Of a stretch of 64,000 nt of DNA, positions 1 to 64,000 are shown in pieces. Position 1 is the stretch's first letter; every line of letters begins with the position of its first letter. The translations under genes and the position numbers were made by a program. The DNA comes from Bacillus sp. AZ43 (lineage in GTDB: Bacteria > Actinomycetota > Actinomycetes > Mycobacteriales > Geodermatophilaceae), in NCBI GenBank assembly GCA_004570425.1, contig SPQJ01000003.1:124001-188000 (forward strand), in the 5' to 3' direction. Under the pieces are notes generated by a model, which did no database searches, had not been told where the DNA came from, and worked only from the letters and a program-made list of their open reading frames with translations.

Positions 1-900
1 GACGGAGAGGGCTTCTCCTTCACCGTCTCCAGCGTCGACGCCGACACGTGGACGGCATGGGAGCGGGTGCCGGGTGTCACTGCCGCCGAGCCGCTGGGCA
101 TCATCACCACCCGCGCGCAGACGGACGGCCGGACGGCCGGCGTGTCCGCGTTCGGGGTGCAGTCGGGCTCCGGGCTGGCCCCCTCGGCCGGGCAGGTCCA
201 GGACGGCGCTGTCGTGCTGTCCACCGGAGCCGCGGACGAGCTCGAGGTCCGGACCGGGGACACCGTCACCGTGGCCGGGAAGGACCTTCGGGTGGCCGAC
301 GTCGCCGGGGACGCCTCCTACAGCCACACCCCGGTCATGTGGACCAGCTTGACCGACTTCCAGAGCCTGACCGGCAGTGCCAGCGACGGCGATGCCCGCG
401 CCACGGTCGTCGCGCTGACCACCACCTCCGACGTCGACCTGGGTGCCGCCGACACCGAGTTGGGCACGATGACGGTCAGCCGCGACGACGCACTGTCGGC
501 GATCGGCTCGTTCACCTCCGAGAACGGGTCGCTGCAGCTGATGCGCGGGTTCCTGTTCGCGATCTCCGCACTGGTCATCGGCGCCTTCTTCACCGTCTGG
601 ACCATCCAGCGCAGCGGCGACATCGCCGTCCTCAAGGCGCTGGGCGCGTCCACCGGCTACCTGCTGCGCGACGCGCTGGGCCAGGCGGTGGTCCTGCTCG
701 TGCTCGGCACCGTGGCCGGCACGGCGATCGCGGTCGCCGCCGGCGCTGCTATCGGCTCCGCGGTGCCGTTCGTCCTCGACCTCGCCACCGTCGCCATCCC
801 GGCGCTGGTCATGATCGCGATCGGCGTCGCCGGTGCAGCCCTGTCCATCCGCCGGATCACCTCCGTCGACCCGCTGACCGCCCTGGGAAGTGCCCGATGA
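1..900 (+). CDS. ABC transporter permease, FtsX/MacB type (5' end outside window)
   Basis: The frame is open from base 1, so the N-terminus lies upstream. The visible part has an extracytoplasmic MacB-like periplasmic-core region (about the first 175 residues). Three hydrophobic segments follow (residues ~183-205, ~222-245, ~258-278 of the visible part), and the typical FtsX ending, a short IRRI.S.DPL.ALG motif. In the family this permease works with an ATPase to drive export or lipoprotein/peptide handling rather than import. It overlaps the next gene by the four bases ATGA, so the two are translationally coupled. The substrate cannot be told from the sequence. Confidence 0.9.
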   Translation, partial: DGEGFSFTVSSVDADTWTAWERVPGVTAAEPLGIITTRAQTDGRTAGVSAFGVQSGSGLAPSAGQVQDGAVVLSTGAADELEVRTGDTVTVAGKDLRVADVAGDASYSHTPVMWTSLTDFQSLTGSASDGDARATVVALTTTSDVDLGAADTELGTMTVSRDDALSAIGSFTSENGSLQLMRGFLFAISALVIGAFFTVWTIQRSGDIAVLKALGASTGYLLRDALGQAVVLLVLGTVAGTAIAVAAGAAIGSAVPFVLDLATVAIPALVMIAIGVAGAALSIRRITSVDPLTALGSAR

Positions 901-1586
901 GCCTGCACCTGACCGATGTCACCCTCACCTACCCCGACGGCGGGGCTCGGCTGACCGCCCTGGACGACGTCGACCTGGACGTGCCGGCCGGCACCATCAC
1001 CGCCCTCGTCGGCCCGTCCGGCTCCGGCAAGTCCAGCCTGCTGGCCGTCGCGGCCACGCTCATCAGCCCGGACGCCGGCCAAGTCGTCATCGCGGGCACC
1101 GACACCACGGGGCTGAGCCGCAGCCGGCTGACCGAGTTGCGCCGCACCCGGATTGGCATGGTCTTCCAGCAGCCCAACCTGCTGCCGTCACTGACCGCCG
1201 CCGAGCAACTCCAGGTGATGGCCCACCTCGACGGCCGCGCCCCGAGGGCCGCACGAGGCCACGCCATGGAACTCCTCGAGGCCGTCGGGCTCACCGGGCA
1301 GGCCGACCGCCGGCCGCACCAGCTCTCCGGCGGCCAGCGGCAGCGCATCAACATCGCCCGCTCGCTGATGAACGAGCCGGCCGTGCTGCTGGTCGACGAG
1401 CCCACCAGCGCCCTGGACCAAGAACGAGGCGCCGCGATCCTGGACCTCATCACCACCCTCACCCACCGGCAAGGAACCGCCACCGTCCTGGTCACCCACG
1501 ACCGCACCCACCTGACCGCCGTCGACCAGATCGTCGAGATCCACGACGGACACCTGCGCAGCCCCGTTACGGCCGGACACCGCTGA
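897..1586 (+). CDS. ABC transporter ATP-binding protein, LolD/MacB type
   Basis: 229 residues. The Walker A motif GPSGSGKSS is near residue 40, followed by the Q-loop (VFQQPNLLPS), the signature LSGGQRQR, Walker B (VLLVDEPTSALD) and the switch His in LVTHD. Length and motifs fit the LolD/FtsE/MacB branch that pairs with FtsX-type permeases. The ATG overlaps the stop of the permease gene, which decides the start. It is the energy subunit of the export complex encoded with the preceding gene. The 250 bases after it hold no recognisable gene before the tRNA-like repeat. Confidence 0.95.
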   Translation: MSLHLTDVTLTYPDGGARLTALDDVDLDVPAGTITALVGPSGSGKSSLLAVAATLISPDAGQVVIAGTDTTGLSRSRLTELRRTRIGMVFQQPNLLPSLTAAEQLQVMAHLDGRAPRAARGHAMELLEAVGLTGQADRRPHQLSGGQRQRINIARSLMNEPAVLLVDEPTSALDQERGAAILDLITTLTHRQGTATVLVTHDRTHLTAVDQIVEIHDGHLRSPVTAGHR

Positions 1587-1838
1587 GGGCCATCACCCCT
1601 CCGCGGCGGCCAGCAGCGACCAGGCGATGCCCCGGGATTGGGGGGCAGTTGGGGGTGTCCCAGGCGGGGGAAGACATCCGGACCCCCTCCGCCTCGGCCG
1701 GCGTCATCGGAGTGGCGCACACCGTGGTCCGGCGACGATGTGCAGGAGTTCGTTCATCGGATCGCACCTAAGGCACGCGGAAAGCACGACGGCCACCTCG
1801 TGAGGCTGTCACCAGCGGATTCACGGGTGGAGTCACCC

Positions 1839-1885
1839 AGCCTTCCAAGCTGACTGTGCGGGTTCGATTCCCGTCACCCGCTCCG
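1839..1885 (+). repeat. tRNA-Gly(TCC) 3' half; first copy of a 47-bp direct repeat, probable att site
   Basis: This 47-bp stretch is identical to 56526-56572. It reads as the 3' half of a tRNA-Gly: anticodon stem-loop with loop CTTCCAA (anticodon TCC), variable region, T-arm with GGTTCGATTCC, and the 3' acceptor strand CACCCGC followed by TCC. No matching 5' half with a D-arm precedes it, so it is not a functional tRNA. Tyrosine-recombinase elements commonly use exactly this part of a tRNA gene as attachment core. The flanks of both copies are also similar, see findings. Confidence 0.8.
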
Positions 1886-1892
1886 ATGCGAT

Positions 1893-1925
1893 GTAGCGGG
1901 ACACCTCTCACAGGTGTCCCGCTAC
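1893..1925 (+). terminator. Perfect 14-bp stem hairpin after the tRNA relic
   Basis: Arms 1893-1906 and 1912-1925 are perfectly complementary, with a 5-base loop CTCAC. The core GCGGGA...TCCCGC is shared with the hairpins at 56578-56613 and 16348-16377. It sits just 3' of the tRNA relic, where a tRNA terminator or the left arm of an integrated element would be. Confidence 0.65.
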
Positions 1926-2022
1926 GTCATTCACGGTCATCTTGCGGTTGTTTGTACCCGGGTCGGGGTGGGGGCAGGGGCGCGGAGTAGTTGTCCGTGA
2001 GTTGCAATGATGCGGACGCGCG

Positions 2023-2106
2023 GACATCTACGTCCACGAGCCCGCCGAGGGCGACGAGAAGTTCCTGGAGGAGACCCGCCGCCCTCTGGGCCAGAAGGCC
2101 GCGTAG
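2023..2106 (+). pseudogene. C-terminal remnant of an unidentified gene
   Basis: A short reading frame of 27 codons ending in TAG at 2104-2106 has protein-like composition (DIYVHEP...GDEKFLEE...GQKAA) and G/C third positions. It has no start and breaks off upstream. A hairpin terminator follows directly (2124-2145). This looks like the last codons and terminator of a gene whose body was lost. I do not recognise the family. Confidence 0.35.
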
Positions 2107-2123
2107 GCGGCGCGAATCGAGGG

Positions 2124-2145
2124 GCCGGCTGCTCAGGCAGCCGGC
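2124..2145. terminator. 9-bp GC hairpin
   Basis: Arms GCCGGCTGC (2124-2132) and GCAGCCGGC (2137-2145) with the loop TCAG. It follows the remnant reading frame by 17 bases. Confidence 0.6.
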
Positions 2146-2533
2146 ACCTCCTCTTCGCGCGTTGGGCCGACCGACTGGATCCGCCCGTCGACTACCGCGA
2201 TCGCCGGAACTTCGAGAAGAAGCCGCCGCCAGCGCGGCCGGCCTGCCGATCGTGCCCTGGGCAGCGCTGTGCGGCTGGGACGCCTCGCATCACCTGGTCC
2301 ACGTGCTGACCGCAGCCGGCCCACGTTGTGTTGCCGCATGTCTTGCAGGACACCGCTCGACACATCCGTCCTTTTCCTTCTCCTCGAGGGTGATCGCGAG
2401 GGCGGAGGTCCTCGTCGACACCGGTGTTCCACCACACAGGTGGGGTGCAGGCAGCGCTGGCTTGGTGAGCTCTGCCGCTCGCACAACATGCCCCCGGGGG
2501 AATGCGTCGGACGGTGCTACCGTTGGTCCACAC

Positions 2534-2549
2534 ATACCCCCCCGGGTAT
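2534..2549. promoter_or_regulatory. CstR/CsoR-type operator upstream of rhodanese
   Basis: ATACCC-CCCC-GGGTAT: perfect 6-base arms with a 4-base centre, 27 bases before the GTG of the rhodanese gene. CsoR-family sensors, including the persulfide sensor CstR, bind palindromes of this kind. Related sites lie at 5840-5855, 8123-8138 and 15941-15956. Confidence 0.75.
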
Positions 2550-2576
2550 CTGACCCACAGACTTTCAGGAGCTGAC

Positions 2577-2891
2577 GTGATCCCCGAGATCGACCAGAAC
2601 ACCTTTGCCGCCCGGCTCGCCGAGGGCGATGCCCTCGTCGTCGACGTGCGCGAGGCGCGCGAGTACCGCCCCGGCCACGTCCCCGGCGCGCAGAACATGC
2701 CGCTGAGCGTGCTGCCGGCCCGCCTGCCCGAGCTGCCGAAGGACCGTCCGGTCTACGTGATCTGCCAGGCCGGTGGCCGCAGTGCCCAGGCGACGGCCCT
2801 CATGCGCGGCGTCGGCATCGACGCCACCAGCGTCGCCGGCGGCACCGGCGCCTGGATCGAGTCCGGCCGCCCGGTCGCCACCGCCGCCTGA
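2577..2891 (+). CDS. Single-domain rhodanese sulfurtransferase
   Basis: 104 residues from the GTG at 2577, chosen because AGGAG lies 7 bases upstream. A single rhodanese domain spans the whole protein: DVREAREY near residue 22, the GH(V)PGAQN signature, and the active Cys in VICQAGGRS near residue 63. It would carry sulfane sulfur as a cysteine persulfide between low-molecular thiols and other acceptors in the cytoplasm. It is first in a run rhodanese - dioxygenase fusion - rhodanese/membrane protein - TauE exporter, and a CstR-like palindrome lies in its promoter region, so induction by persulfide stress is likely. Confidence 0.92.
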   Translation: MIPEIDQNTFAARLAEGDALVVDVREAREYRPGHVPGAQNMPLSVLPARLPELPKDRPVYVICQAGGRSAQATALMRGVGIDATSVAGGTGAWIESGRPVATAA

Positions 2892-2928
2892 CCTGAACCA
2901 CGCCACCACGGCCCCGAGAGGAACCCCG

Positions 2929-4317
2929 ATGACGATCACCGTCCTCCCCCTGGACACCCCCGGCCTGGGTGACCGCACCTACATCGCCCACGACGGCGAG
3001 GTCGCGCTCGTGGTCGACCCGCAGCGCGACTACGACCGCGTGCTCGGCATCGCCGAGGCCGCCGGCGTCCGGATCACCCACGTCTTCGAGTCCCACATCC
3101 ACAACGACTACGTGACCGGCGGGCTGGAACTGGCCCGCGAGGTCGGCGCCCAGTACCTGCTGAACGCCGACGACCAGGTCTCCTTCGAGCGCACCGGGGT
3201 CTCCGACGGCGACATCGTCGAGGTGGGGGCCCGCATGCGCGTGCGGGTGCTGCTCACCCCCGGCCACACCCACACCCACCTGTCCTTCGCGCTCGAGGCC
3301 GACGGTGAGTCCGTGGCGGTCTTCACCGGCGGCTCCCTGCTCTACGGCTCCACCGGGCGCCCCGACCTGCTCGGCCCCGACCACACCCAGACGCTGGCGC
3401 ACGCCCAGTGGCACTCCGCGCAGCGGCTGGCCGCCGAGCTCCCGGACGAGACCGCCGTCTACCCGACGCACGGCTTCGGCAGCTTCTGCTCGGCCACCCA
3501 GTCCGGCGGCACCGCCAGCACCATCGGCCAGGAGAAGCTCGCCAACCCGGCCCTGACCACCGACGAGTCCCGCTACGTCGAGGATCTCCTCGCCGGCCTG
3601 GACGCCTACCCGGCCTACTACGCGCACATGGGCGCGGCCAACTCCGCCGGCCCCGGCGAGGCCGACCTCTCCCTGCCGACCGAGGCGGACCCGGCCGAGC
3701 TGCGCCGGCGCATCGAGGCCGGCGAGTGGGTCGTCGACCTCCGCAACCGCACGGCCTTCGCCGCCGGGCACGTCGGCGGGACGGTCAACTTCGGCCTGGA
3801 CGGGCAGTTCGTCACCTACCTCGCCTGGCTGATGCCCTGGGGCACCCCGGTGACCCTGCTCGGGGAGACCGCCGAGGACGTCGCCGAGGCCCAGCGCGAG
3901 CTGGTCCGGGTCGGCATCGACCGGCCGGCCGCGATGGCCACCGGCACGGTCGAGGACTGGTCCGGCGGCGAGCCGCTGCGGGCCTACCGCACCGCCACCT
4001 TCGCTGACCTCGCCGCCGAGTTCACCGCCGGCCGCAGCCCCCTCGTGCTCGACGTGCGGCGCAACCAGGAACGCGCCGAGCGGCACATCGCCGGTTCGCT
4101 GCACATCCCGATCCACGAGGTGCTCGAGCGCCTCGACGAGGTCCCGGCCGGGCCGGTGTGGGTGCACTGCGCCGGCGGCTACCGCGCCGGCGTCGTCGCC
4201 GCCCTGCTCGACGCGCACGGCATCGACGTCGTCGCCATCGACGACTCCTTCGACAATGCCGGCCCCGCCGGCCTCTACCTCACCACCGACGCGATCAAGC
4301 AGGAGATCCCCGCATGA
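2929..4317 (+). CDS. Persulfide dioxygenase (MBL fold) fused to two rhodanese domains
   Basis: 462 residues. The N-terminal metallo-beta-lactamase domain (~1-235) has the ETHE1-type HIHNDY motif, TPGHTHTH, and THGFGSFCS near residue 180, typical of glutathione-persulfide dioxygenases. Two rhodanese domains follow. The first (~255-350) has no Cys in its loop and is probably structural. The second (~365-455) has the active Cys in HCAGGYRAG. The protein would oxidise a thiol persulfide to sulfite and move sulfur with the rhodanese part. It starts 37 bases after the rhodanese and overlaps the next gene by ATGA. A divergent-strand paralogue lies at 6749-8107. Confidence 0.93.
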   Translation: MTITVLPLDTPGLGDRTYIAHDGEVALVVDPQRDYDRVLGIAEAAGVRITHVFESHIHNDYVTGGLELAREVGAQYLLNADDQVSFERTGVSDGDIVEVGARMRVRVLLTPGHTHTHLSFALEADGESVAVFTGGSLLYGSTGRPDLLGPDHTQTLAHAQWHSAQRLAAELPDETAVYPTHGFGSFCSATQSGGTASTIGQEKLANPALTTDESRYVEDLLAGLDAYPAYYAHMGAANSAGPGEADLSLPTEADPAELRRRIEAGEWVVDLRNRTAFAAGHVGGTVNFGLDGQFVTYLAWLMPWGTPVTLLGETAEDVAEAQRELVRVGIDRPAAMATGTVEDWSGGEPLRAYRTATFADLAAEFTAGRSPLVLDVRRNQERAERHIAGSLHIPIHEVLERLDEVPAGPVWVHCAGGYRAGVVAALLDAHGIDVVAIDDSFDNAGPAGLYLTTDAIKQEIPA

Positions 4318-4895
4318 CCACCCCCACCGTCGACGCCCCCACCCTCGCCGAGCGCCTCGGCAACAACTCGGACCCGGACCCCACGCTGATCGATGTCCGC
4401 ACACCGTCAGAGTTCGAGGCCGGCCACATCCCCGGCGCGGTCAACGTCCCCCTGGACGAGCTGAAGGGCTCGCTCGACGAGCTCCGCACGGTCCTGGACG
4501 ACCACCACGACGTCGTCCTCGTCTGCCGCTCCGGCGCCCGGGCTGGCCAGGCGCAGGAGGCCCTGCAGGCGGCTGGCCTTTCCTCCCCCGCCGTCCTCTC
4601 CGGCGGCATCGTGGACTGGGAGAAGACCGGCGGCACGGTGAACCGCGGCCGCCAGAGCTGGGAGCTCGAGCGCCAGGTCCGCCTGGCCGCCGGATCCCTC
4701 GTCGTCGCCGGGATCGTGGGCAGCACGGTCGCCCCCAAGGCGAAGTGGCTGTCCGGCTTCGTCGGCGGCGGGCTGGTCTTCGCCGCCGTCTCCAACACCT
4801 GCGCCATGGGCATGGCGCTGGCGAAGATGCCGTGGAACAAGCGGGGCGCCCGCGCCACCGGCTCGGCGCTGGACCAGCTCACCCGGAAGCGGTGA
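4314..4895 (+). CDS. Membrane-anchored rhodanese (rhodanese plus DUF2892-like tail)
   Basis: 193 residues. A rhodanese domain (~8-110) has IDVRTPSEFEAGHIPGA and the active Cys in LVCRSGARAG. The C-terminal ~75 residues contain two hydrophobic stretches (AAGSLVVAGIVG and GFVGGGLVFAAVS) followed by a basic tail, as in YgaP-type inner-membrane rhodaneses. It would handle sulfane sulfur at the membrane, close to the exporter encoded 4 bases downstream. The ATG overlaps the preceding stop. Confidence 0.9.
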   Translation: MTTPTVDAPTLAERLGNNSDPDPTLIDVRTPSEFEAGHIPGAVNVPLDELKGSLDELRTVLDDHHDVVLVCRSGARAGQAQEALQAAGLSSPAVLSGGIVDWEKTGGTVNRGRQSWELERQVRLAAGSLVVAGIVGSTVAPKAKWLSGFVGGGLVFAAVSNTCAMGMALAKMPWNKRGARATGSALDQLTRKR

Positions 4896-6155
<1,260 letters not shown>

Positions 6156-6167
6156 GCAGCGGCTCCC

Positions 6168-6201
6168 CGCGGCCCGCACCGGTAGTTCGGTGCGGGCCGC
6201 G
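6168..6201 (+). terminator. Strong terminator after the repressor gene
   Basis: Perfect 13-bp arms (6168-6180, 6189-6201) with an 8-base loop, 12 bases after the stop codon and followed by a short T-run. Confidence 0.85.
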
Positions 6202-6306
6202 CGCCGTTTCCTGGTCCGTTTCACCCGCAGGGCCGACGGGCACGGGCTCCGAGGCACCCGCCCGTGACGAGATGGAGGCGAGATAGGCCAGGAGGAAACC
6301 GACCCG

Positions 6307-6735
6307 GTGCGGACGCACACTCCCCAGCGGCTGACCCGGCGCCTGGACGACGAGCGGCTGGCGCGGATCGCGGAGTTCGGGACGGCGCCGCGGGAGAGGT
6401 CGAGCAGGCACCTCTCCCAGCTGGACCGGGAGTGGGACGTCGAGCGCAAGCTCGAGGCGAATGCCGCCACGCTCATGCTCGTGGGCGTCGCCCTCGCGGC
6501 CACGCGGTCGAAGCGATGGCTCGCGCTCGCCGGCGTGGTGCCCGCGTTCCTGCTCCAGCATGCGATCCAGGGCTGGTGCCCACCGATCGCCGCCTTCCGC
6601 GCTCTCGGCTCCCGGTCGCGCAACGAGATCGACGCCGAGCGCACCGCCATCAAGGCCCTCCGCGGAGACTTCGCCGGGCTGGAGCTGGAGCCCGGGGCGG
6701 CTGAGCGCGCCCTCGCAGCGGCCGGCGCACGCTGA
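6307..6735 (+). CDS. Small YgaP/DUF2892-like membrane protein
   Basis: 142 residues from a GTG start, with AGGAGG about 11 bases upstream. The basic N-terminal ~55 residues include DREWDVERKLEANAA. One hydrophobic hairpin follows (residues ~58-95: LMLVGVALAAT...LALAGVVPAFLL), then CPP and a cytoplasmic tail. Proteins like this usually sit next to rhodanese and CsoR-family genes, sometimes fused to rhodanese as at 4314-4895. Its biochemical role is unknown. It converges with the dioxygenase gene on the other strand. Confidence 0.75.
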   Translation: MRTHTPQRLTRRLDDERLARIAEFGTAPRERSSRHLSQLDREWDVERKLEANAATLMLVGVALAATRSKRWLALAGVVPAFLLQHAIQGWCPPIAAFRALGSRSRNEIDAERTAIKALRGDFAGLELEPGAAERALAAAGAR

Positions 6736-6748
6736 CACACCTCGAGAC

Positions 6749-8107
6749 CTAGGCGTCCTCGAGTCCAGCCTTTCCGGCCGACTCGTAGGAGTCGTTGACC
6801 AGGACCACGGAACGGCCGGGTCGGTCCAGCACCGAGGCCGCGATCGAGGCCCGGTAGCCGGAGCCGCAGTAGACCCACACCTCGCCCTGCGGCACCTCGT
6901 CGAGCCGGTCGGCGAGCTCGTGCAGCGGGATGTGCTGCGAGCCGCGCACGAAGCCGTCCGCCCGCTCGTCGTTGCGCCGGGCGTCGAGGACCTGCACCGG
7001 CCCCCGCTCCATCGCCTCGGCCAGGCCGGCGAAGTCACTCACCGGATACGACCGCAACGGCTGCCCGTCGGCGAGGGACTCGACGTCCCCGATCGCGGCA
7101 CCGGCCAGCTCGTCGACGCCGATCCGCACCAGCTCGCGGCGAGCCTCGGCCACCTGCTCCTCGCTCTCGCCGATCAGCGTCAGCGGCTCCCCGTAGCGGT
7201 AGAGCCAGCCGAGGTAGGTCACGAAGTTGGTGCCGAGCTCGACGTTCATCGCGTCGGTCAGGTGGCCGGCCGCGAACGCCGTGCGCTCGCGCAGGTCGAC
7301 CACCCACTCCCCCGCCTCGATACGCCGGCGCAGCCCCGCGGGGTCGACCTTCTCGGGCATGGAGAGGTCGACCGGCGCGGGGCCCCGCCGGTTGATGGGC
7401 GCCATGCGCGCGTAGTAGGCCGGGAAGGCGTCCAGCCCGGCGAGGAGGGTGTCGACGTACTCCTGTTCGGCCTGCGTGAGCGCGGGGTTGACCTTCGCCT
7501 GCTCCCCGATGGTCGACGACGTCCCGCTGGTCGGGGTGGCCGAGCAGAAGCTGCCGAAGCCGTGAGTGGGGAACACCTGCGCCTCGGCCGGTAGCTCGCG
7601 GGCCAGCCGCCGCACCGAGTGGTACTGGGCGTGGGTCAGCTCGTCGGTGACCTCGGGGCTGACTAGATCGGTGCGGCCCGTAGCGCCGTAGAGCATGGAT
7701 CCACCGGTGAACACCGCCTGGACGTCGCCGTCGCCGTCGCCGTCCGCCAGCGCATAGCTGACGTGGTGGTGGGTGTGCCCGGGGGTGTGCAGGGCCGTCA
7801 GCCGCAGCCGCCCGGCTGCGATCACTTCGCCGTCGGACACCGCCACGTGGTCGAGCTCGGCGTCGCTCCCGCTGGGCAGGACGTAGGCGGCACCCGTCTC
7901 ACGGGCGAGTTCGGGGCCCCCCGTCACGTAGTCGTTGTGGACGTGGGTCTCCAGGACGTGGGTGACCCGCACGCCGCGCCGCGCGACCAGGTCCAGCACC
8001 CGGTCGATGTCGCGCTGGGGATCGATCACCACGGCGACCTCGCCGTCGTCGATGAGGTAGCTCCGGTCGCCCAGGCTGGAGGTCTCGATCGTCTGCACAT
8101 CGAACAT
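6749..8107 (-). CDS. Second persulfide dioxygenase-rhodanese fusion
   Basis: 452 residues, paralogue of 2929-4317 with the same domain order. The MBL dioxygenase domain has HVHNDY, TPGHTHHH and THGFGSFCS. A rhodanese domain without active Cys follows (around GEWVVDLRERTAFAAGH), and then a rhodanese domain with its active Cys in VYCGSGYRAS. The role is as for its paralogue: oxidation of thiol persulfide to sulfite coupled to sulfur transfer. It follows DUF302 on the minus strand with a 49-base gap that contains a degenerate CstR-like palindrome and an AAGGGA ribosome site. Two copies within 6 kb suggest dosage or different thiol partners. Confidence 0.93.
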   Translation of the reverse strand: MFDVQTIETSSLGDRSYLIDDGEVAVVIDPQRDIDRVLDLVARRGVRVTHVLETHVHNDYVTGGPELARETGAAYVLPSGSDAELDHVAVSDGEVIAAGRLRLTALHTPGHTHHHVSYALADGDGDGDVQAVFTGGSMLYGATGRTDLVSPEVTDELTHAQYHSVRRLARELPAEAQVFPTHGFGSFCSATPTSGTSSTIGEQAKVNPALTQAEQEYVDTLLAGLDAFPAYYARMAPINRRGPAPVDLSMPEKVDPAGLRRRIEAGEWVVDLRERTAFAAGHLTDAMNVELGTNFVTYLGWLYRYGEPLTLIGESEEQVAEARRELVRIGVDELAGAAIGDVESLADGQPLRSYPVSDFAGLAEAMERGPVQVLDARRNDERADGFVRGSQHIPLHELADRLDEVPQGEVWVYCGSGYRASIAASVLDRPGRSVVLVNDSYESAGKAGLEDA

Positions 8108-8122
8108 GCCGTTGTCCCTTCT

Positions 8123-8138
8123 CTACCCCGTACGGTAC
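8123..8138. promoter_or_regulatory. Degenerate CstR-type operator
   Basis: Read on the minus strand this is GTACCG-TACG-GGGTAG, ten of twelve arm positions matching the other three sites. It lies 16 bases upstream of the second dioxygenase ATG. A weaker or diverged site is possible. Confidence 0.45.
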
Positions 8139-8156
8139 AAACCGTCTGCGGCGGGC

Positions 8157-8546
8157 TCAGCTCCTGAGTGCCGCCAGCGCCGCATCCAGACGACGCCCGG
8201 CCTCGTCGGCCATGGGCTGCAGCTCGGGCCGGCCGGTCATCGACACCATGGTCTGCGGGTCGAGGACCTGCACCGTGGAGCCGTCACCGGCCTGGCTGAC
8301 CACGACGTTGCACGGCAGCAGCACGCCGACGCCGCGGTCCGCCTCCAGTGCCTGCTGCGCGAGGTCGGGGGCACAGGCGCCCAGGATCAGGTAGGGCTCC
8401 ATCTCCACTCCGCGCTTCTGCCGCAGCGTGGCCTGCACGTCGATCTCGGTGAGAATGCCGAAGCCCTGCTCGGCCAACGCCTCCTTTGTGCGTGTCACCG
8501 CCTCTGGGAACGGAACGTCGAGGTCGAGGGTCCGTCGGTACTCCAT
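8157..8546 (-). CDS. DUF302 family protein
   Basis: 129 residues, a single DUF302 domain. It has the conserved LGACAPDLAQQALEAD and VGVLLPCNVVV stretches with two cysteines. DUF302 proteins are small cytoplasmic alpha/beta proteins of unknown activity that often neighbour sulfur-oxidation or heavy-metal genes. It appears to be first in a two-gene minus-strand unit with the dioxygenase fusion. Its ATG is preceded by GGAAGGAA. Confidence 0.85.
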   Translation of the reverse strand: MEYRRTLDLDVPFPEAVTRTKEALAEQGFGILTEIDVQATLRQKRGVEMEPYLILGACAPDLAQQALEADRGVGVLLPCNVVVSQAGDGSTVQVLDPQTMVSMTGRPELQPMADEAGRRLDAALAALRS

Positions 8547-9120
8547 GCGGCCGTTCCTTCCGGAGCGCCGCCCGACGTTGAGAGGCGGCCCGCCTGCTCG
8601 GACCGCCGGTCGGTGCGGCGAGGTCTCGGCGTCCCTACCCGCACCGACCCTGCCGTACCGCCCGTTGGGGCCGGCGACGACGCTGGACGACGGCCAGCGG
8701 GCTGACCTGCGTCGTTGCCCTCGCGGTCGCCCGCTGCCTATTCTCGATCTGTGTACTGGGGATTTGCACCGAGCCGGCCCGCGTTCTGCGTGTGCCTCCT
8801 CGCGGTGACCCCGCTCGTGGTCGACGACCGGCTCTGTCCGGGCGGCACTCCTTCCCGCTGAGCCAGCGCTCAGCGGTCCCGTGTCCGCCCGCACGCCAGC
8901 CGAAGGACCTCCGTTGACCGAGATCGCCGCGCCCGTCCCCACACCCTTGCCGCTCGCCCGAGCAGTCGAGGCGGTCACCCCGGCCGCCACACCGGTCGCG
9001 ACCAGCTCTGCCCCGGCCCGCCGATCGCGGTGGCGGCGCCTGGTCTCCGCCGTCGCTGACACGCACCGAGCAGCCGTCCCCTTCTGACGGGCTTGCCCGC
9101 CACTGACGCGCGCCGGGAGC
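8547..9120. other. Intergenic stretch with hairpin and possible small gene
   Basis: 574 bases between DUF302 and CtaG-like genes. The only structure I can support is a 9-bp inverted repeat (8855-8863 and 8868-8876, CCGCTGAGC/GCTCAGCGG, loop CAGC) and a possible 57-residue reading frame at 8914-9087. Nothing else is recognisable. Confidence 0.5.
8914..9087 (+). CDS. Possible small proline/alanine-rich protein
   Basis: 57 residues from TTG at 8914, with AAGGA 6 bases upstream. The N-terminal two thirds are low complexity (Ala, Pro, Val, Thr). The C-terminus is basic and amphipathic (ARRSRWRRLVSAVADTHRA). Codon third positions are G/C rich, as in real genes here, but the length is too short for certainty and I recognise no family. 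The hairpin at 8855-8876 would lie in its leader. Confidence 0.35.
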   Translation: MTEIAAPVPTPLPLARAVEAVTPAATPVATSSAPARRSRWRRLVSAVADTHRAAVPF

Positions 9121-9969
9121 TCACACGGCGGGAGCGTTGCTGGCCACCGCGGCCGGTTCCCGCGCGAGTGCCCGCCCTGTGCGGCGGTACCAGGCGGCGA
9201 ACAGCGCGACGAGCAGCAACAGGTCCGCGACGTGGCCGCCGTAGTACATCAACTGTGCAGCAACCTCGACCTCCGCGGCGTCGTGCCCGCCACCCACCGG
9301 TAGCACCGGAGCACGGGAGAACAGCAGCTTGGCCAGGAAGGCGTGCAAGCCGCCGGCGACGACGAGGACGACCAGACGTACCGCCATGCCCGGCCGGCGC
9401 GGCGCGGGATCGGGCCCGGCCACCGCCCAGGCGAACAGGTACCCGGCCAGCAGGAAGTGCAGGTGCAACAGGTGGTGCACAACGTCTGACCGGGCGCTCA
9501 AGGCGTACAGCGGCGTCAGGTAGAGCAGGTACAGCCCGCCGACGCTGAGCACCGCGGCGGTGGCCACGTGGGACAGCCCGTGCAGCACCCGCGACCGCAG
9601 CAGCACGGCTGCCGGGCGCCGGGCGGACACGGGCAGACCCGAGAGCAGCAGGGTCACCGGGGCGCCCATGACCAAGGCAATGGGCGCGAACATCCCCAGC
9701 AACAGGTGCTGCGCCATGTGCCCGTCGGCCGTGCCGGCGTCGACAGCCGGGGACAGCGCGGCTCCCACCAGGACGGCTCCCAGCAGGAAGCTCGCCGTCC
9801 GCCCGCCGCTCCAGCGGCGGCCACTCCCCCGCATGCGGGCGACGCCGGCCAGGTAGCCCGCGCCGAGCACGACGGCGACCAGCACCGGCAACAGCCACGC
9901 CGCCGCGGCGGAGCCCGTCCCGTGCGAACCGCCGTGCGCCAGCACGGCGGCTCCGGACATGGTGTTCAC
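9121..9969 (-). CDS. CtaG/CtaG-like cytochrome c oxidase assembly membrane protein
   Basis: 282 residues. The start GTG at 9969 overlaps the DUF2243 stop (GTGA). There are about seven transmembrane segments with the caa3_CtaG pattern: conserved His in DGHMAQHLLLGMFAPI, SDVVHHLLHLHFLLAGYLF, and a late QLMYYGGHVADLLL. Family members act at the plasma membrane in copper insertion into haem-copper oxidase. Translational coupling to DUF2243 suggests that the two act together. Confidence 0.88.
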   Translation of the reverse strand: MNTMSGAAVLAHGGSHGTGSAAAAWLLPVLVAVVLGAGYLAGVARMRGSGRRWSGGRTASFLLGAVLVGAALSPAVDAGTADGHMAQHLLLGMFAPIALVMGAPVTLLLSGLPVSARRPAAVLLRSRVLHGLSHVATAAVLSVGGLYLLYLTPLYALSARSDVVHHLLHLHFLLAGYLFAWAVAGPDPAPRRPGMAVRLVVLVVAGGLHAFLAKLLFSRAPVLPVGGGHDAAEVEVAAQLMYYGGHVADLLLLVALFAAWYRRTGRALAREPAAVASNAPAV

Positions 9970-10448
9970 CGCCGGTCGGCCCCGGCCTGCCCTTCGCCCC
10001 GGGACCGCCACAGCAGACCCGCACCCACCGCCAACAGCACCAGCGCGGCGCCGTTCCAGGCCAGGTCGTAGGGCAGCAGGTCGACCCCGTAGCGGATCTG
10101 GTGCAGGCGCAGGAGCTTGTGGTCGACGATCCCGTCGAACAGATGGAAGATGCCCAGGCCGAGCACGAAGCCGCCCCACGCCGAACGGCGCGCCAGCGTC
10201 CCGCGGCGGCGCAGGTCGGCGAACCAGAAGAATCCGGCGACCAGCAGCACGAGGTAGGCCGTCTGCAGCAACCCATCCGACAGCAGGCTGATGTCAGGGG
10301 TGGACCGGTCGTAGAAGTGGTGCCAGCTCAGCATCTGGTGGAACACGATCTCGTCGATCGCGGCCATGATCGCGACGCCGAGCATGGTGCCCGTCAGCAC
10401 CGATCGGTGGCGGTCCGCCGTGATGGGTCGGGCGGCGGTGTCCGTCAT
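9966..10448 (-). CDS. DUF2243 membrane protein
   Basis: 160 residues with four hydrophobic segments and the conserved His/Asp-rich motifs of DUF2243 (DEIVFHQMLSWHHFYD, FHLFDGIVDHKLLRLHQIR). The many conserved His and Asp residues facing one side suggest metal binding, but no function is established. It is coupled to the CtaG-like gene by a 4-base overlap and follows the 10466-11005 gene by 17 bases. Confidence 0.85.
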   Translation of the reverse strand: MTDTAARPITADRHRSVLTGTMLGVAIMAAIDEIVFHQMLSWHHFYDRSTPDISLLSDGLLQTAYLVLLVAGFFWFADLRRRGTLARRSAWGGFVLGLGIFHLFDGIVDHKLLRLHQIRYGVDLLPYDLAWNGAALVLLAVGAGLLWRSRGEGQAGADRR

Positions 10449-10465
10449 GCCGAGTCCTCCTGGCG

Positions 10466-11005
10466 TCAGTGGCTGGTCAGCCCGCGGCGGGACTGCAGGG
10501 AGGGCGGGATCCACCGCTCGGCGATCAGCCCGGTCGTGACCGAGTAGATGGCCTTGTGCAGGATGTCTACGACGTGCTCGTTGCGGGGCCAGACCATCGG
10601 CGGGGCCCCCACCCCGGTGGTGTTCTCCAGCGTCTGGTCGGTCGACAGCCGCACGATGGTGTGCGCCACGTGCGCCTGCGGGCCACGGAGCCCGACCGCA
10701 GCCCACACACCCCGCAGGGCCCCCAGCACGGCCCCGGTCCCGTAGTGCATCGCCCAGTTCCAGCCCGTCGGCCGGTCGGCGTCGGACGGATGGCGGCCGA
10801 GCAGAGTGAGCAGGGTCCGGGCGGGGATGTAGGAGTGCGGCCGGCGGGTGACGGCCTGTTCCAGCCTCTCAGCCGCCGTCATCACAGCCACCCCCAGCAG
10901 GCCGGCGGCCGCGCCGCGGCCTGCTGCCGGAAGCAGTGCTCGGGCACGACTTGCCTCGTCCGCAGACATCCCCTGTGATCCCTCCTGTGAGTTGCGGACG
11001 GTCAT
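10466..11005 (-). CDS. Conserved hypothetical, weakly hydrophobic protein
   Basis: 179 residues. One hydrophobic segment lies near residues 28-46 (AAGRGAAAGLLGVAVMTAAE), with a possible second around HYGTGAVLGALRGVWAAVGL, and a conserved-looking middle PTGWNWAMHYGTGAV. I do not recognise a named family. The ATG at 11005 has GGAGGGG just upstream; an in-frame ATG at 10969 also has a ribosome site. It lies in the same minus-strand run as DUF2243/CtaG. Confidence 0.7.
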   Translation of the reverse strand: MTVRNSQEGSQGMSADEASRARALLPAAGRGAAAGLLGVAVMTAAERLEQAVTRRPHSYIPARTLLTLLGRHPSDADRPTGWNWAMHYGTGAVLGALRGVWAAVGLRGPQAHVAHTIVRLSTDQTLENTTGVGAPPMVWPRNEHVVDILHKAIYSVTTGLIAERWIPPSLQSRRGLTSH

Positions 11006-11034
11006 AGCCCCTCCGGCGCGGATCTACACGGTCA

Positions 11035-11613
11035 TCAGGGACGTTGCGCGAACAGCAGCGTGTCCACGGCGGTGCCGGAGTCGGTGTCCCTGTCCATCCG
11101 CTCGAGGCGTTCCGTGCGCCAGCCCCGGACCGCCGTCCCGAGCAACTCCGGGTCGTAGAGCACGTCGGGGTCCTGTGGGCCCCCGGTCCCACGGATGAGG
11201 TTCTCCCGGTCGTGGCCGAGGACCAACAGGTGCCCGCCCGGGAGGACGGCGCCGGCGGACCGCGCAAGGACGTCGACCAGCTCGGGGCGTGGAAGGTGCA
11301 GGTACAGCACGAGAACCAGGTCGAACTCCGCCGAGCCCAGATCGGCGGTCAGCACGTCCTCGACCCGCCACGTCACACGCGCCCCGGGCGGCGCGTTCTC
11401 CTGCCCCCGACCGAGACCGACGGCCGAGAAGTCGATCGTCTCGACATCCCATCCCCCGCCGGCCAGCCACAGCGCCATCCGTCCCTCGCCCGCGGCGACG
11501 TCCAGAGCCCGCCCGGGGGGCAATCCGGCGGTCACCTCGGCGGCCGTGCGGTTCGGCTCGACGGACCACTGCCGCGCCTCGGCGTAGCGGCGGTCCCACT
11601 CAGCGGCTTCCAT
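11035..11613 (-). CDS. Class I SAM-dependent methyltransferase
   Basis: 192 residues, a single Rossmann methyltransferase domain. Motif I is ALDVAAGEGRMALWLA (~residue 36), followed by an acidic residue ending strand 2 (VETIDFS), VEDVLTADLG, and a motif IV-like FDLVLVLYLHLP. It resembles TehB/thiopurine-type small-molecule methyltransferases. The target is not evident. Next to DsbA/CcdA and a CxxC membrane protein, methylation of a thiol or metalloid is a possibility, but this is only context. Confidence 0.85.
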   Translation of the reverse strand: MEAAEWDRRYAEARQWSVEPNRTAAEVTAGLPPGRALDVAAGEGRMALWLAGGGWDVETIDFSAVGLGRGQENAPPGARVTWRVEDVLTADLGSAEFDLVLVLYLHLPRPELVDVLARSAGAVLPGGHLLVLGHDRENLIRGTGGPQDPDVLYDPELLGTAVRGWRTERLERMDRDTDSGTAVDTLLFAQRP

Positions 11614-11642
11614 GTCGCTCCCCTCGATCACACCGGGCTGCC

Positions 11643-12143
11643 TCAGCGGGCCGCGCCGGCGTGCGGCAGAGCCGGCACGGCGCAGGCGACCTGCCCCCGC
11701 AGTCTGCGGGCCAGCGCCCACGCCAGCAGGAGCAGCGCGAGGACGGAGAGCACGGGCTGTACCGGCTCGAAGTACGTCATCGCGCCACTGGCGCCCAGGG
11801 CCAGCAGGACGAGCTTGTTGCAGACCGGGCACCCGACGGCGAAGAACGTCAGCAGTCCGCCGGCACCACCCCACCAGCGCGACCGGCGCTCCTCCACGGC
11901 CGGAGCCGGCTCCGGCGACCCCGGTTCGCGCACGTAGGTCGCCACGAGCAGCCCGGCGAGCGCGGCGCTCGCCAGCAGGGCCGGCCAGGACCACCATGTG
12001 GGCGGCACCTCCCGGCTGAAGACCGGCGTGTCGATGAGGTCGGTCGGGACGGCGACCACCAGCACGCCGACGGCGGTCATGGCGAGCGCGGTGAGCCAGC
12101 GCCGGCGGTCCCAGGCCCGGAGCGCCAGGTACATCGAGGTCAT
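11643..12143 (-). CDS. Membrane protein with GCPVCNK motif
   Basis: 166 residues with four hydrophobic segments. The third begins with a cytoplasm/periplasm-edge motif FFAVGCPVCNKLVLLALG, a CxxC-like pair that could be redox active or metal binding. The C-terminal tail has another Cys (GQVACAVPALPHAG). It overlaps the CcdA-like gene by ATGA, so it probably acts with that thiol-electron transporter. No experimental role is known to me. Confidence 0.78.
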   Translation of the reverse strand: MTSMYLALRAWDRRRWLTALAMTAVGVLVVAVPTDLIDTPVFSREVPPTWWSWPALLASAALAGLLVATYVREPGSPEPAPAVEERRSRWWGGAGGLLTFFAVGCPVCNKLVLLALGASGAMTYFEPVQPVLSVLALLLLAWALARRLRGQVACAVPALPHAGAAR

Positions 12144-13045
12144 CGGGACTCCTGTCGGTCGAGCGCGCGGATCGTGTCGTCGTCAGGACCGGCATCGGTG
12201 GTCCTGGTGCGGATCCGGTGCAGGCGGCGCGCGATGACGCCGAGGAGGAGCGCTGCGGTGGCCGCCAGCAACCAGACGTCGAGATCGCGTGCCGACAGCT
12301 CGGCGATCCAGCTCTGCGCCATGAACTCGAGGTCCGTGGTGTCCCCGAGCCCGAGGACGCCGGTGATGCCGGCGGTGCCGTCGAAGCGGAGGAACAGCCA
12401 GCCGATCACGATGAACAGGGCACCGGAGATCAGCTGGCTCGTGTGCAGCTGCCGACCGCCGATGCACAGCGGGCGACCGCGCAGCCATCTGCGCCGACCG
12501 AGGTCGAACCGGTCCCACAGCAGCGCGAGCACGAACATCGGCGCCGCCATCCCGAGGGCGTAGACGGCCAGGAGGACTCCTCCTCCCACCACGCCCCCAT
12601 CGGTCGCAGCTAGGGTCAGCACGGCGCCGAGGATGGGCCCGGAGCAGAACCCGGCGAGGCCGTAGACCGCACCCAGCGCGAAGGTGCTCGCCCAACCGCG
12701 GGCCCGGCCCGGGGTGGCGACCCGGGCACGAAGCCGGTCGGCTCCGGGCAGGCCGAAGCCACCGCCGAGGAGCTGCACGACCCCGAGAGCGATGATCGTC
12801 CACCCGGCGACGGCGATCAGCACCTCGCGGTGCCCGTAGAAGAGCGTCGAGACCAGCGCCGACCCCACCCCGAGGGGCACGAGGGTCAGGCAGAGGCCAA
12901 GCCAGAAGACGACGGTGCGGGCGAGCAGCTCCCGCGGATGCGCGAACGCGTAGGCGAAGAACGACGGCAGCAGGAGTGCGCTGCAGGGGCTGATGAGCGT
13001 CAGCGCGCCACCGAGGAACGCCGCCGCGAGCCCCAGCTCACCCAT
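12140..13045 (-). CDS. CcdA/DsbD-type thiol-disulfide transmembrane transporter
   Basis: 301 residues with six to seven membrane segments. The first has the CcdA-type Pro-Cys pair in TLISPCSALLLPSFFAYAF, and a second conserved Cys lies in VYGLAGFCSGPILGAVLT. These two cysteines are the ones that relay electrons from cytoplasmic thioredoxin to extracytoplasmic partners. It overlaps the DsbA-like gene by 8 bases and the GCPVCNK gene by 4. A thioredoxin gene lies 3 kb away (15979-16347). Confidence 0.88.
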   Translation of the reverse strand: MGELGLAAAFLGGALTLISPCSALLLPSFFAYAFAHPRELLARTVVFWLGLCLTLVPLGVGSALVSTLFYGHREVLIAVAGWTIIALGVVQLLGGGFGLPGADRLRARVATPGRARGWASTFALGAVYGLAGFCSGPILGAVLTLAATDGGVVGGGVLLAVYALGMAAPMFVLALLWDRFDLGRRRWLRGRPLCIGGRQLHTSQLISGALFIVIGWLFLRFDGTAGITGVLGLGDTTDLEFMAQSWIAELSARDLDVWLLAATAALLLGVIARRLHRIRTRTTDAGPDDDTIRALDRQESR

Positions 13046-13799
13046 CGGCCCCGGCCTCGGCGGCCGCCTGCTCGATCGCCGCGACGAAGGTGTCCGTGGG
13101 CTGCGCACCCATGATCGGTCGGCCGTTGAGCAGGAAGGCGGGCGTGCCGGCGATGCCGAGCTGCTGCCCCTCACGGAAGTCAGCGGTGACCGCGTCGAGC
13201 GTCTCCTGCGACTGCATGGCCGCGGTGAACCGGTCGACGTCCAAGTCGAGGTCGCGAGCGAGCCCGAGCAGCACGTCGTCGGTCAGCTGACCGCTGTTCG
13301 GCGGAAAGCCCAGCGCGTAGACCGCGTCGTGGTACTCCCAGAAGGCGCCTTGCTCCCCCGCCGCCCGTGCGGCCCGCGCCGCCTGGACCGACTGCTCACC
13401 GAAGTAGGGGAAGTCCCGCCACTCCAGCCGGAGAGTGCCGTCCTCGACGAACCGGTCGAAGAGCACCGGCTCGGTCTCCTGGGCGAACTTCGCGCAGAAG
13501 GGGCACTGGAAGTCCTCCCACATGACGAGGACGACCGGCGCGTCGGCGTCCCCCTGTGCCAGCGGGTCGTCGGCGATCCGTCGGGCCTGGTCGTCCGCCG
13601 GCTGCGCCGACCCACCCTCGTGGTGGACGTCCGCCACCGGGCCGCCGGCGTCCCTCCCGTCAGCACGGCCGAGACCCCAGACGACGGCGACGACGCCGAG
13701 CACGACGACCACGGCCAGGGCGATGAACGGTCCACGCAGGGCCTGCGCCGTCGTGGATCGGCCCGTCTCCGGCGGCGTGGTTGGAGCAGCGTTGGGCAC
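13038..13799 (-). CDS. Membrane-anchored DsbA-like thiol oxidoreductase (thioredoxin_4)
   Basis: 253 residues from GTG at 13799, chosen for the AGGGGGAA 8 bases upstream; an ATG at 13823 is an alternative. An N-terminal anchor (~30-50, FIALAVVVVLGVVAVVWGL) is followed by a DsbA/thioredoxin_4 domain with EDFQCPFCAKF (CxxC) near residue 107 and cis-Pro in GIAGTPAFLLNG. It would form or shuffle disulfides outside the membrane and exchange electrons with the CcdA-like protein encoded downstream. It is divergent from the GntR gene across a tandem palindrome. Confidence 0.88.
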   Translation of the reverse strand: MPNAAPTTPPETGRSTTAQALRGPFIALAVVVVLGVVAVVWGLGRADGRDAGGPVADVHHEGGSAQPADDQARRIADDPLAQGDADAPVVLVMWEDFQCPFCAKFAQETEPVLFDRFVEDGTLRLEWRDFPYFGEQSVQAARAARAAGEQGAFWEYHDAVYALGFPPNSGQLTDDVLLGLARDLDLDVDRFTAAMQSQETLDAVTADFREGQQLGIAGTPAFLLNGRPIMGAQPTDTFVAAIEQAAAEAGADG

Positions 13800-13834
13800 G
13801 AGAACTTCCCCCTGACGCGCCATCGTCGACGCGG

Positions 13835-13871
13835 GTTGTCCGGACAACTCGTCTACAGTTGACCGTACAAG
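13835..13871. promoter_or_regulatory. Tandem palindromic operators between DsbA-like and GntR genes
   Basis: GTTGTCCGGACAAC at 13835-13848 is a perfect 14-bp palindrome. A diverged copy, GTTGACCGTACAAG, follows at 13858-13871, with centres 23 bases apart, about two helical turns. The position in a divergent promoter next to a GntR gene suggests that they bind that regulator. Confidence 0.65.
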
Positions 13872-13927
13872 AGCTGCTGCGGTCGTCGATCGCCACCCAC
13901 GGCCCCGTGAACCGAACTGGAGGAGCC

Positions 13928-14743
13928 ATGCCGGAGCTCCCGCGCATTCCCCCGGCGGCACGGCTGGATCGCCACACGAACACACCGCTGTGGCGCCAGC
14001 TCGCCGCCGATCTCCGCGACCGGCTGGACGGCGGCGAGTTCACCGAGGGCTTCCCCGGTGAGGTGGAGCTCGGCCTCCAGTACTCGGTCAGCCGGCACAC
14101 GGTCCGCGAGGCGTTGCGCCAGCTGCGCGCCGACGGCGTGATCAGCACCGGGCGCGGTCGGCGCCCCCGGCTCGCCGCGCTCGACCCGGTCATCGCCCAG
14201 CCCACGGGGATCGCCTACTCGCTGTTCTCCTCCGTGGAGGCCTGCGGGCTGGTGCAGACGTCGGTGGTACGCGTGCTGACCCTGCGGGCGGACGGCGTCA
14301 TCGCCCCCCGGCTGGGGCTGGAGGAGTCGACACCGCTGGTCCACCTCGAGCGGCTGCGCTTGGCCGACGACCGACCACTGGCACTCGACCGCGTCTGGCT
14401 CCCCGCCTCGATCGGTGAGCCCCTGCTGGACGTCGACTTCCGCCGCACCAGCCTGTACGAGGAGCTCGCCCGTACCGGCATCCCGGTCACCGGCGGGCAG
14501 GAGACGGTCCGGGCGGTCATCCCGAGCAGGGCCGAGCACGACGCTCTCGACCTGCAGCCGCCGTCGGCCGTGTTCTCCGTCGAGCGGACGGGCACGAGCT
14601 CCGGTGTCCCCGTCGAGTGGCGGCACACCCTGATCCGGGCCGACCGCTTCGCCCTGACCAGCACGCTGGACCCCCGGCCGGGAGCGACCGAGCCGCCCAG
14701 CGGCGATCTCGCCGCCTCCGCGCTCACGCCGAGCTTCGGCTGA
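13928..14743 (+). CDS. GntR/HutC-family transcriptional regulator
   Basis: 271 residues. The N-terminal winged helix is at ~17-85 (PLWRQLAADLRDRL, then LQYSVSRHTVREALRQLRADG) and the UTRA effector domain at ~95-255. GGAGGAG precedes the ATG. UTRA domains bind small metabolites and change DNA binding. It is followed after 22 bases by a rhodanese and a TauE exporter, so it probably regulates them and, through the shared promoter region, the DsbA-CcdA run. The effector is unknown. Confidence 0.9.
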   Translation: MPELPRIPPAARLDRHTNTPLWRQLAADLRDRLDGGEFTEGFPGEVELGLQYSVSRHTVREALRQLRADGVISTGRGRRPRLAALDPVIAQPTGIAYSLFSSVEACGLVQTSVVRVLTLRADGVIAPRLGLEESTPLVHLERLRLADDRPLALDRVWLPASIGEPLLDVDFRRTSLYEELARTGIPVTGGQETVRAVIPSRAEHDALDLQPPSAVFSVERTGTSSGVPVEWRHTLIRADRFALTSTLDPRPGATEPPSGDLAASALTPSFG

Positions 14744-14765
14744 CCCCACCCAGGAAGGACCGACG

Positions 14766-15119
14766 ATGACCGAGGCGTCCCGCACCACCCGGCTCCCCGA
14801 TGTGGATCCCGGCCAGGCCGCCGAACTGCTCGAGCGGGGCGAGGCCGTGCTCCTCGACGTCCGCGAGCCACAGGAGTGGGCAGCGGGCCACGCCCCGCAG
14901 GCCGAGCACCTGCCGCTTGGTCTCCTCGCCCCGGAGGCGGTGCCGCAGGACCGGCCGGTCGTCGCCGTCTGCCGATCCGGCAACCGCTCGGGCAAGGCCG
15001 CCGACGCCCTGGCCGCTGCCGGCGTGCGGGCGCACAACCTGGCCGGCGGTATGAAGGCGTGGGCGCACGCCGGCCTCCCGGTGGTCACCGACGACGGAGA
15101 GCCGGGCACCGTCGCGTGA
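14766..15119 (+). CDS. Single-domain rhodanese
   Basis: 117 residues: VLLDVREPQEWAAGHAP and the active Cys in AVCRSGNRSGKAAD near residue 75. It would carry sulfane sulfur in the cytoplasm. The stop overlaps the GTG of the TauE-like gene by GTGA, so sulfurtransferase and exporter are made together, as in the first sulfur operon. AAGGA lies upstream of the ATG. Confidence 0.92.
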   Translation: MTEASRTTRLPDVDPGQAAELLERGEAVLLDVREPQEWAAGHAPQAEHLPLGLLAPEAVPQDRPVVAVCRSGNRSGKAADALAAAGVRAHNLAGGMKAWAHAGLPVVTDDGEPGTVA

Positions 15120-15907
15120 TCGTCGCCGCCACGCTCGGGCTGGGCCTGCTCATCGGCCTGAGCCTGGGCGCCCTGGGCGGCGGCGGCTCCATCCTCACCG
15201 TGCCCGCCCTGGTCTACGTCATCGGCCAGGACGCCCGCGCTGCCACGACCAGCAGCCTGTTCATCGTCGGCGTCACCTCGGTCATCGCCGCACTCGGCCA
15301 CGCCCGCAGTGGGCGCGTGCGCTGGGGCGTCGGCGTCGCTTTCGGGATCACCGGCATCGCGGCCGGCTTCGCCGGGACCGCGGTCAACCGGCTCATGAAC
15401 CCCGATGTCCTCCTGCTCGGCTTCGCCGCGGTGATCGTCGTCGCCGCTGTGGGCATGCTCGCCAACAGCGGAGACGAGACGCTCCCGCCAGAAGAGGGCG
15501 ACGCACTTCAGCCCGCACGACGCTGGAGAGCCGGGCGGATCGGACGGATCGCCGGCGCAGGCCTGCTCGTCGGCTTCATGACCGGGCTCTTCGGCGTCGG
15601 CGGAGGCTTCGTGATCGTCCCAGCGCTCACCCTCGCCCTGGGCATGTCCATGCCACAGGCGGTTGCCACGTCGCTGGTCGTCATCTCGATCAACTCCGCC
15701 GGCGCCCTGCTGGCACGCGCCGGCACGGCTCACTTCGACTGGGCCGTGATCGCCCCCTTTACGCTGGCCGCCGTCGCCGGCTCGCTCGGCGGGAAGGTCG
15801 TCGCCGACCGCCTCTCCGGCGCAACCCTCACGCGGGCCTTCGCCGTCCTGCTCATCGCCGTCGCCGTCTACACCGCCACCTCGAGCCTGATCTCGCTCCT
15901 CGGCTGA
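15116..15907 (+). CDS. TauE/SafE-family sulfite/anion exporter (second copy)
   Basis: 263 residues from GTG overlapping the rhodanese stop. The duplicated TauE signatures ([37 protein letters not shown]) and about eight membrane segments are present. It shares order and motif content with the exporter at 4900-5778 and probably arose by duplication. The likely cargo is sulfite or a sulfur oxyanion. A perfect CstR-type palindrome lies just after it, in front of thioredoxin. Confidence 0.9.
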   Translation: MIVAATLGLGLLIGLSLGALGGGGSILTVPALVYVIGQDARAATTSSLFIVGVTSVIAALGHARSGRVRWGVGVAFGITGIAAGFAGTAVNRLMNPDVLLLGFAAVIVVAAVGMLANSGDETLPPEEGDALQPARRWRAGRIGRIAGAGLLVGFMTGLFGVGGGFVIVPALTLALGMSMPQAVATSLVVISINSAGALLARAGTAHFDWAVIAPFTLAAVAGSLGGKVVADRLSGATLTRAFAVLLIAVAVYTATSSLISLLG

Positions 15908-15940
15908 CCGTCGGGAACAGGACGCACCTTTCGCGGGCTT

Positions 15941-15956
15941 ATACCCATATGGGTAT
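15941..15956. promoter_or_regulatory. CstR/CsoR-type operator upstream of thioredoxin
   Basis: ATACCC-ATAT-GGGTAT is a perfect 16-bp palindrome, the best of the four sites in this region, 22 bases before the thioredoxin ATG. Confidence 0.78.
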
Positions 15957-15978
15957 CGGACAACGAAAGGGTCACATC

Positions 15979-16347
15979 ATGAGCTCGACCGACCTCACCG
16001 CCTCGACCTTCCAGGACACCGTCAGCCGTGACGGCATCGTGCTGGTCGACTTCTGGGCCGGCTGGTGCGGCCCCTGCCGGGCCTTCGAACCGGTCTTCGA
16101 GGCCGCCGCGCAGCGCCACCCCGACATCGTCTTCGGCAAGGTCGACACCGAGGCCGAGCAGGAGCTGGCCGCCGCCGCCGGCATCCGGTCGATCCCGACC
16201 CTGATGGCCTTCCGCGACGGCGTCCTCGTGTTCGCACAGCCCGGCGCCCTGCCCGCCGAGGCGCTCGAGGAACTCGTCACCGCGGTGCGCGGACTGGACA
16301 TGGAGCAGGTGCGCGCCGACCTCGCCGACCAGCGCCTCACCGCCTGA
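15979..16347 (+). CDS. Thioredoxin
   Basis: 122 residues with the canonical VDFWAGWCGPCRAF active site near residue 25-35 and cis-Pro in IRSIPTLMAFRDG. The start at 15979 is taken rather than an in-frame ATG at 15949 because the latter falls inside the operator and lacks a ribosome site, whereas AAAGGGT precedes 15979. It would reduce persulfidated cysteines and supply electrons to the CcdA-like transporter. The operator at 15941-15956 places it in the putative persulfide regulon. Confidence 0.94.
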   Translation: MSSTDLTASTFQDTVSRDGIVLVDFWAGWCGPCRAFEPVFEAAAQRHPDIVFGKVDTEAEQELAAAAGIRSIPTLMAFRDGVLVFAQPGALPAEALEELVTAVRGLDMEQVRADLADQRLTA

Positions 16348-16377
16348 TCGCGGGACCTCGCTCGCGGTGTCCCGCGA
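16348..16377 (+). terminator. Hairpin after thioredoxin
   Basis: TCGCGGGAC (16348-16356) pairs perfectly with GTCCCGCGA (16369-16377). The stem core resembles the hairpins that follow both tRNA-Gly relics. Confidence 0.7.
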
Positions 16378-16578
16378 CATCATCTGCGTTGGAATTCGCG
16401 GTGCCGCCATGACTGATCATCCTGTCGGGCGATTGCAAGCCTTGGAGCAGACTTGGTGGGTGGAGTGCCGCCCCGGTGCCATCGCGGTCTTTCCCCCACG
16501 TCTCTTGGCTTCCGAGGCGACTGCGGCAGGACCTTCGCGCCATTGCGACACGTGGCCTCCCCGTGACGGGACCGGCGT

Positions 16579-17769
16579 TCATCGACCTGCGAAGGCGAGA
16601 GCGTCCTGCCAGGCGCTTCCCCGGCCGATCATCGCCCGATATTTCATGATCTTGCCCGGCATGTTGAGCGCCAGGGCGCCGACGAGCAGGTCCTCCTGGC
16701 GGTAGAGGGCGAGCCATCGAGTGTCGTCCAGGTCCCCGATCACGGTGACCTCGTCGGCGGCGGTGATGCCGACCATCTGCAGCTTGTCGCTGTACCAGTC
16801 CGACCAGAAGTAGGGGACGGTGCTGTACGGGGTGGCCTCGGCGGGGGCCAGAGCGTTGCGCGCCGCAGCGGCGCCCTGTTCGGCGGCCGACGTCCAGTGC
16901 TCGAGGCGCATCATCCGGCCGAAGAGCGGGTTGTGCCAGCGCGCGACGTCGCCCGCGGCGTAGACCTCGGGCGCGGCACGCAATGTCTCGTCGCACACGA
17001 CGCCGTCCTCGACCTGCAGCCCTGAATCGGTGAGCCAGTCGGTGACGGGGTCGGCGCCGATCCCGACGACGACGAGATCGGCGGGCAGGATCGAGCCGTC
17101 GGACAGCGCGACGCCTTCGACGCAATCCTCGCCTTCGAGCCCGGTGACGGAGACACCGCACCGCAGCTCGGTGCCGTTGCGGGCGTGCAGGTCTGCGCAG
17201 GCGGCGGCCATCTGCTCGCCAACGGCACGAACGAGCGGCAGCGGGGCCGCCTCGAGGATGGTGACGTCGACGTCCCGCTTGCGGGCGGCCGAGGCGACCT
17301 CGGACCCGATGAAGCCACCACCGACGACGACCATGCGGCAGCCGCCGTCCAGGGCCCGGCGGATGCTGCGGGCGTCCTCCACGGTGCGCAGGGTGTGCAC
17401 GCCGTCGAGCTGCTCCCCGGGCAGCTGCCGGGCGCGCGCACCGGTCGCGATGACCAGCCGGTCGTAGCGCAGCTGCTCGTCACCGCCCAGGACGATCTCC
17501 CGGGCATCGGTGTCGAGCGAGGTCGCGGGCACGCCGAGGCGCAGCTCGACGTCCAGGGCGCGCAGCTCCTCCTCGGTGCGGTGGTGCGGCACCGCCGGGT
17601 CCTCGCCTGGGTCGAGGAAGGCCTTGGACAACGGTGGCCGGTCGTAGGGCAGGTGCTCCTCGGCCCCGACGAGAAGCAGCCGCCCGGCGTAGCCGGTCTT
17701 GCGGGCGGACTCGACCGCGCGCAGCCCGGCCAGTGAGGCTCCGACGACGACGACAGGTCCTTCAGACAT
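16579..17769 (-). CDS. FAD-dependent ferredoxin reductase for the P450 system
   Basis: 396 residues. It has an FAD Rossmann motif at the N-terminus (VVVGASLAGLRAVE), an NAD(P)H Rossmann motif near residue 150 (VVVGGGFIGSEVA), the FAD-binding YAAGDVARW near residue 280, and the C-terminal reductase domain. This is the class that passes electrons from NAD(P)H to small ferredoxins for bacterial P450s. Three genes upstream on the same strand are a P450, a 3Fe-4S ferredoxin and a decayed GMC oxidase, so this is the reductase of that chain. Confidence 0.92.
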   Translation of the reverse strand: MSEGPVVVVGASLAGLRAVESARKTGYAGRLLLVGAEEHLPYDRPPLSKAFLDPGEDPAVPHHRTEEELRALDVELRLGVPATSLDTDAREIVLGGDEQLRYDRLVIATGARARQLPGEQLDGVHTLRTVEDARSIRRALDGGCRMVVVGGGFIGSEVASAARKRDVDVTILEAAPLPLVRAVGEQMAAACADLHARNGTELRCGVSVTGLEGEDCVEGVALSDGSILPADLVVVGIGADPVTDWLTDSGLQVEDGVVCDETLRAAPEVYAAGDVARWHNPLFGRMMRLEHWTSAAEQGAAAARNALAPAEATPYSTVPYFWSDWYSDKLQMVGITAADEVTVIGDLDDTRWLALYRQEDLLVGALALNMPGKIMKYRAMIGRGSAWQDALAFAGR

Positions 17770-17819
17770 CGACTCTCCAGAGAACAGTCGGCGCTGATGC
17801 GCCAAGAACACGGGGCGCG

Positions 17820-18324
17820 TCAGCGGTCGGCGGTCACACAGGCCGGCAGCAGCTGATGGCGCAGTGCCCCCGGTGCGTGGGCGGGACGGCCGGCACGGAT
17901 GGCGCGACAGGCGCGACGCGCTGGTAGGCCGCGCCAAGCGGTGGCCGCACATCCCGCTCTGCCTTGTTGGGCCAGAGGGAGCAGGCGCGCTCGGCCTGTG
18001 CGGTGATGGTCAGCGGCTGGTACAGGGTGTTGGCGTAGTTCAGCGAACCGGCGCCGACGCCCGCCCCGGCGAGGACCACGACCTTGGCGACCTTGCTGAT
18101 CCGCTGGATCCCCTTGAGTCCCCAGGCGGGGTTCCCACCGGAACCGACGGACATCCCATGAGGTCCCGGGCAACGTGTCGTCGGTGAAGCGCATCCCCGG
18201 CCTCGAGCACGGTGATCCGGTAACCCTTCTCCGACAGCCGCAGAGCCGCGACGCTTCCGCCGAAGCCGCTGCCGATGACTAGGACGTGGGCGTCGTGCTC
18301 CGGGCGCGATGCGCCCATCCTCAC
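17820..18324 (-). pseudogene. Decayed GMC/cholesterol-oxidase-like oxidoreductase
   Basis: Pieces of one protein family occur in successive frames. From 18324 (GTG overlapping the ferredoxin stop) comes an FAD-binding start ([18 protein letters not shown]). Then, after a frameshift near 18190, [14 protein letters not shown] appears. After another near 18120 comes [15 protein letters not shown]. This runs directly into what is normally the far C-terminus of the family (TITAQAERACSLWPNK). After a further shift the tail PGALRHQLLPACVTADR ends at 17820. Roughly 400 internal residues are missing. The intact family is about 550-580 residues and oxidises hydroxysteroid or similar alcohols. Confidence 0.8.
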
Positions 18325-18512
18325 TCCTCGATGCTCAGCGCGCTCGTGGGGCAGGCCGCGACGGCCTCCTCCATCAGCGCCCGGCGGCCCCCCGGGGGCG
18401 TGGGGTTCAGCAGCTTGAGCGCGCCGTCGTCACCGACCTCGAAGAAGTCCGGGGCGACCGACTCGCACATTCCCAACGACGAGCACTTGTTCTCGTCCAG
18501 CACGATCCTCAC
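18321..18512 (-). CDS. [3Fe-4S]-type ferredoxin
   Basis: 63 residues from GTG at 18512 with AAAGGA upstream. It has CSSLGMC near residue 10 and the late CP motif in VAACPTSAL, the three-cysteine set typical of P450-partner ferredoxins of actinobacteria. It carries single electrons from the reductase (16579-17769) to the P450 directly upstream (18542-19819), 29 bases away. The acidic surface (EVGDDGAL) also fits that role. Confidence 0.92.
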
Positions 18513-18541
18513 GGGAGTGTCCTTTCCGGTCGGGTGGACGG

Positions 18542-19819
18542 TCAGCGCTGCGGGGTGAAGCGCACGGGCAGGTGGTTGACGCCGTGGAAGAAGGTGCTGA
18601 CCGTGTAGGAAGGCTCTCCGGACACGTCGATGTCGGGCAGCCGGGTCAGCAGCTCGCGGTAGATGGCCGCCAGCTGCTGGCGGGCCAGCTGATTGCCCAG
18701 GCAGTGGTGGATTCCGCCGCCACCGAAGCTCACGTGCGGGTTGGGGTTCCGGGAGAGGTCGAAGCGCTCGGGCGCGTCGAACACCTCGGTGTCCCAGTTG
18801 GCCGAGGCGTAGAACATGACCACCTTGTCGCCCTGGGTGATCTGCTGCCCGTTCAGCTCGCAGTCGCGGGACGCGGTGCGCCGGAACGTCATGATGGGGG
18901 TGGCCCATCGGACCATCTCCTCGACCGCCCCCTTGAGCCGGCCGTCGAGGTCCTCCATGAGCCAGGCCTTCTGCTCGGGGAAGTCGGTCAGGGCCTTCAT
19001 CGCATGGCTGGTGCTCTGCCGGGTCGTGTCGTTGCCGGCGATGGTGAGCAGCCCGAAGAAGGACATGATCTCGTCGTCGGTCAGCCGCTCACCATCGACC
19101 TCGGCCTGCACGAGGTTGCTGAGCAGATCCTCGCCCGGGTTGCGCCGGCGCTCGGCGATGTACCTGCCGGCCAGCTCACCGAGGTACAGCATGGCCTGGA
19201 ACAGGCGGTCGAGGGGTTCCTGGTCGCCCATCAGCTCCGGGTCGTTCCAGCCGCCGGCGAACTGCGACTCGTAGGCCATCTTCGCCCGGTCGGCCTCGTC
19301 GATGCCCATCATGTCGCAGATGTTGTGCATCGGGACGAGAGCCGCCACCTCGGGGACGAAGTCGACCTCGCCCCTGGTCGCGATGTCGTCCACGATGCGC
19401 CGGGCGTTGCCCTGGATCTGGTCGTGGATGCGACGGATTTGCTTGGGGGTGAACGCCGAGCTCAGCAGCCGCCGGATCTTGGTGTGCCGCGGCGGGTCCA
19501 TCGCGATGAAGCCCTGCCCCGCGTCGAGTAGTTCCTGCGGCATCGACTCCATCACGATGCCCTCGCCGGAGATGAAGTCCTCGTGCCGCTTGGTGACCTC
19601 GACCAGGTCGGCATGGCGCACGACAGCCCAGAACCCCTGGTCGTTCGGGTCCTTCATCAGCATGTCCTCGACCGGCTGGTGCCAGCTCACCGGGCGCTCG
19701 GCGCGCAGCACGGCGTAGGTCTTCTCCCGCTCGGCGGCCGTCTGGGACCAGAACGCTCGGGACGAGATGTCCGCGGGGTCATAGGGGCGGGTGTCGCGCG
19801 GATGGGCAACGGTGGTCAT
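18542..19819 (-). CDS. Cytochrome P450
   Basis: 425 residues from ATG at 19819 with GGAG upstream. The I-helix oxygen-activation motif is AGNDTTRQ, ExxR appears as EEMVR, and the haem loop is FGGGGIHHCLGNQLARQ with the Cys thiolate ligand. The sequence resembles actinobacterial P450s of the CYP125/CYP124/CYP142 neighbourhood that hydroxylate sterol side chains or branched aliphatic and terpenoid substrates; I cannot fix the family by eye. It is cytoplasmic and uses the ferredoxin and reductase encoded downstream. It is divergent from a TetR gene across several TTGTCA half-sites. Confidence 0.93.
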   Translation of the reverse strand: MTTVAHPRDTRPYDPADISSRAFWSQTAAEREKTYAVLRAERPVSWHQPVEDMLMKDPNDQGFWAVVRHADLVEVTKRHEDFISGEGIVMESMPQELLDAGQGFIAMDPPRHTKIRRLLSSAFTPKQIRRIHDQIQGNARRIVDDIATRGEVDFVPEVAALVPMHNICDMMGIDEADRAKMAYESQFAGGWNDPELMGDQEPLDRLFQAMLYLGELAGRYIAERRRNPGEDLLSNLVQAEVDGERLTDDEIMSFFGLLTIAGNDTTRQSTSHAMKALTDFPEQKAWLMEDLDGRLKGAVEEMVRWATPIMTFRRTASRDCELNGQQITQGDKVVMFYASANWDTEVFDAPERFDLSRNPNPHVSFGGGGIHHCLGNQLARQQLAAIYRELLTRLPDIDVSGEPSYTVSTFFHGVNHLPVRFTPQR

Positions 19820-19858
19820 CACGGCTCCAGGGTCTGCTCCGTACGGGTGGCAACCAGG

Positions 19859-19973
19859 TTGACACACCGCCCATTTTTGTCAAGTTGTAGACCCCGACTC
19901 GGGATTTGTCAGGACCGGTTTGGACAGAAGGAGGCCCCGGCAGTCGCTGTGACACACTGTCGGAAATTGTCAA
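19859..19973. promoter_or_regulatory. Cluster of TGTCAA half-sites between P450 and TetR genes
   Basis: TTGACA (19859-19864) and TTGTCAA (19877-19883) form an inverted pair. TTTGTCA (19905-19911), GACACACTGTC (19951-19961, palindromic) and TTGTCAA (19967-19973) follow. Such repeated half-sites in a divergent promoter are usual for TetR operators. The minus-strand TTGACA at 19883-19878 could double as a -35 element for the P450 operon. Confidence 0.55.
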
Positions 19974-19989
19974 GGACGGAACAAAGACG

Positions 19990-20607
19990 ATGGGACGGGG
20001 GCGGCCAGTGGCGGCAGAGCCTCTTCGTCTGACCTTCCGCCAACACGTGCGCGACCGCGCACTGGACGCGGCGCGGGCTCTGACGGTCCAGAAGGGCTGG
20101 TCCCGAGTGCGCATGGGGGATGTCGCCGCGCTGACCGGGGTATCGCGCCCGACCTTGTACAAGCAGTTCGGCGACAAGCAAGGCCTCGGGGAAGCGCTGA
20201 TCATGGAGGAGACCGAGCGGTTTCTCGTCGGCATCTCGGGAACGCTCGAAGCCCATCCTCAGGACGCCGCCGGGGGAATCACCGCAGCAATCGAGTACGT
20301 GCTGGCCGAGGCCGACGCCAGTCCCCTGCTGTGCGCGATCCTCACCTCGGCACGCGACGCCGACAACGAGCTGCTGCCCATGCTCACGACACGTTCCGCA
20401 CCGGTGCTCGACGCCGCCACCCGAACCCTGATCTCCTGGTTCACGGAGCACTTCCCCCAGCTGGACCCGCAAGACCTGGCCGACGGCGTGGACGCAGTGG
20501 TCCGACTCGCAGTCAGCCATCTCGTACTCCCCGTCGATGACCGCACGACCACCGCGCGCCGACTGACTCGGATCGCCTTGCGAACCCTGCAGCTGGGGAC
20601 CGTATGA
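19990..20607 (+). CDS. TetR-family regulator of the P450 operon
   Basis: 205 residues. The N-terminal helix-turn-helix is at ~45-70 (MGDVAALTGVSRPTLYKQFGDKQGL), and a ligand-binding helical domain follows. The ATG at 19990 was chosen because the family begins just before the RDRALDAA helix and the upstream extension runs through the half-site cluster. Divergent orientation to the P450 and the intervening repeats suggest that it represses the P450-ferredoxin-reductase operon and itself until the P450 substrate or product binds. Confidence 0.9.
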   Translation: MGRGRPVAAEPLRLTFRQHVRDRALDAARALTVQKGWSRVRMGDVAALTGVSRPTLYKQFGDKQGLGEALIMEETERFLVGISGTLEAHPQDAAGGITAAIEYVLAEADASPLLCAILTSARDADNELLPMLTTRSAPVLDAATRTLISWFTEHFPQLDPQDLADGVDAVVRLAVSHLVLPVDDRTTTARRLTRIALRTLQLGTV

Positions 20608-20688
20608 GCGCGCGACCGATGCGGATCCCGGGCCGGGAAGACGACGGCGCCCGCCCCCGCTAGGGACGGGCCCCGTCGGCGTCCTGGA

Positions 20689-22986
20689 TCATGCCTGACC
20701 GTGCTCCGTGTTCGCGGAGTCCAGGCCGACGACGTCGTCGGCCTTCGTGCCGACGTCGGCGCCGGACTCGGCACCCGGTGCCGCGACACCCGCCGGCGTC
20801 ATCGAGCGGAGCAGGATCTGGCTGACGTCGAGGACCTCGACGTGCTCGCCGGCCTCGCCGTTCTGCTTCTTCGACGTCAACGCGTCGGAGAGCATCGTGA
20901 TGCAGAACGGGCACGCGGTGGAGATCACGTCCGGGTCGAGCTCGAGGGCCTCCTCGGTGCGCTCCATGTTGATCCGCTTGCCGATCTTCTCCTCCATCCA
21001 CATGCGCGCGCCGCCGGCGCCGCAGCAGAAACCGCGGTCCTTGCAGCGGTGCATCTCCTGGGTGGAGAGGCCCTGGACGGAGTCGAGGATCTCGCGCGGC
21101 GGTGTGTAGACCTTGTTGTGCCGGCCGAGGAAGCACGGGTCGTGGTAGGTCACCTTGCGGTCGACCGGCGTGACCGGCGTGAGCCGGCCCTCCTCGACGA
21201 GCTGACCGAGCAGCTGGGTGTGGTGCACCACCTCGTAGTGGCCCTCGAGCTGCGGGTACTCCTTGCCGAGGGAGTTGAAGCAGTGCGGGCAGGTGGCGAC
21301 GATCTTGCGCATGCCCGGCACGCGGCCCTCGAAGACGCCGTCGAGGGTCTCCACGTTCTGCTGGGCGAGCATCTGGAAGAGGAACTCGTTGCCCATGCGG
21401 CGGGCCGGGTCGCCCGAGCAGCTCTCCCCGTTGCCGAGGACGGCGAACTCGACGCCGGCCATGTGCAGCAGCTCGGCCACGGCCTTGGTGGTCTTCTTGG
21501 CGCGGTCGTCGATCGCGCCGGCGCAGCCCACCCAGAACAGGTACTCGATGTCGTAGTCGAGCGGCCCGTCGGCCACCTTGACCTCGAAGTCGAGCTCCTT
21601 GAGCCAGTCCTCGCGGACGTTGCCGCCCATGCCCCACGGGTTTCCGCGGTTCTCCAGGTTCTTCATCATCACGCCGGCCTCCGAGGGGAAGCTCGACTCG
21701 ATCAGCACCTGGTAGCGGCGCATGTCCATGATGTGGTCGACGTGCTCGATGTCGACCGGGCACTGCTCGACGCAGGCGCCGCAACTGGTGCAGCTCCACA
21801 GGACGTCGGGGTCGATGACCCCGCCCTCCTCGAGGGTGCCGACCAGCGGCCGGTGCGCCTGGGCGTCGTTGGTGCCCTCGATGCGGGCGTACCCGGACGC
21901 CCAGGCCTGCTCGTCGCTGGGCTTGAGGACGTCGTAGTCGGGAGCGGTCTCGCTCGCGGTCTTCTCGCCGAGCAGGTAGGGGGCCTTCGCGTAGAGGTGA
22001 TCGCGAAGATCCATGATCACCATCTTGGGGCTGAGCGGCTTGCCGGTGTTCCAGGCCGGGCACTGGCTCTGGCAGCGCCCGCACTCGGTGCAGGTGGTGA
22101 AGTCGAGCATCCCCTTCCAGGTGAAGTCCTCGATCTTCCCGCGGCCGAAGATGTCGTCCTCGCCCGGATCCTCGAAGTCGATCGGCTTGCCGCCGCTGGT
22201 CATCGGCTGCAGGGGGCCGAGCGCGACCGTGCCGTCGTCGTTGCGCTTGAAGTAGATGTTGAAGAAGGCGCTGAACCGGTGCCAGGCGACGCCCATGTTC
22301 AGGATCCGGCTGATCACGACCAGCCAGACCAGGCTCGCCACGATCTTGACGAACGCGACGACCGTGAGCAGGTCGGGATTGTCGGGCAGCACCGTGGCCA
22401 GGGCGCCGGAGATCGGGTGCGACCAGGCGGGGGCGTCGGTCAGGTCGGAGGAGACCTTCAGCGCCCGGATCAGCAGGATGGAGATCCCGATGGTGAGGAT
22501 GACTGCCTCGACGAAGTAGCCGCGGCCCTCGTTGGTGCCGGCGAAGCGGCTCTTCCGGCCCTGCCGGCGCGGGTGGTCCTTCTGGCGCCGGTAGATCAGG
22601 TACAGGATCCCGAGGATCGTGCCGGTGCCGATGACCTCGGCGAACAGGTTCCAGACCCCCCACTCGCCGATCAGCGGCACGTGGAACGCCGGGTCCCACA
22701 CCTCGCCGAACGCCTCGACCAGCGTCAGGACGAGACCGTAGAACCCCATGAAGACGAACCAGTGCGCGACGCCGATTGTCGACCACTTGAGCATGCGGGT
22801 GTGGCCGAGCGACTCGATCGCCAAGGTCTTGAGCCGGTCCTTGACCGGGCCGAAGCGGGTGCCGTCGGGCTGGCCGATGCGGATGATCCGCACCATCGCC
22901 CGCACCGCGCGGTAGGCCATCACCGAGGCCACGATCAGGAAAAGGACGCTGATCGTGCCCAGGACAATCTGCAGAGGGCCCGTCAT
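20689..22986 (-). CDS. etfD: EtfD-like membrane Fe-S oxidoreductase (heterodisulfide-reductase related)
   Basis: 765 residues. The N-terminal ~250 residues carry about five membrane segments of NarI-like type. Two ferredoxin-type clusters follow (CTECGRCQSQCP near 300, CTSCGACVEQCP near 395), then two CCG domains (VGCAGA, CSGD, CPHCFNSLG; HDPCFLG, CCGAGG, CPFC). In mycobacteria the homologue EtfD takes electrons from ETF, and so from acyl-CoA dehydrogenases, into the menaquinone pool. Two acyl-CoA dehydrogenases lie 11-22 kb away, but no etfAB genes are in the window, so ETF must be encoded elsewhere. The gene converges with the TetR gene. Confidence 0.88.
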   Translation of the reverse strand: MTGPLQIVLGTISVLFLIVASVMAYRAVRAMVRIIRIGQPDGTRFGPVKDRLKTLAIESLGHTRMLKWSTIGVAHWFVFMGFYGLVLTLVEAFGEVWDPAFHVPLIGEWGVWNLFAEVIGTGTILGILYLIYRRQKDHPRRQGRKSRFAGTNEGRGYFVEAVILTIGISILLIRALKVSSDLTDAPAWSHPISGALATVLPDNPDLLTVVAFVKIVASLVWLVVISRILNMGVAWHRFSAFFNIYFKRNDDGTVALGPLQPMTSGGKPIDFEDPGEDDIFGRGKIEDFTWKGMLDFTTCTECGRCQSQCPAWNTGKPLSPKMVIMDLRDHLYAKAPYLLGEKTASETAPDYDVLKPSDEQAWASGYARIEGTNDAQAHRPLVGTLEEGGVIDPDVLWSCTSCGACVEQCPVDIEHVDHIMDMRRYQVLIESSFPSEAGVMMKNLENRGNPWGMGGNVREDWLKELDFEVKVADGPLDYDIEYLFWVGCAGAIDDRAKKTTKAVAELLHMAGVEFAVLGNGESCSGDPARRMGNEFLFQMLAQQNVETLDGVFEGRVPGMRKIVATCPHCFNSLGKEYPQLEGHYEVVHHTQLLGQLVEEGRLTPVTPVDRKVTYHDPCFLGRHNKVYTPPREILDSVQGLSTQEMHRCKDRGFCCGAGGARMWMEEKIGKRINMERTEEALELDPDVISTACPFCITMLSDALTSKKQNGEAGEHVEVLDVSQILLRSMTPAGVAAPGAESGADVGTKADDVVGLDSANTEHGQA

Positions 22987-23376
22987 TCTCTTCCTCCCCG
23001 TACGCCTGGCGGCGTCGATCGACTCCCGTCCGTCACGCGAGGGACGGGTTTGCTCCGGTAAGCGCGCCGCGTGCGACAGCGGAAGGCGAGAGGCGGGGCA
23101 CGTGTAGGGACGCCCTCCGCACTACTTGTGCGCGATAGCGGCCGGAGGTTAGACGACTGGTCGGTAACTCGGTGGCGGCGCCGCGCGTCCAGGGGCTGTC
23201 TGCGGAGCGGCTTCCCCCTTGTGACGACTCCCGAGGGCGCGAGGTCGAAGTCTGCGATGAAGGCCGCGCACAGTTGCCGATACCGCTGCACAATCTCCGG
23301 GCCGGATTCGGTCGTGCCGCCGTCGAGAGCGGGCGGGACGTGCCCGGACACGCACCCGAGGCTCCAGGCGCGGTCA
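22987..23376. other. Intergenic region, nothing recognised
   Basis: 390 bases upstream of etfD and downstream of the MarR-type gene. Only the ribosome site GGAAGAGA next to the etfD ATG is evident. Open frames on both strands here look like chance frames in GC-rich sequence. Confidence 0.5.
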
Positions 23377-23922
23377 TCAAGACGACCTCTCCCAGCGAGC
23401 TATCGCGCGGGATGCGCTGGCGCGCAAGTACGACAGGAAGTCCCGTGCTTCCAGAAGTCGGTCTCGGTCGTCCCGGGGGGCGAGTTCACGGAAGCCGGCC
23501 TCCAGAGCTTCCTCGAGCCTCTCCAGCAGGACGAGGCGACTGGCGAGATAGCGCGGAAGGGGATTCGGCCGGCCCAGCCGGTAGTACCCACTTCGCACAC
23601 CGGGCTCGCGATCCCGTTGCAAGAGTCCCAGACGGACCAGTTCCTGCACGGCGCCGCTGATCGCAGCCGCGCTGCTGCCGATCCCCTCGGCGAGATCTCG
23701 GGCGGTGAGGCGATCCCGACCGTCGGCGAGGGCGTAGGCCAGCACGCGCGAGGCCGTCGTGGACAGACCCAGACGATGCAACTCAGCGGTCAGTCGCTGA
23801 TGCACCCGCACGGAGTCACGCCCCGCGTCGAGGTCGGCGGGGTGGGGCAGTCCCTCGGTCCGCGGGGACGTCGCCCCCCGCGGTCCCCGGTCCGGACCCG
23901 TGTCACCGGGCGAAGCGGCCAT
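23377..23922 (-). CDS. MarR/GbsR-type winged-helix regulator
   Basis: 181 residues from ATG at 23922. It has a winged helix at ~60-110 (TTASRVLAYALADGRDRLTARDLAEGIGSSAAAISGAVQELVRLGLL) and a helical C-terminus. The preceding ~45 residues are disordered (Gly/Pro/Arg rich), so a start further in is possible. Regulators of this type in actinobacteria often sit beside MmpL or ABC exporters. It follows the TetR gene on the same strand by 40 bases, and the MMPL transporter is divergent from that TetR gene. Confidence 0.82.
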   Translation of the reverse strand: MAASPGDTGPDRGPRGATSPRTEGLPHPADLDAGRDSVRVHQRLTAELHRLGLSTTASRVLAYALADGRDRLTARDLAEGIGSSAAAISGAVQELVRLGLLQRDREPGVRSGYYRLGRPNPLPRYLASRLVLLERLEEALEAGFRELAPRDDRDRLLEARDFLSYLRASASRAIARWERSS

Positions 23923-23962
23923 CACGACCCCGGGGCGTCGGGTGGGGGGTCGCTGGCATCGA

Positions 23963-24667
23963 TCACCCGAACTCACCTGGCTGAACATGGATGCCCTCAC
24001 GAGGGCTGCTCTCAGGATGGCGTGACGAACTTGCGATCCGGATCGCCGTGAAGCCGCTGCGCATGCCTTCCACGACATCCTTCTCGTCGAGCGGAGGCAG
24101 CGGCTCGGCCTGGTCGGGTCTCATCGCGTCGAAGACCAGGGACACGTACCGGCGCCGGTCCGCCGGCGAGGCCGGGGGCGTGGACAGACCGACGACGAGG
24201 ATGCTGAGCACACGCGGGATGTCGTAGGGCTGGAGGTCCGCACGGATCTCGTTGGCCTCCTGCGCATGCCGCAGCAGGACGGCGAAAGGCTCCAGGAACT
24301 CCCTCAGCATGTCGTCGGTCAGCACCGCGAAGTTCGCCGACGAGGCGATCAATCCGCGCTCCCGGTCGAGCAGCTCCAGCAGCCGCTCGACGATTAGCAG
24401 GAACGACTTCCGGGCACTGCCTTGCGCGCACGAGTGCCGGAGGAGCGGCAGGAGCTCATCTCGCATGATCGACCGGTACACGGCCCGGGTCAGGCTCTCC
24501 CGGCTCGAGAAGTGGCGGTACAGCGTGGCGACCCCGACACCGGCTTCGCCGGCGATCTCCTCCAGCGACCCCTGGCCACCGGAGGCGAAGACCTTTCGGG
24601 CAGCCGCGATCAACCGCTCACTGTTGGCCAGGGCGTCGCGCCGCCGACCTCTTGTCGCCGATGTCAT
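23963..24667 (-). CDS. TetR-family regulator of the MMPL transporter
   Basis: 234 residues from ATG at 24667. The helix-turn-helix is at ~37-62 (SLEEIAGEAGVGVATLYRHFSSRESL), followed by a SCO1712-like ligand domain. It is divergent from the MMPL gene over 161 bases holding a GATAG/CTATC inverted repeat, so it most likely represses the transporter. The C-terminal tail of about 25 residues (SSRHPESSPREG) is unstructured. Confidence 0.88.
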   Translation of the reverse strand: MTSATRGRRRDALANSERLIAAARKVFASGGQGSLEEIAGEAGVGVATLYRHFSSRESLTRAVYRSIMRDELLPLLRHSCAQGSARKSFLLIVERLLELLDRERGLIASSANFAVLTDDMLREFLEPFAVLLRHAQEANEIRADLQPYDIPRVLSILVVGLSTPPASPADRRRYVSLVFDAMRPDQAEPLPPLDEKDVVEGMRSGFTAIRIASSSRHPESSPREGIHVQPGEFG

Positions 24668-24753
24668 CGCAGCACTCCTCTCACGCCGACTCGGGGCGGC
24701 CCCCGTGGTGCCGCCACAAGCCCCCCTCCGCGTCCCGAGCTGACCGCGCTTAC

Positions 24754-24767
24754 GATAGCTTCCTATC
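24754..24767. promoter_or_regulatory. Candidate TetR operator
   Basis: GATAG-CTTC-CTATC: 5-base arms in the TetR/MMPL divergent promoter, one of the few AT-containing stretches there. Confidence 0.4.
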
Positions 24768-24828
24768 ACTTCCATTCCGCGGGGCCCGCATGGGCGCTGT
24801 GACGCACTGACCGGCTCTGGGGGCTGCG

Positions 24829-27180
24829 GTGTCGACTTTGCTGTACCGGGTGGGGCGCTGGACCTATCGGCACCCGTTCCGCGTGATCGGGGTGTGGGCG
24901 GCGCTCCTCGTCGCGCTCGTCGGCGCGCTGGTCCTCAACCCGCCGAAACTCAGCACAGAGTTCCGGATCGACGGGACGCCGGCGCAGGAAGTGATCGACG
25001 AACTGGCCCGCGAACTGCCAGAGGTGTCCGGCGGCCAGGGGTCGCTGGTGTTCCAGGCGCCGGCCGGCGACCGACTGGACTCCGAGCTGTTGGGACCGGT
25101 GCTCGCCGAGGCGGTGCAAGGGGTCTACTCGGTTGAGGAGGTCGTCGATCCGGCCGACCTGATGCAGTCGCAGCAGCAGCCGGGCGCGGCCCCGGCCACC
25201 CCGCCGAGGAGCACCCCGGAGACACCGGGGAACGCGCCCAGCGCCCCGCCGGGCACGCTGGTCGTCGGGGGCCAGCCGGTGCTGGGAGTGACTGTGTCCG
25301 AGGACGGCCGGGTGGCACTGTTCCAGTTCCAGTTCGACGACCAGATCTTCGAGCTCCCTCAAGGCACCGTCGCGGACACCGTCGCGGCGGCGGAGGCCCC
25401 GGCGGAAGAGGCCGGTGTGGCCGTGCTGCCGGGCGCCACCCTGCAGGAGATACCCGAGATCATCGGCGTCGGGGAGATCGTCGGACTCGCCGTGGCCGCC
25501 CTCGTCCTCGTCGTCACGCTGGGCTCCGTGGTCGCCGCTGGGCTGCCGCTGCTGACCGCCCTGGCCGGGGTCGGCGCGGGCATCGGCGGCGCCTTCGCGC
25601 TGGCCCACCTGTTCGAGCTGAACTCCCTGTCGGTCGTCCTGGCCCTGATGCTGGGGCTGGCAGTGGGCATCGACTACGCGCTGTTCATCGTCAACCGGCA
25701 GCGCTGGCTGATCCTGACCCGCGGCCTGGACGCCGGGGAAGCCACGGGCCGCGCCGTGGGCACCGCCGGCAGCGCCGTGTTCTTCGCCGGCACGACGGTC
25801 GTCATCGCTCTCACCGCGCTGCTGGTCGTGGGCATCTCCCTGCTGACGGTCATGGCGCTCATCGCCGCCGCGACCGTCGCCATCGCCGTCCTGGTCGCCC
25901 TGACCCTGCTCCCGGCCCTGCTGGGTCTCGTGAAGGAGCGCATCTGCTCACCCCGCGCCCGGGCACGCCAGGCGGGACACCGCGACCGCTCCCGCAACCC
26001 GGCGCGACGCTGGGTCGGCCTGGTGGTGCGATACCGGTGGGCGGCCGTCGTCCTGGTCACGGCAGTCGCCGCGCTGCTCGCCCTGCCGCTGTCCAGCATG
26101 CGGCTCGGGATGCCCTCGGCCGAGAGCTACGGCAGCGGCACCCCGCAGCGTGAGGGATACGACCTGGTCGCCGAGGGCTTCGGCGAGGGCTTCAACGGGC
26201 CGCTGGTCGTGGCGGCCCGGACGGCCGAGCCCGGCACGCCGATCGAGCCGCCCGCCCTGCAGGAACTGGTGGCCGACCTGAGCGCGCTCGACGGCGTCCA
26301 GAGCGCCATGCCGGCCGGCCTCAGCCAGGACGGCACCATCGCGGTACTGCAGGTCGTCCCCACCACCGGCCCGACCGACGAGGCGACCGAGGACCTGGTC
26401 GCCGAGATCCGCGACCGCTCCGCGCAGTACGGGGACGACCTGGGGATCACCCTCGGCGTCACCGGCCTGACCGCCATCGGCATCGACATGTCCCAGCGAC
26501 TGTCCGAGGTGCTGCCGATCTACCTGGCGGTGGTCCTCGGCCTGTCGCTGATCGTCCTGCTGCTGGTCTTCCGGTCCATCCTGGTCCCGGTCAAGGCGAC
26601 CCTCGGCTTCCTGCTCAGCATCCTCGCGACGTTCGGGGCCACGACCGCCGTCTTCCAGTGGGGGTGGCTCAATCAGGTCTTCGGGCTCGACAGCACCACC
26701 GTGGTGATGAGCGTGATCCCGATCATCGCCACCGGCGTGCTCTACGGGCTGGCCATGGACTACCAGATCTTCCTGGTCTCCTCCATCCGCGAGTCCCACG
26801 TCCACGGCCACCACGGGACCGACAGCGTCACCGACGGATTCACCCAGGCCAGCCGGGTGGTGGTCGCCGCGGCGATCATCATGACCGCGGTCTTCGGCGG
26901 GTTCATCTTCAACGCCGACCCGATGGTCAAGCAGGTCGGCTTCGCGCTCGCCGTCGGCATCTTGATCGACGCGTTCCTGATCCGGCTCACCCTCGTGCCG
27001 GCTGTGATGGCCATGTTCGGCGACCGGGCCTGGTGGCTGCCCGCGTGGCTCGACCGGCTCCTCCCCGACCTCGACGTCGAGGGTGACAAGCTCGTCCAGC
27101 GGCTCAACGGCGAGCACGGCGACGTGCCCGAAGCCGCCGAGCCACCCGGCCGGGAACCGGCGTCGGCCCCAGCCGGGTGA
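24829..27180 (+). CDS. MMPL/RND-family membrane transporter
   Basis: 783 residues from GTG. It has a two-fold RND layout: a first membrane helix at ~17-35, an extracytoplasmic domain at ~40-205 with a Pro-rich insert (~120-145), and five helices. A short cytoplasmic linker rich in Arg (~370-400) leads to the second half with the same layout. The proton-relay motifs of the family are present in both halves (GIDYALFIVNRQR and GLAMDYQIFLVSSIRE). It would export a lipid or hydrophobic compound using proton motive force. Regulation is probably by the divergent TetR protein. Confidence 0.9.
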   Translation: MSTLLYRVGRWTYRHPFRVIGVWAALLVALVGALVLNPPKLSTEFRIDGTPAQEVIDELARELPEVSGGQGSLVFQAPAGDRLDSELLGPVLAEAVQGVYSVEEVVDPADLMQSQQQPGAAPATPPRSTPETPGNAPSAPPGTLVVGGQPVLGVTVSEDGRVALFQFQFDDQIFELPQGTVADTVAAAEAPAEEAGVAVLPGATLQEIPEIIGVGEIVGLAVAALVLVVTLGSVVAAGLPLLTALAGVGAGIGGAFALAHLFELNSLSVVLALMLGLAVGIDYALFIVNRQRWLILTRGLDAGEATGRAVGTAGSAVFFAGTTVVIALTALLVVGISLLTVMALIAAATVAIAVLVALTLLPALLGLVKERICSPRARARQAGHRDRSRNPARRWVGLVVRYRWAAVVLVTAVAALLALPLSSMRLGMPSAESYGSGTPQREGYDLVAEGFGEGFNGPLVVAARTAEPGTPIEPPALQELVADLSALDGVQSAMPAGLSQDGTIAVLQVVPTTGPTDEATEDLVAEIRDRSAQYGDDLGITLGVTGLTAIGIDMSQRLSEVLPIYLAVVLGLSLIVLLLVFRSILVPVKATLGFLLSILATFGATTAVFQWGWLNQVFGLDSTTVVMSVIPIIATGVLYGLAMDYQIFLVSSIRESHVHGHHGTDSVTDGFTQASRVVVAAAIIMTAVFGGFIFNADPMVKQVGFALAVGILIDAFLIRLTLVPAVMAMFGDRAWWLPAWLDRLLPDLDVEGDKLVQRLNGEHGDVPEAAEPPGREPASAPAG

Positions 27181-27187
27181 CGTGCCG

Positions 27188-27661
27188 ATGATCGGAGGGC
27201 ACCCGGCGAGGCAGCTCACCCGGCCGGGGAACCGACGCCTCGCGCGGTGGGGACGGCGGTTGATCGCCGGATCCGTCGTCGCGTCGGCCACCCTGCCCTG
27301 GCTGGCCGACTGGAACCACAGCCACACCTTCGGGCCCGAGTACGGCCCGCACGCCCGGTGGCACGGAACCTCCGAGGTCGTCGGCGCAACCGCGGAGGGA
27401 CTCCTCGCCCTGTGGCTGCTCCGCGCCGCCGAGGAGCACCGCCCCGACGAACGCCTGCTCACCGCCGCAGCGCTGCTGCCCATCGCCCGCTGGGCGCCGT
27501 TCAACCTCACCCTGCTGGTGCCCGGGACCTCCCCCTACGACCAGCACCGCATCCCGCAACGGGTGCTGGGCATGCCGGCCGCCCTGCTGAGCCAGGACCT
27601 CATCGCCGCCACCGCCGCCGCCGGCCTGATCCTCCGCCGCCTCGCCCGCGAACGGGCGTAG
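27188..27661 (+). CDS. Small membrane protein, unknown
   Basis: 157 residues from ATG at 27188; an in-frame GTG at 27182 is also possible. There are three to four hydrophobic stretches (LIAGSVVASATLPWLAD, EGLLALWLLRAA, ALLPIARWAPFNLTLLVPG, LIAATAAAGLILRRL). It begins 7 bases after the MMPL stop, so it is probably cotranscribed as an accessory to the transporter. I do not recognise a family. Confidence 0.7.
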   Translation: MIGGHPARQLTRPGNRRLARWGRRLIAGSVVASATLPWLADWNHSHTFGPEYGPHARWHGTSEVVGATAEGLLALWLLRAAEEHRPDERLLTAAALLPIARWAPFNLTLLVPGTSPYDQHRIPQRVLGMPAALLSQDLIAATAAAGLILRRLARERA

Positions 27662-27771
27662 GGCGCCCGGACCACCCCGGCGGCGCGCCGGGGGCGGCCG
27701 CTCGATAGGCAGGCCACCACTTCTGAGGTGCTTGTCCTGCACGGGCGGCGCGGAGTCGACAGCGAGCGCCT

Positions 27772-28500
27772 TCAGTCGGCGGTCGGGTCCCCGTCGTGGA
27801 GGTGGCGCGCGAAGAAGCCGAATACCCGCCGCCAGGCATCCTCCGCGGACGGATGGTGGTAACCGAAGCCCACCACCCGTTCGAGGACGGCGAGCGGCCC
27901 GGTGTTGTGCCGGTTCATGAAGGAGTGGCCGGCGTCGGGATACTCCTTGACGTCGTGGTCGACCGCGAGGCTGGTCAGGGCACCGTTCAGTCGCTGGGCC
28001 GCACCCGGCAGCGTCCTGTCGCGGCCCCCGTAGCTGGCGACGACGGGGCAGGCCCCCTGCAGCACCCGCTCGAGATCCTGCGGTGTCTGCCCGTAGTTCG
28101 GAGCAGAGGCGTGGAACCCGCGAGTCGCCGCGACCAGGGCGAAGCCGCCCCCCATGCAGAAGCCGACGATCCCCACTGTGCCGGTGCAGTCGGGTCGCCG
28201 TACGAGCCAGGAGCGCGCGGCCTCAAGATCATCGAAAGCCGCGCCTTCGCGACGGCCCAGCGCCCGGAACGTCGACCGGAGGCAGCGAACGGGTCCTCCG
28301 GCTGTGAACAGGTCGGGCGCCAGCGCCAGGTAGCCTCCGACAGCCAGCCGATCCGCCTGCTGGCGGGTGTCGTCGGTGAGACCGAAGGCCTCGTGCACCA
28401 CCACGACGGCGGGCCACGGCCCCGTGCCGACCGGCGGGACGGCGAGGTACGCCCGCAACTGGGGGGCGCTCGCGGCCCCGTCGATCGTCGTGTCCGGCAT
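27772..28500 (-). CDS. Dienelactone hydrolase family protein
   Basis: 242 residues, alpha/beta hydrolase of the DLH family. The nucleophile Cys is in GIVGFCMGGGFAL (~residue 112), Asp in the region of GGRDRTLPG (~170), and His in DAGHSFMNR (~202). Family members hydrolyse dienelactones or related cyclic esters in ring-cleavage pathways. It is last of a three-gene minus-strand set with the BtrH-like and hotdog genes, 58 bases after the former. In this catabolic neighbourhood a role in opening a lactone product is possible. Confidence 0.87.
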   Translation of the reverse strand: MPDTTIDGAASAPQLRAYLAVPPVGTGPWPAVVVVHEAFGLTDDTRQQADRLAVGGYLALAPDLFTAGGPVRCLRSTFRALGRREGAAFDDLEAARSWLVRRPDCTGTVGIVGFCMGGGFALVAATRGFHASAPNYGQTPQDLERVLQGACPVVASYGGRDRTLPGAAQRLNGALTSLAVDHDVKEYPDAGHSFMNRHNTGPLAVLERVVGFGYHHPSAEDAWRRVFGFFARHLHDGDPTAD

Positions 28501-28558
28501 CAGGACCCCCCGTGTCGTGTGCTCATCTGTGAACTGTCGGGCTGCGTGTGGGCCGGCG

Positions 28559-29632
28559 TCACGAGGAGACGCGTAGTTCCTCGGCAGCCAGCGCGAGCAG
28601 GTCGGCGGCCTCCTCCTCCAGGGCGGGCAGTCGAGCGGCCGCCTCGGCGGCTGCGGCGACCCGGTCCGGCAGCGGAACGTCGGCGGTCGCGGCACGAGCC
28701 AACCGGCTCCACGCCTCGGCACACCTGTCGTAGGCCAGGCCCGCCCGTGCGCTGGCCGAGCTTCCCGTCCGCCACGCCACGTCGTGGCAGGCAGCCACCT
28801 GGAGCCGGCGGAAGAGCCCACCGCCCGTGCCGGCCTTCTCGACGAACACCGGGAGGGCGGCCAGCGCGGCTTCCAGGGTCACGGTGTCCCACACCTGCGG
28901 CCACGAGGCCAGGTCGTCGGCGAACTCCCGGATCCCGGCGAGCCCCAACGCGCTGATCGAGCCCGGCGGCAGGTCGGAGGAGTCCACGATCCCCGGACCG
29001 CCGTGTCGGATCCCGGCCGCCGCGGCGGCGAACGCCTCGGCGGCGACTGACCTCAGATCCGGGAGCCGCTCGGGCCAGTCGACAGCGAACGTGGCGTGAC
29101 GCGTCGGCGCCGGGAATCCGGTCGAGCGGCGCGCACGGGCCAGCGCTGCGTACGGCACCTCTTGGACGGCCTCGCGGTCGTTGTCCACGACGTAGGCGAT
29201 CTGCCGCTCGTCGTCGTAGCCGATCACCACGACGTTGTGCCGGCTCATCTGCAGCCGCACGCGCAAATAGGGCAGTTCGGCGATGTCCGCCCAGACCATG
29301 ACCGGCCGGCCGGCGGTCAGTTCGTCACGGACCCAGCGCCATCCCAGCGCCGCGTCATCGGTCCGCCGCAGCTCCACCTGCGCACCCAGGCGTCGCAGCA
29401 GGTCGACCTCCATGTCCCCGCCCCGGCCGACGAGGTAGATCGGCGGCGCCAGACCCGGCACCCGCAGATAGGAGAAGTCCAGCCCCCCACCGAGGCCGAA
29501 GACCAGTCCCTCCGCGAGCACGTCCCCTCCCCAGTCGAGCCCCGCCCAGTCCAGCAGGTCGCGGAGTGCTCCGGACCCGCAGTGCCCGGCCATGCGATCG
29601 GGATAGCTCTCCAGCAACCGTCGCCCGCTCAC
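28559..29632 (-). CDS. BtrH N-terminal/DUF4872 protein
   Basis: 357 residues from GTG at 29632, fixed by the 4-base GTGA overlap with the hotdog gene. The N-terminal half matches the BtrH papain-like fold: a Cys in AGHCGSGALRDLLDW near residue 17, His in MSRHNVVVIGYDD near 145, and Asp in AYVVDNDREAVQEVP. BtrH-type domains transfer acyl groups from acyl-carrier proteins in butirosin biosynthesis. The C-terminal half is helical DUF4872. Coupling with a thioesterase-like protein hints at acyl transfer or hydrolysis, but substrate and pathway are unknown. Confidence 0.8.
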   Translation of the reverse strand: MSGRRLLESYPDRMAGHCGSGALRDLLDWAGLDWGGDVLAEGLVFGLGGGLDFSYLRVPGLAPPIYLVGRGGDMEVDLLRRLGAQVELRRTDDAALGWRWVRDELTAGRPVMVWADIAELPYLRVRLQMSRHNVVVIGYDDERQIAYVVDNDREAVQEVPYAALARARRSTGFPAPTRHATFAVDWPERLPDLRSVAAEAFAAAAAGIRHGGPGIVDSSDLPPGSISALGLAGIREFADDLASWPQVWDTVTLEAALAALPVFVEKAGTGGGLFRRLQVAACHDVAWRTGSSASARAGLAYDRCAEAWSRLARAATADVPLPDRVAAAAEAAARLPALEEEAADLLALAAEELRVSS

Positions 29633-30126
29633 GGCGCCACAGGCGCCGCGTCTCCACCGCCACGGGCGAAGTGCTCCAGGCCGACGACGAGGAAGAGTGC
29701 GGACGCCTCGACCACGGCCGCTCCCCCCTCGTCGGTGCCCTGCGCCCGGACGAACAGCTTGCGCCCTTCCCGACGCTGCACACCTGCCTCCAGCAGGTAG
29801 GGGGTCCCGAGCAGGACCGGCGACCGGTACCCGACCTCCAGGTGACGGGTGACCGCGGGCTCCCCGATCAGGTACAGCAGGAAGCCGAACAGGTCGTCCA
29901 GCACCGTCGCCACCGCGCCACCGTGTGCGATGCCCGGCGCGCCGACGTGCCGCTCGTCGAAGACGTGCCGCGCCCGCACGGCGTCCCTCTCCCGCCAGAC
30001 CTGCAGGTGATGCCCGTGCGGGTTCTCCGGGCCGCAGCCCAGGCAACGAGCATGGTGCGGCGGCAGGGGCCCGGCATGGTCCTGACGGGCAAAGCCCTCC
30101 GACCAGTCCCCGATCACGGAATCCAC
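29629..30126 (-). CDS. PaaI/hotdog-fold acyl-CoA thioesterase-like protein
   Basis: 165 residues from GTG at 30126. It has a 4HBT hotdog core with the helix-entry motif IAHGGAVATVLDDLFGFLL. An N-terminal motif CLGCGPENPHGHHLQVW is common in actinobacterial members. These proteins hydrolyse acyl-CoA thioesters in the cytoplasm. The stop overlaps the BtrH-like start, so the two are translationally coupled. A 210-base gap without recognisable features separates it from the CoA ligase. Confidence 0.85.
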   Translation of the reverse strand: MDSVIGDWSEGFARQDHAGPLPPHHARCLGCGPENPHGHHLQVWRERDAVRARHVFDERHVGAPGIAHGGAVATVLDDLFGFLLYLIGEPAVTRHLEVGYRSPVLLGTPYLLEAGVQRREGRKLFVRAQGTDEGGAAVVEASALFLVVGLEHFARGGGDAAPVAP

Positions 30127-30336
30127 GTCATCACCCCTGCCTCCTGTCGCGCACCAGCTCGCCTGCGGCCCTCATGACTGCACACTGCCCGCCGCCGGCA
30201 GTGGCCGGAGGGAGCAGAACTCCGACGCCGGGAACGAACCGGAAGTGGAGGGTGAGTTGCCCCATCACGGGTGATCGACCGTGACGTCATTCCTGCCCCT
30301 CGCCGTTCCGCCGACCCCGCGTGCCGTCGGCCACTG

Positions 30337-31884
30337 TCAGCGGAGTACCGCGTGCTCTCCTCCGCCGTGCTGCTGCCGTAGCACCGTCTTGAGCACCTTG
30401 CCGGTGGCGTTGCGCGGTAACTCGGGGACGAACTCCACGCGGGTGGGGCACTTGAAGTGGGCGAGCCGCTCCCGCGCGTAGGCGATCAGTTCCTCGGCCG
30501 TCGTCCCGGCGCCGTCCTGGAGCGCGACCACGGCCACCGGGGTCTCACCCCAACGGTCGTCGGGGACCCCGACGACCGCTACCTCACGGATCGCGTCGTG
30601 TCGGTAGAGGACCTGCTCGACCTCGATCGGATACACGTTCTCGCCACCGCTGATGATCATGTCCTTCTTGCGGTCGACCAGCGTGATGAAGCCCTCGGCA
30701 TCCATGCGGCCCAGGTCGCCGGTGTGGAACCACCCGCCGCGGAACGCCTCGGCCGTGGCCTCCGGTAGACCCCAGTAGCCGGCGAACACGTTCGGGCCGC
30801 GCAGGACCAGCTCCCCGACCTCATCGGCGGGCTGGTTTCTGTCCGTGTCATCGACGATGCGTGCCTGGACGTGGAAGACCGCCCGGCCGATGGAGCCTGC
30901 CTTCTCCTTGACGTGGTCGGCGTCCAGGACCGACACGAGCGGAGCGGTCTCGGTCATCCCGAAGCCCTCCTGGAAGGGCAGGCCTTTGCCCTGGAAGAAG
31001 TCGATGACCGGCAGCGGGCACGGCGCTCCCCCTGAGACGGCGAGTTCCAGCGACGACAGGTCGTAGCCGTCGAAGCCGGGCACCGACATGAGCGCCGCCC
31101 ACATCGCCGGCACCATGAACTGCACGGTGGCCCGCTCCCGGGACATCACCTCCAGAGTCCGGATCGGGTCGAAGGACGGCAGCACGACATTGGTTCCACC
31201 GACGTACAGCAGCGGCAGGGTGTGGACCCCCAGTCCGCCGATGTGGAACATCGGTGCCACTGTCACGGTGACGTCACTTTCCCGCAGGCCCCGACCGAAG
31301 GAGAGGCTGTTCACGACGTTCCACAGGTGGTTGTCGTGGGTGAGCATCGCGCCCTTGGGACGCCCGGTGGTCCCCGACGTGTACATCAGGCACGACAGGT
31401 CCCGCCGGTCGACGTCGCTGTCCACGGGCCGGGGCTCACCGCCGGCCAGCACCTGCTCGTAGTCGAACTCCCCGTCCTCGACCTCGCCGCCGACCAGCAG
31501 GCGGGACCGTATCCGGACGCCGTCACCAGTGAGGGCTGCGCGCGCCACGGGTGCGAGAGGCGCGGAGTACACGAAGGTGTCGGCCCCCGAATCGGCCAGG
31601 AGGTAGGAGACCTCGGGCGGCGCGAGTCGCACGTTCATCGGCACGAACACCGCCCCCAACTTCGCCGTGGCGAGCATCGTCTCGAGGAACGCGACGCTGT
31701 TCAGGAGCAGCCCGGCGACGCGGTCACCCCGGCGCACCCCCAGTGCGCGCAGCGCCCGCGCCAGTTGGTCGGTCCGCCCGTCGAGGTCGGCATAGGTCAG
31801 CCGTCGCTCACCCTGGACCAGCGCGACCCGGTCCCCGGAGAGGAACGCCCTCGTGGCGACCCAGCTGCCGATCCCCTTGTCCAT
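30337..31884 (-). CDS. Acyl-CoA synthetase (AMP-forming, FadD type)
   Basis: 515 residues from ATG at 31884, preceded by GGAAGGA. The AMP-binding motif is YTSGTTGRPKGAML near residue 165. GGWFHTGDLG, DRKKDMIISGGENVYP and the catalytic Lys in RNATGKVLKTVLR near the C-terminus are all present. It activates a carboxylic acid to acyl-AMP and then acyl-CoA. The gene is divergent from a TetR gene, and a perfect palindrome lies between them, so substrate-dependent induction is likely. It is separate from, but probably co-regulated with, the nine-gene operon at 32.7-44.7 kb. Confidence 0.92.
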   Translation of the reverse strand: MDKGIGSWVATRAFLSGDRVALVQGERRLTYADLDGRTDQLARALRALGVRRGDRVAGLLLNSVAFLETMLATAKLGAVFVPMNVRLAPPEVSYLLADSGADTFVYSAPLAPVARAALTGDGVRIRSRLLVGGEVEDGEFDYEQVLAGGEPRPVDSDVDRRDLSCLMYTSGTTGRPKGAMLTHDNHLWNVVNSLSFGRGLRESDVTVTVAPMFHIGGLGVHTLPLLYVGGTNVVLPSFDPIRTLEVMSRERATVQFMVPAMWAALMSVPGFDGYDLSSLELAVSGGAPCPLPVIDFFQGKGLPFQEGFGMTETAPLVSVLDADHVKEKAGSIGRAVFHVQARIVDDTDRNQPADEVGELVLRGPNVFAGYWGLPEATAEAFRGGWFHTGDLGRMDAEGFITLVDRKKDMIISGGENVYPIEVEQVLYRHDAIREVAVVGVPDDRWGETPVAVVALQDGAGTTAEELIAYARERLAHFKCPTRVEFVPELPRNATGKVLKTVLRQQHGGGEHAVLR

Positions 31885-31945
31885 GTGCCGTCCTTCCCGA
31901 GAGCCCCACGGTCCGGTGACCTGAGTCACGGCCAGCTTGGCCAGA

Positions 31946-31963
31946 CTTGACGGTTCCGTCAAG
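31946..31963. promoter_or_regulatory. TetR operator at ligase/TetR divergent promoter
   Basis: CTTGACGG-TT-CCGTCAAG: perfect 8-base arms. A near-identical site occurs at 44710-44727 upstream of the acyl-CoA operon. Confidence 0.72.
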
Positions 31964-32003
31964 ATGAGGTTCCACGCGCGACCGCCGGATGAAGGGACGA
32001 GGC

Positions 32004-32660
32004 ATGACGTCGGCAGGACCGGCATCCCCTCCAGCCACCGCGCGTGGCCGTCGCACCCGGTCCGCGCTGCTGGCGGCCGGAAGGGAGCTGTTCGAGGAGT
32101 GCGGCTTCTCGGCCGTCGGTATCGACGCGGTGGCGCAGCGCGCCGGGGTCTCCCATGGCACGTTCTACACGTGGTTCGACTCCAAGGAGATGTTGCTCCG
32201 CGAGATCATCTCCGAGGTCGCCGCGGACATCTTCTCCGCGACCTCGATCGGTAGTCGCCTGCCGGCGGACGCGGCGTATGCGCGGATCGAGGCGGCGAAC
32301 CGGTCCTTCCTGCGTGCGGTCACCCGGCACTCCCGCATCCTGCGGGTGCTGGACTCGCTGGCGGACACACGGGAGGACTTCCTCCGGCTGCGGCTGGAGA
32401 TCCGGGAGTCGTTCGTCCAACGAGGGATGGAGGGCCTGATCCGGCTGCAGGAGCTGGGGCTCGCCGATCCGCAGCTGCCGCCGCGGGCGACGGCCAGCGC
32501 TCTGGGCGCGATGGTGGAGTCCTTCGCCCACCTGTGGCAGGACCCGGTGGAGGGGCTGGACGAGGCGGCGGCAGTCGACGTCCTCACCCGGTTGTGGGCC
32601 GGGGCGATCGGTCTGGCGCCGCGAGCGTGGCCCGGCGGCGGCCGGGCGGGGGCGGGCTGA
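32004..32660 (+). CDS. TetR-family regulator, probable controller of the acyl-CoA genes
   Basis: 218 residues from ATG at 32004 with AAGGGACGAGG upstream. An in-frame ATG at 31989 is less likely because that ribosome site would lie inside the gene. The helix-turn-helix is at ~38-63 (GIDAVAQRAGVSHGTFYTWFDSKEML), and the C-terminal ligand domain is of the type seen in regulators of fatty-acid or acyl-CoA genes. Its own promoter region holds the palindrome shared with the operon at 44.7 kb. Acyl-CoA of the degraded compound is a plausible ligand. Confidence 0.9.
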   Translation: MTSAGPASPPATARGRRTRSALLAAGRELFEECGFSAVGIDAVAQRAGVSHGTFYTWFDSKEMLLREIISEVAADIFSATSIGSRLPADAAYARIEAANRSFLRAVTRHSRILRVLDSLADTREDFLRLRLEIRESFVQRGMEGLIRLQELGLADPQLPPRATASALGAMVESFAHLWQDPVEGLDEAAAVDVLTRLWAGAIGLAPRAWPGGGRAGAG

Positions 32661-32705
32661 CCGGACGGCCACGGGCCGAGATGGCGTGGATGGGTGGCCG
32701 GCGAG

Positions 32706-33770
32706 TCAGTGCTGCACCCAGCGCCACGGCGTCTCGCGGCTGCGCCGCACCCGTCCTCTGCTCTCCAGGAGGACCAGGTGCGCCAGGGTCTCGGCGACAG
32801 CCGCTCTGCGCATGAAGCCCGAGATCTGGTCCCAGGGCCGCGACCAGGTCAGCGCTGCGGTCAGTTCCCACGTCGTGGGCGCCGTCGCCGCGGCAGCGCG
32901 GACCTCCTCCAGCCGCGCGTCGTGGTGTGCCACGAGCGCCGACACGCGCGCCGCGAGGCCGGCGAAGCGGTACTCGTGCGCGGGCAGCACCTCGCGCACG
33001 TCCGAGTCCAGCGCTCCCACACGCGCCAGCGAGTCGATGAAGTCGGCCAGCGGGTTGCCGGGCGACTGAGCGTGCACCCCGATGTTGGGCGTGATGCGGG
33101 GCAGGACGTGGTCGCCGGAGAAGAGAAGGCGACGACGGTTCTCGTGGAAGCAGAGGTGGCCGGGCGAATGGCCGGGGGTGTGCACGGCACGCAGATCCCA
33201 TCCCGCCAGTGGCAGCCGGTCGCCGTCGCGGATCAGGCGGTCGGGTTCGGCCTGGCGGACGTAGTCGGTGATCGCCAGCGAGGCGCCGGCCAGGACCCCG
33301 AGCTCGTCCTCGGGCACGCCGCAGTTCCGCAGCAGCGCGGCCATGTCGTCGAGCAGGTCGGTGATGCCGGCCCCGTACCGAGCGGGCAGCAGCGCGGCGT
33401 CGTCGGGATGCAGTCCCACCCAGGCACCGGACGCCTCGCGGACGCGGCCGGCCAGGCCGTAGTGGTCGGGATGGATGTGCGTCACCATCACGCCGCGGAC
33501 GTCGCCCATCGCGTGCCCCGCGGTAGCGAGCCCGTGGGTCAGGGCCTGCCAGGCGTCGTCGGTGTCCCATCCGGCGTCGATCAGGGCCAGGCCGTCGTCC
33601 AGTTCGAGGGCGTAGACCAGCACATAGCGCAGCGGGCTGTCCGGGATGGGGACGGGAATGGACCACAGCCCCTGCTGGACCATCTCGACCGGGGGCAGGA
33701 CCTTCTCGGCCCAGGCCCGTTCCTGTTCGGTACCGGTGACCCGCAGCGGGCGGGCGGGCTCCGAGGTCAC
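32706..33770 (-). CDS. Metallo-beta-lactamase-fold hydrolase
   Basis: 354 residues from GTG overlapping the acyl-CoA dehydrogenase stop. The zinc motif is THIHPDHYG near residue 97, with further ligands in TPGHSPGHLCF, FSGDH and PAHEYRF. The C-terminal ~70 residues form an extra helical domain, as in actinobacterial hydroxyacylglutathione-hydrolase-like proteins. It is the last gene of the nine-gene operon. It may hydrolyse a thioester or lactone; nothing in the sequence fixes the substrate. Confidence 0.88.
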   Translation of the reverse strand: MTSEPARPLRVTGTEQERAWAEKVLPPVEMVQQGLWSIPVPIPDSPLRYVLVYALELDDGLALIDAGWDTDDAWQALTHGLATAGHAMGDVRGVMVTHIHPDHYGLAGRVREASGAWVGLHPDDAALLPARYGAGITDLLDDMAALLRNCGVPEDELGVLAGASLAITDYVRQAEPDRLIRDGDRLPLAGWDLRAVHTPGHSPGHLCFHENRRRLLFSGDHVLPRITPNIGVHAQSPGNPLADFIDSLARVGALDSDVREVLPAHEYRFAGLAARVSALVAHHDARLEEVRAAAATAPTTWELTAALTWSRPWDQISGFMRRAAVAETLAHLVLLESRGRVRRSRETPWRWVQH

Positions 33771-34936
33771 AGGCCCATCCGCTTGCTGATGACCTCGTTC
33801 ATGATCTCGTTCGTCCCGCCGCCGATGCCGAGGATCCGCGCGTCGCGGTAGTGGCGCTCCACCTCCGACTCCCGCATGTAGCCCATGCCGCCGAAGATCT
33901 GCACCGCCTCATCCACCACGAAGTCGCAGGCGTAGACGGCTGTGTTCTTCGCCATCGACACCTCGGTGACGACGTCCTCGCCGGCCAGGTACCGCTGCGT
34001 GACCGCCCGCGTGTAGCAGCGGGCCACGTCGACCTGACGGGCCATCTCGGCGAACTTGTGCCGGATCACCTGGCGGGAGGACAGCGGCCGCCCGAAGGTC
34101 TCCCGGTCCCGCGCCCACGCGAGCGCCAGATCCAGGGCGCGAGCTGCGGTCGCGTAGGCCTGGACGGCCAGGCCGATCCGCTCGCTCTGGAACTGCTGCA
34201 TGATCTGCACGAACCCGGAGTTCTCCGCGCCGACCAGGTTCGCGGCCGGCACCCGCACGTCGGTGAAGGCCAGCTCGGCGGTGTCGCTGCACCGCCAGCC
34301 CATCTTGTCCAGCCGCCGGGACACTGTGAACCCCGGCGTGTCCGTGTCGATGACCAGCAGTGAGACTCCACCGTGACCGGGTCCGCCGGTGCGCACGGCG
34401 GTGGTCACGAAGTCAGCGCGGACGCCGCTGGTGATGAACGTCTTGGCGCCGTTGACCACGTATTCGTCGCCCTCGCGCACCGCGCGGGTGCGCAGATTCG
34501 CGACGTCGGAGCCTCCGCCCGGCTCCGTGACCCCCAGAGAGCCGATGAGCTCGCCGGCGAGCGTCGGCCGGACGTAGCGGTCGACCAGGTCCGGGCTGCC
34601 GTGCGCGGCGATGTGCGGAACGGCGATGCCATGGGTGAACAGGGAGGCGCAGACGCCGGTGGAGCCGCCGCCTTGCAGGATCTCCTCGGTGATGATGGCC
34701 GAGTCGATGGGGTCGCCGCCGCTGCCGCCCACCTCCTCGGCGAACCCGACGCCGAGGAGCCCGACGTCGGCCGCCTTCCGGTGCAGCTCCCGCGGCAGCT
34801 CACCGGCCAGTTCCCACTCCTCCATGTGCGGTGCGATCTCGCGGGACACGAAGTCGCGGGCCAGCCGCCGCAACGCCACCCGCTCAAGCGTGCTCCACGG
34901 GTCCCCCACGGGCGCGAGGACATCGGTCTCGGTCAT
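33767..34936 (-). CDS. Acyl-CoA dehydrogenase (first of two)
   Basis: 389 residues with the ACAD fold: N-terminal helices, the FAD-site motif LGVTEPGGGSDVANL, TFITSG, and C-terminal GGMGYMRE. At the position where medium- and short-chain enzymes carry the catalytic Glu the sequence reads IGGGTNE, so, as in isovaleryl- and long-chain types, the base is probably in the central helix (an ER pair precedes it at about residue 240). It would introduce a 2,3-double bond and pass electrons to ETF. The start overlaps the hydratase stop by ATGA. Confidence 0.92.
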   Translation of the reverse strand: MTETDVLAPVGDPWSTLERVALRRLARDFVSREIAPHMEEWELAGELPRELHRKAADVGLLGVGFAEEVGGSGGDPIDSAIITEEILQGGGSTGVCASLFTHGIAVPHIAAHGSPDLVDRYVRPTLAGELIGSLGVTEPGGGSDVANLRTRAVREGDEYVVNGAKTFITSGVRADFVTTAVRTGGPGHGGVSLLVIDTDTPGFTVSRRLDKMGWRCSDTAELAFTDVRVPAANLVGAENSGFVQIMQQFQSERIGLAVQAYATAARALDLALAWARDRETFGRPLSSRQVIRHKFAEMARQVDVARCYTRAVTQRYLAGEDVVTEVSMAKNTAVYACDFVVDEAVQIFGGMGYMRESEVERHYRDARILGIGGGTNEIMNEVISKRMGL

Positions 34937-35727
34937 GCGGCTCCTCCTCCGGTCGGTGCTCCCGCCGGTGACACCCAGGCGGGCAGGCGCTTGTCCAGCA
35001 GCGCGGCGATGCCCTCCCGCGCTTCGGCCGAGAGGAACCGCTCGGCGGAGACCTCGGCCATCCGGCGGAGGTCCTCCTGCAAGTCAGCGCCCGGGATGTC
35101 CCGCAGCAGCTGCTTGGTGATGTCCAGCGCCTCGGGGGCTCCCCGGCTCAGCTGCCCGACCAGCGCGTCGACTGTCTCGTCCAGCTCGTCGTCGGCCACC
35201 GCACGGTCCAGCAGGCCGGCCTCCCGGGCACGCACCCCGTCGAACTGCTCGCCGGTGAGGAACAGCTCGCGCGCGGCGCGGCGGTCCATCCGGCGCAGGA
35301 CTGGCACGGCGATGATGGCCGGGGCCACGCCGATGCGGACCTCGCTGAACCCGAACGTCGCGCCCGCGAGACCCACCGCGAGGTCGCAGGCTGCGACCAG
35401 GCCCAGCCCGCCGGCGCGCGCGGCCCCGTTGACCCGCGCCACCACCGGCTTGGGTCCCTCCATGATCAGCGTGAGGACCTCCGGCAGGTTGACCACCGGC
35501 CGCACGCCCGTCCGCTCCTCCTTGAGGTCCGCGCCGGAGCAGAACACCGGCCCGGCCCCGGTGAGGACGAGGACGCGCACGGCGGGCTGGCCCATCGTCT
35601 GCCGCAGCGCGGAATGCAGCTGCTCGAGGAGCGCGGCTGACAGCGCGTTGCGGTTGTGCGGCGAGTCCAGGGTGACCACCGCGGCGGGCCCACGGTGGTC
35701 GACGTGGACCAGCTCCTGATCAGCCAC
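34933..35727 (-). CDS. Enoyl-CoA hydratase of the LiuC/AtuE (methylglutaconyl/isohexenylglutaconyl-CoA hydratase) type
   Basis: 264 residues from GTG, overlapping the ligase stop by 8 bases. It is a crotonase fold with oxyanion-hole segments FCSGADLKEER (~residue 63) and GAARAGGLGLVAAC (~100). The first catalytic Glu is in FSEVRIGVAPAIIAV (~residue 132). The second crotonase Glu (usual GGTQ.L) is replaced by AIIAVPVL, as in LiuC-like hydratases. Beside a biotin-dependent carboxylase and an AtuA-like gene, hydration of a carboxylated branched enoyl-CoA is the natural reading. Confidence 0.85.
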   Translation of the reverse strand: MADQELVHVDHRGPAAVVTLDSPHNRNALSAALLEQLHSALRQTMGQPAVRVLVLTGAGPVFCSGADLKEERTGVRPVVNLPEVLTLIMEGPKPVVARVNGAARAGGLGLVAACDLAVGLAGATFGFSEVRIGVAPAIIAVPVLRRMDRRAARELFLTGEQFDGVRAREAGLLDRAVADDELDETVDALVGQLSRGAPEALDITKQLLRDIPGADLQEDLRRMAEVSAERFLSAEAREGIAALLDKRLPAWVSPAGAPTGGGAA

Positions 35728-37318
35728 GGAACCGCGCTCGCAGCTCGTGCTTCTGGATCTTGCCCGTCGCCGTCTTGGGCAGGCCGGCGAGGACCTCGAT
35801 CCGCTTCGGGACCTGGAAGCCGGCCAGGTGCTCGCGGCAGAACGCGGTCAGCCGCTGCGCGAGGTCGGCGGGGTCGGCGGCGCGGTCGGCGGCGACGACG
35901 ACAGCTGTCACAGCCTCGCCCCACTGGTCGTCGGGCACCCCGATGACAGCGGCCTCGGTGATCTCCGGGAAGCTCAGCAGCACCCGCTCGACCTCCACGG
36001 AGGAGACGTTCTCCCCGCCGGTCTTCACCATGTCCTTCACCCGGTCGGTGAACCAGACGACAGCCTCCTCGTCGAGGTGGCCCACGTCGCCGCTGTGGAA
36101 CCAGCCGTGGGCGAAGGCCGCGGTGTTCGCCGCCGGGTTGTTCCAGTAGCCGCTCATCGCGTGCGGACCCCGGTAGACGATCTCCCCTGTCTCGCCCCGG
36201 GGAAGCAGGTCCCCGGCCGGTCCCATGATCCGGGTGTCGACAGTCACCACCGCCGGGCCCCACGAGCCGCTCTTCGTGTCCTGGTGAGCGGGCCACTGGA
36301 GCACCGTGGCCGGCACGCACTCGGTCTGCCCCGAGCCCAGCAGCACGTCGGCGCCGGGGAACGCGGCGGCGATCTGGCCGATCCGCTCCTGCGGCATCGG
36401 GGCCATGGCGTACATGCAGAGCCGGACCGAGGACAGGTCCCGCTCGTCCAGCCCGGGGGTGGCGAGCACCGCGGCCCACATCATGGGGAGGAGGAGCAGG
36501 TGCGTGGCGCGGCGGCTCTCCACGACGTCCAGGTAGGACCGGGGCTCGAAACCACCGGGCAGGATCGCCGTTCCGCCGGTCAGCAGCACGGGCAGCAGCA
36601 GCGTGTCCAGCGCGGTGGTGTGGAACAGCGGGAGCACGATCGGGGCCACGGAGAACTCGTGCCCGTGCCGGTGACCCACCTGCAGCGCATTGCTCAGTGC
36701 CGCCACGTGGACGGCCAGGTGGCTGGTCAGCACGCCCTTGGGCCGGGCCGTCGTGCCGGAGGTGTAGAGGCAGTGCAGGGTGTCGCGGTCCTCCACCACC
36801 ACCTGCAGCGGGGTGGGGTCCGCGGCCACGTCGTCCCAGCGCAGCACCGGGCGACCGGCCACCGAGGCCGGCGCCTCCCCGGTGACCACCACTGTGGTGA
36901 CCTGCGGCAGGTCGGGCAGCACCTGCTCGAGGATCGGGACGAACGCGGGATCGGCGACCACCGCCCGCGCGCCCGAGTCGCCCAGGATCCACGCCACGTC
37001 GTCGGCGGGCAGCATCAGGTTGACCGGCAGGGCGACCAGCCCGGCCTTGGCGCAGCCGAAGAACGTGGCCACGAACCGCCACGAATTCCCCAGCAGGAAG
37101 GCCACTGGCTGCTGGCGCTGCAGACCGGCGTCGAGCAGCCCGCGCCCGAATGCCTCGGCGGCGGCGTCGAGCCCTGCGTAGCTGATCTCCTCGGCGCCGT
37201 CGGCGACGGCGGTCCGATCGGGGAACTGGAATGCCGAGCGGGTGAGCATGTCCCCCACCGACAGGCGGGTGGCCAGATTCAGCTGGAGGGGATCGATCCC
37301 GGACAGGTCAGGACGCAT
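35720..37318 (-). CDS. Acyl-CoA synthetase (AMP-forming), second copy
   Basis: 532 residues. The AMP motif is YTSGTTARPKGV near residue 195, with GWFHSGDVG, DRVKDMVKTGGENV and KTATGKIQKHELR at the end. It overlaps the biotin carboxylase stop by 11 bases and the hydratase start by 8. It activates a free acid, probably the entry compound or an intermediate acid of this operon's pathway. It differs clearly from the ligase at 30337-31884, so the two probably act on different acids. Confidence 0.92.
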   Translation of the reverse strand: MRPDLSGIDPLQLNLATRLSVGDMLTRSAFQFPDRTAVADGAEEISYAGLDAAAEAFGRGLLDAGLQRQQPVAFLLGNSWRFVATFFGCAKAGLVALPVNLMLPADDVAWILGDSGARAVVADPAFVPILEQVLPDLPQVTTVVVTGEAPASVAGRPVLRWDDVAADPTPLQVVVEDRDTLHCLYTSGTTARPKGVLTSHLAVHVAALSNALQVGHRHGHEFSVAPIVLPLFHTTALDTLLLPVLLTGGTAILPGGFEPRSYLDVVESRRATHLLLLPMMWAAVLATPGLDERDLSSVRLCMYAMAPMPQERIGQIAAAFPGADVLLGSGQTECVPATVLQWPAHQDTKSGSWGPAVVTVDTRIMGPAGDLLPRGETGEIVYRGPHAMSGYWNNPAANTAAFAHGWFHSGDVGHLDEEAVVWFTDRVKDMVKTGGENVSSVEVERVLLSFPEITEAAVIGVPDDQWGEAVTAVVVAADRAADPADLAQRLTAFCREHLAGFQVPKRIEVLAGLPKTATGKIQKHELRARFRG

Positions 37319-39349
37319 CAGGTTCTCCTCGGTCGGGCGCGGGTTGGTCCTCCACCACGGCGAGCACGGCGCCGGTCTCCACCTGCTGGCCGACGGTGAC
37401 GTGCAGTGCGGTGACCACGCCTGCCGTGGGGGCGGTCACCGGGTGTTCCATCTTCATCGCCTCGAGCACCAGCAACGGCTGCCCCGCCGTCACCCGGTCG
37501 CCCTCGGCGACGGCGACCCGGGTCACCGAGCCCGGCATGGCGGCGGTCAGCGACCCGGGCGGGATGGCGGCACTGGGGTCGGGGAAGCGCGGCAGCTCGA
37601 CAAGCGCGGTGGACCCACCCGGCTCGTCGACGTAGCAGCTGTCGCCGGCCACGTGCACCTCGAAGGCGGAGCGCAGGCCGCCGGCCTCCAGCTCGATCAG
37701 CACCCTGCCCGGCGCCAGCACCTCGGCGCCCAGCAGCGTCGCCTCCACGGGGGTGCCGTCCACGTCGGCAGCCAGGCCGCCTCTATCGAGGCGGTACCGC
37801 ACGGTCCCGGCGTCGAAGACAGTGGTCTGCGCCTGCGTCGGGTTGTTGCGCCACCCCGACGGCAGGCCGGCGAGCACCGGCGCGGTGGCCCGCCGCAGCG
37901 CCGCCCCCGCGAGGGCGGCCGCGAGCGCGTGCAGTCGCAGCCGTTCGGCGTCCACCAGGGGTGCGGCCAGCACGTCCAGGCCGTGCCGGTCCAGGAAGCC
38001 GGTGTCGGTCTCACCGGCGAGGAACGCCCCGCTGCGCAGCACCCGCACGAGCAGGTCACGGTTGGTGGTCAGCCCGTGCAGCCTGGCGCGTTCGAGCGCG
38101 CCGGCCAGGGCCAGCGCGGCCGAGGTCCGGTCCGGCGCCCAGGCGATGACCTTGGCCAGCATCGGGTCGTAGTGCACGCCCACCTCGCTGCCGGGGGCGA
38201 CACCGCTGTCCAGCCGGATGCCCGGCCCGTGGGGCAGCCGGAACTCGGCGTCGGCGGGGACGTGGAGGTCCTCGAGCCGCCCCGACTGGGGCAACCAGTC
38301 CCGGGCCGGGTCCTCGGCGTAGAGGCGGACCTCGATCGCCGCCCCGTTCAGGGGAGGCCGCAGCGCCGAGTCGGGCAGCGGCCGGCCAGCGGCGACGTCG
38401 AACTGCAACCGGACCAGGTCCAGGCCGGTGACCGCCTCGGTGACCGGGTGCTCCACCTGCAGGCGGGTGTTGACCTCGAGGAAGTAGAAGTCGCCCTCAT
38501 CGTCGAGCAGGAACTCCACGGTGCCGGCGCCGAGGTAGTCGATGGACCTGGCCGCGGCGACAGCGGCGGCCTGCAGCCGCTCCCGCAGCTCGGGGCCGAC
38601 CGCCGGGGACGGCGCCTCCTCGACCACCTTCTGGTGGCGCCGCTGGATGGAGCACTCCCGCTCGAACAGCGCCACCGTCGTGCCGTGGCTGTCGCCGAAG
38701 ACCTGGACCTCGACGTGCCGGGGCCGCTCGAGCAACCGCTCCAGGAAGACAGTGCCGTCGCCGAAGGCCGAGGCAGCCTCTCGGCGGGCACCCTCTACCG
38801 CCTCGGCCAGCTCCCCGGGACGGCGGACCTCCCGCATGCCGCGGCCGCCGCCGCCGAAGGACGCCTTGACCAGCAGCGGGTAGCCGACGTCGGCGGCGGC
38901 CTTTTCCAGTTCCGATCCGGACAGCCCGGTGGCGTCCACGCTGGGCAGGGTGGGCACCTCGGCCTCCTGCATGCGGGCCTTGGCGGCCAGCTTGCTGCCC
39001 ATGGCGTCGATGGCCTCGGCGCTCGGGCCCACGAAGACCAGCCCCGCCGCCTGCACGGCGCGGGCGAAGTCGGCGTTCTCGGAGAGGAAGCCGTAGCCGG
39101 GGTGCACGCAGTCAGCGCCGGCCCGCAGCGCGGCCGCCACGATGGAATCGATGCGCAGGTAGGTCTCCGCCGGGGTGTTGCCCGGCAGCCGGACCGCGAT
39201 GTCCGCGTCGGCCACGAACGGCGCGGACGCGTCGGCGTCGGAGTACACGGCCACCGTGCGCATCCCCATGGCCCGCGCGGTGGCGAACACGCGACGGGCG
39301 ATCTCCCCGCGGTTGGCCACCAGGACGCTCGTCAGGTTCCGGGGAGCGG

Positions 39350-39353
<4 letters not shown>
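37308..39353 (-). CDS. Biotin carboxylase/BCCP subunit of an acyl-CoA carboxylase (AtuF/LiuD-like)
   Basis: 681 residues from GTG at 39353, set by the GTGA overlap with the carboxyltransferase gene. It contains the biotin carboxylase N-domain (VLVANRGEIARRVF), the ATP-grasp domain (KASFGGGGRGMREV), and the active site with EVNTRLQVEHPVTE. A long linker domain ends in the biotinyl domain with EAMKMEH, in which Lys634 carries biotin. It would carboxylate biotin for the beta subunit encoded upstream. The partner genes favour methylcrotonyl- or geranyl-CoA-type substrates over acetyl-CoA. Confidence 0.92.
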
Positions 39354-40926
<1,573 letters not shown>

Positions 40927-40930
<4 letters not shown>

Positions 40931-42729
40931 ACTCGTCCTTCCGGGAACAGGGACACCGGGACGTCGACCACGCGGGAGCGCAGCCACTCCCCCACGGCCT
41001 TGGCCTGGGGGTCGAAGCGGGTGCCGGCGGCGACGCCCTCGCCGAGCAGGCCGTGGATCTGGAACAGCACCGCCCGCAGCCCGGGCAGCAGCTCCCGGGT
41101 CAGCGGCAGGCCGGCCGCCTCGGGCAGCAGCTCGCGCAGCCGCTCCTCGGTGAGGAAGGCGGCCAGCCAGGCGTAGCCCTGGTCGTTCCGGGCGTACACG
41201 CCGAGGGTGGCCGCCCCTCCCTTGTCACCGCTCCGGGCGCCGACCACCCGGCCGAGTGGGACGCGGCGGGTGGGGCCGCCCGGCGACGGCCCACCGCCGG
41301 CCACCAGTTCCGCGGGCTCGTCGTCCTGGGCGCCGGCCGGCCGCGACCGCGCCGAGGGAACTGTCTCCGCGCCGCCGTCGGGCAGGCCCACCAGCTGGTC
41401 GACGTCCTCGGCCGGCACCCAGGCTGGCGCGTACACGCCGTAGGCCGACGGGCTGGGCGGGGCGGTGGTGGCGAAGAAGCCGGGGATGCTCGCCAGGCCC
41501 AGCTCGATGAGGGGCACTGTGAACGCCTTGCCCACCTTTTCCCGGTCCGGGTCCTTCACCGTCACGTGCAGCAGGGCGCTCGCCTCCTCCTCGGAGCCGG
41601 CGTCCGGGGAGTCCGTGCGCGCCAGGGTCACGACGGCCTCTGCCACCCCCTCCAGCGCCGGAGCCAGCTGCCGGCGCAGCAGCTCCGCCTTGCGGTCGAC
41701 GTCCAGCCCCGCCAGCGGCAGGGTCATGGAGTTGCGGAAGCCGCCGAGACGGTTCGTCGCCACCTTCAGCCACCCCCCTGGCGGGAGCCCGCGGGCCCCG
41801 GTGATCTCGACCCGGTCACGCCCCAGCTGCCGAAGCTCTAGCTGGTCGAACCTGGTGATGACGTCCGGCCCGCCGTAGCGGCTGCCGGTGCACTCGTAGA
41901 GCAGCTGCTCTGTGACGGTTCCGACGGTGACAGCTCCCCCGGTGCCGGGGTGCTTGGTGATCACGGAGGTCCCGTCGGCGGCGATCTCGGCGAGCGGGAA
42001 ACCGATGCGGTCCAGGCAGCCGGGGTCGGCGTCGAGCAGCTCGGCGAAAAAGCTGAAGTTGCCGCCGGTGGCCTGCGCGCCGCACTCGAGCACGTGCCCG
42101 GCGACGGTCGCCCCGGCGAGCGCGTCGAGGTCACCGGGGCCCCAACCGTGGTGCCAGGCCGCCGGGCCGACGACCACGCTGGCGTCGGTGACACGACCTG
42201 TGACGACGACGTCGGCGCCGGCCTCCAGCGCCCGTACGATGCCCCAGCAGCCGAGGTAGGCGTTCGCGGTGAGCGTGTCGGGGAACTCCCCGGCCCCCGC
42301 GGCCCCGTCACCGTCCGCCGGTGGCCGCTCACCGGCCCGCAGGCGGCCGGCGGAGCTCAGCTCGACGAGCCGGGGCAGCAGGTCGTCACCGCTGACAGTG
42401 GCCACCCGGACCTCGACCCCGAGCCGCGTGCCGAGTTCACGTACCGCGTCGGCCAGCCCTCGCGGGTTCAGCCCGCCGGCGTTGCTGACGATCCGAACCC
42501 CCCGGCTGAGTGCGTCGCCGAGGCAGTCCTCGAGCTGGGTGAGGAACGAGCGCGCGTACCCGGCGGCCGCGTCGCCGGCACGCTGCCGGCCGAGGATGAG
42601 CATGGTGAGCTCGGCCAGGTAGTCGCCGGTCAGGACGTCGACGTCGCCGCCGTCGAGCATCTCCCGCATTGCGGAGAGGCGGTCGCCGTAGAAACCGGAG
42701 ACGTTGGCCACCCGCAGCGGCGCGCTCAT
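40927..42729 (-). CDS. AtuA-like protein (DUF1446, acyclic terpene utilisation)
   Basis: 600 residues from ATG at 42729. The large N-terminal DUF1446 domain (~1-450) has GFYGDRLSAM at the start, VVTGRVTDASVV, ECGAQATGGNFS and KHPGTGGAVTVGTVTEQLLYE. The C-terminal AtuA-like ferredoxin-fold domain (~490-600) contains ARSGDKGGAATLGVYAR. In Pseudomonas, atuA is part of the citronellol/geraniol cluster; its reaction is not settled. It overlaps both neighbours by 4 bases and sits directly before the carboxylase subunits, as in atu clusters. Confidence 0.9.
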
Positions 42730-43526
42730 CGCAGCGGCTCCCGCCCGGCTCCGGGGGGGCCGGCGAAGGCCTGCGCGATCCGGGCCCATTCCTGCGCCGC
42801 CGCCCCCCGCACTGTCAGCGCCAGGTCGTCGCGATGCCGGCGCTGGGTGACCAGCAGGCAGAAGTCCAGCGCCGGGCCGCTGATCACGTCCGCCGCCTCG
42901 GGCGGGCCCCAGGTCCAGCTCTGGCCGTCCGGCCCGGTCAGCTCGAGCCGCACCGGCGCTTCGGGCATGGTCGCGCCGCGGGCCGCGTAGGAGAACGGGC
43001 GCGCCCGGTAGCCGATCTCGGCGACCTCGCGCAGCCCGGAGGTGGCCGGACGCTGCTGCCCGAGCGCGTCGACGACATCCTGCCCGTGGGCCCAGGTCTC
43101 CATCAACCGGGCGGTGACGAACGAGGCGGGGCTCATGGGCGGGCCGAACCACGGGACGCGCATCCCGGGCTCGGCGACCCGCAGTGCTGCGGCCAGCTCG
43201 GCACGTCCCGTGCGCCAGCGGTCCAGGACCTCGGCCGGCTCCAGGTCCCGGCCTTCCAGCGTGCGCTGCTCGACGTAGTCGCCGCCGTCCGCGGTCACTC
43301 GCTGCACCAGCGCGGTGAAGGCATCCGGACCGGTGACCGCCAGCCGGGCGTCGGCGTCGAAGAAGGCCAGGTGGTTGATGGTGTCCCGGATGTCCCAGCC
43401 GACCGCGGGGGTAGGAGCACGCCAGGCGGCTGCCTCCAGCGGGGCGACCCGCGCGTCGAGGTCGGCGCACTCGGCCTCGAGGTTGCCGACGAGCTGCTCC
43501 AGCAGCGCGCTGCCGGTCGCCGTCAT
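42726..43526 (-). CDS. TIGR03084-family (DinB/mycothiol-type) metal-binding protein
   Basis: 266 residues. The N-terminal DinB/MDMPI helical bundle (~5-140) has the metal-site histidines in DIRDTINHLAFFDADAR and METWAHGQDVVDAL, and a C-terminal small domain contains WTWGPPEAADVISGPALDFCLLVTQRR. This actinobacterial family is usually coupled to acyl-CoA metabolism. Members of the superfamily use mycothiol or act as metal-dependent isomerases/transferases. The exact role is unknown. It overlaps the dehydrogenase and AtuA-like genes by ATGA on each side. Confidence 0.87.
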   Translation of the reverse strand: MTATGSALLEQLVGNLEAECADLDARVAPLEAAAWRAPTPAVGWDIRDTINHLAFFDADARLAVTGPDAFTALVQRVTADGGDYVEQRTLEGRDLEPAEVLDRWRTGRAELAAALRVAEPGMRVPWFGPPMSPASFVTARLMETWAHGQDVVDALGQQRPATSGLREVAEIGYRARPFSYAARGATMPEAPVRLELTGPDGQSWTWGPPEAADVISGPALDFCLLVTQRRHRDDLALTVRGAAAQEWARIAQAFAGPPGAGREPLR

Positions 43527-44668
43527 GCCGTGAACCCGTCCATCCGCGCCAGCACCTGGAGCATCACCTCGTCGGCGCCGCCGCCGATGGAGGCCAATCG
43601 GGTGTCGCGGAAGAACCGGGAGGTCCAGGTCTCCTCCATGTAGCCCATGCCGCCGTGGAACTGGATGGAGGTATCGGCGACCTCGCGCAGCAGGCGGCCG
43701 GCTGTCAGCTTGGCGACTGTCGCCTGCCGGGTGACGTCCTCCCCGGCCAGGTACGCCTCCGCGCAGGCGTAGTTGTGCGACTGCAGCAGGTCCACCTGCG
43801 CGGACAGCTCGGCCAGCCGGAAGGCCAGGTACTGGCTGGCCATGAGCGGCCCGCCGAACGCCTGCCGCTGCTTGAGGTAGTCGCGGGTGCGCTCGAGGGC
43901 GTGCCGGCAGCTGGTCACCGCGCCGTAGGCGACGAACATGCGTTCCACCACGAACTGCGCCATCTGCTGCTGGAAGCCGCGCCCGACCTGGCCGATCGTG
44001 TTGGACACCGGGACCCGGACGTCGTCGAAGAAGAGCTCGGCGGTGTCGGAGGACCGGTTGCCGAGCTTGTCGAGCGTCCGCGAGACGGAGAAGCCGGGCG
44101 TGTTCGTCTCCACGATGATCTGGGACATGCCGCGGTGGCCGCCCTCGTCGGAGGTGCGGGCGAGCAGACACAGCCAGTCGGCCTGGGTGCCGTTTGTGAT
44201 GTAGAGCTTGCTGCCGTTGATCACCCAGTCGTCGCCGTCGCGCACGGCTCGGGTGCGCAACCCGGCCACGTCGGAGCCGGCGGCCGGCTCGGTCACCGCG
44301 ATGGAGCAGACCGCAGTGCCACGGATGGCCGGCTCCAGGTAGCGGCGCTTGAGCTCGTCGCTGCCGAACTCGTGCAGCGACGGCGTGGCCATCATCGTCT
44401 GGACGCCGATGGCCATCGGGATCCCCGCGCACCCGGAGCGGTGCAGCTCCTCGACGAGGATGACCGAGTACATGTGGTCGGCCCCCTGCCCGCCGTACTC
44501 GGGGTCGTACTCCAGGCCCAGCAGGCCCAGCTCGCCGAGTTTCGGGAAGAGCTCGTGCGCCGGGAAGATGCCGGCGCGCTCCCACTCGTCGACGTGCGGG
44601 GCGATCTCCTTCTCGACGACGTCCCGGACCAATGCCCGGAAGGCGCGGTGCTCGTCGGTGAAGCGCAC
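43523..44668 (-). CDS. Acyl-CoA dehydrogenase (second of two), first gene of operon
   Basis: 381 residues from GTG at 44668, AGGAG upstream. ACAD motifs: IAVTEPAAGSDVAGL, SKLYITNG, IGQVGRGFQQQM and GGMGYMEE. As in its partner, the C-terminal position for the MCAD-type Glu is IGGGADE, so the base is likely in the central helix (ER pair near VVERMFVAYG). It is the promoter-proximal gene of the nine-gene operon, and a TetR-type palindrome lies 42 bases upstream. Electrons would go via ETF to the EtfD-like protein. Confidence 0.92.
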   Translation of the reverse strand: MRFTDEHRAFRALVRDVVEKEIAPHVDEWERAGIFPAHELFPKLGELGLLGLEYDPEYGGQGADHMYSVILVEELHRSGCAGIPMAIGVQTMMATPSLHEFGSDELKRRYLEPAIRGTAVCSIAVTEPAAGSDVAGLRTRAVRDGDDWVINGSKLYITNGTQADWLCLLARTSDEGGHRGMSQIIVETNTPGFSVSRTLDKLGNRSSDTAELFFDDVRVPVSNTIGQVGRGFQQQMAQFVVERMFVAYGAVTSCRHALERTRDYLKQRQAFGGPLMASQYLAFRLAELSAQVDLLQSHNYACAEAYLAGEDVTRQATVAKLTAGRLLREVADTSIQFHGGMGYMEETWTSRFFRDTRLASIGGGADEVMLQVLARMDGFTA

Positions 44669-44709
44669 GGAGGCTCCTGCGGGTCATGGGCGCTGGCCAC
44701 GGAGACAAA

Positions 44710-44727
44710 CTTGACGACCCCGTCAGG
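44710..44727. promoter_or_regulatory. TetR operator upstream of the nine-gene operon
   Basis: CTTGACGA-CC-CCGTCAGG, matching 31946-31963 in 14 of 18 positions with TGACG/CGTCA conserved. It is also in the promoter region of the divergent SDR gene. Confidence 0.68.
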
Positions 44728-45018
44728 TTAGCCATCTGGCGATGTGGCGCACAACACCCCGGGTCGGCTTTCTGGCGGGCCCGCCCCCTTTGGCGGCGCG
44801 GCTTCGTCGAACGGTTCAGCGACCGGCCGCTCCCGATCATCGGAGCCACCTTCCTGACCACCGGCGCTGGTCGGCTCCGGGCGATCACCCGTGGGTGGGT
44901 GACCCGCTGGATCCTGGCCCCGACCTTCCCGCTCGTCATCGCCCGGCGGCAGCGCCCAGCGGGGGCTCTGGAGTCATGGCAGGTCTGGCGAACGTGGGAC
45001 GGAGCGGCGGAGGAGCTC

Positions 45019-45823
45019 ATGCCCGAGCGGGCGGTCGAGGGGCAAGCGCGAGACGCCGATGTCAGCGGCGTCCGGGTCCTGCTGACGGGCGGTACCAGCG
45101 GGCTGGGGCTGGGCATGGTGCGGGCCCTGGTGACCGGCGGGGCCTCGGTGGTCCTGACCGGCCGGGACGCCGACCGTGCCCGCCGGGTCGCCGAGCAGGA
45201 GACGGCCGCCGGCCCGGGATCGGCCACCGGGATCGCGATGGACGTGCGGGACGAGGCCTCCGTCGCCGACGGCGTGGCGGCCGCGCGCGCGGCCCTCGGC
45301 GGCATCGACGTCCTGGTCAACAACGCCGGCATCGGCATGCGGACGGTCAATCCCCGGTTCCTCACCGAGCCACGACCGTTCCACGATGTCAGCCCGGCGG
45401 GGTTCGCCGACCTGATGGCCACCAACGTGACCGGCTACTTCCTCGTCGCCCGCGCGGTCGTGCCCGACATGGTCGCTGCCGGGCACGGCACCGTGGTGAA
45501 CGTCAGCATCAACGAGGAGACGATGCGCCGCCGAGGGTTCGTCCCCTACGGCCCGTCCCGAGCCGCCACCGACGCGATGTCGCACGTGATGGCCGCCGAC
45601 CTGGCCGGCACCGGCGTGGACGTCCACCTGCTGCTGCCCGGTGGGGCCACTGTCACCGGCATGATCCCTGACGACCTACCGGACGAGGCCCGAGCCGGGC
45701 TCCTGGAACCCGGTGATGGGCCCGGCCATCCGGTGGCTGTGCTCGCCCGCGTCCGCCGGCCGCACCGATCTCCGCGTGGTGTCGCGGGACTTCGTCCCAG
45801 CAGGGGACCCCTCTCCCGCGTGA
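45019..45823 (+). pseudogene. Short-chain dehydrogenase/reductase with frameshift near the C-terminus
   Basis: ATG at 45019 with GGAGGAG upstream. The Rossmann motif is LLTGGTSGLGLGM, followed by NNAGIG, the catalytic Ser region and Tyr in PYGPSRAA. The usual YxxxK Lys is Arg here. The frame of 45019 runs well past the expected end, but from 45713 the next frame gives a family-like end (VMGPAIRWLCSPASAG...VVSRDF) closing at TGA 45821-45823, so one base is missing around 45711-45713. Either the gene is inactive or the base was lost in sequencing. An SDR here would oxidise an alcohol before the monooxygenase step. Confidence 0.8.
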
Positions 45824-45922
45824 CCGACCCGCGGTTCGCCCCGGCCCCGGCCCGGGAGCCGCCGGCTGTGCGGGGCAGCCGGCCCCGCCCAATGGACGGA
45901 GCCGGCTGCATCCAGGGGTCGG

Positions 45923-46855
45923 TCAGCCGCGCAGCAGCTCGCCGAACCGGGCAGAGCTCTCGTCGATCGCCTTCTGCGCGGCGGGCGAGATCGCGCCCAT
46001 GTCGAAGAAGCCGTGGATCATGCCGTCGTAGCGGTGGACGTCCGCGGCGACGCCCGCGGCACGCAGCGCCTCGCCGTAGGCCTCGCCCTCGTCCCGCAGC
46101 GGGTCGAACTCCGCCGTGACGACGACCGCCGGGGGCAGTCCAGTGAGGTCGGCGTGCAGCGGCGACAGGCGGGCGTTCTTGGCGTCGTCCCATGCCCCCG
46201 CGTAGTGGCCGTAGAACCAATCCATGGTGTCCTTCTCCAGGAAGTAGCCCTTGGCGTTCTCGACCCGGGACGGGTACTCCCCCTCCGCGTCCACCGCCGG
46301 GTAGATCAGGAACTGGGCGACCAGCGCTGTCCCGTCGGCGTGCAGCACCTGCGCCACGACAGCCGCGAGGTTGCCGCCGGCGCTGTCCCCGACGAGACCC
46401 AGCCGCTGGTCTCCGCCGAACTCGTCGAGATGCTGGGCGATCCAACGGGCGGAGGCCACCGCGTCGTCCGCTGCGGCGGGGAAGGGGTGCTCCGGCGCGA
46501 GCCGGTAGTCCACGGACACCACGACGGCGCTGCTGCCCTTGCAGACGTTGCGGGCCATGTTGTCGTGGGTGTCGAGGTCACCGATGACCCAGCCCCCACC
46601 GTGGAAGAAGATCACCGTGGGGAAAGGGCCCTCGCCTTCGGGGCGGTAGCCGCGCGCCTTGAGGTCACCCTCGCTGCCGGGCACCGTGCGGTCCTCACTG
46701 CTCCCGACCTGGACGACGTGTTCGGGCGCCCGGGAGCCGTGGGTGAGCGCGAGGTACTGGTCGCGCCCGGCCTCTGCGGTCCCCTCGTACATGGGGGGCA
46801 TGCCCGCCTGGTCAAGCATGCTGAGGACGGCGGCGATGTGCGGGTCAACCGGCAC
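45923..46855 (-). CDS. Alpha/beta hydrolase, HSL (hormone-sensitive lipase) family esterase
   Basis: 310 residues from GTG with AGGAG upstream. The oxyanion motif is HGGGWVIG near residue 85, the nucleophile Ser lies in GLVGDSAGGNLAA (~157), Asp in AEFDPLRDEG (~252), and His in DGMIHGFFDMG (~282). This is the LipR/LipN type of mycobacteria. It follows the monooxygenase by 78 bases on the same strand and could hydrolyse the ester or lactone that the monooxygenase makes. Confidence 0.93.
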   Translation of the reverse strand: MPVDPHIAAVLSMLDQAGMPPMYEGTAEAGRDQYLALTHGSRAPEHVVQVGSSEDRTVPGSEGDLKARGYRPEGEGPFPTVIFFHGGGWVIGDLDTHDNMARNVCKGSSAVVVSVDYRLAPEHPFPAAADDAVASARWIAQHLDEFGGDQRLGLVGDSAGGNLAAVVAQVLHADGTALVAQFLIYPAVDAEGEYPSRVENAKGYFLEKDTMDWFYGHYAGAWDDAKNARLSPLHADLTGLPPAVVVTAEFDPLRDEGEAYGEALRAAGVAADVHRYDGMIHGFFDMGAISPAAQKAIDESSARFGELLRG

Positions 46856-46933
46856 AGGATTCTCCTTCTGGGAACGACTCGGGACGTGCGGAAAGAACTC
46901 GTGGGTGGTGCAGCGCGACCGCCGGCCGGCCGG

Positions 46934-48436
46934 TCAGCCGTACACCAACGAGGTGTCGTCGAGCTCGAGCGCAGGCAGTGAGTCGCGCTCCTCGGCGTAC
47001 TCGAGCAGGTGGAGCCAGGGCTCTCGGTCACCCTGCTTGAACATCAGGTGCATGGTGCGCATGACGTAGCCGGAGTTGAAGTTCTCCGGATCGCCCCATG
47101 GCCGCAGCTGCATGCCGGCGTCCTCCGGACGCAGCGTGGGGACGACTGTCGTCGCACCCCGCTTCTCCATGTGCGCGAGCAACCGGCAGACGAACTCGCT
47201 GACCAGGTCCGCACGAAGGGTCCAGCTGGCGCGGAAATACCCGAACACGTAGGCCATGTTCGGCACGCCGCTGATCATCATGCCGCGCCAGGTGACCCGC
47301 TGGGTAAAGTCGACCGGCTCCCCGTCGACGGTGAAGGCGACCCCCCCGAACAGGCTCAGGTCGAACCCGGTGGCGGTGACGACGATGTCGGCCTCCAGCT
47401 CCTCTCCCGAGGAGGTGCGGATCCCGGTCTCGGTGAACGTGTCGATCGTGTCGGTGACGACCGACGCCTGGCCCTCCCGGATGGCGGTGAAGAGGTCGCC
47501 GTCCGGGAGGAGGGCGAGCCGCTGCTGCCACGGCCGGTAGGTCGGGTTGAAGTGCTTGTCGATGTCGAAGCCCTCAGGCAGCAGGGGACGCATCGATTCG
47601 ATGATGAAGGCCCGCAGCTCCTCCGGCGCTTCCTTGGACATCCGGGTGATCTCGTCGCCCTCGGCGATGTACGCGCGCCGCAGGATCTCGTGGGTCCACT
47701 CGTCAGGGACGTCCAGGGCGCGCAGCGTGTTCGCCAGCTCGTGGGTCCTGGGGCGGGCGAAGAAGAACGTCGGCGAGCGCTGCAGCATCGTCACGTGCGC
47801 CGCCTCCTGCGCCATGGCCGGCACGAGGGTGGCCGCAGTGGCTCCGGATCCGATGACGACGACGCGCTTGCCCGCATAGTCGAGGTCGACCGGCCACTGC
47901 TGCGGGTGCACGACCTGACCACGGAACCGGTCCAGCCCCTCCCACTGCGGCCGGTGGGGCCGGGAGTGGTCGTAGTAGCCCTGGCACATCCAGAGGAAGT
48001 CGGTGGTGAAGCGCAGCGACTCGCCGGTGTCCTCACGGGTCACGTGCACCGTCCAGCGCTTCTCCTCCGATGACCAGCTGGCCGCGCTCACCCGGTGCCG
48101 GTAGCGAATCCGGTCACCCAGGTCGTTGTCCTCGATGACCTCGTCCAGGTAGGCCAGGATCTCCTCCGAGGCGGCGATCGACGCGCCCCGCCAGGGCTTG
48201 AACCCGTACCCGAAGGTGAACAGGTCGCTGTCGGACCGGACGCCGGGGTAACGGTGGGTCCACCAGGTGCCGCCCCGGGCGTCCAGCGCGTCGAGGATGA
48301 CGAAGCTCTTCCCCGGGAACTGCTCCTTCAGGTGGTAGGCAGCACCGATCCCGGAGATTCCCGCGCCGACCACGAGCACGTCGACGTGCTGGGTTTCCTC
48401 GGCGGTGCCAGGTGCTGCGTCTGCGGTCAAGGTCAT
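46934..48436 (-). CDS. Flavin-containing/Baeyer-Villiger monooxygenase (EthA/MymA type)
   Basis: 500 residues. The FAD Rossmann motif is VVGAGISGIG at residue ~20, the BVMO fingerprint appears as FRGQVVHPQQWP near residue 165, and the NADPH Rossmann motif is VVIGSGATAATL (~190). Further BVMO features include ARGGTWWTHRYPGVRSDSD and the late VTATGFDLSLFGG. It inserts oxygen next to a carbonyl, or oxygenates S/N atoms, using NADPH and O2. The divergent AraC gene and the downstream HSL esterase repeat the order of virS-mymA-lipR of M. tuberculosis. Confidence 0.92.
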   Translation of the reverse strand: MTLTADAAPGTAEETQHVDVLVVGAGISGIGAAYHLKEQFPGKSFVILDALDARGGTWWTHRYPGVRSDSDLFTFGYGFKPWRGASIAASEEILAYLDEVIEDNDLGDRIRYRHRVSAASWSSEEKRWTVHVTREDTGESLRFTTDFLWMCQGYYDHSRPHRPQWEGLDRFRGQVVHPQQWPVDLDYAGKRVVVIGSGATAATLVPAMAQEAAHVTMLQRSPTFFFARPRTHELANTLRALDVPDEWTHEILRRAYIAEGDEITRMSKEAPEELRAFIIESMRPLLPEGFDIDKHFNPTYRPWQQRLALLPDGDLFTAIREGQASVVTDTIDTFTETGIRTSSGEELEADIVVTATGFDLSLFGGVAFTVDGEPVDFTQRVTWRGMMISGVPNMAYVFGYFRASWTLRADLVSEFVCRLLAHMEKRGATTVVPTLRPEDAGMQLRPWGDPENFNSGYVMRTMHLMFKQGDREPWLHLLEYAEERDSLPALELDDTSLVYG

Positions 48437-48497
48437 GCTCGGTACCCATCTGCCGGGTGACGGCGGTCACCACGGAAGCTAGCCGCGAGAGTTCCAC

Positions 48498-49706
48498 GTG
48501 AGCCATGACACAATAGGCCGTAAGTTGATTATTTCGGCCAACCCTCAGCCCTTCGACGCCCCCGTCCGCGGCACGGGCAGCGTGGCTCTGCTGTGCGCGC
48601 TCGCCATGGAGCACGGCCTGCCTCGCCGTGATGTCCTGGCCGGCGGCGGGATACCGGAAGCAGCCCTCGAGGACCCGGACGCCGAGATCACCGGCGCCCA
48701 AGAGCTGCGCGCCATCGCCGCGGTCGCCGAGTCGCTGCCCGAGGACGCAGGCCTGACCGCCGGCGGGCGGTACCGGCTCGCGAGCTACGGCATCTGGGGC
48801 TTCGCCCTGCTCTCGAGCCGCACCCTGCGTGAGGCACACGAGGTCGCCATGCGGTTCGTCGACCTCACCTACGCCCTGACGCGCATCAGCGCCCAGGAGG
48901 ACGAGGGCGAGGTCCGGCTGTTCTTCGACGACTTGGACGTCCCGGAACACGTCCGGCGCTTCGTCCTGCTCCGCGACACCTCGGCGGCCCTCCAGCTGTG
49001 GCGCGAAACCCTCGGCCGCCCGGTCGTGCCGCTGCGCGTGACGCTGCGACTGCCGCAACCGGCCGACCCCACGGGGTACGAGACCGCGTTCGGCGTGCCA
49101 TCCCTGTTCGGGACCGCACGGTCGATGCTGGCCTTCGACGCTGCCCTGCTCGACCAGCCATTGCCGCAGGCGGCCCCCCTGACCGCCGCACTCTGCCAGG
49201 CCCAGTGCCGGGACCTCCTCCAGCGCCGCCACTCACGGCAGGGGACGAGCGGACGCGTGCGGGACCTCCTTGTGCACACGGGAGGCCGGATCCTCGGACA
49301 GGAGGAGGTCGCCGCCGAGCTGCACGTCAGCGTGCGGACCTTGCGCCGAATGCTCGAGGACGACGGAACCACCTTCCGCGCCATCGTGGAGCAGACACGT
49401 GAACACCTGGCGGAGGAGCTGCTCGTGACCGCCGGTCTGAGCGTCGAGCAGGTCGCTCGACGGCTCGGATACACGGATGCCTCAACTTTCGTCCATGCCT
49501 TCCGACGGTGGAAAGGGATCAGCCCCGGCCGCTGGAAGGAGCGGAAACGCGGGCTCCCGGTGCGGCCGTCCACGAACGGTCGGAAGTCCCGGCCGGCGGC
49601 CGGCGTAAGTGACGGCCGCGCCGGCCGAGCCGCAGATGGGATCCCTGTCCCATCGACGAGTTCGAAAGCCCCGGGCCCGAGAGAGCCCGGCGCCGCCGAC
49701 TCCTGA
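48498..49706 (+). CDS. AraC-family regulator (VirS-like, arabinose-binding-like domain)
   Basis: 402 residues from GTG at 48498. The N-terminal Arabinose_bd-type domain (~25-220) is followed by a C-terminal AraC helix-turn-helix pair at ~262-345 (VAAELHVSVRTLRRML and SVEQVARRLGYTDASTFVHAFRRWKG). A 50-residue disordered tail follows that relatives of ~340 residues lack, so the stop may have shifted. It starts only 61 bases from the divergent monooxygenase, which it very probably regulates. The N-terminus could begin somewhat later. Confidence 0.9.
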   Translation: MSHDTIGRKLIISANPQPFDAPVRGTGSVALLCALAMEHGLPRRDVLAGGGIPEAALEDPDAEITGAQELRAIAAVAESLPEDAGLTAGGRYRLASYGIWGFALLSSRTLREAHEVAMRFVDLTYALTRISAQEDEGEVRLFFDDLDVPEHVRRFVLLRDTSAALQLWRETLGRPVVPLRVTLRLPQPADPTGYETAFGVPSLFGTARSMLAFDAALLDQPLPQAAPLTAALCQAQCRDLLQRRHSRQGTSGRVRDLLVHTGGRILGQEEVAAELHVSVRTLRRMLEDDGTTFRAIVEQTREHLAEELLVTAGLSVEQVARRLGYTDASTFVHAFRRWKGISPGRWKERKRGLPVRPSTNGRKSRPAAGVSDGRAGRAADGIPVPSTSSKAPGPREPGAADS

Positions 49707-49735
49707 GCATTCGCGCCTCCCGTTCGAGGCCGCGC

Positions 49736-50056
49736 TCAGTCGGAGGTGTTGGGCCGTTCAGTTCGATCCCGCTCCGGCCGATCGGCCGCCGATGGGCAGC
49801 CGGCCCGTATCCACGATTCCATCGCGGCGACCCCTCGTGCCGCCTCGAGCGCGATCATGATCTGCTGGCGACCCGGTCGCCGCCAGGTCGGGGGCCCGGC
49901 CGCCAGCCAGTCGGTCAGCACCGCGGGACGTCCTGTCCACGCCGTGCCCATGGCCAGGCTGCCGGTCATCAGGCACCAGAGCAGCAAACGGGCCGCGCGC
50001 AGCAGCCACAAGCCGAGGCTGTAGAGGTACAGCCTGGTTCGGAGGAGGTACTCCAC
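49736..50056 (-). CDS. Small membrane protein A (EAARG-AxESW tail)
   Basis: 106 residues from GTG at 50056, preceded by GGAGAGAGGGG. One or two N-terminal hydrophobic stretches (YSLGLWLLRAARLLLWCLMTG) lead to a C-terminal amphipathic motif EAARGVAAMESWIRAG. The same motif ends the protein at 52629-52964. No named family is known to me. It lies convergent to the AraC gene and downstream of the MFS efflux gene. Confidence 0.6.
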   Translation of the reverse strand: MEYLLRTRLYLYSLGLWLLRAARLLLWCLMTGSLAMGTAWTGRPAVLTDWLAAGPPTWRRPGRQQIMIALEAARGVAAMESWIRAGCPSAADRPERDRTERPNTSD

Positions 50057-50274
50057 CGCCCCCCCTCTCTCCAGGGGTCTGCCCGCTCACAGCGTCACGA
50101 CCGCCGCGGGTCACCCCCGGCTGTTGCGAACTGCAACCATGGTCCCGCGGTGCAGTGCGAAAGGGAAGGGTTCCGTCTGCGGGCAGCATCTGGGGGCAGC
50201 TAGCTGTAGCGCCCCGGAGACACAGGCTGGCCTGGCTGGTCCGGTGGTCCCGCGACTACCGACGGCAGAGGCCG

Positions 50275-51987
50275 CTATGGCTCGGCCTTCGGAAGTCGCG
50301 CACCGGCCGATCCGCGGGCGTCGGAAGCGCTCCTGCGTCCGGCATCGTCCGCGCCATGCCCGAGATCGCAGTCCGGATCGACCGCCGTCTCGAAGGCCTC
50401 TGCGACGTTCTCCCCGGTGGTGTGCTCCTGCGCGTGTTCGCGCAGCGGGGTCTCCCGCAAGAACAGCAGCACGAGGAACCCGAGCAGAGCGAACGGCACG
50501 GCGGCGAGGAAAGTGGTCTGCAGCGCGTCGGCGAAGCCGGTGATGACCGCGGTGTGCACCGGTTCGGGCAGTGCGCCGATCTGTTCGGGGCTGCCCAGCG
50601 TCGGAGTCCCGCCGGCGATCCGGTCGGCCGGGACGCCGGCCTCGGCGAGGCGGGACGGGATGGTGTCGGCGAGGCGATGGGTGAGCAGGGCGCCGAACAC
50701 CGCCACCCCCAAAGCGCCGCCCAGTGACCGGAAGAACGTGGCCCCGGAGGTGGCCACGCCCAGGTCCTTCTGCTCCACGGCGTTCTGGGTGGCCAGCACC
50801 AGCACCTGCATCACCAGGCCGATGCCGACGCCCGTGACCAGCATGTACAGCCCGGCCACCACCAGGGAGGTGTCGACGGCGAGCCGGCTCATCAGCCCCA
50901 GCCCGACCGCTGCGATCAGGAGGCCGACCACCGGGAAGATCTTGTACCGACCGGTGGCCGTGATCGCCCGCCCGGAGCCGATGGAGGCAGCGAGCAGGCC
51001 CACCATGAGCGGCAGCGTCAGCAGCCCCGAAGCAGTCGGCGACTCCCCCTTGACGATCTGCAGGTACTGCGGCAGGAAGATGATCGCGCCGAACATCGCG
51101 ACACCGACGACGAAGCCGGCCAGGCTGGTGACGACGAAGGTGTGGTTCGCGAACAGGTGCGGCGGCATGATCGGCTCGCCTGCGCGACGCTCCTGCCACA
51201 CGGCGAGCACCAGCAGGACGGCGGCCGCGGCGGCGAGCGCATAGGTCCAGGCCGAGTTCCAGGCGAACTCCTTGCCGCCCAGCGACAGCATCAGCAGCAG
51301 CGCGCTGACCGAGGCGACGATGAAGAAGGCACCGAGCCAGTCGATGGAGTGCCGGCTGCGCGGGAACGGCAGCTTCAACACGCGCTCGGTGACGATCAGG
51401 GCCGCCACGCCGATCGGGATGCCCACCCAGAAGGTCCACCGCCAGGACAGGTGCTCGACGAGGAACCCGCCGAGCAGCGGTCCCGCGACCGTCGCGATCC
51501 CGAACACGGAACCGATGTAGCCCTGGTAGCGACCACGCTCCCGCGGGCTGACGACGTCGCCGATGATCGCCTGCGACAACGCCATCAGTCCGCCGACACC
51601 CAGCCCCTGAACCGCGCGGAACGCGATCAACTGCGCCATGTCCTGCGCGAAGCCGCTGGCCAAGGATGCGAGCAGGAAGATCCCGATGGCGGACTGGAAC
51701 ATGATCTTCCGCCCGTAGAGATCGGACAGCTTGCCCCAGATCGGTGTGGATGCGGTGGAGGTCAGCAGCGTCGCCGAGACGACCCAGGCCAGCTGCTCCT
51801 GCCCACCGAGCTCGCCCACGATGGTCGGCAACGCCGTGGCCACGATGGTCTGCGAGAGCGCCGCGACCAGCATGCCCAGCATGAGCCCGAGCAGCACGGT
51901 CAGGATCTGCCGGTGTTCCAACGGTGGCAGGCCCTGGTGGCCGCTCGAGGAGTCCGGCGTCTGGCTGTGAGGAGCAGGGGAACTCAC
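50275..51987 (-). CDS. MFS multidrug efflux transporter, DHA2 (14-TM) family
   Basis: 570 residues from GTG overlapping the MarR stop. It has about fourteen membrane segments, motif A as GKLSDLYGRKIMF, the DHA2 motif in the first helix (LSQTIVATALPTIV), and RAVQGLGVGGLMALSQAIIGD. The ~55-residue C-terminal tail is acidic and disordered. It exports drugs or toxic hydrophobic compounds by proton antiport. Translational coupling to the MarR regulator indicates direct control by it. Confidence 0.92.
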   Translation of the reverse strand: MSSPAPHSQTPDSSSGHQGLPPLEHRQILTVLLGLMLGMLVAALSQTIVATALPTIVGELGGQEQLAWVVSATLLTSTASTPIWGKLSDLYGRKIMFQSAIGIFLLASLASGFAQDMAQLIAFRAVQGLGVGGLMALSQAIIGDVVSPRERGRYQGYIGSVFGIATVAGPLLGGFLVEHLSWRWTFWVGIPIGVAALIVTERVLKLPFPRSRHSIDWLGAFFIVASVSALLLMLSLGGKEFAWNSAWTYALAAAAAVLLVLAVWQERRAGEPIMPPHLFANHTFVVTSLAGFVVGVAMFGAIIFLPQYLQIVKGESPTASGLLTLPLMVGLLAASIGSGRAITATGRYKIFPVVGLLIAAVGLGLMSRLAVDTSLVVAGLYMLVTGVGIGLVMQVLVLATQNAVEQKDLGVATSGATFFRSLGGALGVAVFGALLTHRLADTIPSRLAEAGVPADRIAGGTPTLGSPEQIGALPEPVHTAVITGFADALQTTFLAAVPFALLGFLVLLFLRETPLREHAQEHTTGENVAEAFETAVDPDCDLGHGADDAGRRSASDARGSAGARLPKAEP

Positions 51988-52508
51988 GCGCGCAGGACCT
52001 CTTTCGAACCGGCTTCGTCGGGGGTTGCGGCGGATCTGTCCGGGCTCGCGCCGGAGGGCGACGGCGCTCCGCCGGCCATTGCCTCGGTGACTCTGCCGTC
52101 GAGACCTGCGTTCAACCGTTCCAGCAGCGCTGCAAAGGTGTCCTGCTCGTCGATCGGCCACGAGCCGATCAGCTCGCGCACGGCATTCCGGCGGACCTGA
52201 CGTGTCCCAGCGACCGCACGCCGCCCCGCCGATGTCAGCCGCAGCCGGCAGGCCCGCCCGTCCTCGGGGTCCGCCTCGCGCGTGACAAGCCCGGCCTGCT
52301 GCAGGCTGGCCACGTGCCGGCTCACCGTCGAGGCGTCGAGGTACAACCGGGCCGCCAACGCCCCGTTGCGCATCGGTCCCTCGTCGTTGAGGAAGCCCAG
52401 GATCGTGTATGCGCTCCGCTCCAGTGGCTCCACGGGCCCATCGGTGTGGAGCTGGACGCGCTGAGCCCGGCGGACCAGATGGGTCAGCTCACGTTCGATG
52501 CGCACCAT
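51984..52508 (-). CDS. MarR-family regulator of the efflux pump
   Basis: 174 residues from ATG at 52508, with GAGGGG upstream; an ATG 36 bases earlier (52544) has no ribosome site. The winged helix is at ~43-100 (MRNGALAARLYLDASTVSRHVASLQQAGLVTREADPEDGRA), where DPEDGRA is the classical MarR wing. The ~35-residue C-terminal tail is disordered. It overlaps the MFS start by GTGA and probably represses the two-gene operon. Confidence 0.9.
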   Translation of the reverse strand: MVRIERELTHLVRRAQRVQLHTDGPVEPLERSAYTILGFLNDEGPMRNGALAARLYLDASTVSRHVASLQQAGLVTREADPEDGRACRLRLTSAGRRAVAGTRQVRRNAVRELIGSWPIDEQDTFAALLERLNAGLDGRVTEAMAGGAPSPSGASPDRSAATPDEAGSKEVLRA

Positions 52509-52628
52509 GGACCCCTCAGCCGATCCGGCCCCACCCAGTTGCATGGGCCAACCATAAGGCGTTGCCGACGAAGGTTCCAGCTCTACCGCCGCCGGTGGAA
52601 CTCCCCACCTACGCAGTCCGCCATCCGG

Positions 52629-52964
52629 TCAGCCCTCGGCGCTGGATCCCGCCTCGTCGCCTCCCGTCGACCCCGGCGATGACTGGCCCAGCCACGACTC
52701 CAGGGCGGCGATGCCACGCGCCGCTTCCCGGTGCACGAGCTCATCGTCGAATCGCGGTGCAGGTGAGCCATCGACCGGCCCGGACCGCCCCGGTGCACCG
52801 TGGAGCAGGTGCCGACCCGCGGCGTAGAGGCCGTAGCAGGACACCGCCACGCCGCCCATACAGAACGCCGCAACCAGGGTCCACGTGAAGGCGGGTAAGG
52901 CTTCCTCCAGCAGGCGCGACAGCGCTTCCCCCGTCGCCTCCCAGGCCACTACCGAGGCACCCAT
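52629..52964 (-). CDS. Small membrane protein B, relative of 49736-50056
   Basis: 111 residues from ATG at 52964; an in-frame GTG at 53000 is an alternative. One transmembrane segment (FTWTLVAAFCMGGVAVSCYGLYAAG, ~25-48) is followed by a hydrophilic part ending in REAARGIAALESWLGQS. The closing motif aligns with EAARGVAAMESWIRAG of the protein at 49736-50056. The two genes bracket the MarR/MFS operon on the same strand. Function unknown. Confidence 0.6.
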   Translation of the reverse strand: MGASVVAWEATGEALSRLLEEALPAFTWTLVAAFCMGGVAVSCYGLYAAGRHLLHGAPGRSGPVDGSPAPRFDDELVHREAARGIAALESWLGQSSPGSTGGDEAGSSAEG

Positions 52965-53000
52965 CAGTCGCCGCCAATCAACGTGCGGCACCACAGCCAC

Positions 53001-53332
53001 CGGGCCATGGCGCCCGCGTGCGAGGACTTCAGCCTATTCCCGTACCGGCTCGGAACGGATGGTTGCACACGTCATCTTTCGACCAATCCCCAGCGAGACC
53101 TGCACCCGGGCAGAGGTCCGCGGCGGGTTCCACGATCAGGTTGCGAGTCCCCATCGTTCCGTGACACGTCCCACCTCAGGCCGTGAGCGAGGCGCTGTGG
53201 CGTGTAGCGGTGCGCGCCGGGCTTGACCCGAGGGACCTCGCCGGGGCCGACGGGCACGACCGGTCACGGACACCGCCCCCCTCGAATGGGTGGTCGCGCT
53301 CAAGACGAGTTGAGCCGTACCGATACGGAACC
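53001..53332. other. Intergenic region before the GGDEF-EAL gene
   Basis: 332 bases with no convincing gene. An in-frame extension of the GGDEF-EAL frame exists from 53183, but its sequence is Arg/Pro-rich chance-like peptide. A small palindromic stretch CCGTACCGATACGG lies at 53315-53328, just before the ATG. It may be part of the promoter or an operator. Confidence 0.5.
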
Positions 53333-55999
53333 ATGCGATTCGTGCGGTTCTCCGAGCAGAGCATGCGCCGCGCCTCGCCCCTGTGGTGCTACCTGACGGC
53401 GCTCGTGCTGCTGCCGCTCCTCGGCGTCATGGTCTTGGCCACCGCCGCGGCACAGACCCGGGCGAGCGAGGCGGACAGTGCCGCACGCGCGGAGAACGGC
53501 ATGCGGACCCTCGCGGCCCTCGACGGCGCGCGCCGGAGCGTGGAGCAGGAGCTGATCCCGTTCCTGTGGCTGCACGTCGTCGCCAACCCGGAGGCCATCG
53601 CCATGCTCGACCTGCCGCCGGGACTGCTGGAGGTACAGGCCGAGACGATGGCGCGCGACTCCGCGCGGGTCCGAGCGGTGACCGATCGGGCGCTGGCCGG
53701 CGTGCCGGCCGGCTCGGTGGGCTCCGCTGCCGCCGAGCGCGCCGCGACGGACCTGGCCCTGCTGCGCTCCGGTGGCAACACGCTGAACCTCGACATCGAG
53801 GACGTCTACTTCCGTTTCCTGGCCGTCTCGAACGATCTGATGACCGCCCAGCAGGCCGCCGCAGCCGCCGCCACCGCGGAAGGGATCCCGGGGGTCACCC
53901 TGCGGGCACTCCAGGACGTGCAGTCCATCGCGCGGCTCAGCCAGGTCGCCAGCCGGCAGCTCCCGCTCTTCTTCGGGTCCATGTTCGCCGGCGGGGACAG
54001 CATGATCGGCTCGCGCACCGCGTGGCAGACCGCCCTGCTCGACTACAGCGACGCCGAACGCCAGATGAAGTCCCTGTCCCAGCCCTCGCTGCGAGAGGCA
54101 TGGCGGGCCGTGCAGACGTCCGACGCCGTGGGCGCCGTGGACGGCGTGCTGACCAGCGGTGCGGACGGCGACACCCCCACCGTGTCCGTCGCCGAGATCG
54201 CCACGCTGCTCGTCCAGACCCAGGAGCGCAACGATCTGCTGGGCGAGCTCGTCGAGACCGCGATCGGCAACGCCCACACGCTGGTGTCCGCCGACCGGGA
54301 GGAGGCCACCGGTCAGCTGCGGGGGATCCTTCTCCTCGCCGCCGGCCTGCTGGCCGTCTCGCTGCTCGCCGCACTGGTGCTCGGCCGCAGCGTGGCCGGC
54401 GCGCTGCGACTGCTGGCCGGGCAGGCCAGCCAGATCAGCGAGGGCTCGCTGGTGGAGGTGGAGGTCGCCGGACCGCGCGAGGTGCGCACCGTCTCGGCGG
54501 CGCTGGGAGCCGCCGTCGCCGGGCTGCGCCGGATCCAGGACCAGGCCCAGGCCGTCGCCCGCGGCGACCTCGACGACGCCCTGCTCGACCAGCCGCTGCC
54601 CGGACCGCTCGGTGAGGTCGTCCACGCGTCGGTCAAGGAGATCGTGCACGCGGTACGCCAGCGCGAGGAGCTGCAGTCCGCCCTCGCCCACCAGGCCACC
54701 CACGACGCGCTCACCGAGCTGCCCAACCGCGCCCAGGCCGTCACGCTGGTCACCGGCGCGCTGCACCGCGGCCGGCGGTCCGGTCAGATGACCGGCCTGC
54801 TCTTCGTGGATCTCGACGGCTTCAAAGCGGTCAACGACGGGCACGGGCACGCCGCCGGCGACGAGGTGCTGCGCGAGGTCGCCCGCCGGCTCACGGCCGG
54901 GGTCCGGCCCGGCGACGTGGTCTGCCGCCTGGGCGGCGACGAGTTCGTCGTCCTCGTGGAGCCCGTGCACACCGAGCACGACCTGCTGGAACTCAGCCAC
55001 CGGCTGATCTCCTCGATCAGCGAGCCGATGGTGGTCCAGCGTGCCCAGGTCCGGATCGGCGCCAGCATCGGCGTAGCGGTCAGCCGGGACGGCAGCACCG
55101 ACGCCGACGTGCTCTTCGCCGAGGCCGACGCCGCCGCCTACCGCGCCAAGGCTGCGGGGCGTGGCCGCGCGGAGATCTTCGACGAAACCCTGCGGCGGCA
55201 GCTCAACCAGCGGGCGGCACTGGAGGTGGCGATCGCCACCGGCCTGGCCAACGGTGAGATGCAGGTGGCGTACCAGCCCGTCATGGAGGTCGCCACCGAC
55301 CGGCTGAGGGGCTACGAGGCGCTCATCCGCTGGACGCGACCCGGTGTCGGACCGGTCGCTCCAGACCAGTGGATCCCCGTGGCCGAGGGGTCCCGACTGA
55401 TCGGTGAGGTCGACCGCTGGATGCTGCACGAGGCCACCCGCCAGCTGGCGCAGTGGCGGGCCGAGTCCCCCGCCGCGCCGGGGGCGCCCGACCCGACGAT
55501 CGCGGTGAACATCTCTGGACGGCACCTGGCCGACCCGCGGGTGATCAGCGACGTCGCCGACGCGCTGGAGGCGTCCGGGCTGCCCGCTCACCTGCTGGTC
55601 CTGGAGGTCACCGAGACCGTGCTGGTCGACGACCCGCTGGCCAATGACCACCTCACCGAGCTGCGCGCCATGGGCGTCAGCATCGCCATCGACTACTTCG
55701 GCACCGGATACACCTCCATCGGCCAGCTGCGCAACATGCCGGTCGACACGCTCAAGATCGACCGCAGCTTCGTGGCCTCCACGGAGCCCGCCCACCGCGA
55801 GCTCGTCGCCCTAATGATCAGAGCGGCGCACACCTTCGGGTTGACCGTCGTCGCCGAGGGCGTGGAGGAGCCGGACCAGCTGGCGCAGCTCAAGGCGCAG
55901 GAATGCGACCAGGCCCAGGGCTACCTGCTCTACCGGCCCATGCCCGCCACCGAGGCCGGGGCGCTGCTCCGCAGCCCCCAGCCCGCCGGCTCGCTCTGA
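53333..55999 (+). CDS. Membrane c-di-GMP turnover protein, GGDEF-EAL
   Basis: 888 residues. Transmembrane helix 1 is at ~14-36, followed by an extracytoplasmic nitrate/sensor-like region (~40-320) and helix 2 at ~325-350. A HAMP-like linker leads to a GGDEF domain (intact GGDEF at 534-538) and an EAL domain (~630-880; EAL at 662-664). EAL residues seen: VNISG, EVTET, KIDRSF, AEGVEE and QGYLLYRP. However, the metal-binding DDFGTG motif reads D787-Y788-FGTG, so phosphodiesterase activity is doubtful and cyclase activity may dominate. No I-site (RxxD) is placed clearly before the GGDEF. Confidence 0.92.
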   Translation: MRFVRFSEQSMRRASPLWCYLTALVLLPLLGVMVLATAAAQTRASEADSAARAENGMRTLAALDGARRSVEQELIPFLWLHVVANPEAIAMLDLPPGLLEVQAETMARDSARVRAVTDRALAGVPAGSVGSAAAERAATDLALLRSGGNTLNLDIEDVYFRFLAVSNDLMTAQQAAAAAATAEGIPGVTLRALQDVQSIARLSQVASRQLPLFFGSMFAGGDSMIGSRTAWQTALLDYSDAERQMKSLSQPSLREAWRAVQTSDAVGAVDGVLTSGADGDTPTVSVAEIATLLVQTQERNDLLGELVETAIGNAHTLVSADREEATGQLRGILLLAAGLLAVSLLAALVLGRSVAGALRLLAGQASQISEGSLVEVEVAGPREVRTVSAALGAAVAGLRRIQDQAQAVARGDLDDALLDQPLPGPLGEVVHASVKEIVHAVRQREELQSALAHQATHDALTELPNRAQAVTLVTGALHRGRRSGQMTGLLFVDLDGFKAVNDGHGHAAGDEVLREVARRLTAGVRPGDVVCRLGGDEFVVLVEPVHTEHDLLELSHRLISSISEPMVVQRAQVRIGASIGVAVSRDGSTDADVLFAEADAAAYRAKAAGRGRAEIFDETLRRQLNQRAALEVAIATGLANGEMQVAYQPVMEVATDRLRGYEALIRWTRPGVGPVAPDQWIPVAEGSRLIGEVDRWMLHEATRQLAQWRAESPAAPGAPDPTIAVNISGRHLADPRVISDVADALEASGLPAHLLVLEVTETVLVDDPLANDHLTELRAMGVSIAIDYFGTGYTSIGQLRNMPVDTLKIDRSFVASTEPAHRELVALMIRAAHTFGLTVVAEGVEEPDQLAQLKAQECDQAQGYLLYRPMPATEAGALLRSPQPAGSL

Positions 56000-56525
56000 G
56001 ATGGAGCGACACGGTCCTGCGAGAGGGTGTGGGGGACACGACGACCTCCTGATCGAGGGCCGTCCATAGACAACTCCACAGCCCACCCAGACGTCTGAGC
56101 CATGCCGAGACTGGCACTACTGAGCAGACTCCCGGTCATTGACCGGCTCGCTGGCGCACGCCACGGTGACGGCCGAGACATCGACGACACCGCGATCGCC
56201 CCTACCCGCCGCAAGCGCAACGCCTCCTTGCGCGGCAGCAGGCCGCCCCCCGAGGAGGCGGCCAGCTCCGCAGAGCCATGGAGCAACCCAGAGGCGGATC
56301 GCGAGGTCGACGGCGTCGAACCCGTCGACCTTGTTCGGTCCGGAAGGTGCTGATCGCCTCGCCCCGCGATAGGACATGACGTCTCCCACCCTGGGTTACC
56401 CCCGAGCCGAAGAGGAGCCGGGACGCCGCATGCGCCGGCATTGCAAGCGCGGTGTTGAAGGCACGCGGAAGGCACGGCATCCGCGTGCCTCACGTCCCGC
56501 CTGCGGGAACAGGGCTAGAGTCTCA

Positions 56526-56572
56526 AGCCTTCCAAGCTGACTGTGCGGGTTCGATTCCCGTCACCCGCTCCG
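56526..56572 (+). repeat. tRNA-Gly(TCC) 3' half; second copy of the 47-bp direct repeat, probable att site
   Basis: Identical over 47 bp to 1839-1885. As there, anticodon stem-loop (TCC), T-arm and 3' acceptor strand are present and the 5' half is missing. A motif AAGGCACGCGGAA begins 70 bases before the CCTTCC of this copy (71 for the other), so the upstream arms are alignable. The two copies bracket 54.7 kb. Confidence 0.8.
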
Positions 56573-56577
56573 CCGCG

Positions 56578-56613
56578 GTGTCGCGGGAACCGTTCACAGG
56601 TATCCCGCGACAC
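56578..56613 (+). terminator. Hairpin after the second tRNA relic
   Basis: Arms of 11 perfect bp (56578-56588, 56603-56613), with the loop containing TTCACAGG as in the hairpin at 1893-1925. Confidence 0.65.
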
Positions 56614-57072
56614 CGTTCAAGTTCGGGCGGTTTGTGGTGCCGCCATGAGCCTTGTCCTTCCGGCCAATGGGAGCCTCCATCAGACCCGGCGCGGGGCACT
56701 GTGCTCGGAGCGGAGGCTCTGGTCGACCACGGTGTGCAAAGGGCGAGTCCGAGTCGGGAGGCGGGCTACAGAATCGGACCGGTCGAAAGACCGGCACCGC
56801 GCTGCGACCCGACCCAGCACCGAACACCCCGTCGTTGTTCTCGCCGTAGCTGCAACGCCGCTGTCCACCGCAGGACTGGCCCGCGCTGGTGCTCCGGCCG
56901 GCGCGGCGCCGGTCATCCGGCGTTCACACGAGGAGCGGTGCGTTCACGTAGCCGGAAGACAACCGTCAGGCGAGGGGAAACACGGCGGACGCAGAGTGCT
57001 CTGCACGGTGGTGTGGTCGCCCCACCTCCGTGGTCCCACCCGCGTCCGCCCAGTGTCAGGAGCCCCAGCCGC

Positions 57073-59115
57073 ATGGCCGCCGATACCGCACTGCCCGAGC
57101 ACGTCGACACCCCCGCTCCCCCCGTCCACCACCCGCTGGACCCGCTGAGCGGTGCCGAGATCGAGCGCGCGGCCGCGATCGTCCGGGCGAGCGCCTACGG
57201 CACCCAGACGCTGCGCTTCGTGATGATCTCGCTCGCCGAGCCCGCGAAGCCGGCGGACCTCGTCTTCAACTCGGCTCCTGCGCCACCGCGAGAGGCCTTC
57301 GTCGTCGCCTACGACAGCTCCAGGAAGCTTGTGCAGGAAGGCGTCGTTGACCTCGACGCCGGCGCGGTGGTGTCCTGGACAGCCGTGCCTGGCCGGTTCC
57401 CCTCCTTCCTGATGGAGCAGCTGGCCGGCGTGGAGCAGGTCGTGATCGCGGACCCGCGCTGGCAGGAGGCGATGCGCCGGCGCGGCGTCACCGACTTCGC
57501 CCTGACGATGGTCGACCCTTGGCCCACCGGCTGGTACGGCGCGCAAGACCACCACGACAACTCACCCCTGCTCTGCCGCCCGCTCACCTTCGTGCGCGCG
57601 GAGCCCGGCGAGCACGGCTACGCCCGGCCGGTCGAGGGCGTGATCGTCACCTTCGACCTCGACGCCATGGCGGTCGTCGACGTGGAGGACCACGGCGTCG
57701 TCCCGCTGCCGCGGTACGCCGGGAACTACGAGGAGCGGTTCTTGTTCGCCGAGGGCAACCGCCCGGCGTTCCGCGACTTCCGGGACGACGTCAAGCCGAT
57801 CGAGATCACCCAGCCCGAGGGCCCCAGCTTCACCGTCGACGGCCACCAGGTGACCTGGCAGAAGTGGTCGCTGCGCGTCGGCTTCAACCCGCGCGAGGGC
57901 CTGGTGCTGCACCAGCTCGGCTACCTCGACCGCGGTGTCCAGCGGCCGGTCATGTACCGCGCCGCGCTGTCGGAGATGGTCGTCCCCTACGGCGACACCG
58001 CCCCCACCCACTGGAACAAGAACGTGTTCGACATGGGCGAAATCGGGATGGGGCTGTCGGCGAACCCGCTGACCCTCGGCTGTGACTGCCTCGGCGAGAT
58101 CTTCTACTTCGACGGCGTCGTGAACGACTCGCAGGGCAACGCCATCACCATCCCCAACGCCGTGTGCATGCACGAGGAGGACTACGGCATCGCCTGGAAG
58201 CACACCGACTTCCGCACCGGCATCGCCGAAGTCCGCCGCTCCCGCCGGCTGGTCATCTCCTTCATCGCCACCGTCGGCAACTACGAGTACGGCTTCTTCT
58301 GGTACCTCTACGTCGACGGCTCGATCGAGTACGAGGTGAAGCTGACCGGCGTCCTCACCACCGGGGCGATCCCCCAGGGCGAGCGGCCTCGGCACGGCAA
58401 CCTCGTCGCGCCGGGCCTCTACGGCCCGCACCACCAGCACCACTTCAACGTCCGCATGGACATGTGCGTCGACGGCCCGTCCAACTCCGTCCTCGAGGTC
58501 GACTCGATCCCCGAACCCGATCCGGCGCTCAATCCGCACTCCAACGCCTGGATCACCCGGGAGACGCTCGTCCGGTCGGAGAGCGAGGGGGCCCGCGACT
58601 GGGAGTTCTCCACCGCCCGCTACTGGAAGGTGGTCAATCCCTCGAAGGTCAACGAGCTGGGCAGCCCCGTCGGCTACAAGCTCATGCCCCGGGACGTCGT
58701 CCCCTCGATGCTGCAGGAGGGGTCGACGATCTACGACCGCGCCCGCTTCGTGCAGCACAACCTCTGGGTGACGAGGTACGACCCGCGGGAGCTCTACGCC
58801 GCCGGCGACTACCCATACCAGTGCCCCGACGCCCAGGGCCTGCCGGAGTACGTCGCCGACGACGCGCCGCTCGAGGACACCGACGTCGTCCTCTGGTACA
58901 CCGTCGGCGCGCACCACGTCGTCCGCCCGGAGGACTGGCCGGTGATGCCCTGCGCCTACATCGGCTTCATGCTCAAGCCGGTCGGCTTCTTCGACGGCAA
59001 CCCGGCGCTGGACCTGCCGCCCAGCGCCGCCCGCTGCCACTGTGCTCCCGGCGCCTGCGGGTGCGCCGGCCACGACCACGGTGTGCCCGCCGCGCCCCAC
59101 GCCGCACTGGGCTGA
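57073..59115 (+). CDS. Copper-containing primary amine oxidase (TPQ)
   Basis: 680 residues. Tyr404 in VGNYEYGFFWY is the topaquinone precursor, Asp320 in NVFDMGEIG is the catalytic base, and copper ligands are in GPHHQHHFNVRMD plus the later His in VGAHHVVRPEDWPVMP. There is no signal peptide, so it is probably cytoplasmic as in Arthrobacter enzymes. It oxidises primary amines (phenethylamine, tyramine, histamine, putrescine-like) to aldehyde, ammonia and peroxide. A His/Cys-rich tail (CHCAPGACGCAGHDHG) may hold metal. A 15-bp hairpin terminates the gene. Confidence 0.95.
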   Translation: MAADTALPEHVDTPAPPVHHPLDPLSGAEIERAAAIVRASAYGTQTLRFVMISLAEPAKPADLVFNSAPAPPREAFVVAYDSSRKLVQEGVVDLDAGAVVSWTAVPGRFPSFLMEQLAGVEQVVIADPRWQEAMRRRGVTDFALTMVDPWPTGWYGAQDHHDNSPLLCRPLTFVRAEPGEHGYARPVEGVIVTFDLDAMAVVDVEDHGVVPLPRYAGNYEERFLFAEGNRPAFRDFRDDVKPIEITQPEGPSFTVDGHQVTWQKWSLRVGFNPREGLVLHQLGYLDRGVQRPVMYRAALSEMVVPYGDTAPTHWNKNVFDMGEIGMGLSANPLTLGCDCLGEIFYFDGVVNDSQGNAITIPNAVCMHEEDYGIAWKHTDFRTGIAEVRRSRRLVISFIATVGNYEYGFFWYLYVDGSIEYEVKLTGVLTTGAIPQGERPRHGNLVAPGLYGPHHQHHFNVRMDMCVDGPSNSVLEVDSIPEPDPALNPHSNAWITRETLVRSESEGARDWEFSTARYWKVVNPSKVNELGSPVGYKLMPRDVVPSMLQEGSTIYDRARFVQHNLWVTRYDPRELYAAGDYPYQCPDAQGLPEYVADDAPLEDTDVVLWYTVGAHHVVRPEDWPVMPCAYIGFMLKPVGFFDGNPALDLPPSAARCHCAPGACGCAGHDHGVPAAPHAALG

Positions 59116-59125
59116 GCCGACCGGT

Positions 59126-59159
59126 GTCCGGCGCCGTCCCGACGGGGACGGCGCCGGAC
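59126..59159 (+). terminator. Terminator of the amine oxidase gene
   Basis: Perfect 15-bp stem (59126-59140 with 59145-59159), loop GACG, 10 bases after the stop codon. Confidence 0.85.
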
Positions 59160-59163
59160 GCCG

Positions 59164-59426
59164 TCAGCCGGTGCCGCCGCGGCGGTGCCCCCACAGCCCG
59201 AGCGCCGCGAGGATCAGGCCGAGCGCGGCCAGCTGGACGGCCATCCACCCGACGAGCAGCACGCCGACAAGCAAGACCAGCGCGGCGCCGGGCAACCGGA
59301 GTCCTCGAGCATGGGCCGGTCCGGCAGCTGCACAACCGACATGCCGAGCGCGCCGCCACCGGGATCGGCCAGGAAGTTCAGCCCGCCGAACCAGCCGCCG
59401 CCGACCGGGACGGCGAGCACCACGAG
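59164..59426 (-). pseudogene. Small two-helix membrane protein with frameshift
   Basis: From GTG at about 59426 the frame gives VVLAVPVGGGWFGGLNFLADPGGGALGMSV...MLEDSG. At about 59295-59300 the sense passes to another frame, LPGAALVLLVGVLLVGWMAVQLAALGLILAALGLWGHRR, closing at 59164. Joined, these make a typical short actinobacterial membrane protein with a FLADP.G..LGM loop and a C-terminal helix. One base appears missing; this is decay or a sequencing slip. Role unknown. Confidence 0.55.
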
Positions 59427-59528
59427 CGTGGCGGTGCGGGCGGCGGGGACGGCATCCCGTCATGGTGCCGGGCGGCGGTGGGTCGGGGCGAGCCACGACC
59501 CACCGCCGCCCGGGACGGCACCTCGCGG

Positions 59529-60923
59529 TCAGCCGACCGGCGCGATCCGGCCGACGGCGTCGGACACCTGCTCGTAGGCGCGGCCCGCCCGCAGCACCGT
59601 CAACTCGTCGAACGGCCGGCCGGTGAGCTGCATGCCCAGCGGCAGTCCGGCGCCGTCGAACCCGACCGGCACGGACAGCACTGGCTGACCGGTGAGGTTG
59701 GCCGGTGACGTCAGCCGGATCAGCGCCTGACCGAGCGCCTCGGTCGAGCCGTCGGACCAGGTCACCTCGGTCGCGCCCACCGCGGGGGCCGCGAACGGCA
59801 TGCCGGGCGTGACCAGCACGTCGATGTCGTCGAACACCTCGGCCCACGCCTGCTGCACGAGCGTGCGGATGCGCAGCGCCTTGATGTAGTCGGTCGCCAG
59901 CACCAGCTCCCCCACCTCCAGCGACAGCCGGGTGTCCTCGAGGTAGAGCTCGGGGTGCGCCCGCAGGTCGCGCTGGTGGTAGGCGCTGGCCTCCGGGTAC
60001 ACGATCGCCCACTCGACCGGCAGGATCTGCTCCGGGAACGGCGTGCGCACCTCCCGCAGGTCGGCACCGAGGCCGGCCAGCACCTCGATGGCCGCCCGGA
60101 CAGCCCGCTCGACGTCCTCGTGCACGTGCTCGAAAAAGAAGTCGCTGGGGACGCCGATCCGCAGCCCAGCGATGCCGTCGTCCAGGCCGGCCGTGTGGTC
60201 CGGGACCGGGACGTCGACGCTGGCCGGGTCCCGCCGGTCGTAGCCGGCGATCGCGTTGAGCACGAGCGCGCAGTCAGTGACATTGCGGGCCAGCGGGCCG
60301 ACGTGGTCCAGCGACCACGACAGCGACGCGACCCCGCGCCGGGAGGCCCGCCCGTAGGTCGGCTTGAGCCCCACCGTGCCGCACAGCGTGGCCGGGATGC
60401 GGATCGACCCGGCGGTGTCCGAGCCCATCCCGACCATGCAGCTGCCGGCCGCCACGGCCGCACCGGACCCGCCGCTGGACCCGCCGGGGATCCGGCCGGT
60501 GTCCCAGGGGTTGCGGGTGGTCGGGGTGATGCCGCCGTAGGCGAACTCGTGGGTGTGCGTCTTGCCGACCAGCACCATGCCGGCCCCCAGCAGCTGCTCG
60601 ACCGAGGCCGAGTCGGTGTCCGGCACGTTGCCGGCGCGCACCTGCGAACTGGACGTCGTCGGCACGCCGGCGGTGTCGTAGAGGTCCTTCACCCCGAGCG
60701 GGATGCCGTGCAGCGGGCCGAGGTACCGCCCGGCGGCGATCTCCTGCTCCGCGTGCTCGGCGGACTTGCGGGCCAACTCGGGTGTCACGTGCGCGAAGGC
60801 GCCCAGCTGCGCCTCGGTCGCCTCGATTCGCGCCAACACCGAGTCGGTGAGCTCCACCGGCGAGAGCCTGCGGGCGGCGATCTCCGTGGCGGCGGCGGAC
60901 AGCGACAGTTCGAACGGTTCCAT
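59529..60923 (-). CDS. Amidase (amidase signature family)
   Basis: 464 residues. The Ser-cisSer-Lys triad is visible: Lys in [13 protein letters not shown] (~residue 78), cis-Ser and motif [14 protein letters not shown] (~150-160), and nucleophile Ser in [13 protein letters not shown] (~175). It hydrolyses an amide to acid and ammonia in the cytoplasm. It lies downstream of the deacetylase-like gene (78 bases) on the minus strand, among amine oxidase, formamidase and urease genes, so an amide made from amine or polyamine breakdown is a likely substrate. Confidence 0.93.
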
Positions 60924-61001
60924 GCTCTCGACTCCTCGTGAGGTGCCCCGCCCGGACGGCGGCGGCGGATCAGGGGCGGCCGGTGGCCGGACCGTGCCGG
61001 C

Positions 61002-62120
61002 TCAGCGGCCGGGGATGTCGGCGACGAGCTCCTCGGCCGCCTTCCGCGAGGCGATCTGGTGCTCCTCGAGCACGTCGATCCCGTAGACGTCGGCGAGCAG
61101 CGAGCGGTACGGGTCGGGCATCGGCTCGGCGCCGGCCAGCGTGGCGATCGTGATGGCGCCGCAGATCGCGACGTAGTGGATGCTGTAGCCGCCCTCCTGG
61201 ACCATCACCAGCCGGCCGTCGCAGAGCTCCGCGGCCGCCTCCATGATCCGCTCGGTGAGGGTCGCGAACCCCGCGGCCGAGACCATCGTGTGCGCCAGCG
61301 GGTCGAAGTAGCTGGGGTCGAAGCCGCAGGCCACGATGATCAGGTCGGGCTCGAAGGCCCGCAGCGCCGGGACGACGACGGCGTCCATCGCATCCACGTA
61401 GCCGGCGTCGCCGGTGCCCGGCGGCCGCGGCACGTTGAGGTTCGTGTTCAGCCCCGCACCGCCGCCCCGCTCGTCCACGGTTCCGCCGTTCGGCGGGTAG
61501 AGCCGGTCCTGGTGGATCGAGATCGTGAGCACCCGTGGGTCCTCCCAGAACACCGCCTGGGTGCCGTTGCCGTGGTGCACGTCCCAGTCGACGACGGCGA
61601 TGCGTTCCACCCCCAGCACCTCCTGCGCGTGCCGGACGGCGACGGCGACGTTGTTGAAGACGCAGAAGCCCATGCCGGTCTCGGGCACGGCGTGGTGCCC
61701 GCACGGGTTCACCAGCGCGAAGCCGTTGTCCACCACCCCGCCGACGACGGCGTCCACCATGGCCAGCGCGCCGCCGGCGGCCAGCGCGGCGATCTCGTAG
61801 CCGCCCTTGCCGAACGGCGAGACCCCGTCGCCGGCGTCCCCGCCCTTTGGCAGCGCGCTCTCGGCGACGATGCGGTCGTGGTGCTCGGCGGTGTGCACCC
61901 TCAGGAGTTCCTCCCGCGTGGCCGGGCGCGCGGGGATCCGGAGCAGCCGGTCCAGCAGGCCGCTGACCTCGACCAGCTCGTGCATGCGCCGCTTGTTGTC
62001 CGCGTGCGCGAAGTGGTGGCCCACCGGCTGCAGCCCGGCCGCCGGGTCCGCCGGGGTCAGCGACCCACTGCCGGTGTCGTTCCAGCCGTACAGCGGGTGC
62101 CACAGGTAGCCGGTCGTCAC
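61002..62120 (-). CDS. Histone-deacetylase-superfamily protein (acetylpolyamine amidohydrolase-like)
   Basis: 372 residues from GTG at 62120 with GAGGAGG upstream. The catalytic HH lies in NPCGHHAVPETGMGF (~residue 140), zinc ligands in VVDWDVHHGNGTQ (Asp, His; ~180) and ACGFDPSYFDPL (Asp), and the transition-state Tyr in QEGGYSIHY. It would deacetylate acetylated polyamines or other acetylamides. It is first in a minus-strand pair with the amidase and divergent from the formamidase gene across 268 bases without other features. Confidence 0.92.
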   Translation of the reverse strand: MTTGYLWHPLYGWNDTGSGSLTPADPAAGLQPVGHHFAHADNKRRMHELVEVSGLLDRLLRIPARPATREELLRVHTAEHHDRIVAESALPKGGDAGDGVSPFGKGGYEIAALAAGGALAMVDAVVGGVVDNGFALVNPCGHHAVPETGMGFCVFNNVAVAVRHAQEVLGVERIAVVDWDVHHGNGTQAVFWEDPRVLTISIHQDRLYPPNGGTVDERGGGAGLNTNLNVPRPPGTGDAGYVDAMDAVVVPALRAFEPDLIIVACGFDPSYFDPLAHTMVSAAGFATLTERIMEAAAELCDGRLVMVQEGGYSIHYVAICGAITIATLAGAEPMPDPYRSLLADVYGIDVLEEHQIASRKAAEELVADIPGR

Positions 62121-62388
62121 GGCGTGCCTCCTCGGGGTCGGATGCGGGGACCGGTCGCCGCGGACGGGCGGCGCCGACGTCCGACGACCCTGCCGGGGCG
62201 ACATTCCAGGGCGATGACGAACGGGTGAAACATCCGGCGGCCGGCCCTCCGGCCCCTCGCCCGCGGTGCACACGAGCTGAACGGAACCGACATCCCGGGG
62301 CAACGTGCCGGTGCCAGCGTGCTCGGCGGGGGGCCGCCGGCACGGGCGCGCCCCACACGCCCACCCCTCGACCTCCCGGAGCACCGCC

Positions 62389-63501
62389 ATGCCGAGCCAC
62401 GCACTGTCCATCGACCTGAGCCGGGACTTCCTCGCCGGTGGAGAGGGCCACAACCGGTGGCACCCGGACATCGAGCCAGCCGTCAGAGTCGCCCCCGGCG
62501 ACACGGTGGTCATGCCGGCGCGGGACGGCATGGACGGTCAGCTCGGGCCGGGCCTGGGCACCTCGCCGGACGCCTCGATCGGGCTCGATGCGGTGCACCC
62601 GCTCACCGGCCCGGTGTACGTGGAGGGAGCGCAGCCGGGTGACCTGCTGGAGGTCGAGATCCTCGACGTCGAGCCGGACTCCTACGGCTTCACCTTCCAG
62701 GCGCCCGGCTTCGGCCTGCTCCGGGACGACTTCCCCTGCGCCTTCAAGGTCGAGTGGGAGCTGGCCGGAGGGTTCGCCACCTCGCCCGACCTCCCCGGTG
62801 TCCGCATCCCCGGTGCGCCGTTCATGGGGGTGATGGGCGTGGCGCCCGACGCAGCGCTCCTGGCCGCGATCACCGTCCGGGAGGCCGCGGACGCCGCCTC
62901 CGGGGGCATGGTGATGCTGCCCGAGCCCGCGTGCGCCGTCCCCCCCACCGGCGACATCGCGCGCACCGGGCTGCGGACCATCGCCCCGCACGAGACGGGC
63001 GGCAACATCGACATCAAGCAGCTGACCGCGGGCAGCCGGTTGTTCCTGCCGGTGCACGTGCCCGGTGCCCTCTTCTCCGCGGGCGACGGTCACTTTGCCC
63101 AGGGCGACGGCGAGAGCTGCGGCACCGCGATCGAGATGCGCGCGACCCTGACGGCGCGGTTCGCGCTGCACCCCGGACGCGCCCGGGACCGGGGCATCCG
63201 GGGAGTGCACTTCAGCCGCGACGGCGCCGGCGACCCGCGTCCCCCGGCCACCCCCGAGCGCTACTACGCGACCACCGGTATCGCGGTCGACCGCGAGGGA
63301 CGCAGCCGTTCGGAGGATCTCACCGTGGCCGCCCGCGACGCGGTCCGCACCATGATCGACCACCTGACGGCGGAGTACGGCTACACGCCCCAGCAGGCCT
63401 ACGCCCTCTGCAGCGTGGCCGTCGACCTGCGGATCAGCCAGGTCGTCGATGCACCGAACGTGCTGGTCTCGGCGTTCCTGCCGCTGGACGTCCTCGTCTG
63501 A
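62389..63501 (+). CDS. Acetamidase/formamidase family protein (FmdA/AmdA)
   Basis: 370 residues. FmdA_AmdA domain: WHPDIEPAVRVAPGDTVV, VHPLTGPVYVEGAQPGDLLEVEI, RTIAPHETGGNIDIKQL, and HFAQGDGESCGTAIEM with the conserved Gly-Glu-Ser-Cys. It hydrolyses short amides such as formamide or acetamide to acid and ammonia. The urease gene starts 160 bases downstream on the same strand, an order often seen in nitrogen-scavenging operons, suggesting joint induction by nitrogen limitation. Confidence 0.93.
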   Translation: MPSHALSIDLSRDFLAGGEGHNRWHPDIEPAVRVAPGDTVVMPARDGMDGQLGPGLGTSPDASIGLDAVHPLTGPVYVEGAQPGDLLEVEILDVEPDSYGFTFQAPGFGLLRDDFPCAFKVEWELAGGFATSPDLPGVRIPGAPFMGVMGVAPDAALLAAITVREAADAASGGMVMLPEPACAVPPTGDIARTGLRTIAPHETGGNIDIKQLTAGSRLFLPVHVPGALFSAGDGHFAQGDGESCGTAIEMRATLTARFALHPGRARDRGIRGVHFSRDGAGDPRPPATPERYYATTGIAVDREGRSRSEDLTVAARDAVRTMIDHLTAEYGYTPQQAYALCSVAVDLRISQVVDAPNVLVSAFLPLDVLV

Positions 63502-63661
63502 CAGGAGGGACGGGTCCGCCGGCCCGGCCGTCACCGAGACGGAACCGGACGGACGCCGACCGGAAACGCGACCCCGGCAGGGTTCCTCGCGGTGACGCCG
63601 TCACCACTCCCCACACCCGACGGAAGGGCACTCGCATGCGCACGACCGGTTGGAGGTCCCG

Positions 63662-64000
63662 GTGAAGCTGCTTCCCGAGGAGGAGGAGCGGCTCCAGCTG
63701 TTCCTGGCCGCCGAGCTGGCCCGGCGCCGCCGTGCCCGGGGGCTGCGGCTCAACCACCCCGAGGCGGTTGCGCTGATCTGCGACGAAGTCATGGAGGCCG
63801 CCCGCGACGGGCGGAGCTACGCCGAGGCGCTCGAGGTGGGCGGCACCGTGCTCGGCCCCGACGACGTGCTCGACGGCGTCGCCGAACTGCTGGACCGCGT
63901 GCAGGTGGAGGCGTTGTTCGACGAGGGCACCGCGATGGTCACGCTCCACTTCCCGCTCGGCGGGGGCGGCTCGGCCGTGGGCCCGACCGACGACGTCGAG
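63662..64000 (+). CDS. ureA: Urease gamma subunit (3' end outside window)
   Basis: Starts at GTG 63662 with GGAGG 5 bases before it and stays open to the end of the window (113 codons). It has the gamma-subunit pattern [64 protein letters not shown] and VTLHFPLG. Separate gamma subunits end near residue 100, while this frame continues ([12 protein letters not shown]), so it may be fused to the beta subunit. Urease releases ammonia and CO2 from urea in the cytoplasm. Confidence 0.92.

Follow-up and report, generated by a model that had tools for sequence, protein, structure and literature searches.

The window analysed here, a 64-kb stretch of DNA, carries two short direct repeats, called relic 1 and relic 2, which bracket 54.7 kb of metabolic genes (Table 1). 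A reading made from the sequence alone had described them as identical 47-bp 3' halves of tRNA-Gly(TCC) and as att-type sites of the kind formed by tRNA 3' ends. Direct comparison bears this out, as 47 of 47 bp are the same, with unlike adjoining bases on both sides; in a pairwise comparison the similarity extends to 63 nt at 94%. The chance expectation for an exact 46-mer pair in 64 kb is about 1e-15, a rough value that assumes a G+C of 0.72. No tRNA was detected by ARAGORN over the 64-kb window, and Rfam gave a marginal tRNA at 1823-1882 (30.3 bits against a gathering score of 29, E 0.027). Relic 1 was nevertheless not taken as a degenerate whole tRNA, because its 5' part matches the right-end signature of other relics, and on the same ground the earlier judgement that neither copy has a 5' half was kept.

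Left of relic 1 lie conjugation genes for a MobF-type relaxase (TrwC, PF08751), a coupling protein (TraG-D_C, PF12696), a VirB4-like ATPase and Tad-like pilus components. The VirB4-like NCBIfam match (E 2.5e-11) is under the curated cut-off, and the SCO6880 family scores above its own. Nine PF00589 matches were found in the genome, one of them on the contig of the window (C44:120351-120884). It belongs to a tyrosine integrase gene of 377 aa (C44:119820-120953) that ends 4.9 kb left of relic 1, beyond the window, and the bracketed interval is thus without an integrase, as had been claimed. The intact tRNA-Gly(TCC) predicted to lie outside the window was located at C44:70355-70428, on the same contig and the + strand. 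It is 55.4 kb to the left of relic 1, and its 3' half and the relics disagree at 6 of 46 positions. In the Blastococcus-like group of the Geodermatophilaceae, which includes the window genome, insertions cluster at tRNA-Gly(TCC), a hotspot flanked by conserved core segments. A phage origin was considered and dropped, the tRNA-Gly core pattern occurring in 0 viral-contig stretches when searched as an exact match to a degenerate pattern.

Table 1. Features of the locus, in window coordinates
Feature	Position	Strand	Basis or remark
Probable composite element, part inside the window	1..56572	.	starts 53.6 kb further left, at the intact tRNA-Gly, C44:70355
ABC transporter ATPase, end of the module left of relic 1	897..1586	+	
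Right-end signature left of relic 1, AAGGCACG..AAGCACG and CACCAGC box	1769..1838	+	profile E 0.0019, 34 model positions
Relic 1, tRNA-Gly(TCC) 3' half, ACTG allele, internal scar	1839..1885	+	same sequence in 4/4 carriers
Hairpin 3' of relic 1	1893..1925	+	
Sulfur genes: rhodaneses, metallo-beta-lactamase-fold/rhodanese fusions, TauE, DUF302	2577..8546	.	
CtaG-like, methyltransferase, DsbD, DsbA-like, GntR, rhodanese, TauE, thioredoxin	9121..16347	.	
Ferredoxin reductase, P450, TetR, Fe-S/CCG protein, MMPL	16579..27661	.	
Dienelactone hydrolase, AMP ligases, acyl-CoA dehydrogenases, biotin carboxylase, carboxyltransferase, AtuA	27772..44668	.	
Alpha/beta hydrolase, FMO-like, AraC, MFS, MarR, GGDEF-EAL	45923..55999	.	
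Right-end signature left of relic 2	56458..56525	+	profile E 7.6e-6, 31 model positions
AGCCTTCCAAGCTG, 14 bp in which the exchange is placed	56526..56539	+	four-carrier comparison
Relic 2, tRNA-Gly(TCC) 3' half, right border of the element	56526..56572	+	sequence comparison with carriers
Hairpin 3' of relic 2, beyond the element	56578..56614	+	

The stretch from the intact tRNA to relic 2 measures 110.2 kb and contains, in this order, the intact tRNA, the conjugation genes, one tyrosine integrase, relic 1, the window interval and relic 2. Klenkia terrae and two Blastococcus genomes have it as well, at 97-99.98% identity, two copies running out at contig ends, and the four carriers span three genus groups (g1, g2 and g8); an unbroken copy from tRNA to relic 2 is read solely in the window's own genome. 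B. aggregatus DSM 4725, a type strain, aligns with C44:85556-180571 (99.67% over 95,022 columns), and the alignment goes no further than the final base of the relic 2 core. MG754426 aligns from the tRNA onwards, with 99.84% over C44:70354-127069, and again over C44:169858-180690 with 98.2%; for K. terrae, four pieces at 99.5-99.98% make up the match to C44:89763-180659. In K. terrae and MG754426, where they are visible, the left core flanks show 74-91% identity. When the sequence was compared without gaps to MG754426, identity was 31% in the 300 nt left of the tRNA, 100% in the 300 nt right of it and 29% right of relic 2. Since the stretch shared by the carriers crosses relic 1 and ends at relic 2, relic 1 is internal and relic 2 is the only current border of the two. 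The K. terrae copy also shows differences that count against a single composite: the 12 kb directly 3' of its tRNA are unlike, the following 4.2 kb being 93% identical, and internally about 1.4 kb is absent and 1.5 kb is added. The interval had been expected to be collinear with core genes in close relatives if it were not mobile. This was not seen, as a 13.3-kb interval query was complete in four of 112 family genomes, which are the four carriers, and in the three relatives both relics and the interval lie inside the mobile block.

All four carriers share the 75 nt that precede relic 2, and after AGCCTTCCAAGCTG the window continues with the ACTG allele and the other three with GGCC. Because the allele switches at relic 2, the crossover was placed inside AGCCTTCCAAGCTG, in the anticodon arm. 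With strand exchange at this place, each insertion would replace the 3' half of the tRNA gene and shift the former one to the far end. When the window flanks were joined in silico, they produced a tRNA-Gly(TCC) 87% identical to an intact Modestobacter locus over 185 columns.

The 110.2-kb stretch is likely to be one composite ICE with these borders. It sits at a specific site between direct repeats (C44:70382-70427 and relic 2), with ends visible in other hosts, and it encodes a relaxase, a coupling protein and a VirB4-like ATPase together with the 377-aa PF00589 protein, for which tRNA-Gly is the presumed substrate. The sequences themselves show the borders, the recurrence in four genomes, where the allele switches and which genes are present; from the near-identical copies in three genus groups we infer that the element would excise and transfer by conjugation. 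The integrase sequence is 100% identical across the four carriers, but directly 3' of it lie a tRNA-His 3' end and a hairpin instead of tRNA-Gly, which counts against the composite reading. Either the integrase's own att site has been replaced or the enzyme acts on tRNA-His. This flank was thus dropped as proof of a tRNA-Gly enzyme and the loci of relatives were examined instead. Among the loci of 26 other relatives' genes, tRNA-Gly(TCC) 3' ends scored best in the downstream position in seven (L191 with 45/45, L203 and L205 strong, L180, L187, L188 and L192 weak or decayed), tRNA-Ser(TGA) ends were found in another seven, tRNA-Pro with a nearby intact tRNA-Gly in one, and 11 were without a clear tRNA end. 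Among the matches listed, 3 of 11 relatives at 88-91% identity have decayed tRNA-Gly traces. The integrase of genome G004 was rejected as a local helper, a tRNA end being absent beside it.

Many relics in the genus keep, on their left, a signature resembling the 3' end of an integrase gene. A profile of 23 relic flanks, to which the window relics align over just 31-34 positions, matched the integrase gene end in 6 of 19 loci (3 distinct genes) at E 4e-4 to 8e-4, against a best E of 0.87 among 60 shuffles; the other 13 loci gave no match below E 0.1. With a DNA profile of the whole integrase gene, neither window relic was recovered at E <= 0.01. A direct-repeat motif, chosen after the sites had been viewed, was present in 20 of 39 relics, 8 of these being the four copies of the composite element's two sites, and in 0 of 17 intact tRNAs; one relic in this count had a flank of 20 nt only. 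Its background was 33 matches in 2,468,156 bases, or 0.0015 per 110 nt. A looser CACCAGC/GACCAG-type box, likewise chosen after viewing, occurred in 30 of the 39 relics and in none of the 17 intact genes (raw counts).

How the cargo joined the conjugation genes is less certain. We lean, without great confidence, towards capture: the 54.7-kb cargo right of relic 1 would be a decayed, integrase-less element (CIME) taken up by accretion, and relic 1 the old junction inside the composite ICE. The interval has at both ends att-type sites that may still recombine, and no integration or transfer genes turned up when most of its predicted genes of 100 aa or more, one of 106 aa excepted, were scanned against Pfam. 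A PF00589 match was found in one of 17 relic-bracketed intervals of the genus and in none of the other 16. The order of accretion, and the part played by this integrase, we infer. An origin of the cargo by decay agrees with the integrase-end-like signature at both relics, yet in genomes G038 and G027 the cargo is without att sites: a related conjugation module and the cargo adjoin there at 75-91%, with a 72-nt integrase fragment and no tRNA-Gly site between them. The cargo may thus have been on an ICE from the outset, relic 1 and the integrase region having been inserted later between conjugation genes and cargo, with no CIME capture. We regard this as possible but rather unlikely. Of the family genomes, 50 have a conjugation match. 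Conjugation and cargo matches share one contig in G039 and G096 too, whereas relic 1 is built like a junction of two elements, signature left and hairpin right, and the conjugation genes are nearest those of G030 (94%), a genome without a full cargo match.

The sequence-only reading had proposed elements stacked at one tRNA-Gly. More than one insertion layer is indeed apparent, but the interval was not seen as a separate mover, because in four genomes its stretch runs leftward through relic 1. It is accordingly quite improbable that two independent elements are stacked here and that the interval moves, or moved, on its own between the relics. The right-end signatures at both relics, the hairpin after relic 1, found likewise after several other relics, and 16 further bracketed intervals in the genus would fit such independence; against it, in each of the three other carriers the interval continues across relic 1 into the conjugation genes, and the complete query is absent from those of the 112 family genomes that lack the rest of the element. 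As a sequence comparison only, a check for cis-mobilization found that in K. terrae and B. aggregatus the conjugation part and the interval recur together in a single block. Arrival of the block by homologous recombination, or an assembly or contamination artefact, appears very improbable indeed: three of the four genomes are many-contig drafts and the integrase is flanked by tRNA-His, but the block's own contigs carry unlike flanking DNA, it ends at a tRNA half and the window carries another allele after the 14-mer.

Accretion of ICEs and CIMEs is already known as a kind of event, of which the tRNA-Gly(TCC) composite, favoured above, is a new case. In Streptococcus thermophilus, ICESt1/CIME302 is described as a tandem of an ICE and an att-bearing element that has neither integration nor transfer genes, and CIME-ICE tandems are reported to be transferred (PMC5704250, PMC8978831). 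The present element likewise has an integrase-less, att-flanked part in tandem with an ICE, but it differs in lying at tRNA-Gly(TCC) of Actinomycetota, in its MobF-type relaxase, VirB4-like ATPase and Tad-like genes, and in being nearly unchanged across three genus groups. A single composite can be followed through four hosts, together with its internal scar, the displaced tRNA alleles and the interval of its crossover. For soil and stone actinomycetes it gives a testable example of the way in which metabolic islands without an integrase may be acquired and spread. More doubtful is an extension to the whole family, in which metabolic modules, each ended by an integrase-gene tail and a tRNA-Gly(TCC) 3' half, would be cassettes that pile up 3' of one tRNA gene; incoming ICEs supplying an integrase would capture them and carry them across genera, each insertion swapping the tRNA 3' half and leaving readable layers of old alleles. 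The array could then let gene gain in the Geodermatophilaceae be traced layer by layer.

Among the literature matches listed, in which subscription journals are thinly covered, no tRNA-Gly ICE or CIME array in Geodermatophilaceae was found. Of the ssrA islands of Dehalococcoides, 16 possess an integration module; the 15 that lack one are discussed as cis-mobilizable elements. As in the present system, many islands stand in tandem between direct repeats of one RNA gene's 3' end (PMC3146451). They use a serine recombinase and 20-bp tmRNA repeats, in contrast to the tyrosine integrase, the ~46-bp tRNA halves and the anticodon-arm crossover described here. For actinobacterial AICEs and T4SS-type ICEs, PMC3218068 uses TrwC as a relaxase marker and describes tRNA genes occupied by AICE tandems; its main text mentions neither Geodermatophilus nor Blastococcus (0 occurrences). 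The present element shares with them the tyrosine integrase and the tRNA 3' end but, compared with the AICEs of that text, the arrays in the present group are longer.

The two identical 47-nucleotide tRNA-Gly(TCC) 3' halves reported in the sequence-only reading are real, and the pair is far beyond chance expectation. The intact gene, which that reading expected outside the window, was indeed found there, the 48 tRNA matches across the G000 assembly (4.06 Mb in 78 contigs) including one intact tRNA-Gly(TCC) according to ARAGORN on the fetched loci. Its 3' half carries a 'GGCC' allele and the relics an 'ACTG' allele (6 differences in 46), and ACTG also occurs in an intact gene from Modestobacter caceresii (L151).

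Genome contigs scanned for the ACTG half yielded eight stretches, three of which (Klenkia terrae, B. aggregatus DSM 4725 and Blastococcus sp. MG754426) match C44 at about 99%, unbroken across relic 1. In the longer stretches the shared block, 110.2 kb long in C44 and probably a composite ICE, extends as far as the core of relic 2 and no further; its start at the tRNA is visible in MG754426, a genome in which both block ends were read, the middle being on other contigs. The B. aggregatus contig begins 262 bases ahead of the match, the block's left end lying outside it. K. terrae differs in the first 12 kb past the tRNA, is 93% identical over the 4.2 kb that follow, and carries two indels of roughly 1.4 kb. 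The left core flanks of K. terrae and MG754426 show 74-91% identity. Scans of 112 family genomes found the integrase with 100% identity in the four carriers, where a 13.3-kb cargo query was also found at full length (97-100%); a conjugation query matched 50 genomes, at full length at 100% in the four carriers and at 94% in G030.

Coordinates and content of the features (C44, C18: contigs of G000; the window is C44:124001-188000)
Feature	Position	Content or remark
Intact tRNA-Gly(TCC)	C44:70355-70428	relics' strand
Left half	tRNA to relic 1, 55.4 kb	restriction-modification genes, TrwC relaxase-helicase-primase, TraG/D coupling protein, M23 peptidase, VirB4-like ATPase (match under curated cut-off), SCO6880-family protein, TadA/TadE/T2SSF genes, integrase
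Integrase	C44:119820-120953	tyrosine integrase
tRNA-His end	C44:121006-121039 (L036:17006-17039)	directly after integrase; 32/34 identical to genome's tRNA-His; hairpin kept
Module	integrase to relic 1	two-component and ABC genes
Relic 1	window 1839-1885	internal scar
Right half	relic 1 to relic 2, 54.6 kb	metabolic cargo
Relic 2	window 56526-56572	
C44 end	14.7 kb after relic 2	
Gene stretch	window 57073-63501 and L038	copper amine oxidase, amidases, histone-deacetylase-like, formamidase, urease-like genes; cut off by contig end
C18 part	8.1 kb before relic 3	beyond gap
Relic 3	C18:8135	
Right-hand core	from C18:9033	after relic 3
Second sulfur module	G017:C8:483165-488129	B. aggregatus; 90-93%
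Upstream relics	G008:C1:1466944-1522760; G007:C11:106591-150406	three per genome
Conjugation module	L223-L225 (G003:C4:373395-431884)	89%; a few kb from tRNA-Asn
tRNA-Pyl(CTA)	C44:12246-12341 (L069:12246-12341)	ARAGORN; likewise in G008

All four carriers have identical sequence over the 75 nt that precede relic 2. After AGCCTTCCAAGCTG, the window reads ACTG whereas the other three carriers read GGCC, and the DNA further right differs. Because the alleles split after this 14-mer and the base immediately left of it differs between tRNA and element, the exchange is placed within these 14 bp of the anticodon arm; the window's earlier tRNA 3' half was therefore of the ACTG type, GGCC having been brought by the insertion. 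The rejoined empty site is recognised as a tRNA-Gly(TCC) gene and, over 185 columns, shows 87% identity to the Modestobacter locus.

We infer that the element's integrase acts on tRNA-Gly here. Thirty integrase loci were read, comprising the four identical carriers, with the tRNA-His end beside the integrase, and 26 others. A 28-mer of this end has its sole other copy in G000 in the tRNA-His gene on contig C50. The tRNA-Gly(TCC) 3' end was the best-scoring one downstream in 7 of the 26, being perfect over 45 nt in L191, strong in L203 and L205 and weak in L180, L187, L188 and L192, three of these last four being decayed relics. tRNA-Ser(TGA) ends were found in seven loci, nothing clear in 11, and a tRNA-Pro end with an intact tRNA-Gly close by in one (L195). 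The conjugation module beside tRNA-Asn in G003 hints at exchange of integration modules within the ICE family.

The relic flanks have a common signature, which aligns with the integrase gene end. A profile built from 23 relics, those of the window element being left out, matched the last 66-70 nt of the integrase gene at E 4e-4 to 8e-4 in 6 of 19 loci (3 distinct genes). It also matched both window relics, over 31-34 positions, with E 0.0019 and 7.6e-6; the best shuffled control reached 0.87. Many relics are read as right ends that have lost their integrase. In the genus, 17 relic-bracketed intervals were counted, one of which contains a PF00589 match among those listed (five of six for G013). 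Six intervals appear metabolic or regulatory, judged by eye from the open reading frames that were listed.

G038 and G027 speak against a simple capture of the cargo: their conjugation-like genes and cargo genes follow the element's order at 75-91% identity, separated by a 72-nt integrase fragment; a tRNA-Gly site was looked for in the fetched stretches of both genomes and none was found. Conjugation genes and cargo may already have been joined when relic 1 was placed between them. Accretion of ICEs and cis-mobilizable elements (CIMEs) is already described in PMC5704250 and PMC8978831, as are, in PMC3146451, arrays of islands at a single RNA gene, many of them lacking an integrase. The composite element is a new, well-resolved instance of this kind.

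tRNA-Gly(TCC) is an insertion hotspot in the genus, a Blastococcus-like group of the Geodermatophilaceae to which G000 belongs. The 3'-half pattern was matched in 15 of 16 genomes, core DNA left of the gene has matches in all six relatives compared, and the right-hand core segment starts about 8-57 kb past the tRNA in seven relatives with both on one fetched stretch. In G000 this core sits on a different contig, and the array would continue from C44 to C18 across a gap. The upstream relics of G008 and G007 share the orientation of the intact tRNA and lie about 140-200 kb before it, a position that does not follow from simple insertion into the tRNA gene. The tRNA-Pyl(CTA) call is probably the tRNA-Sec with CUA anticodon that PMC5330540 reports for Geodermatophilaceae.
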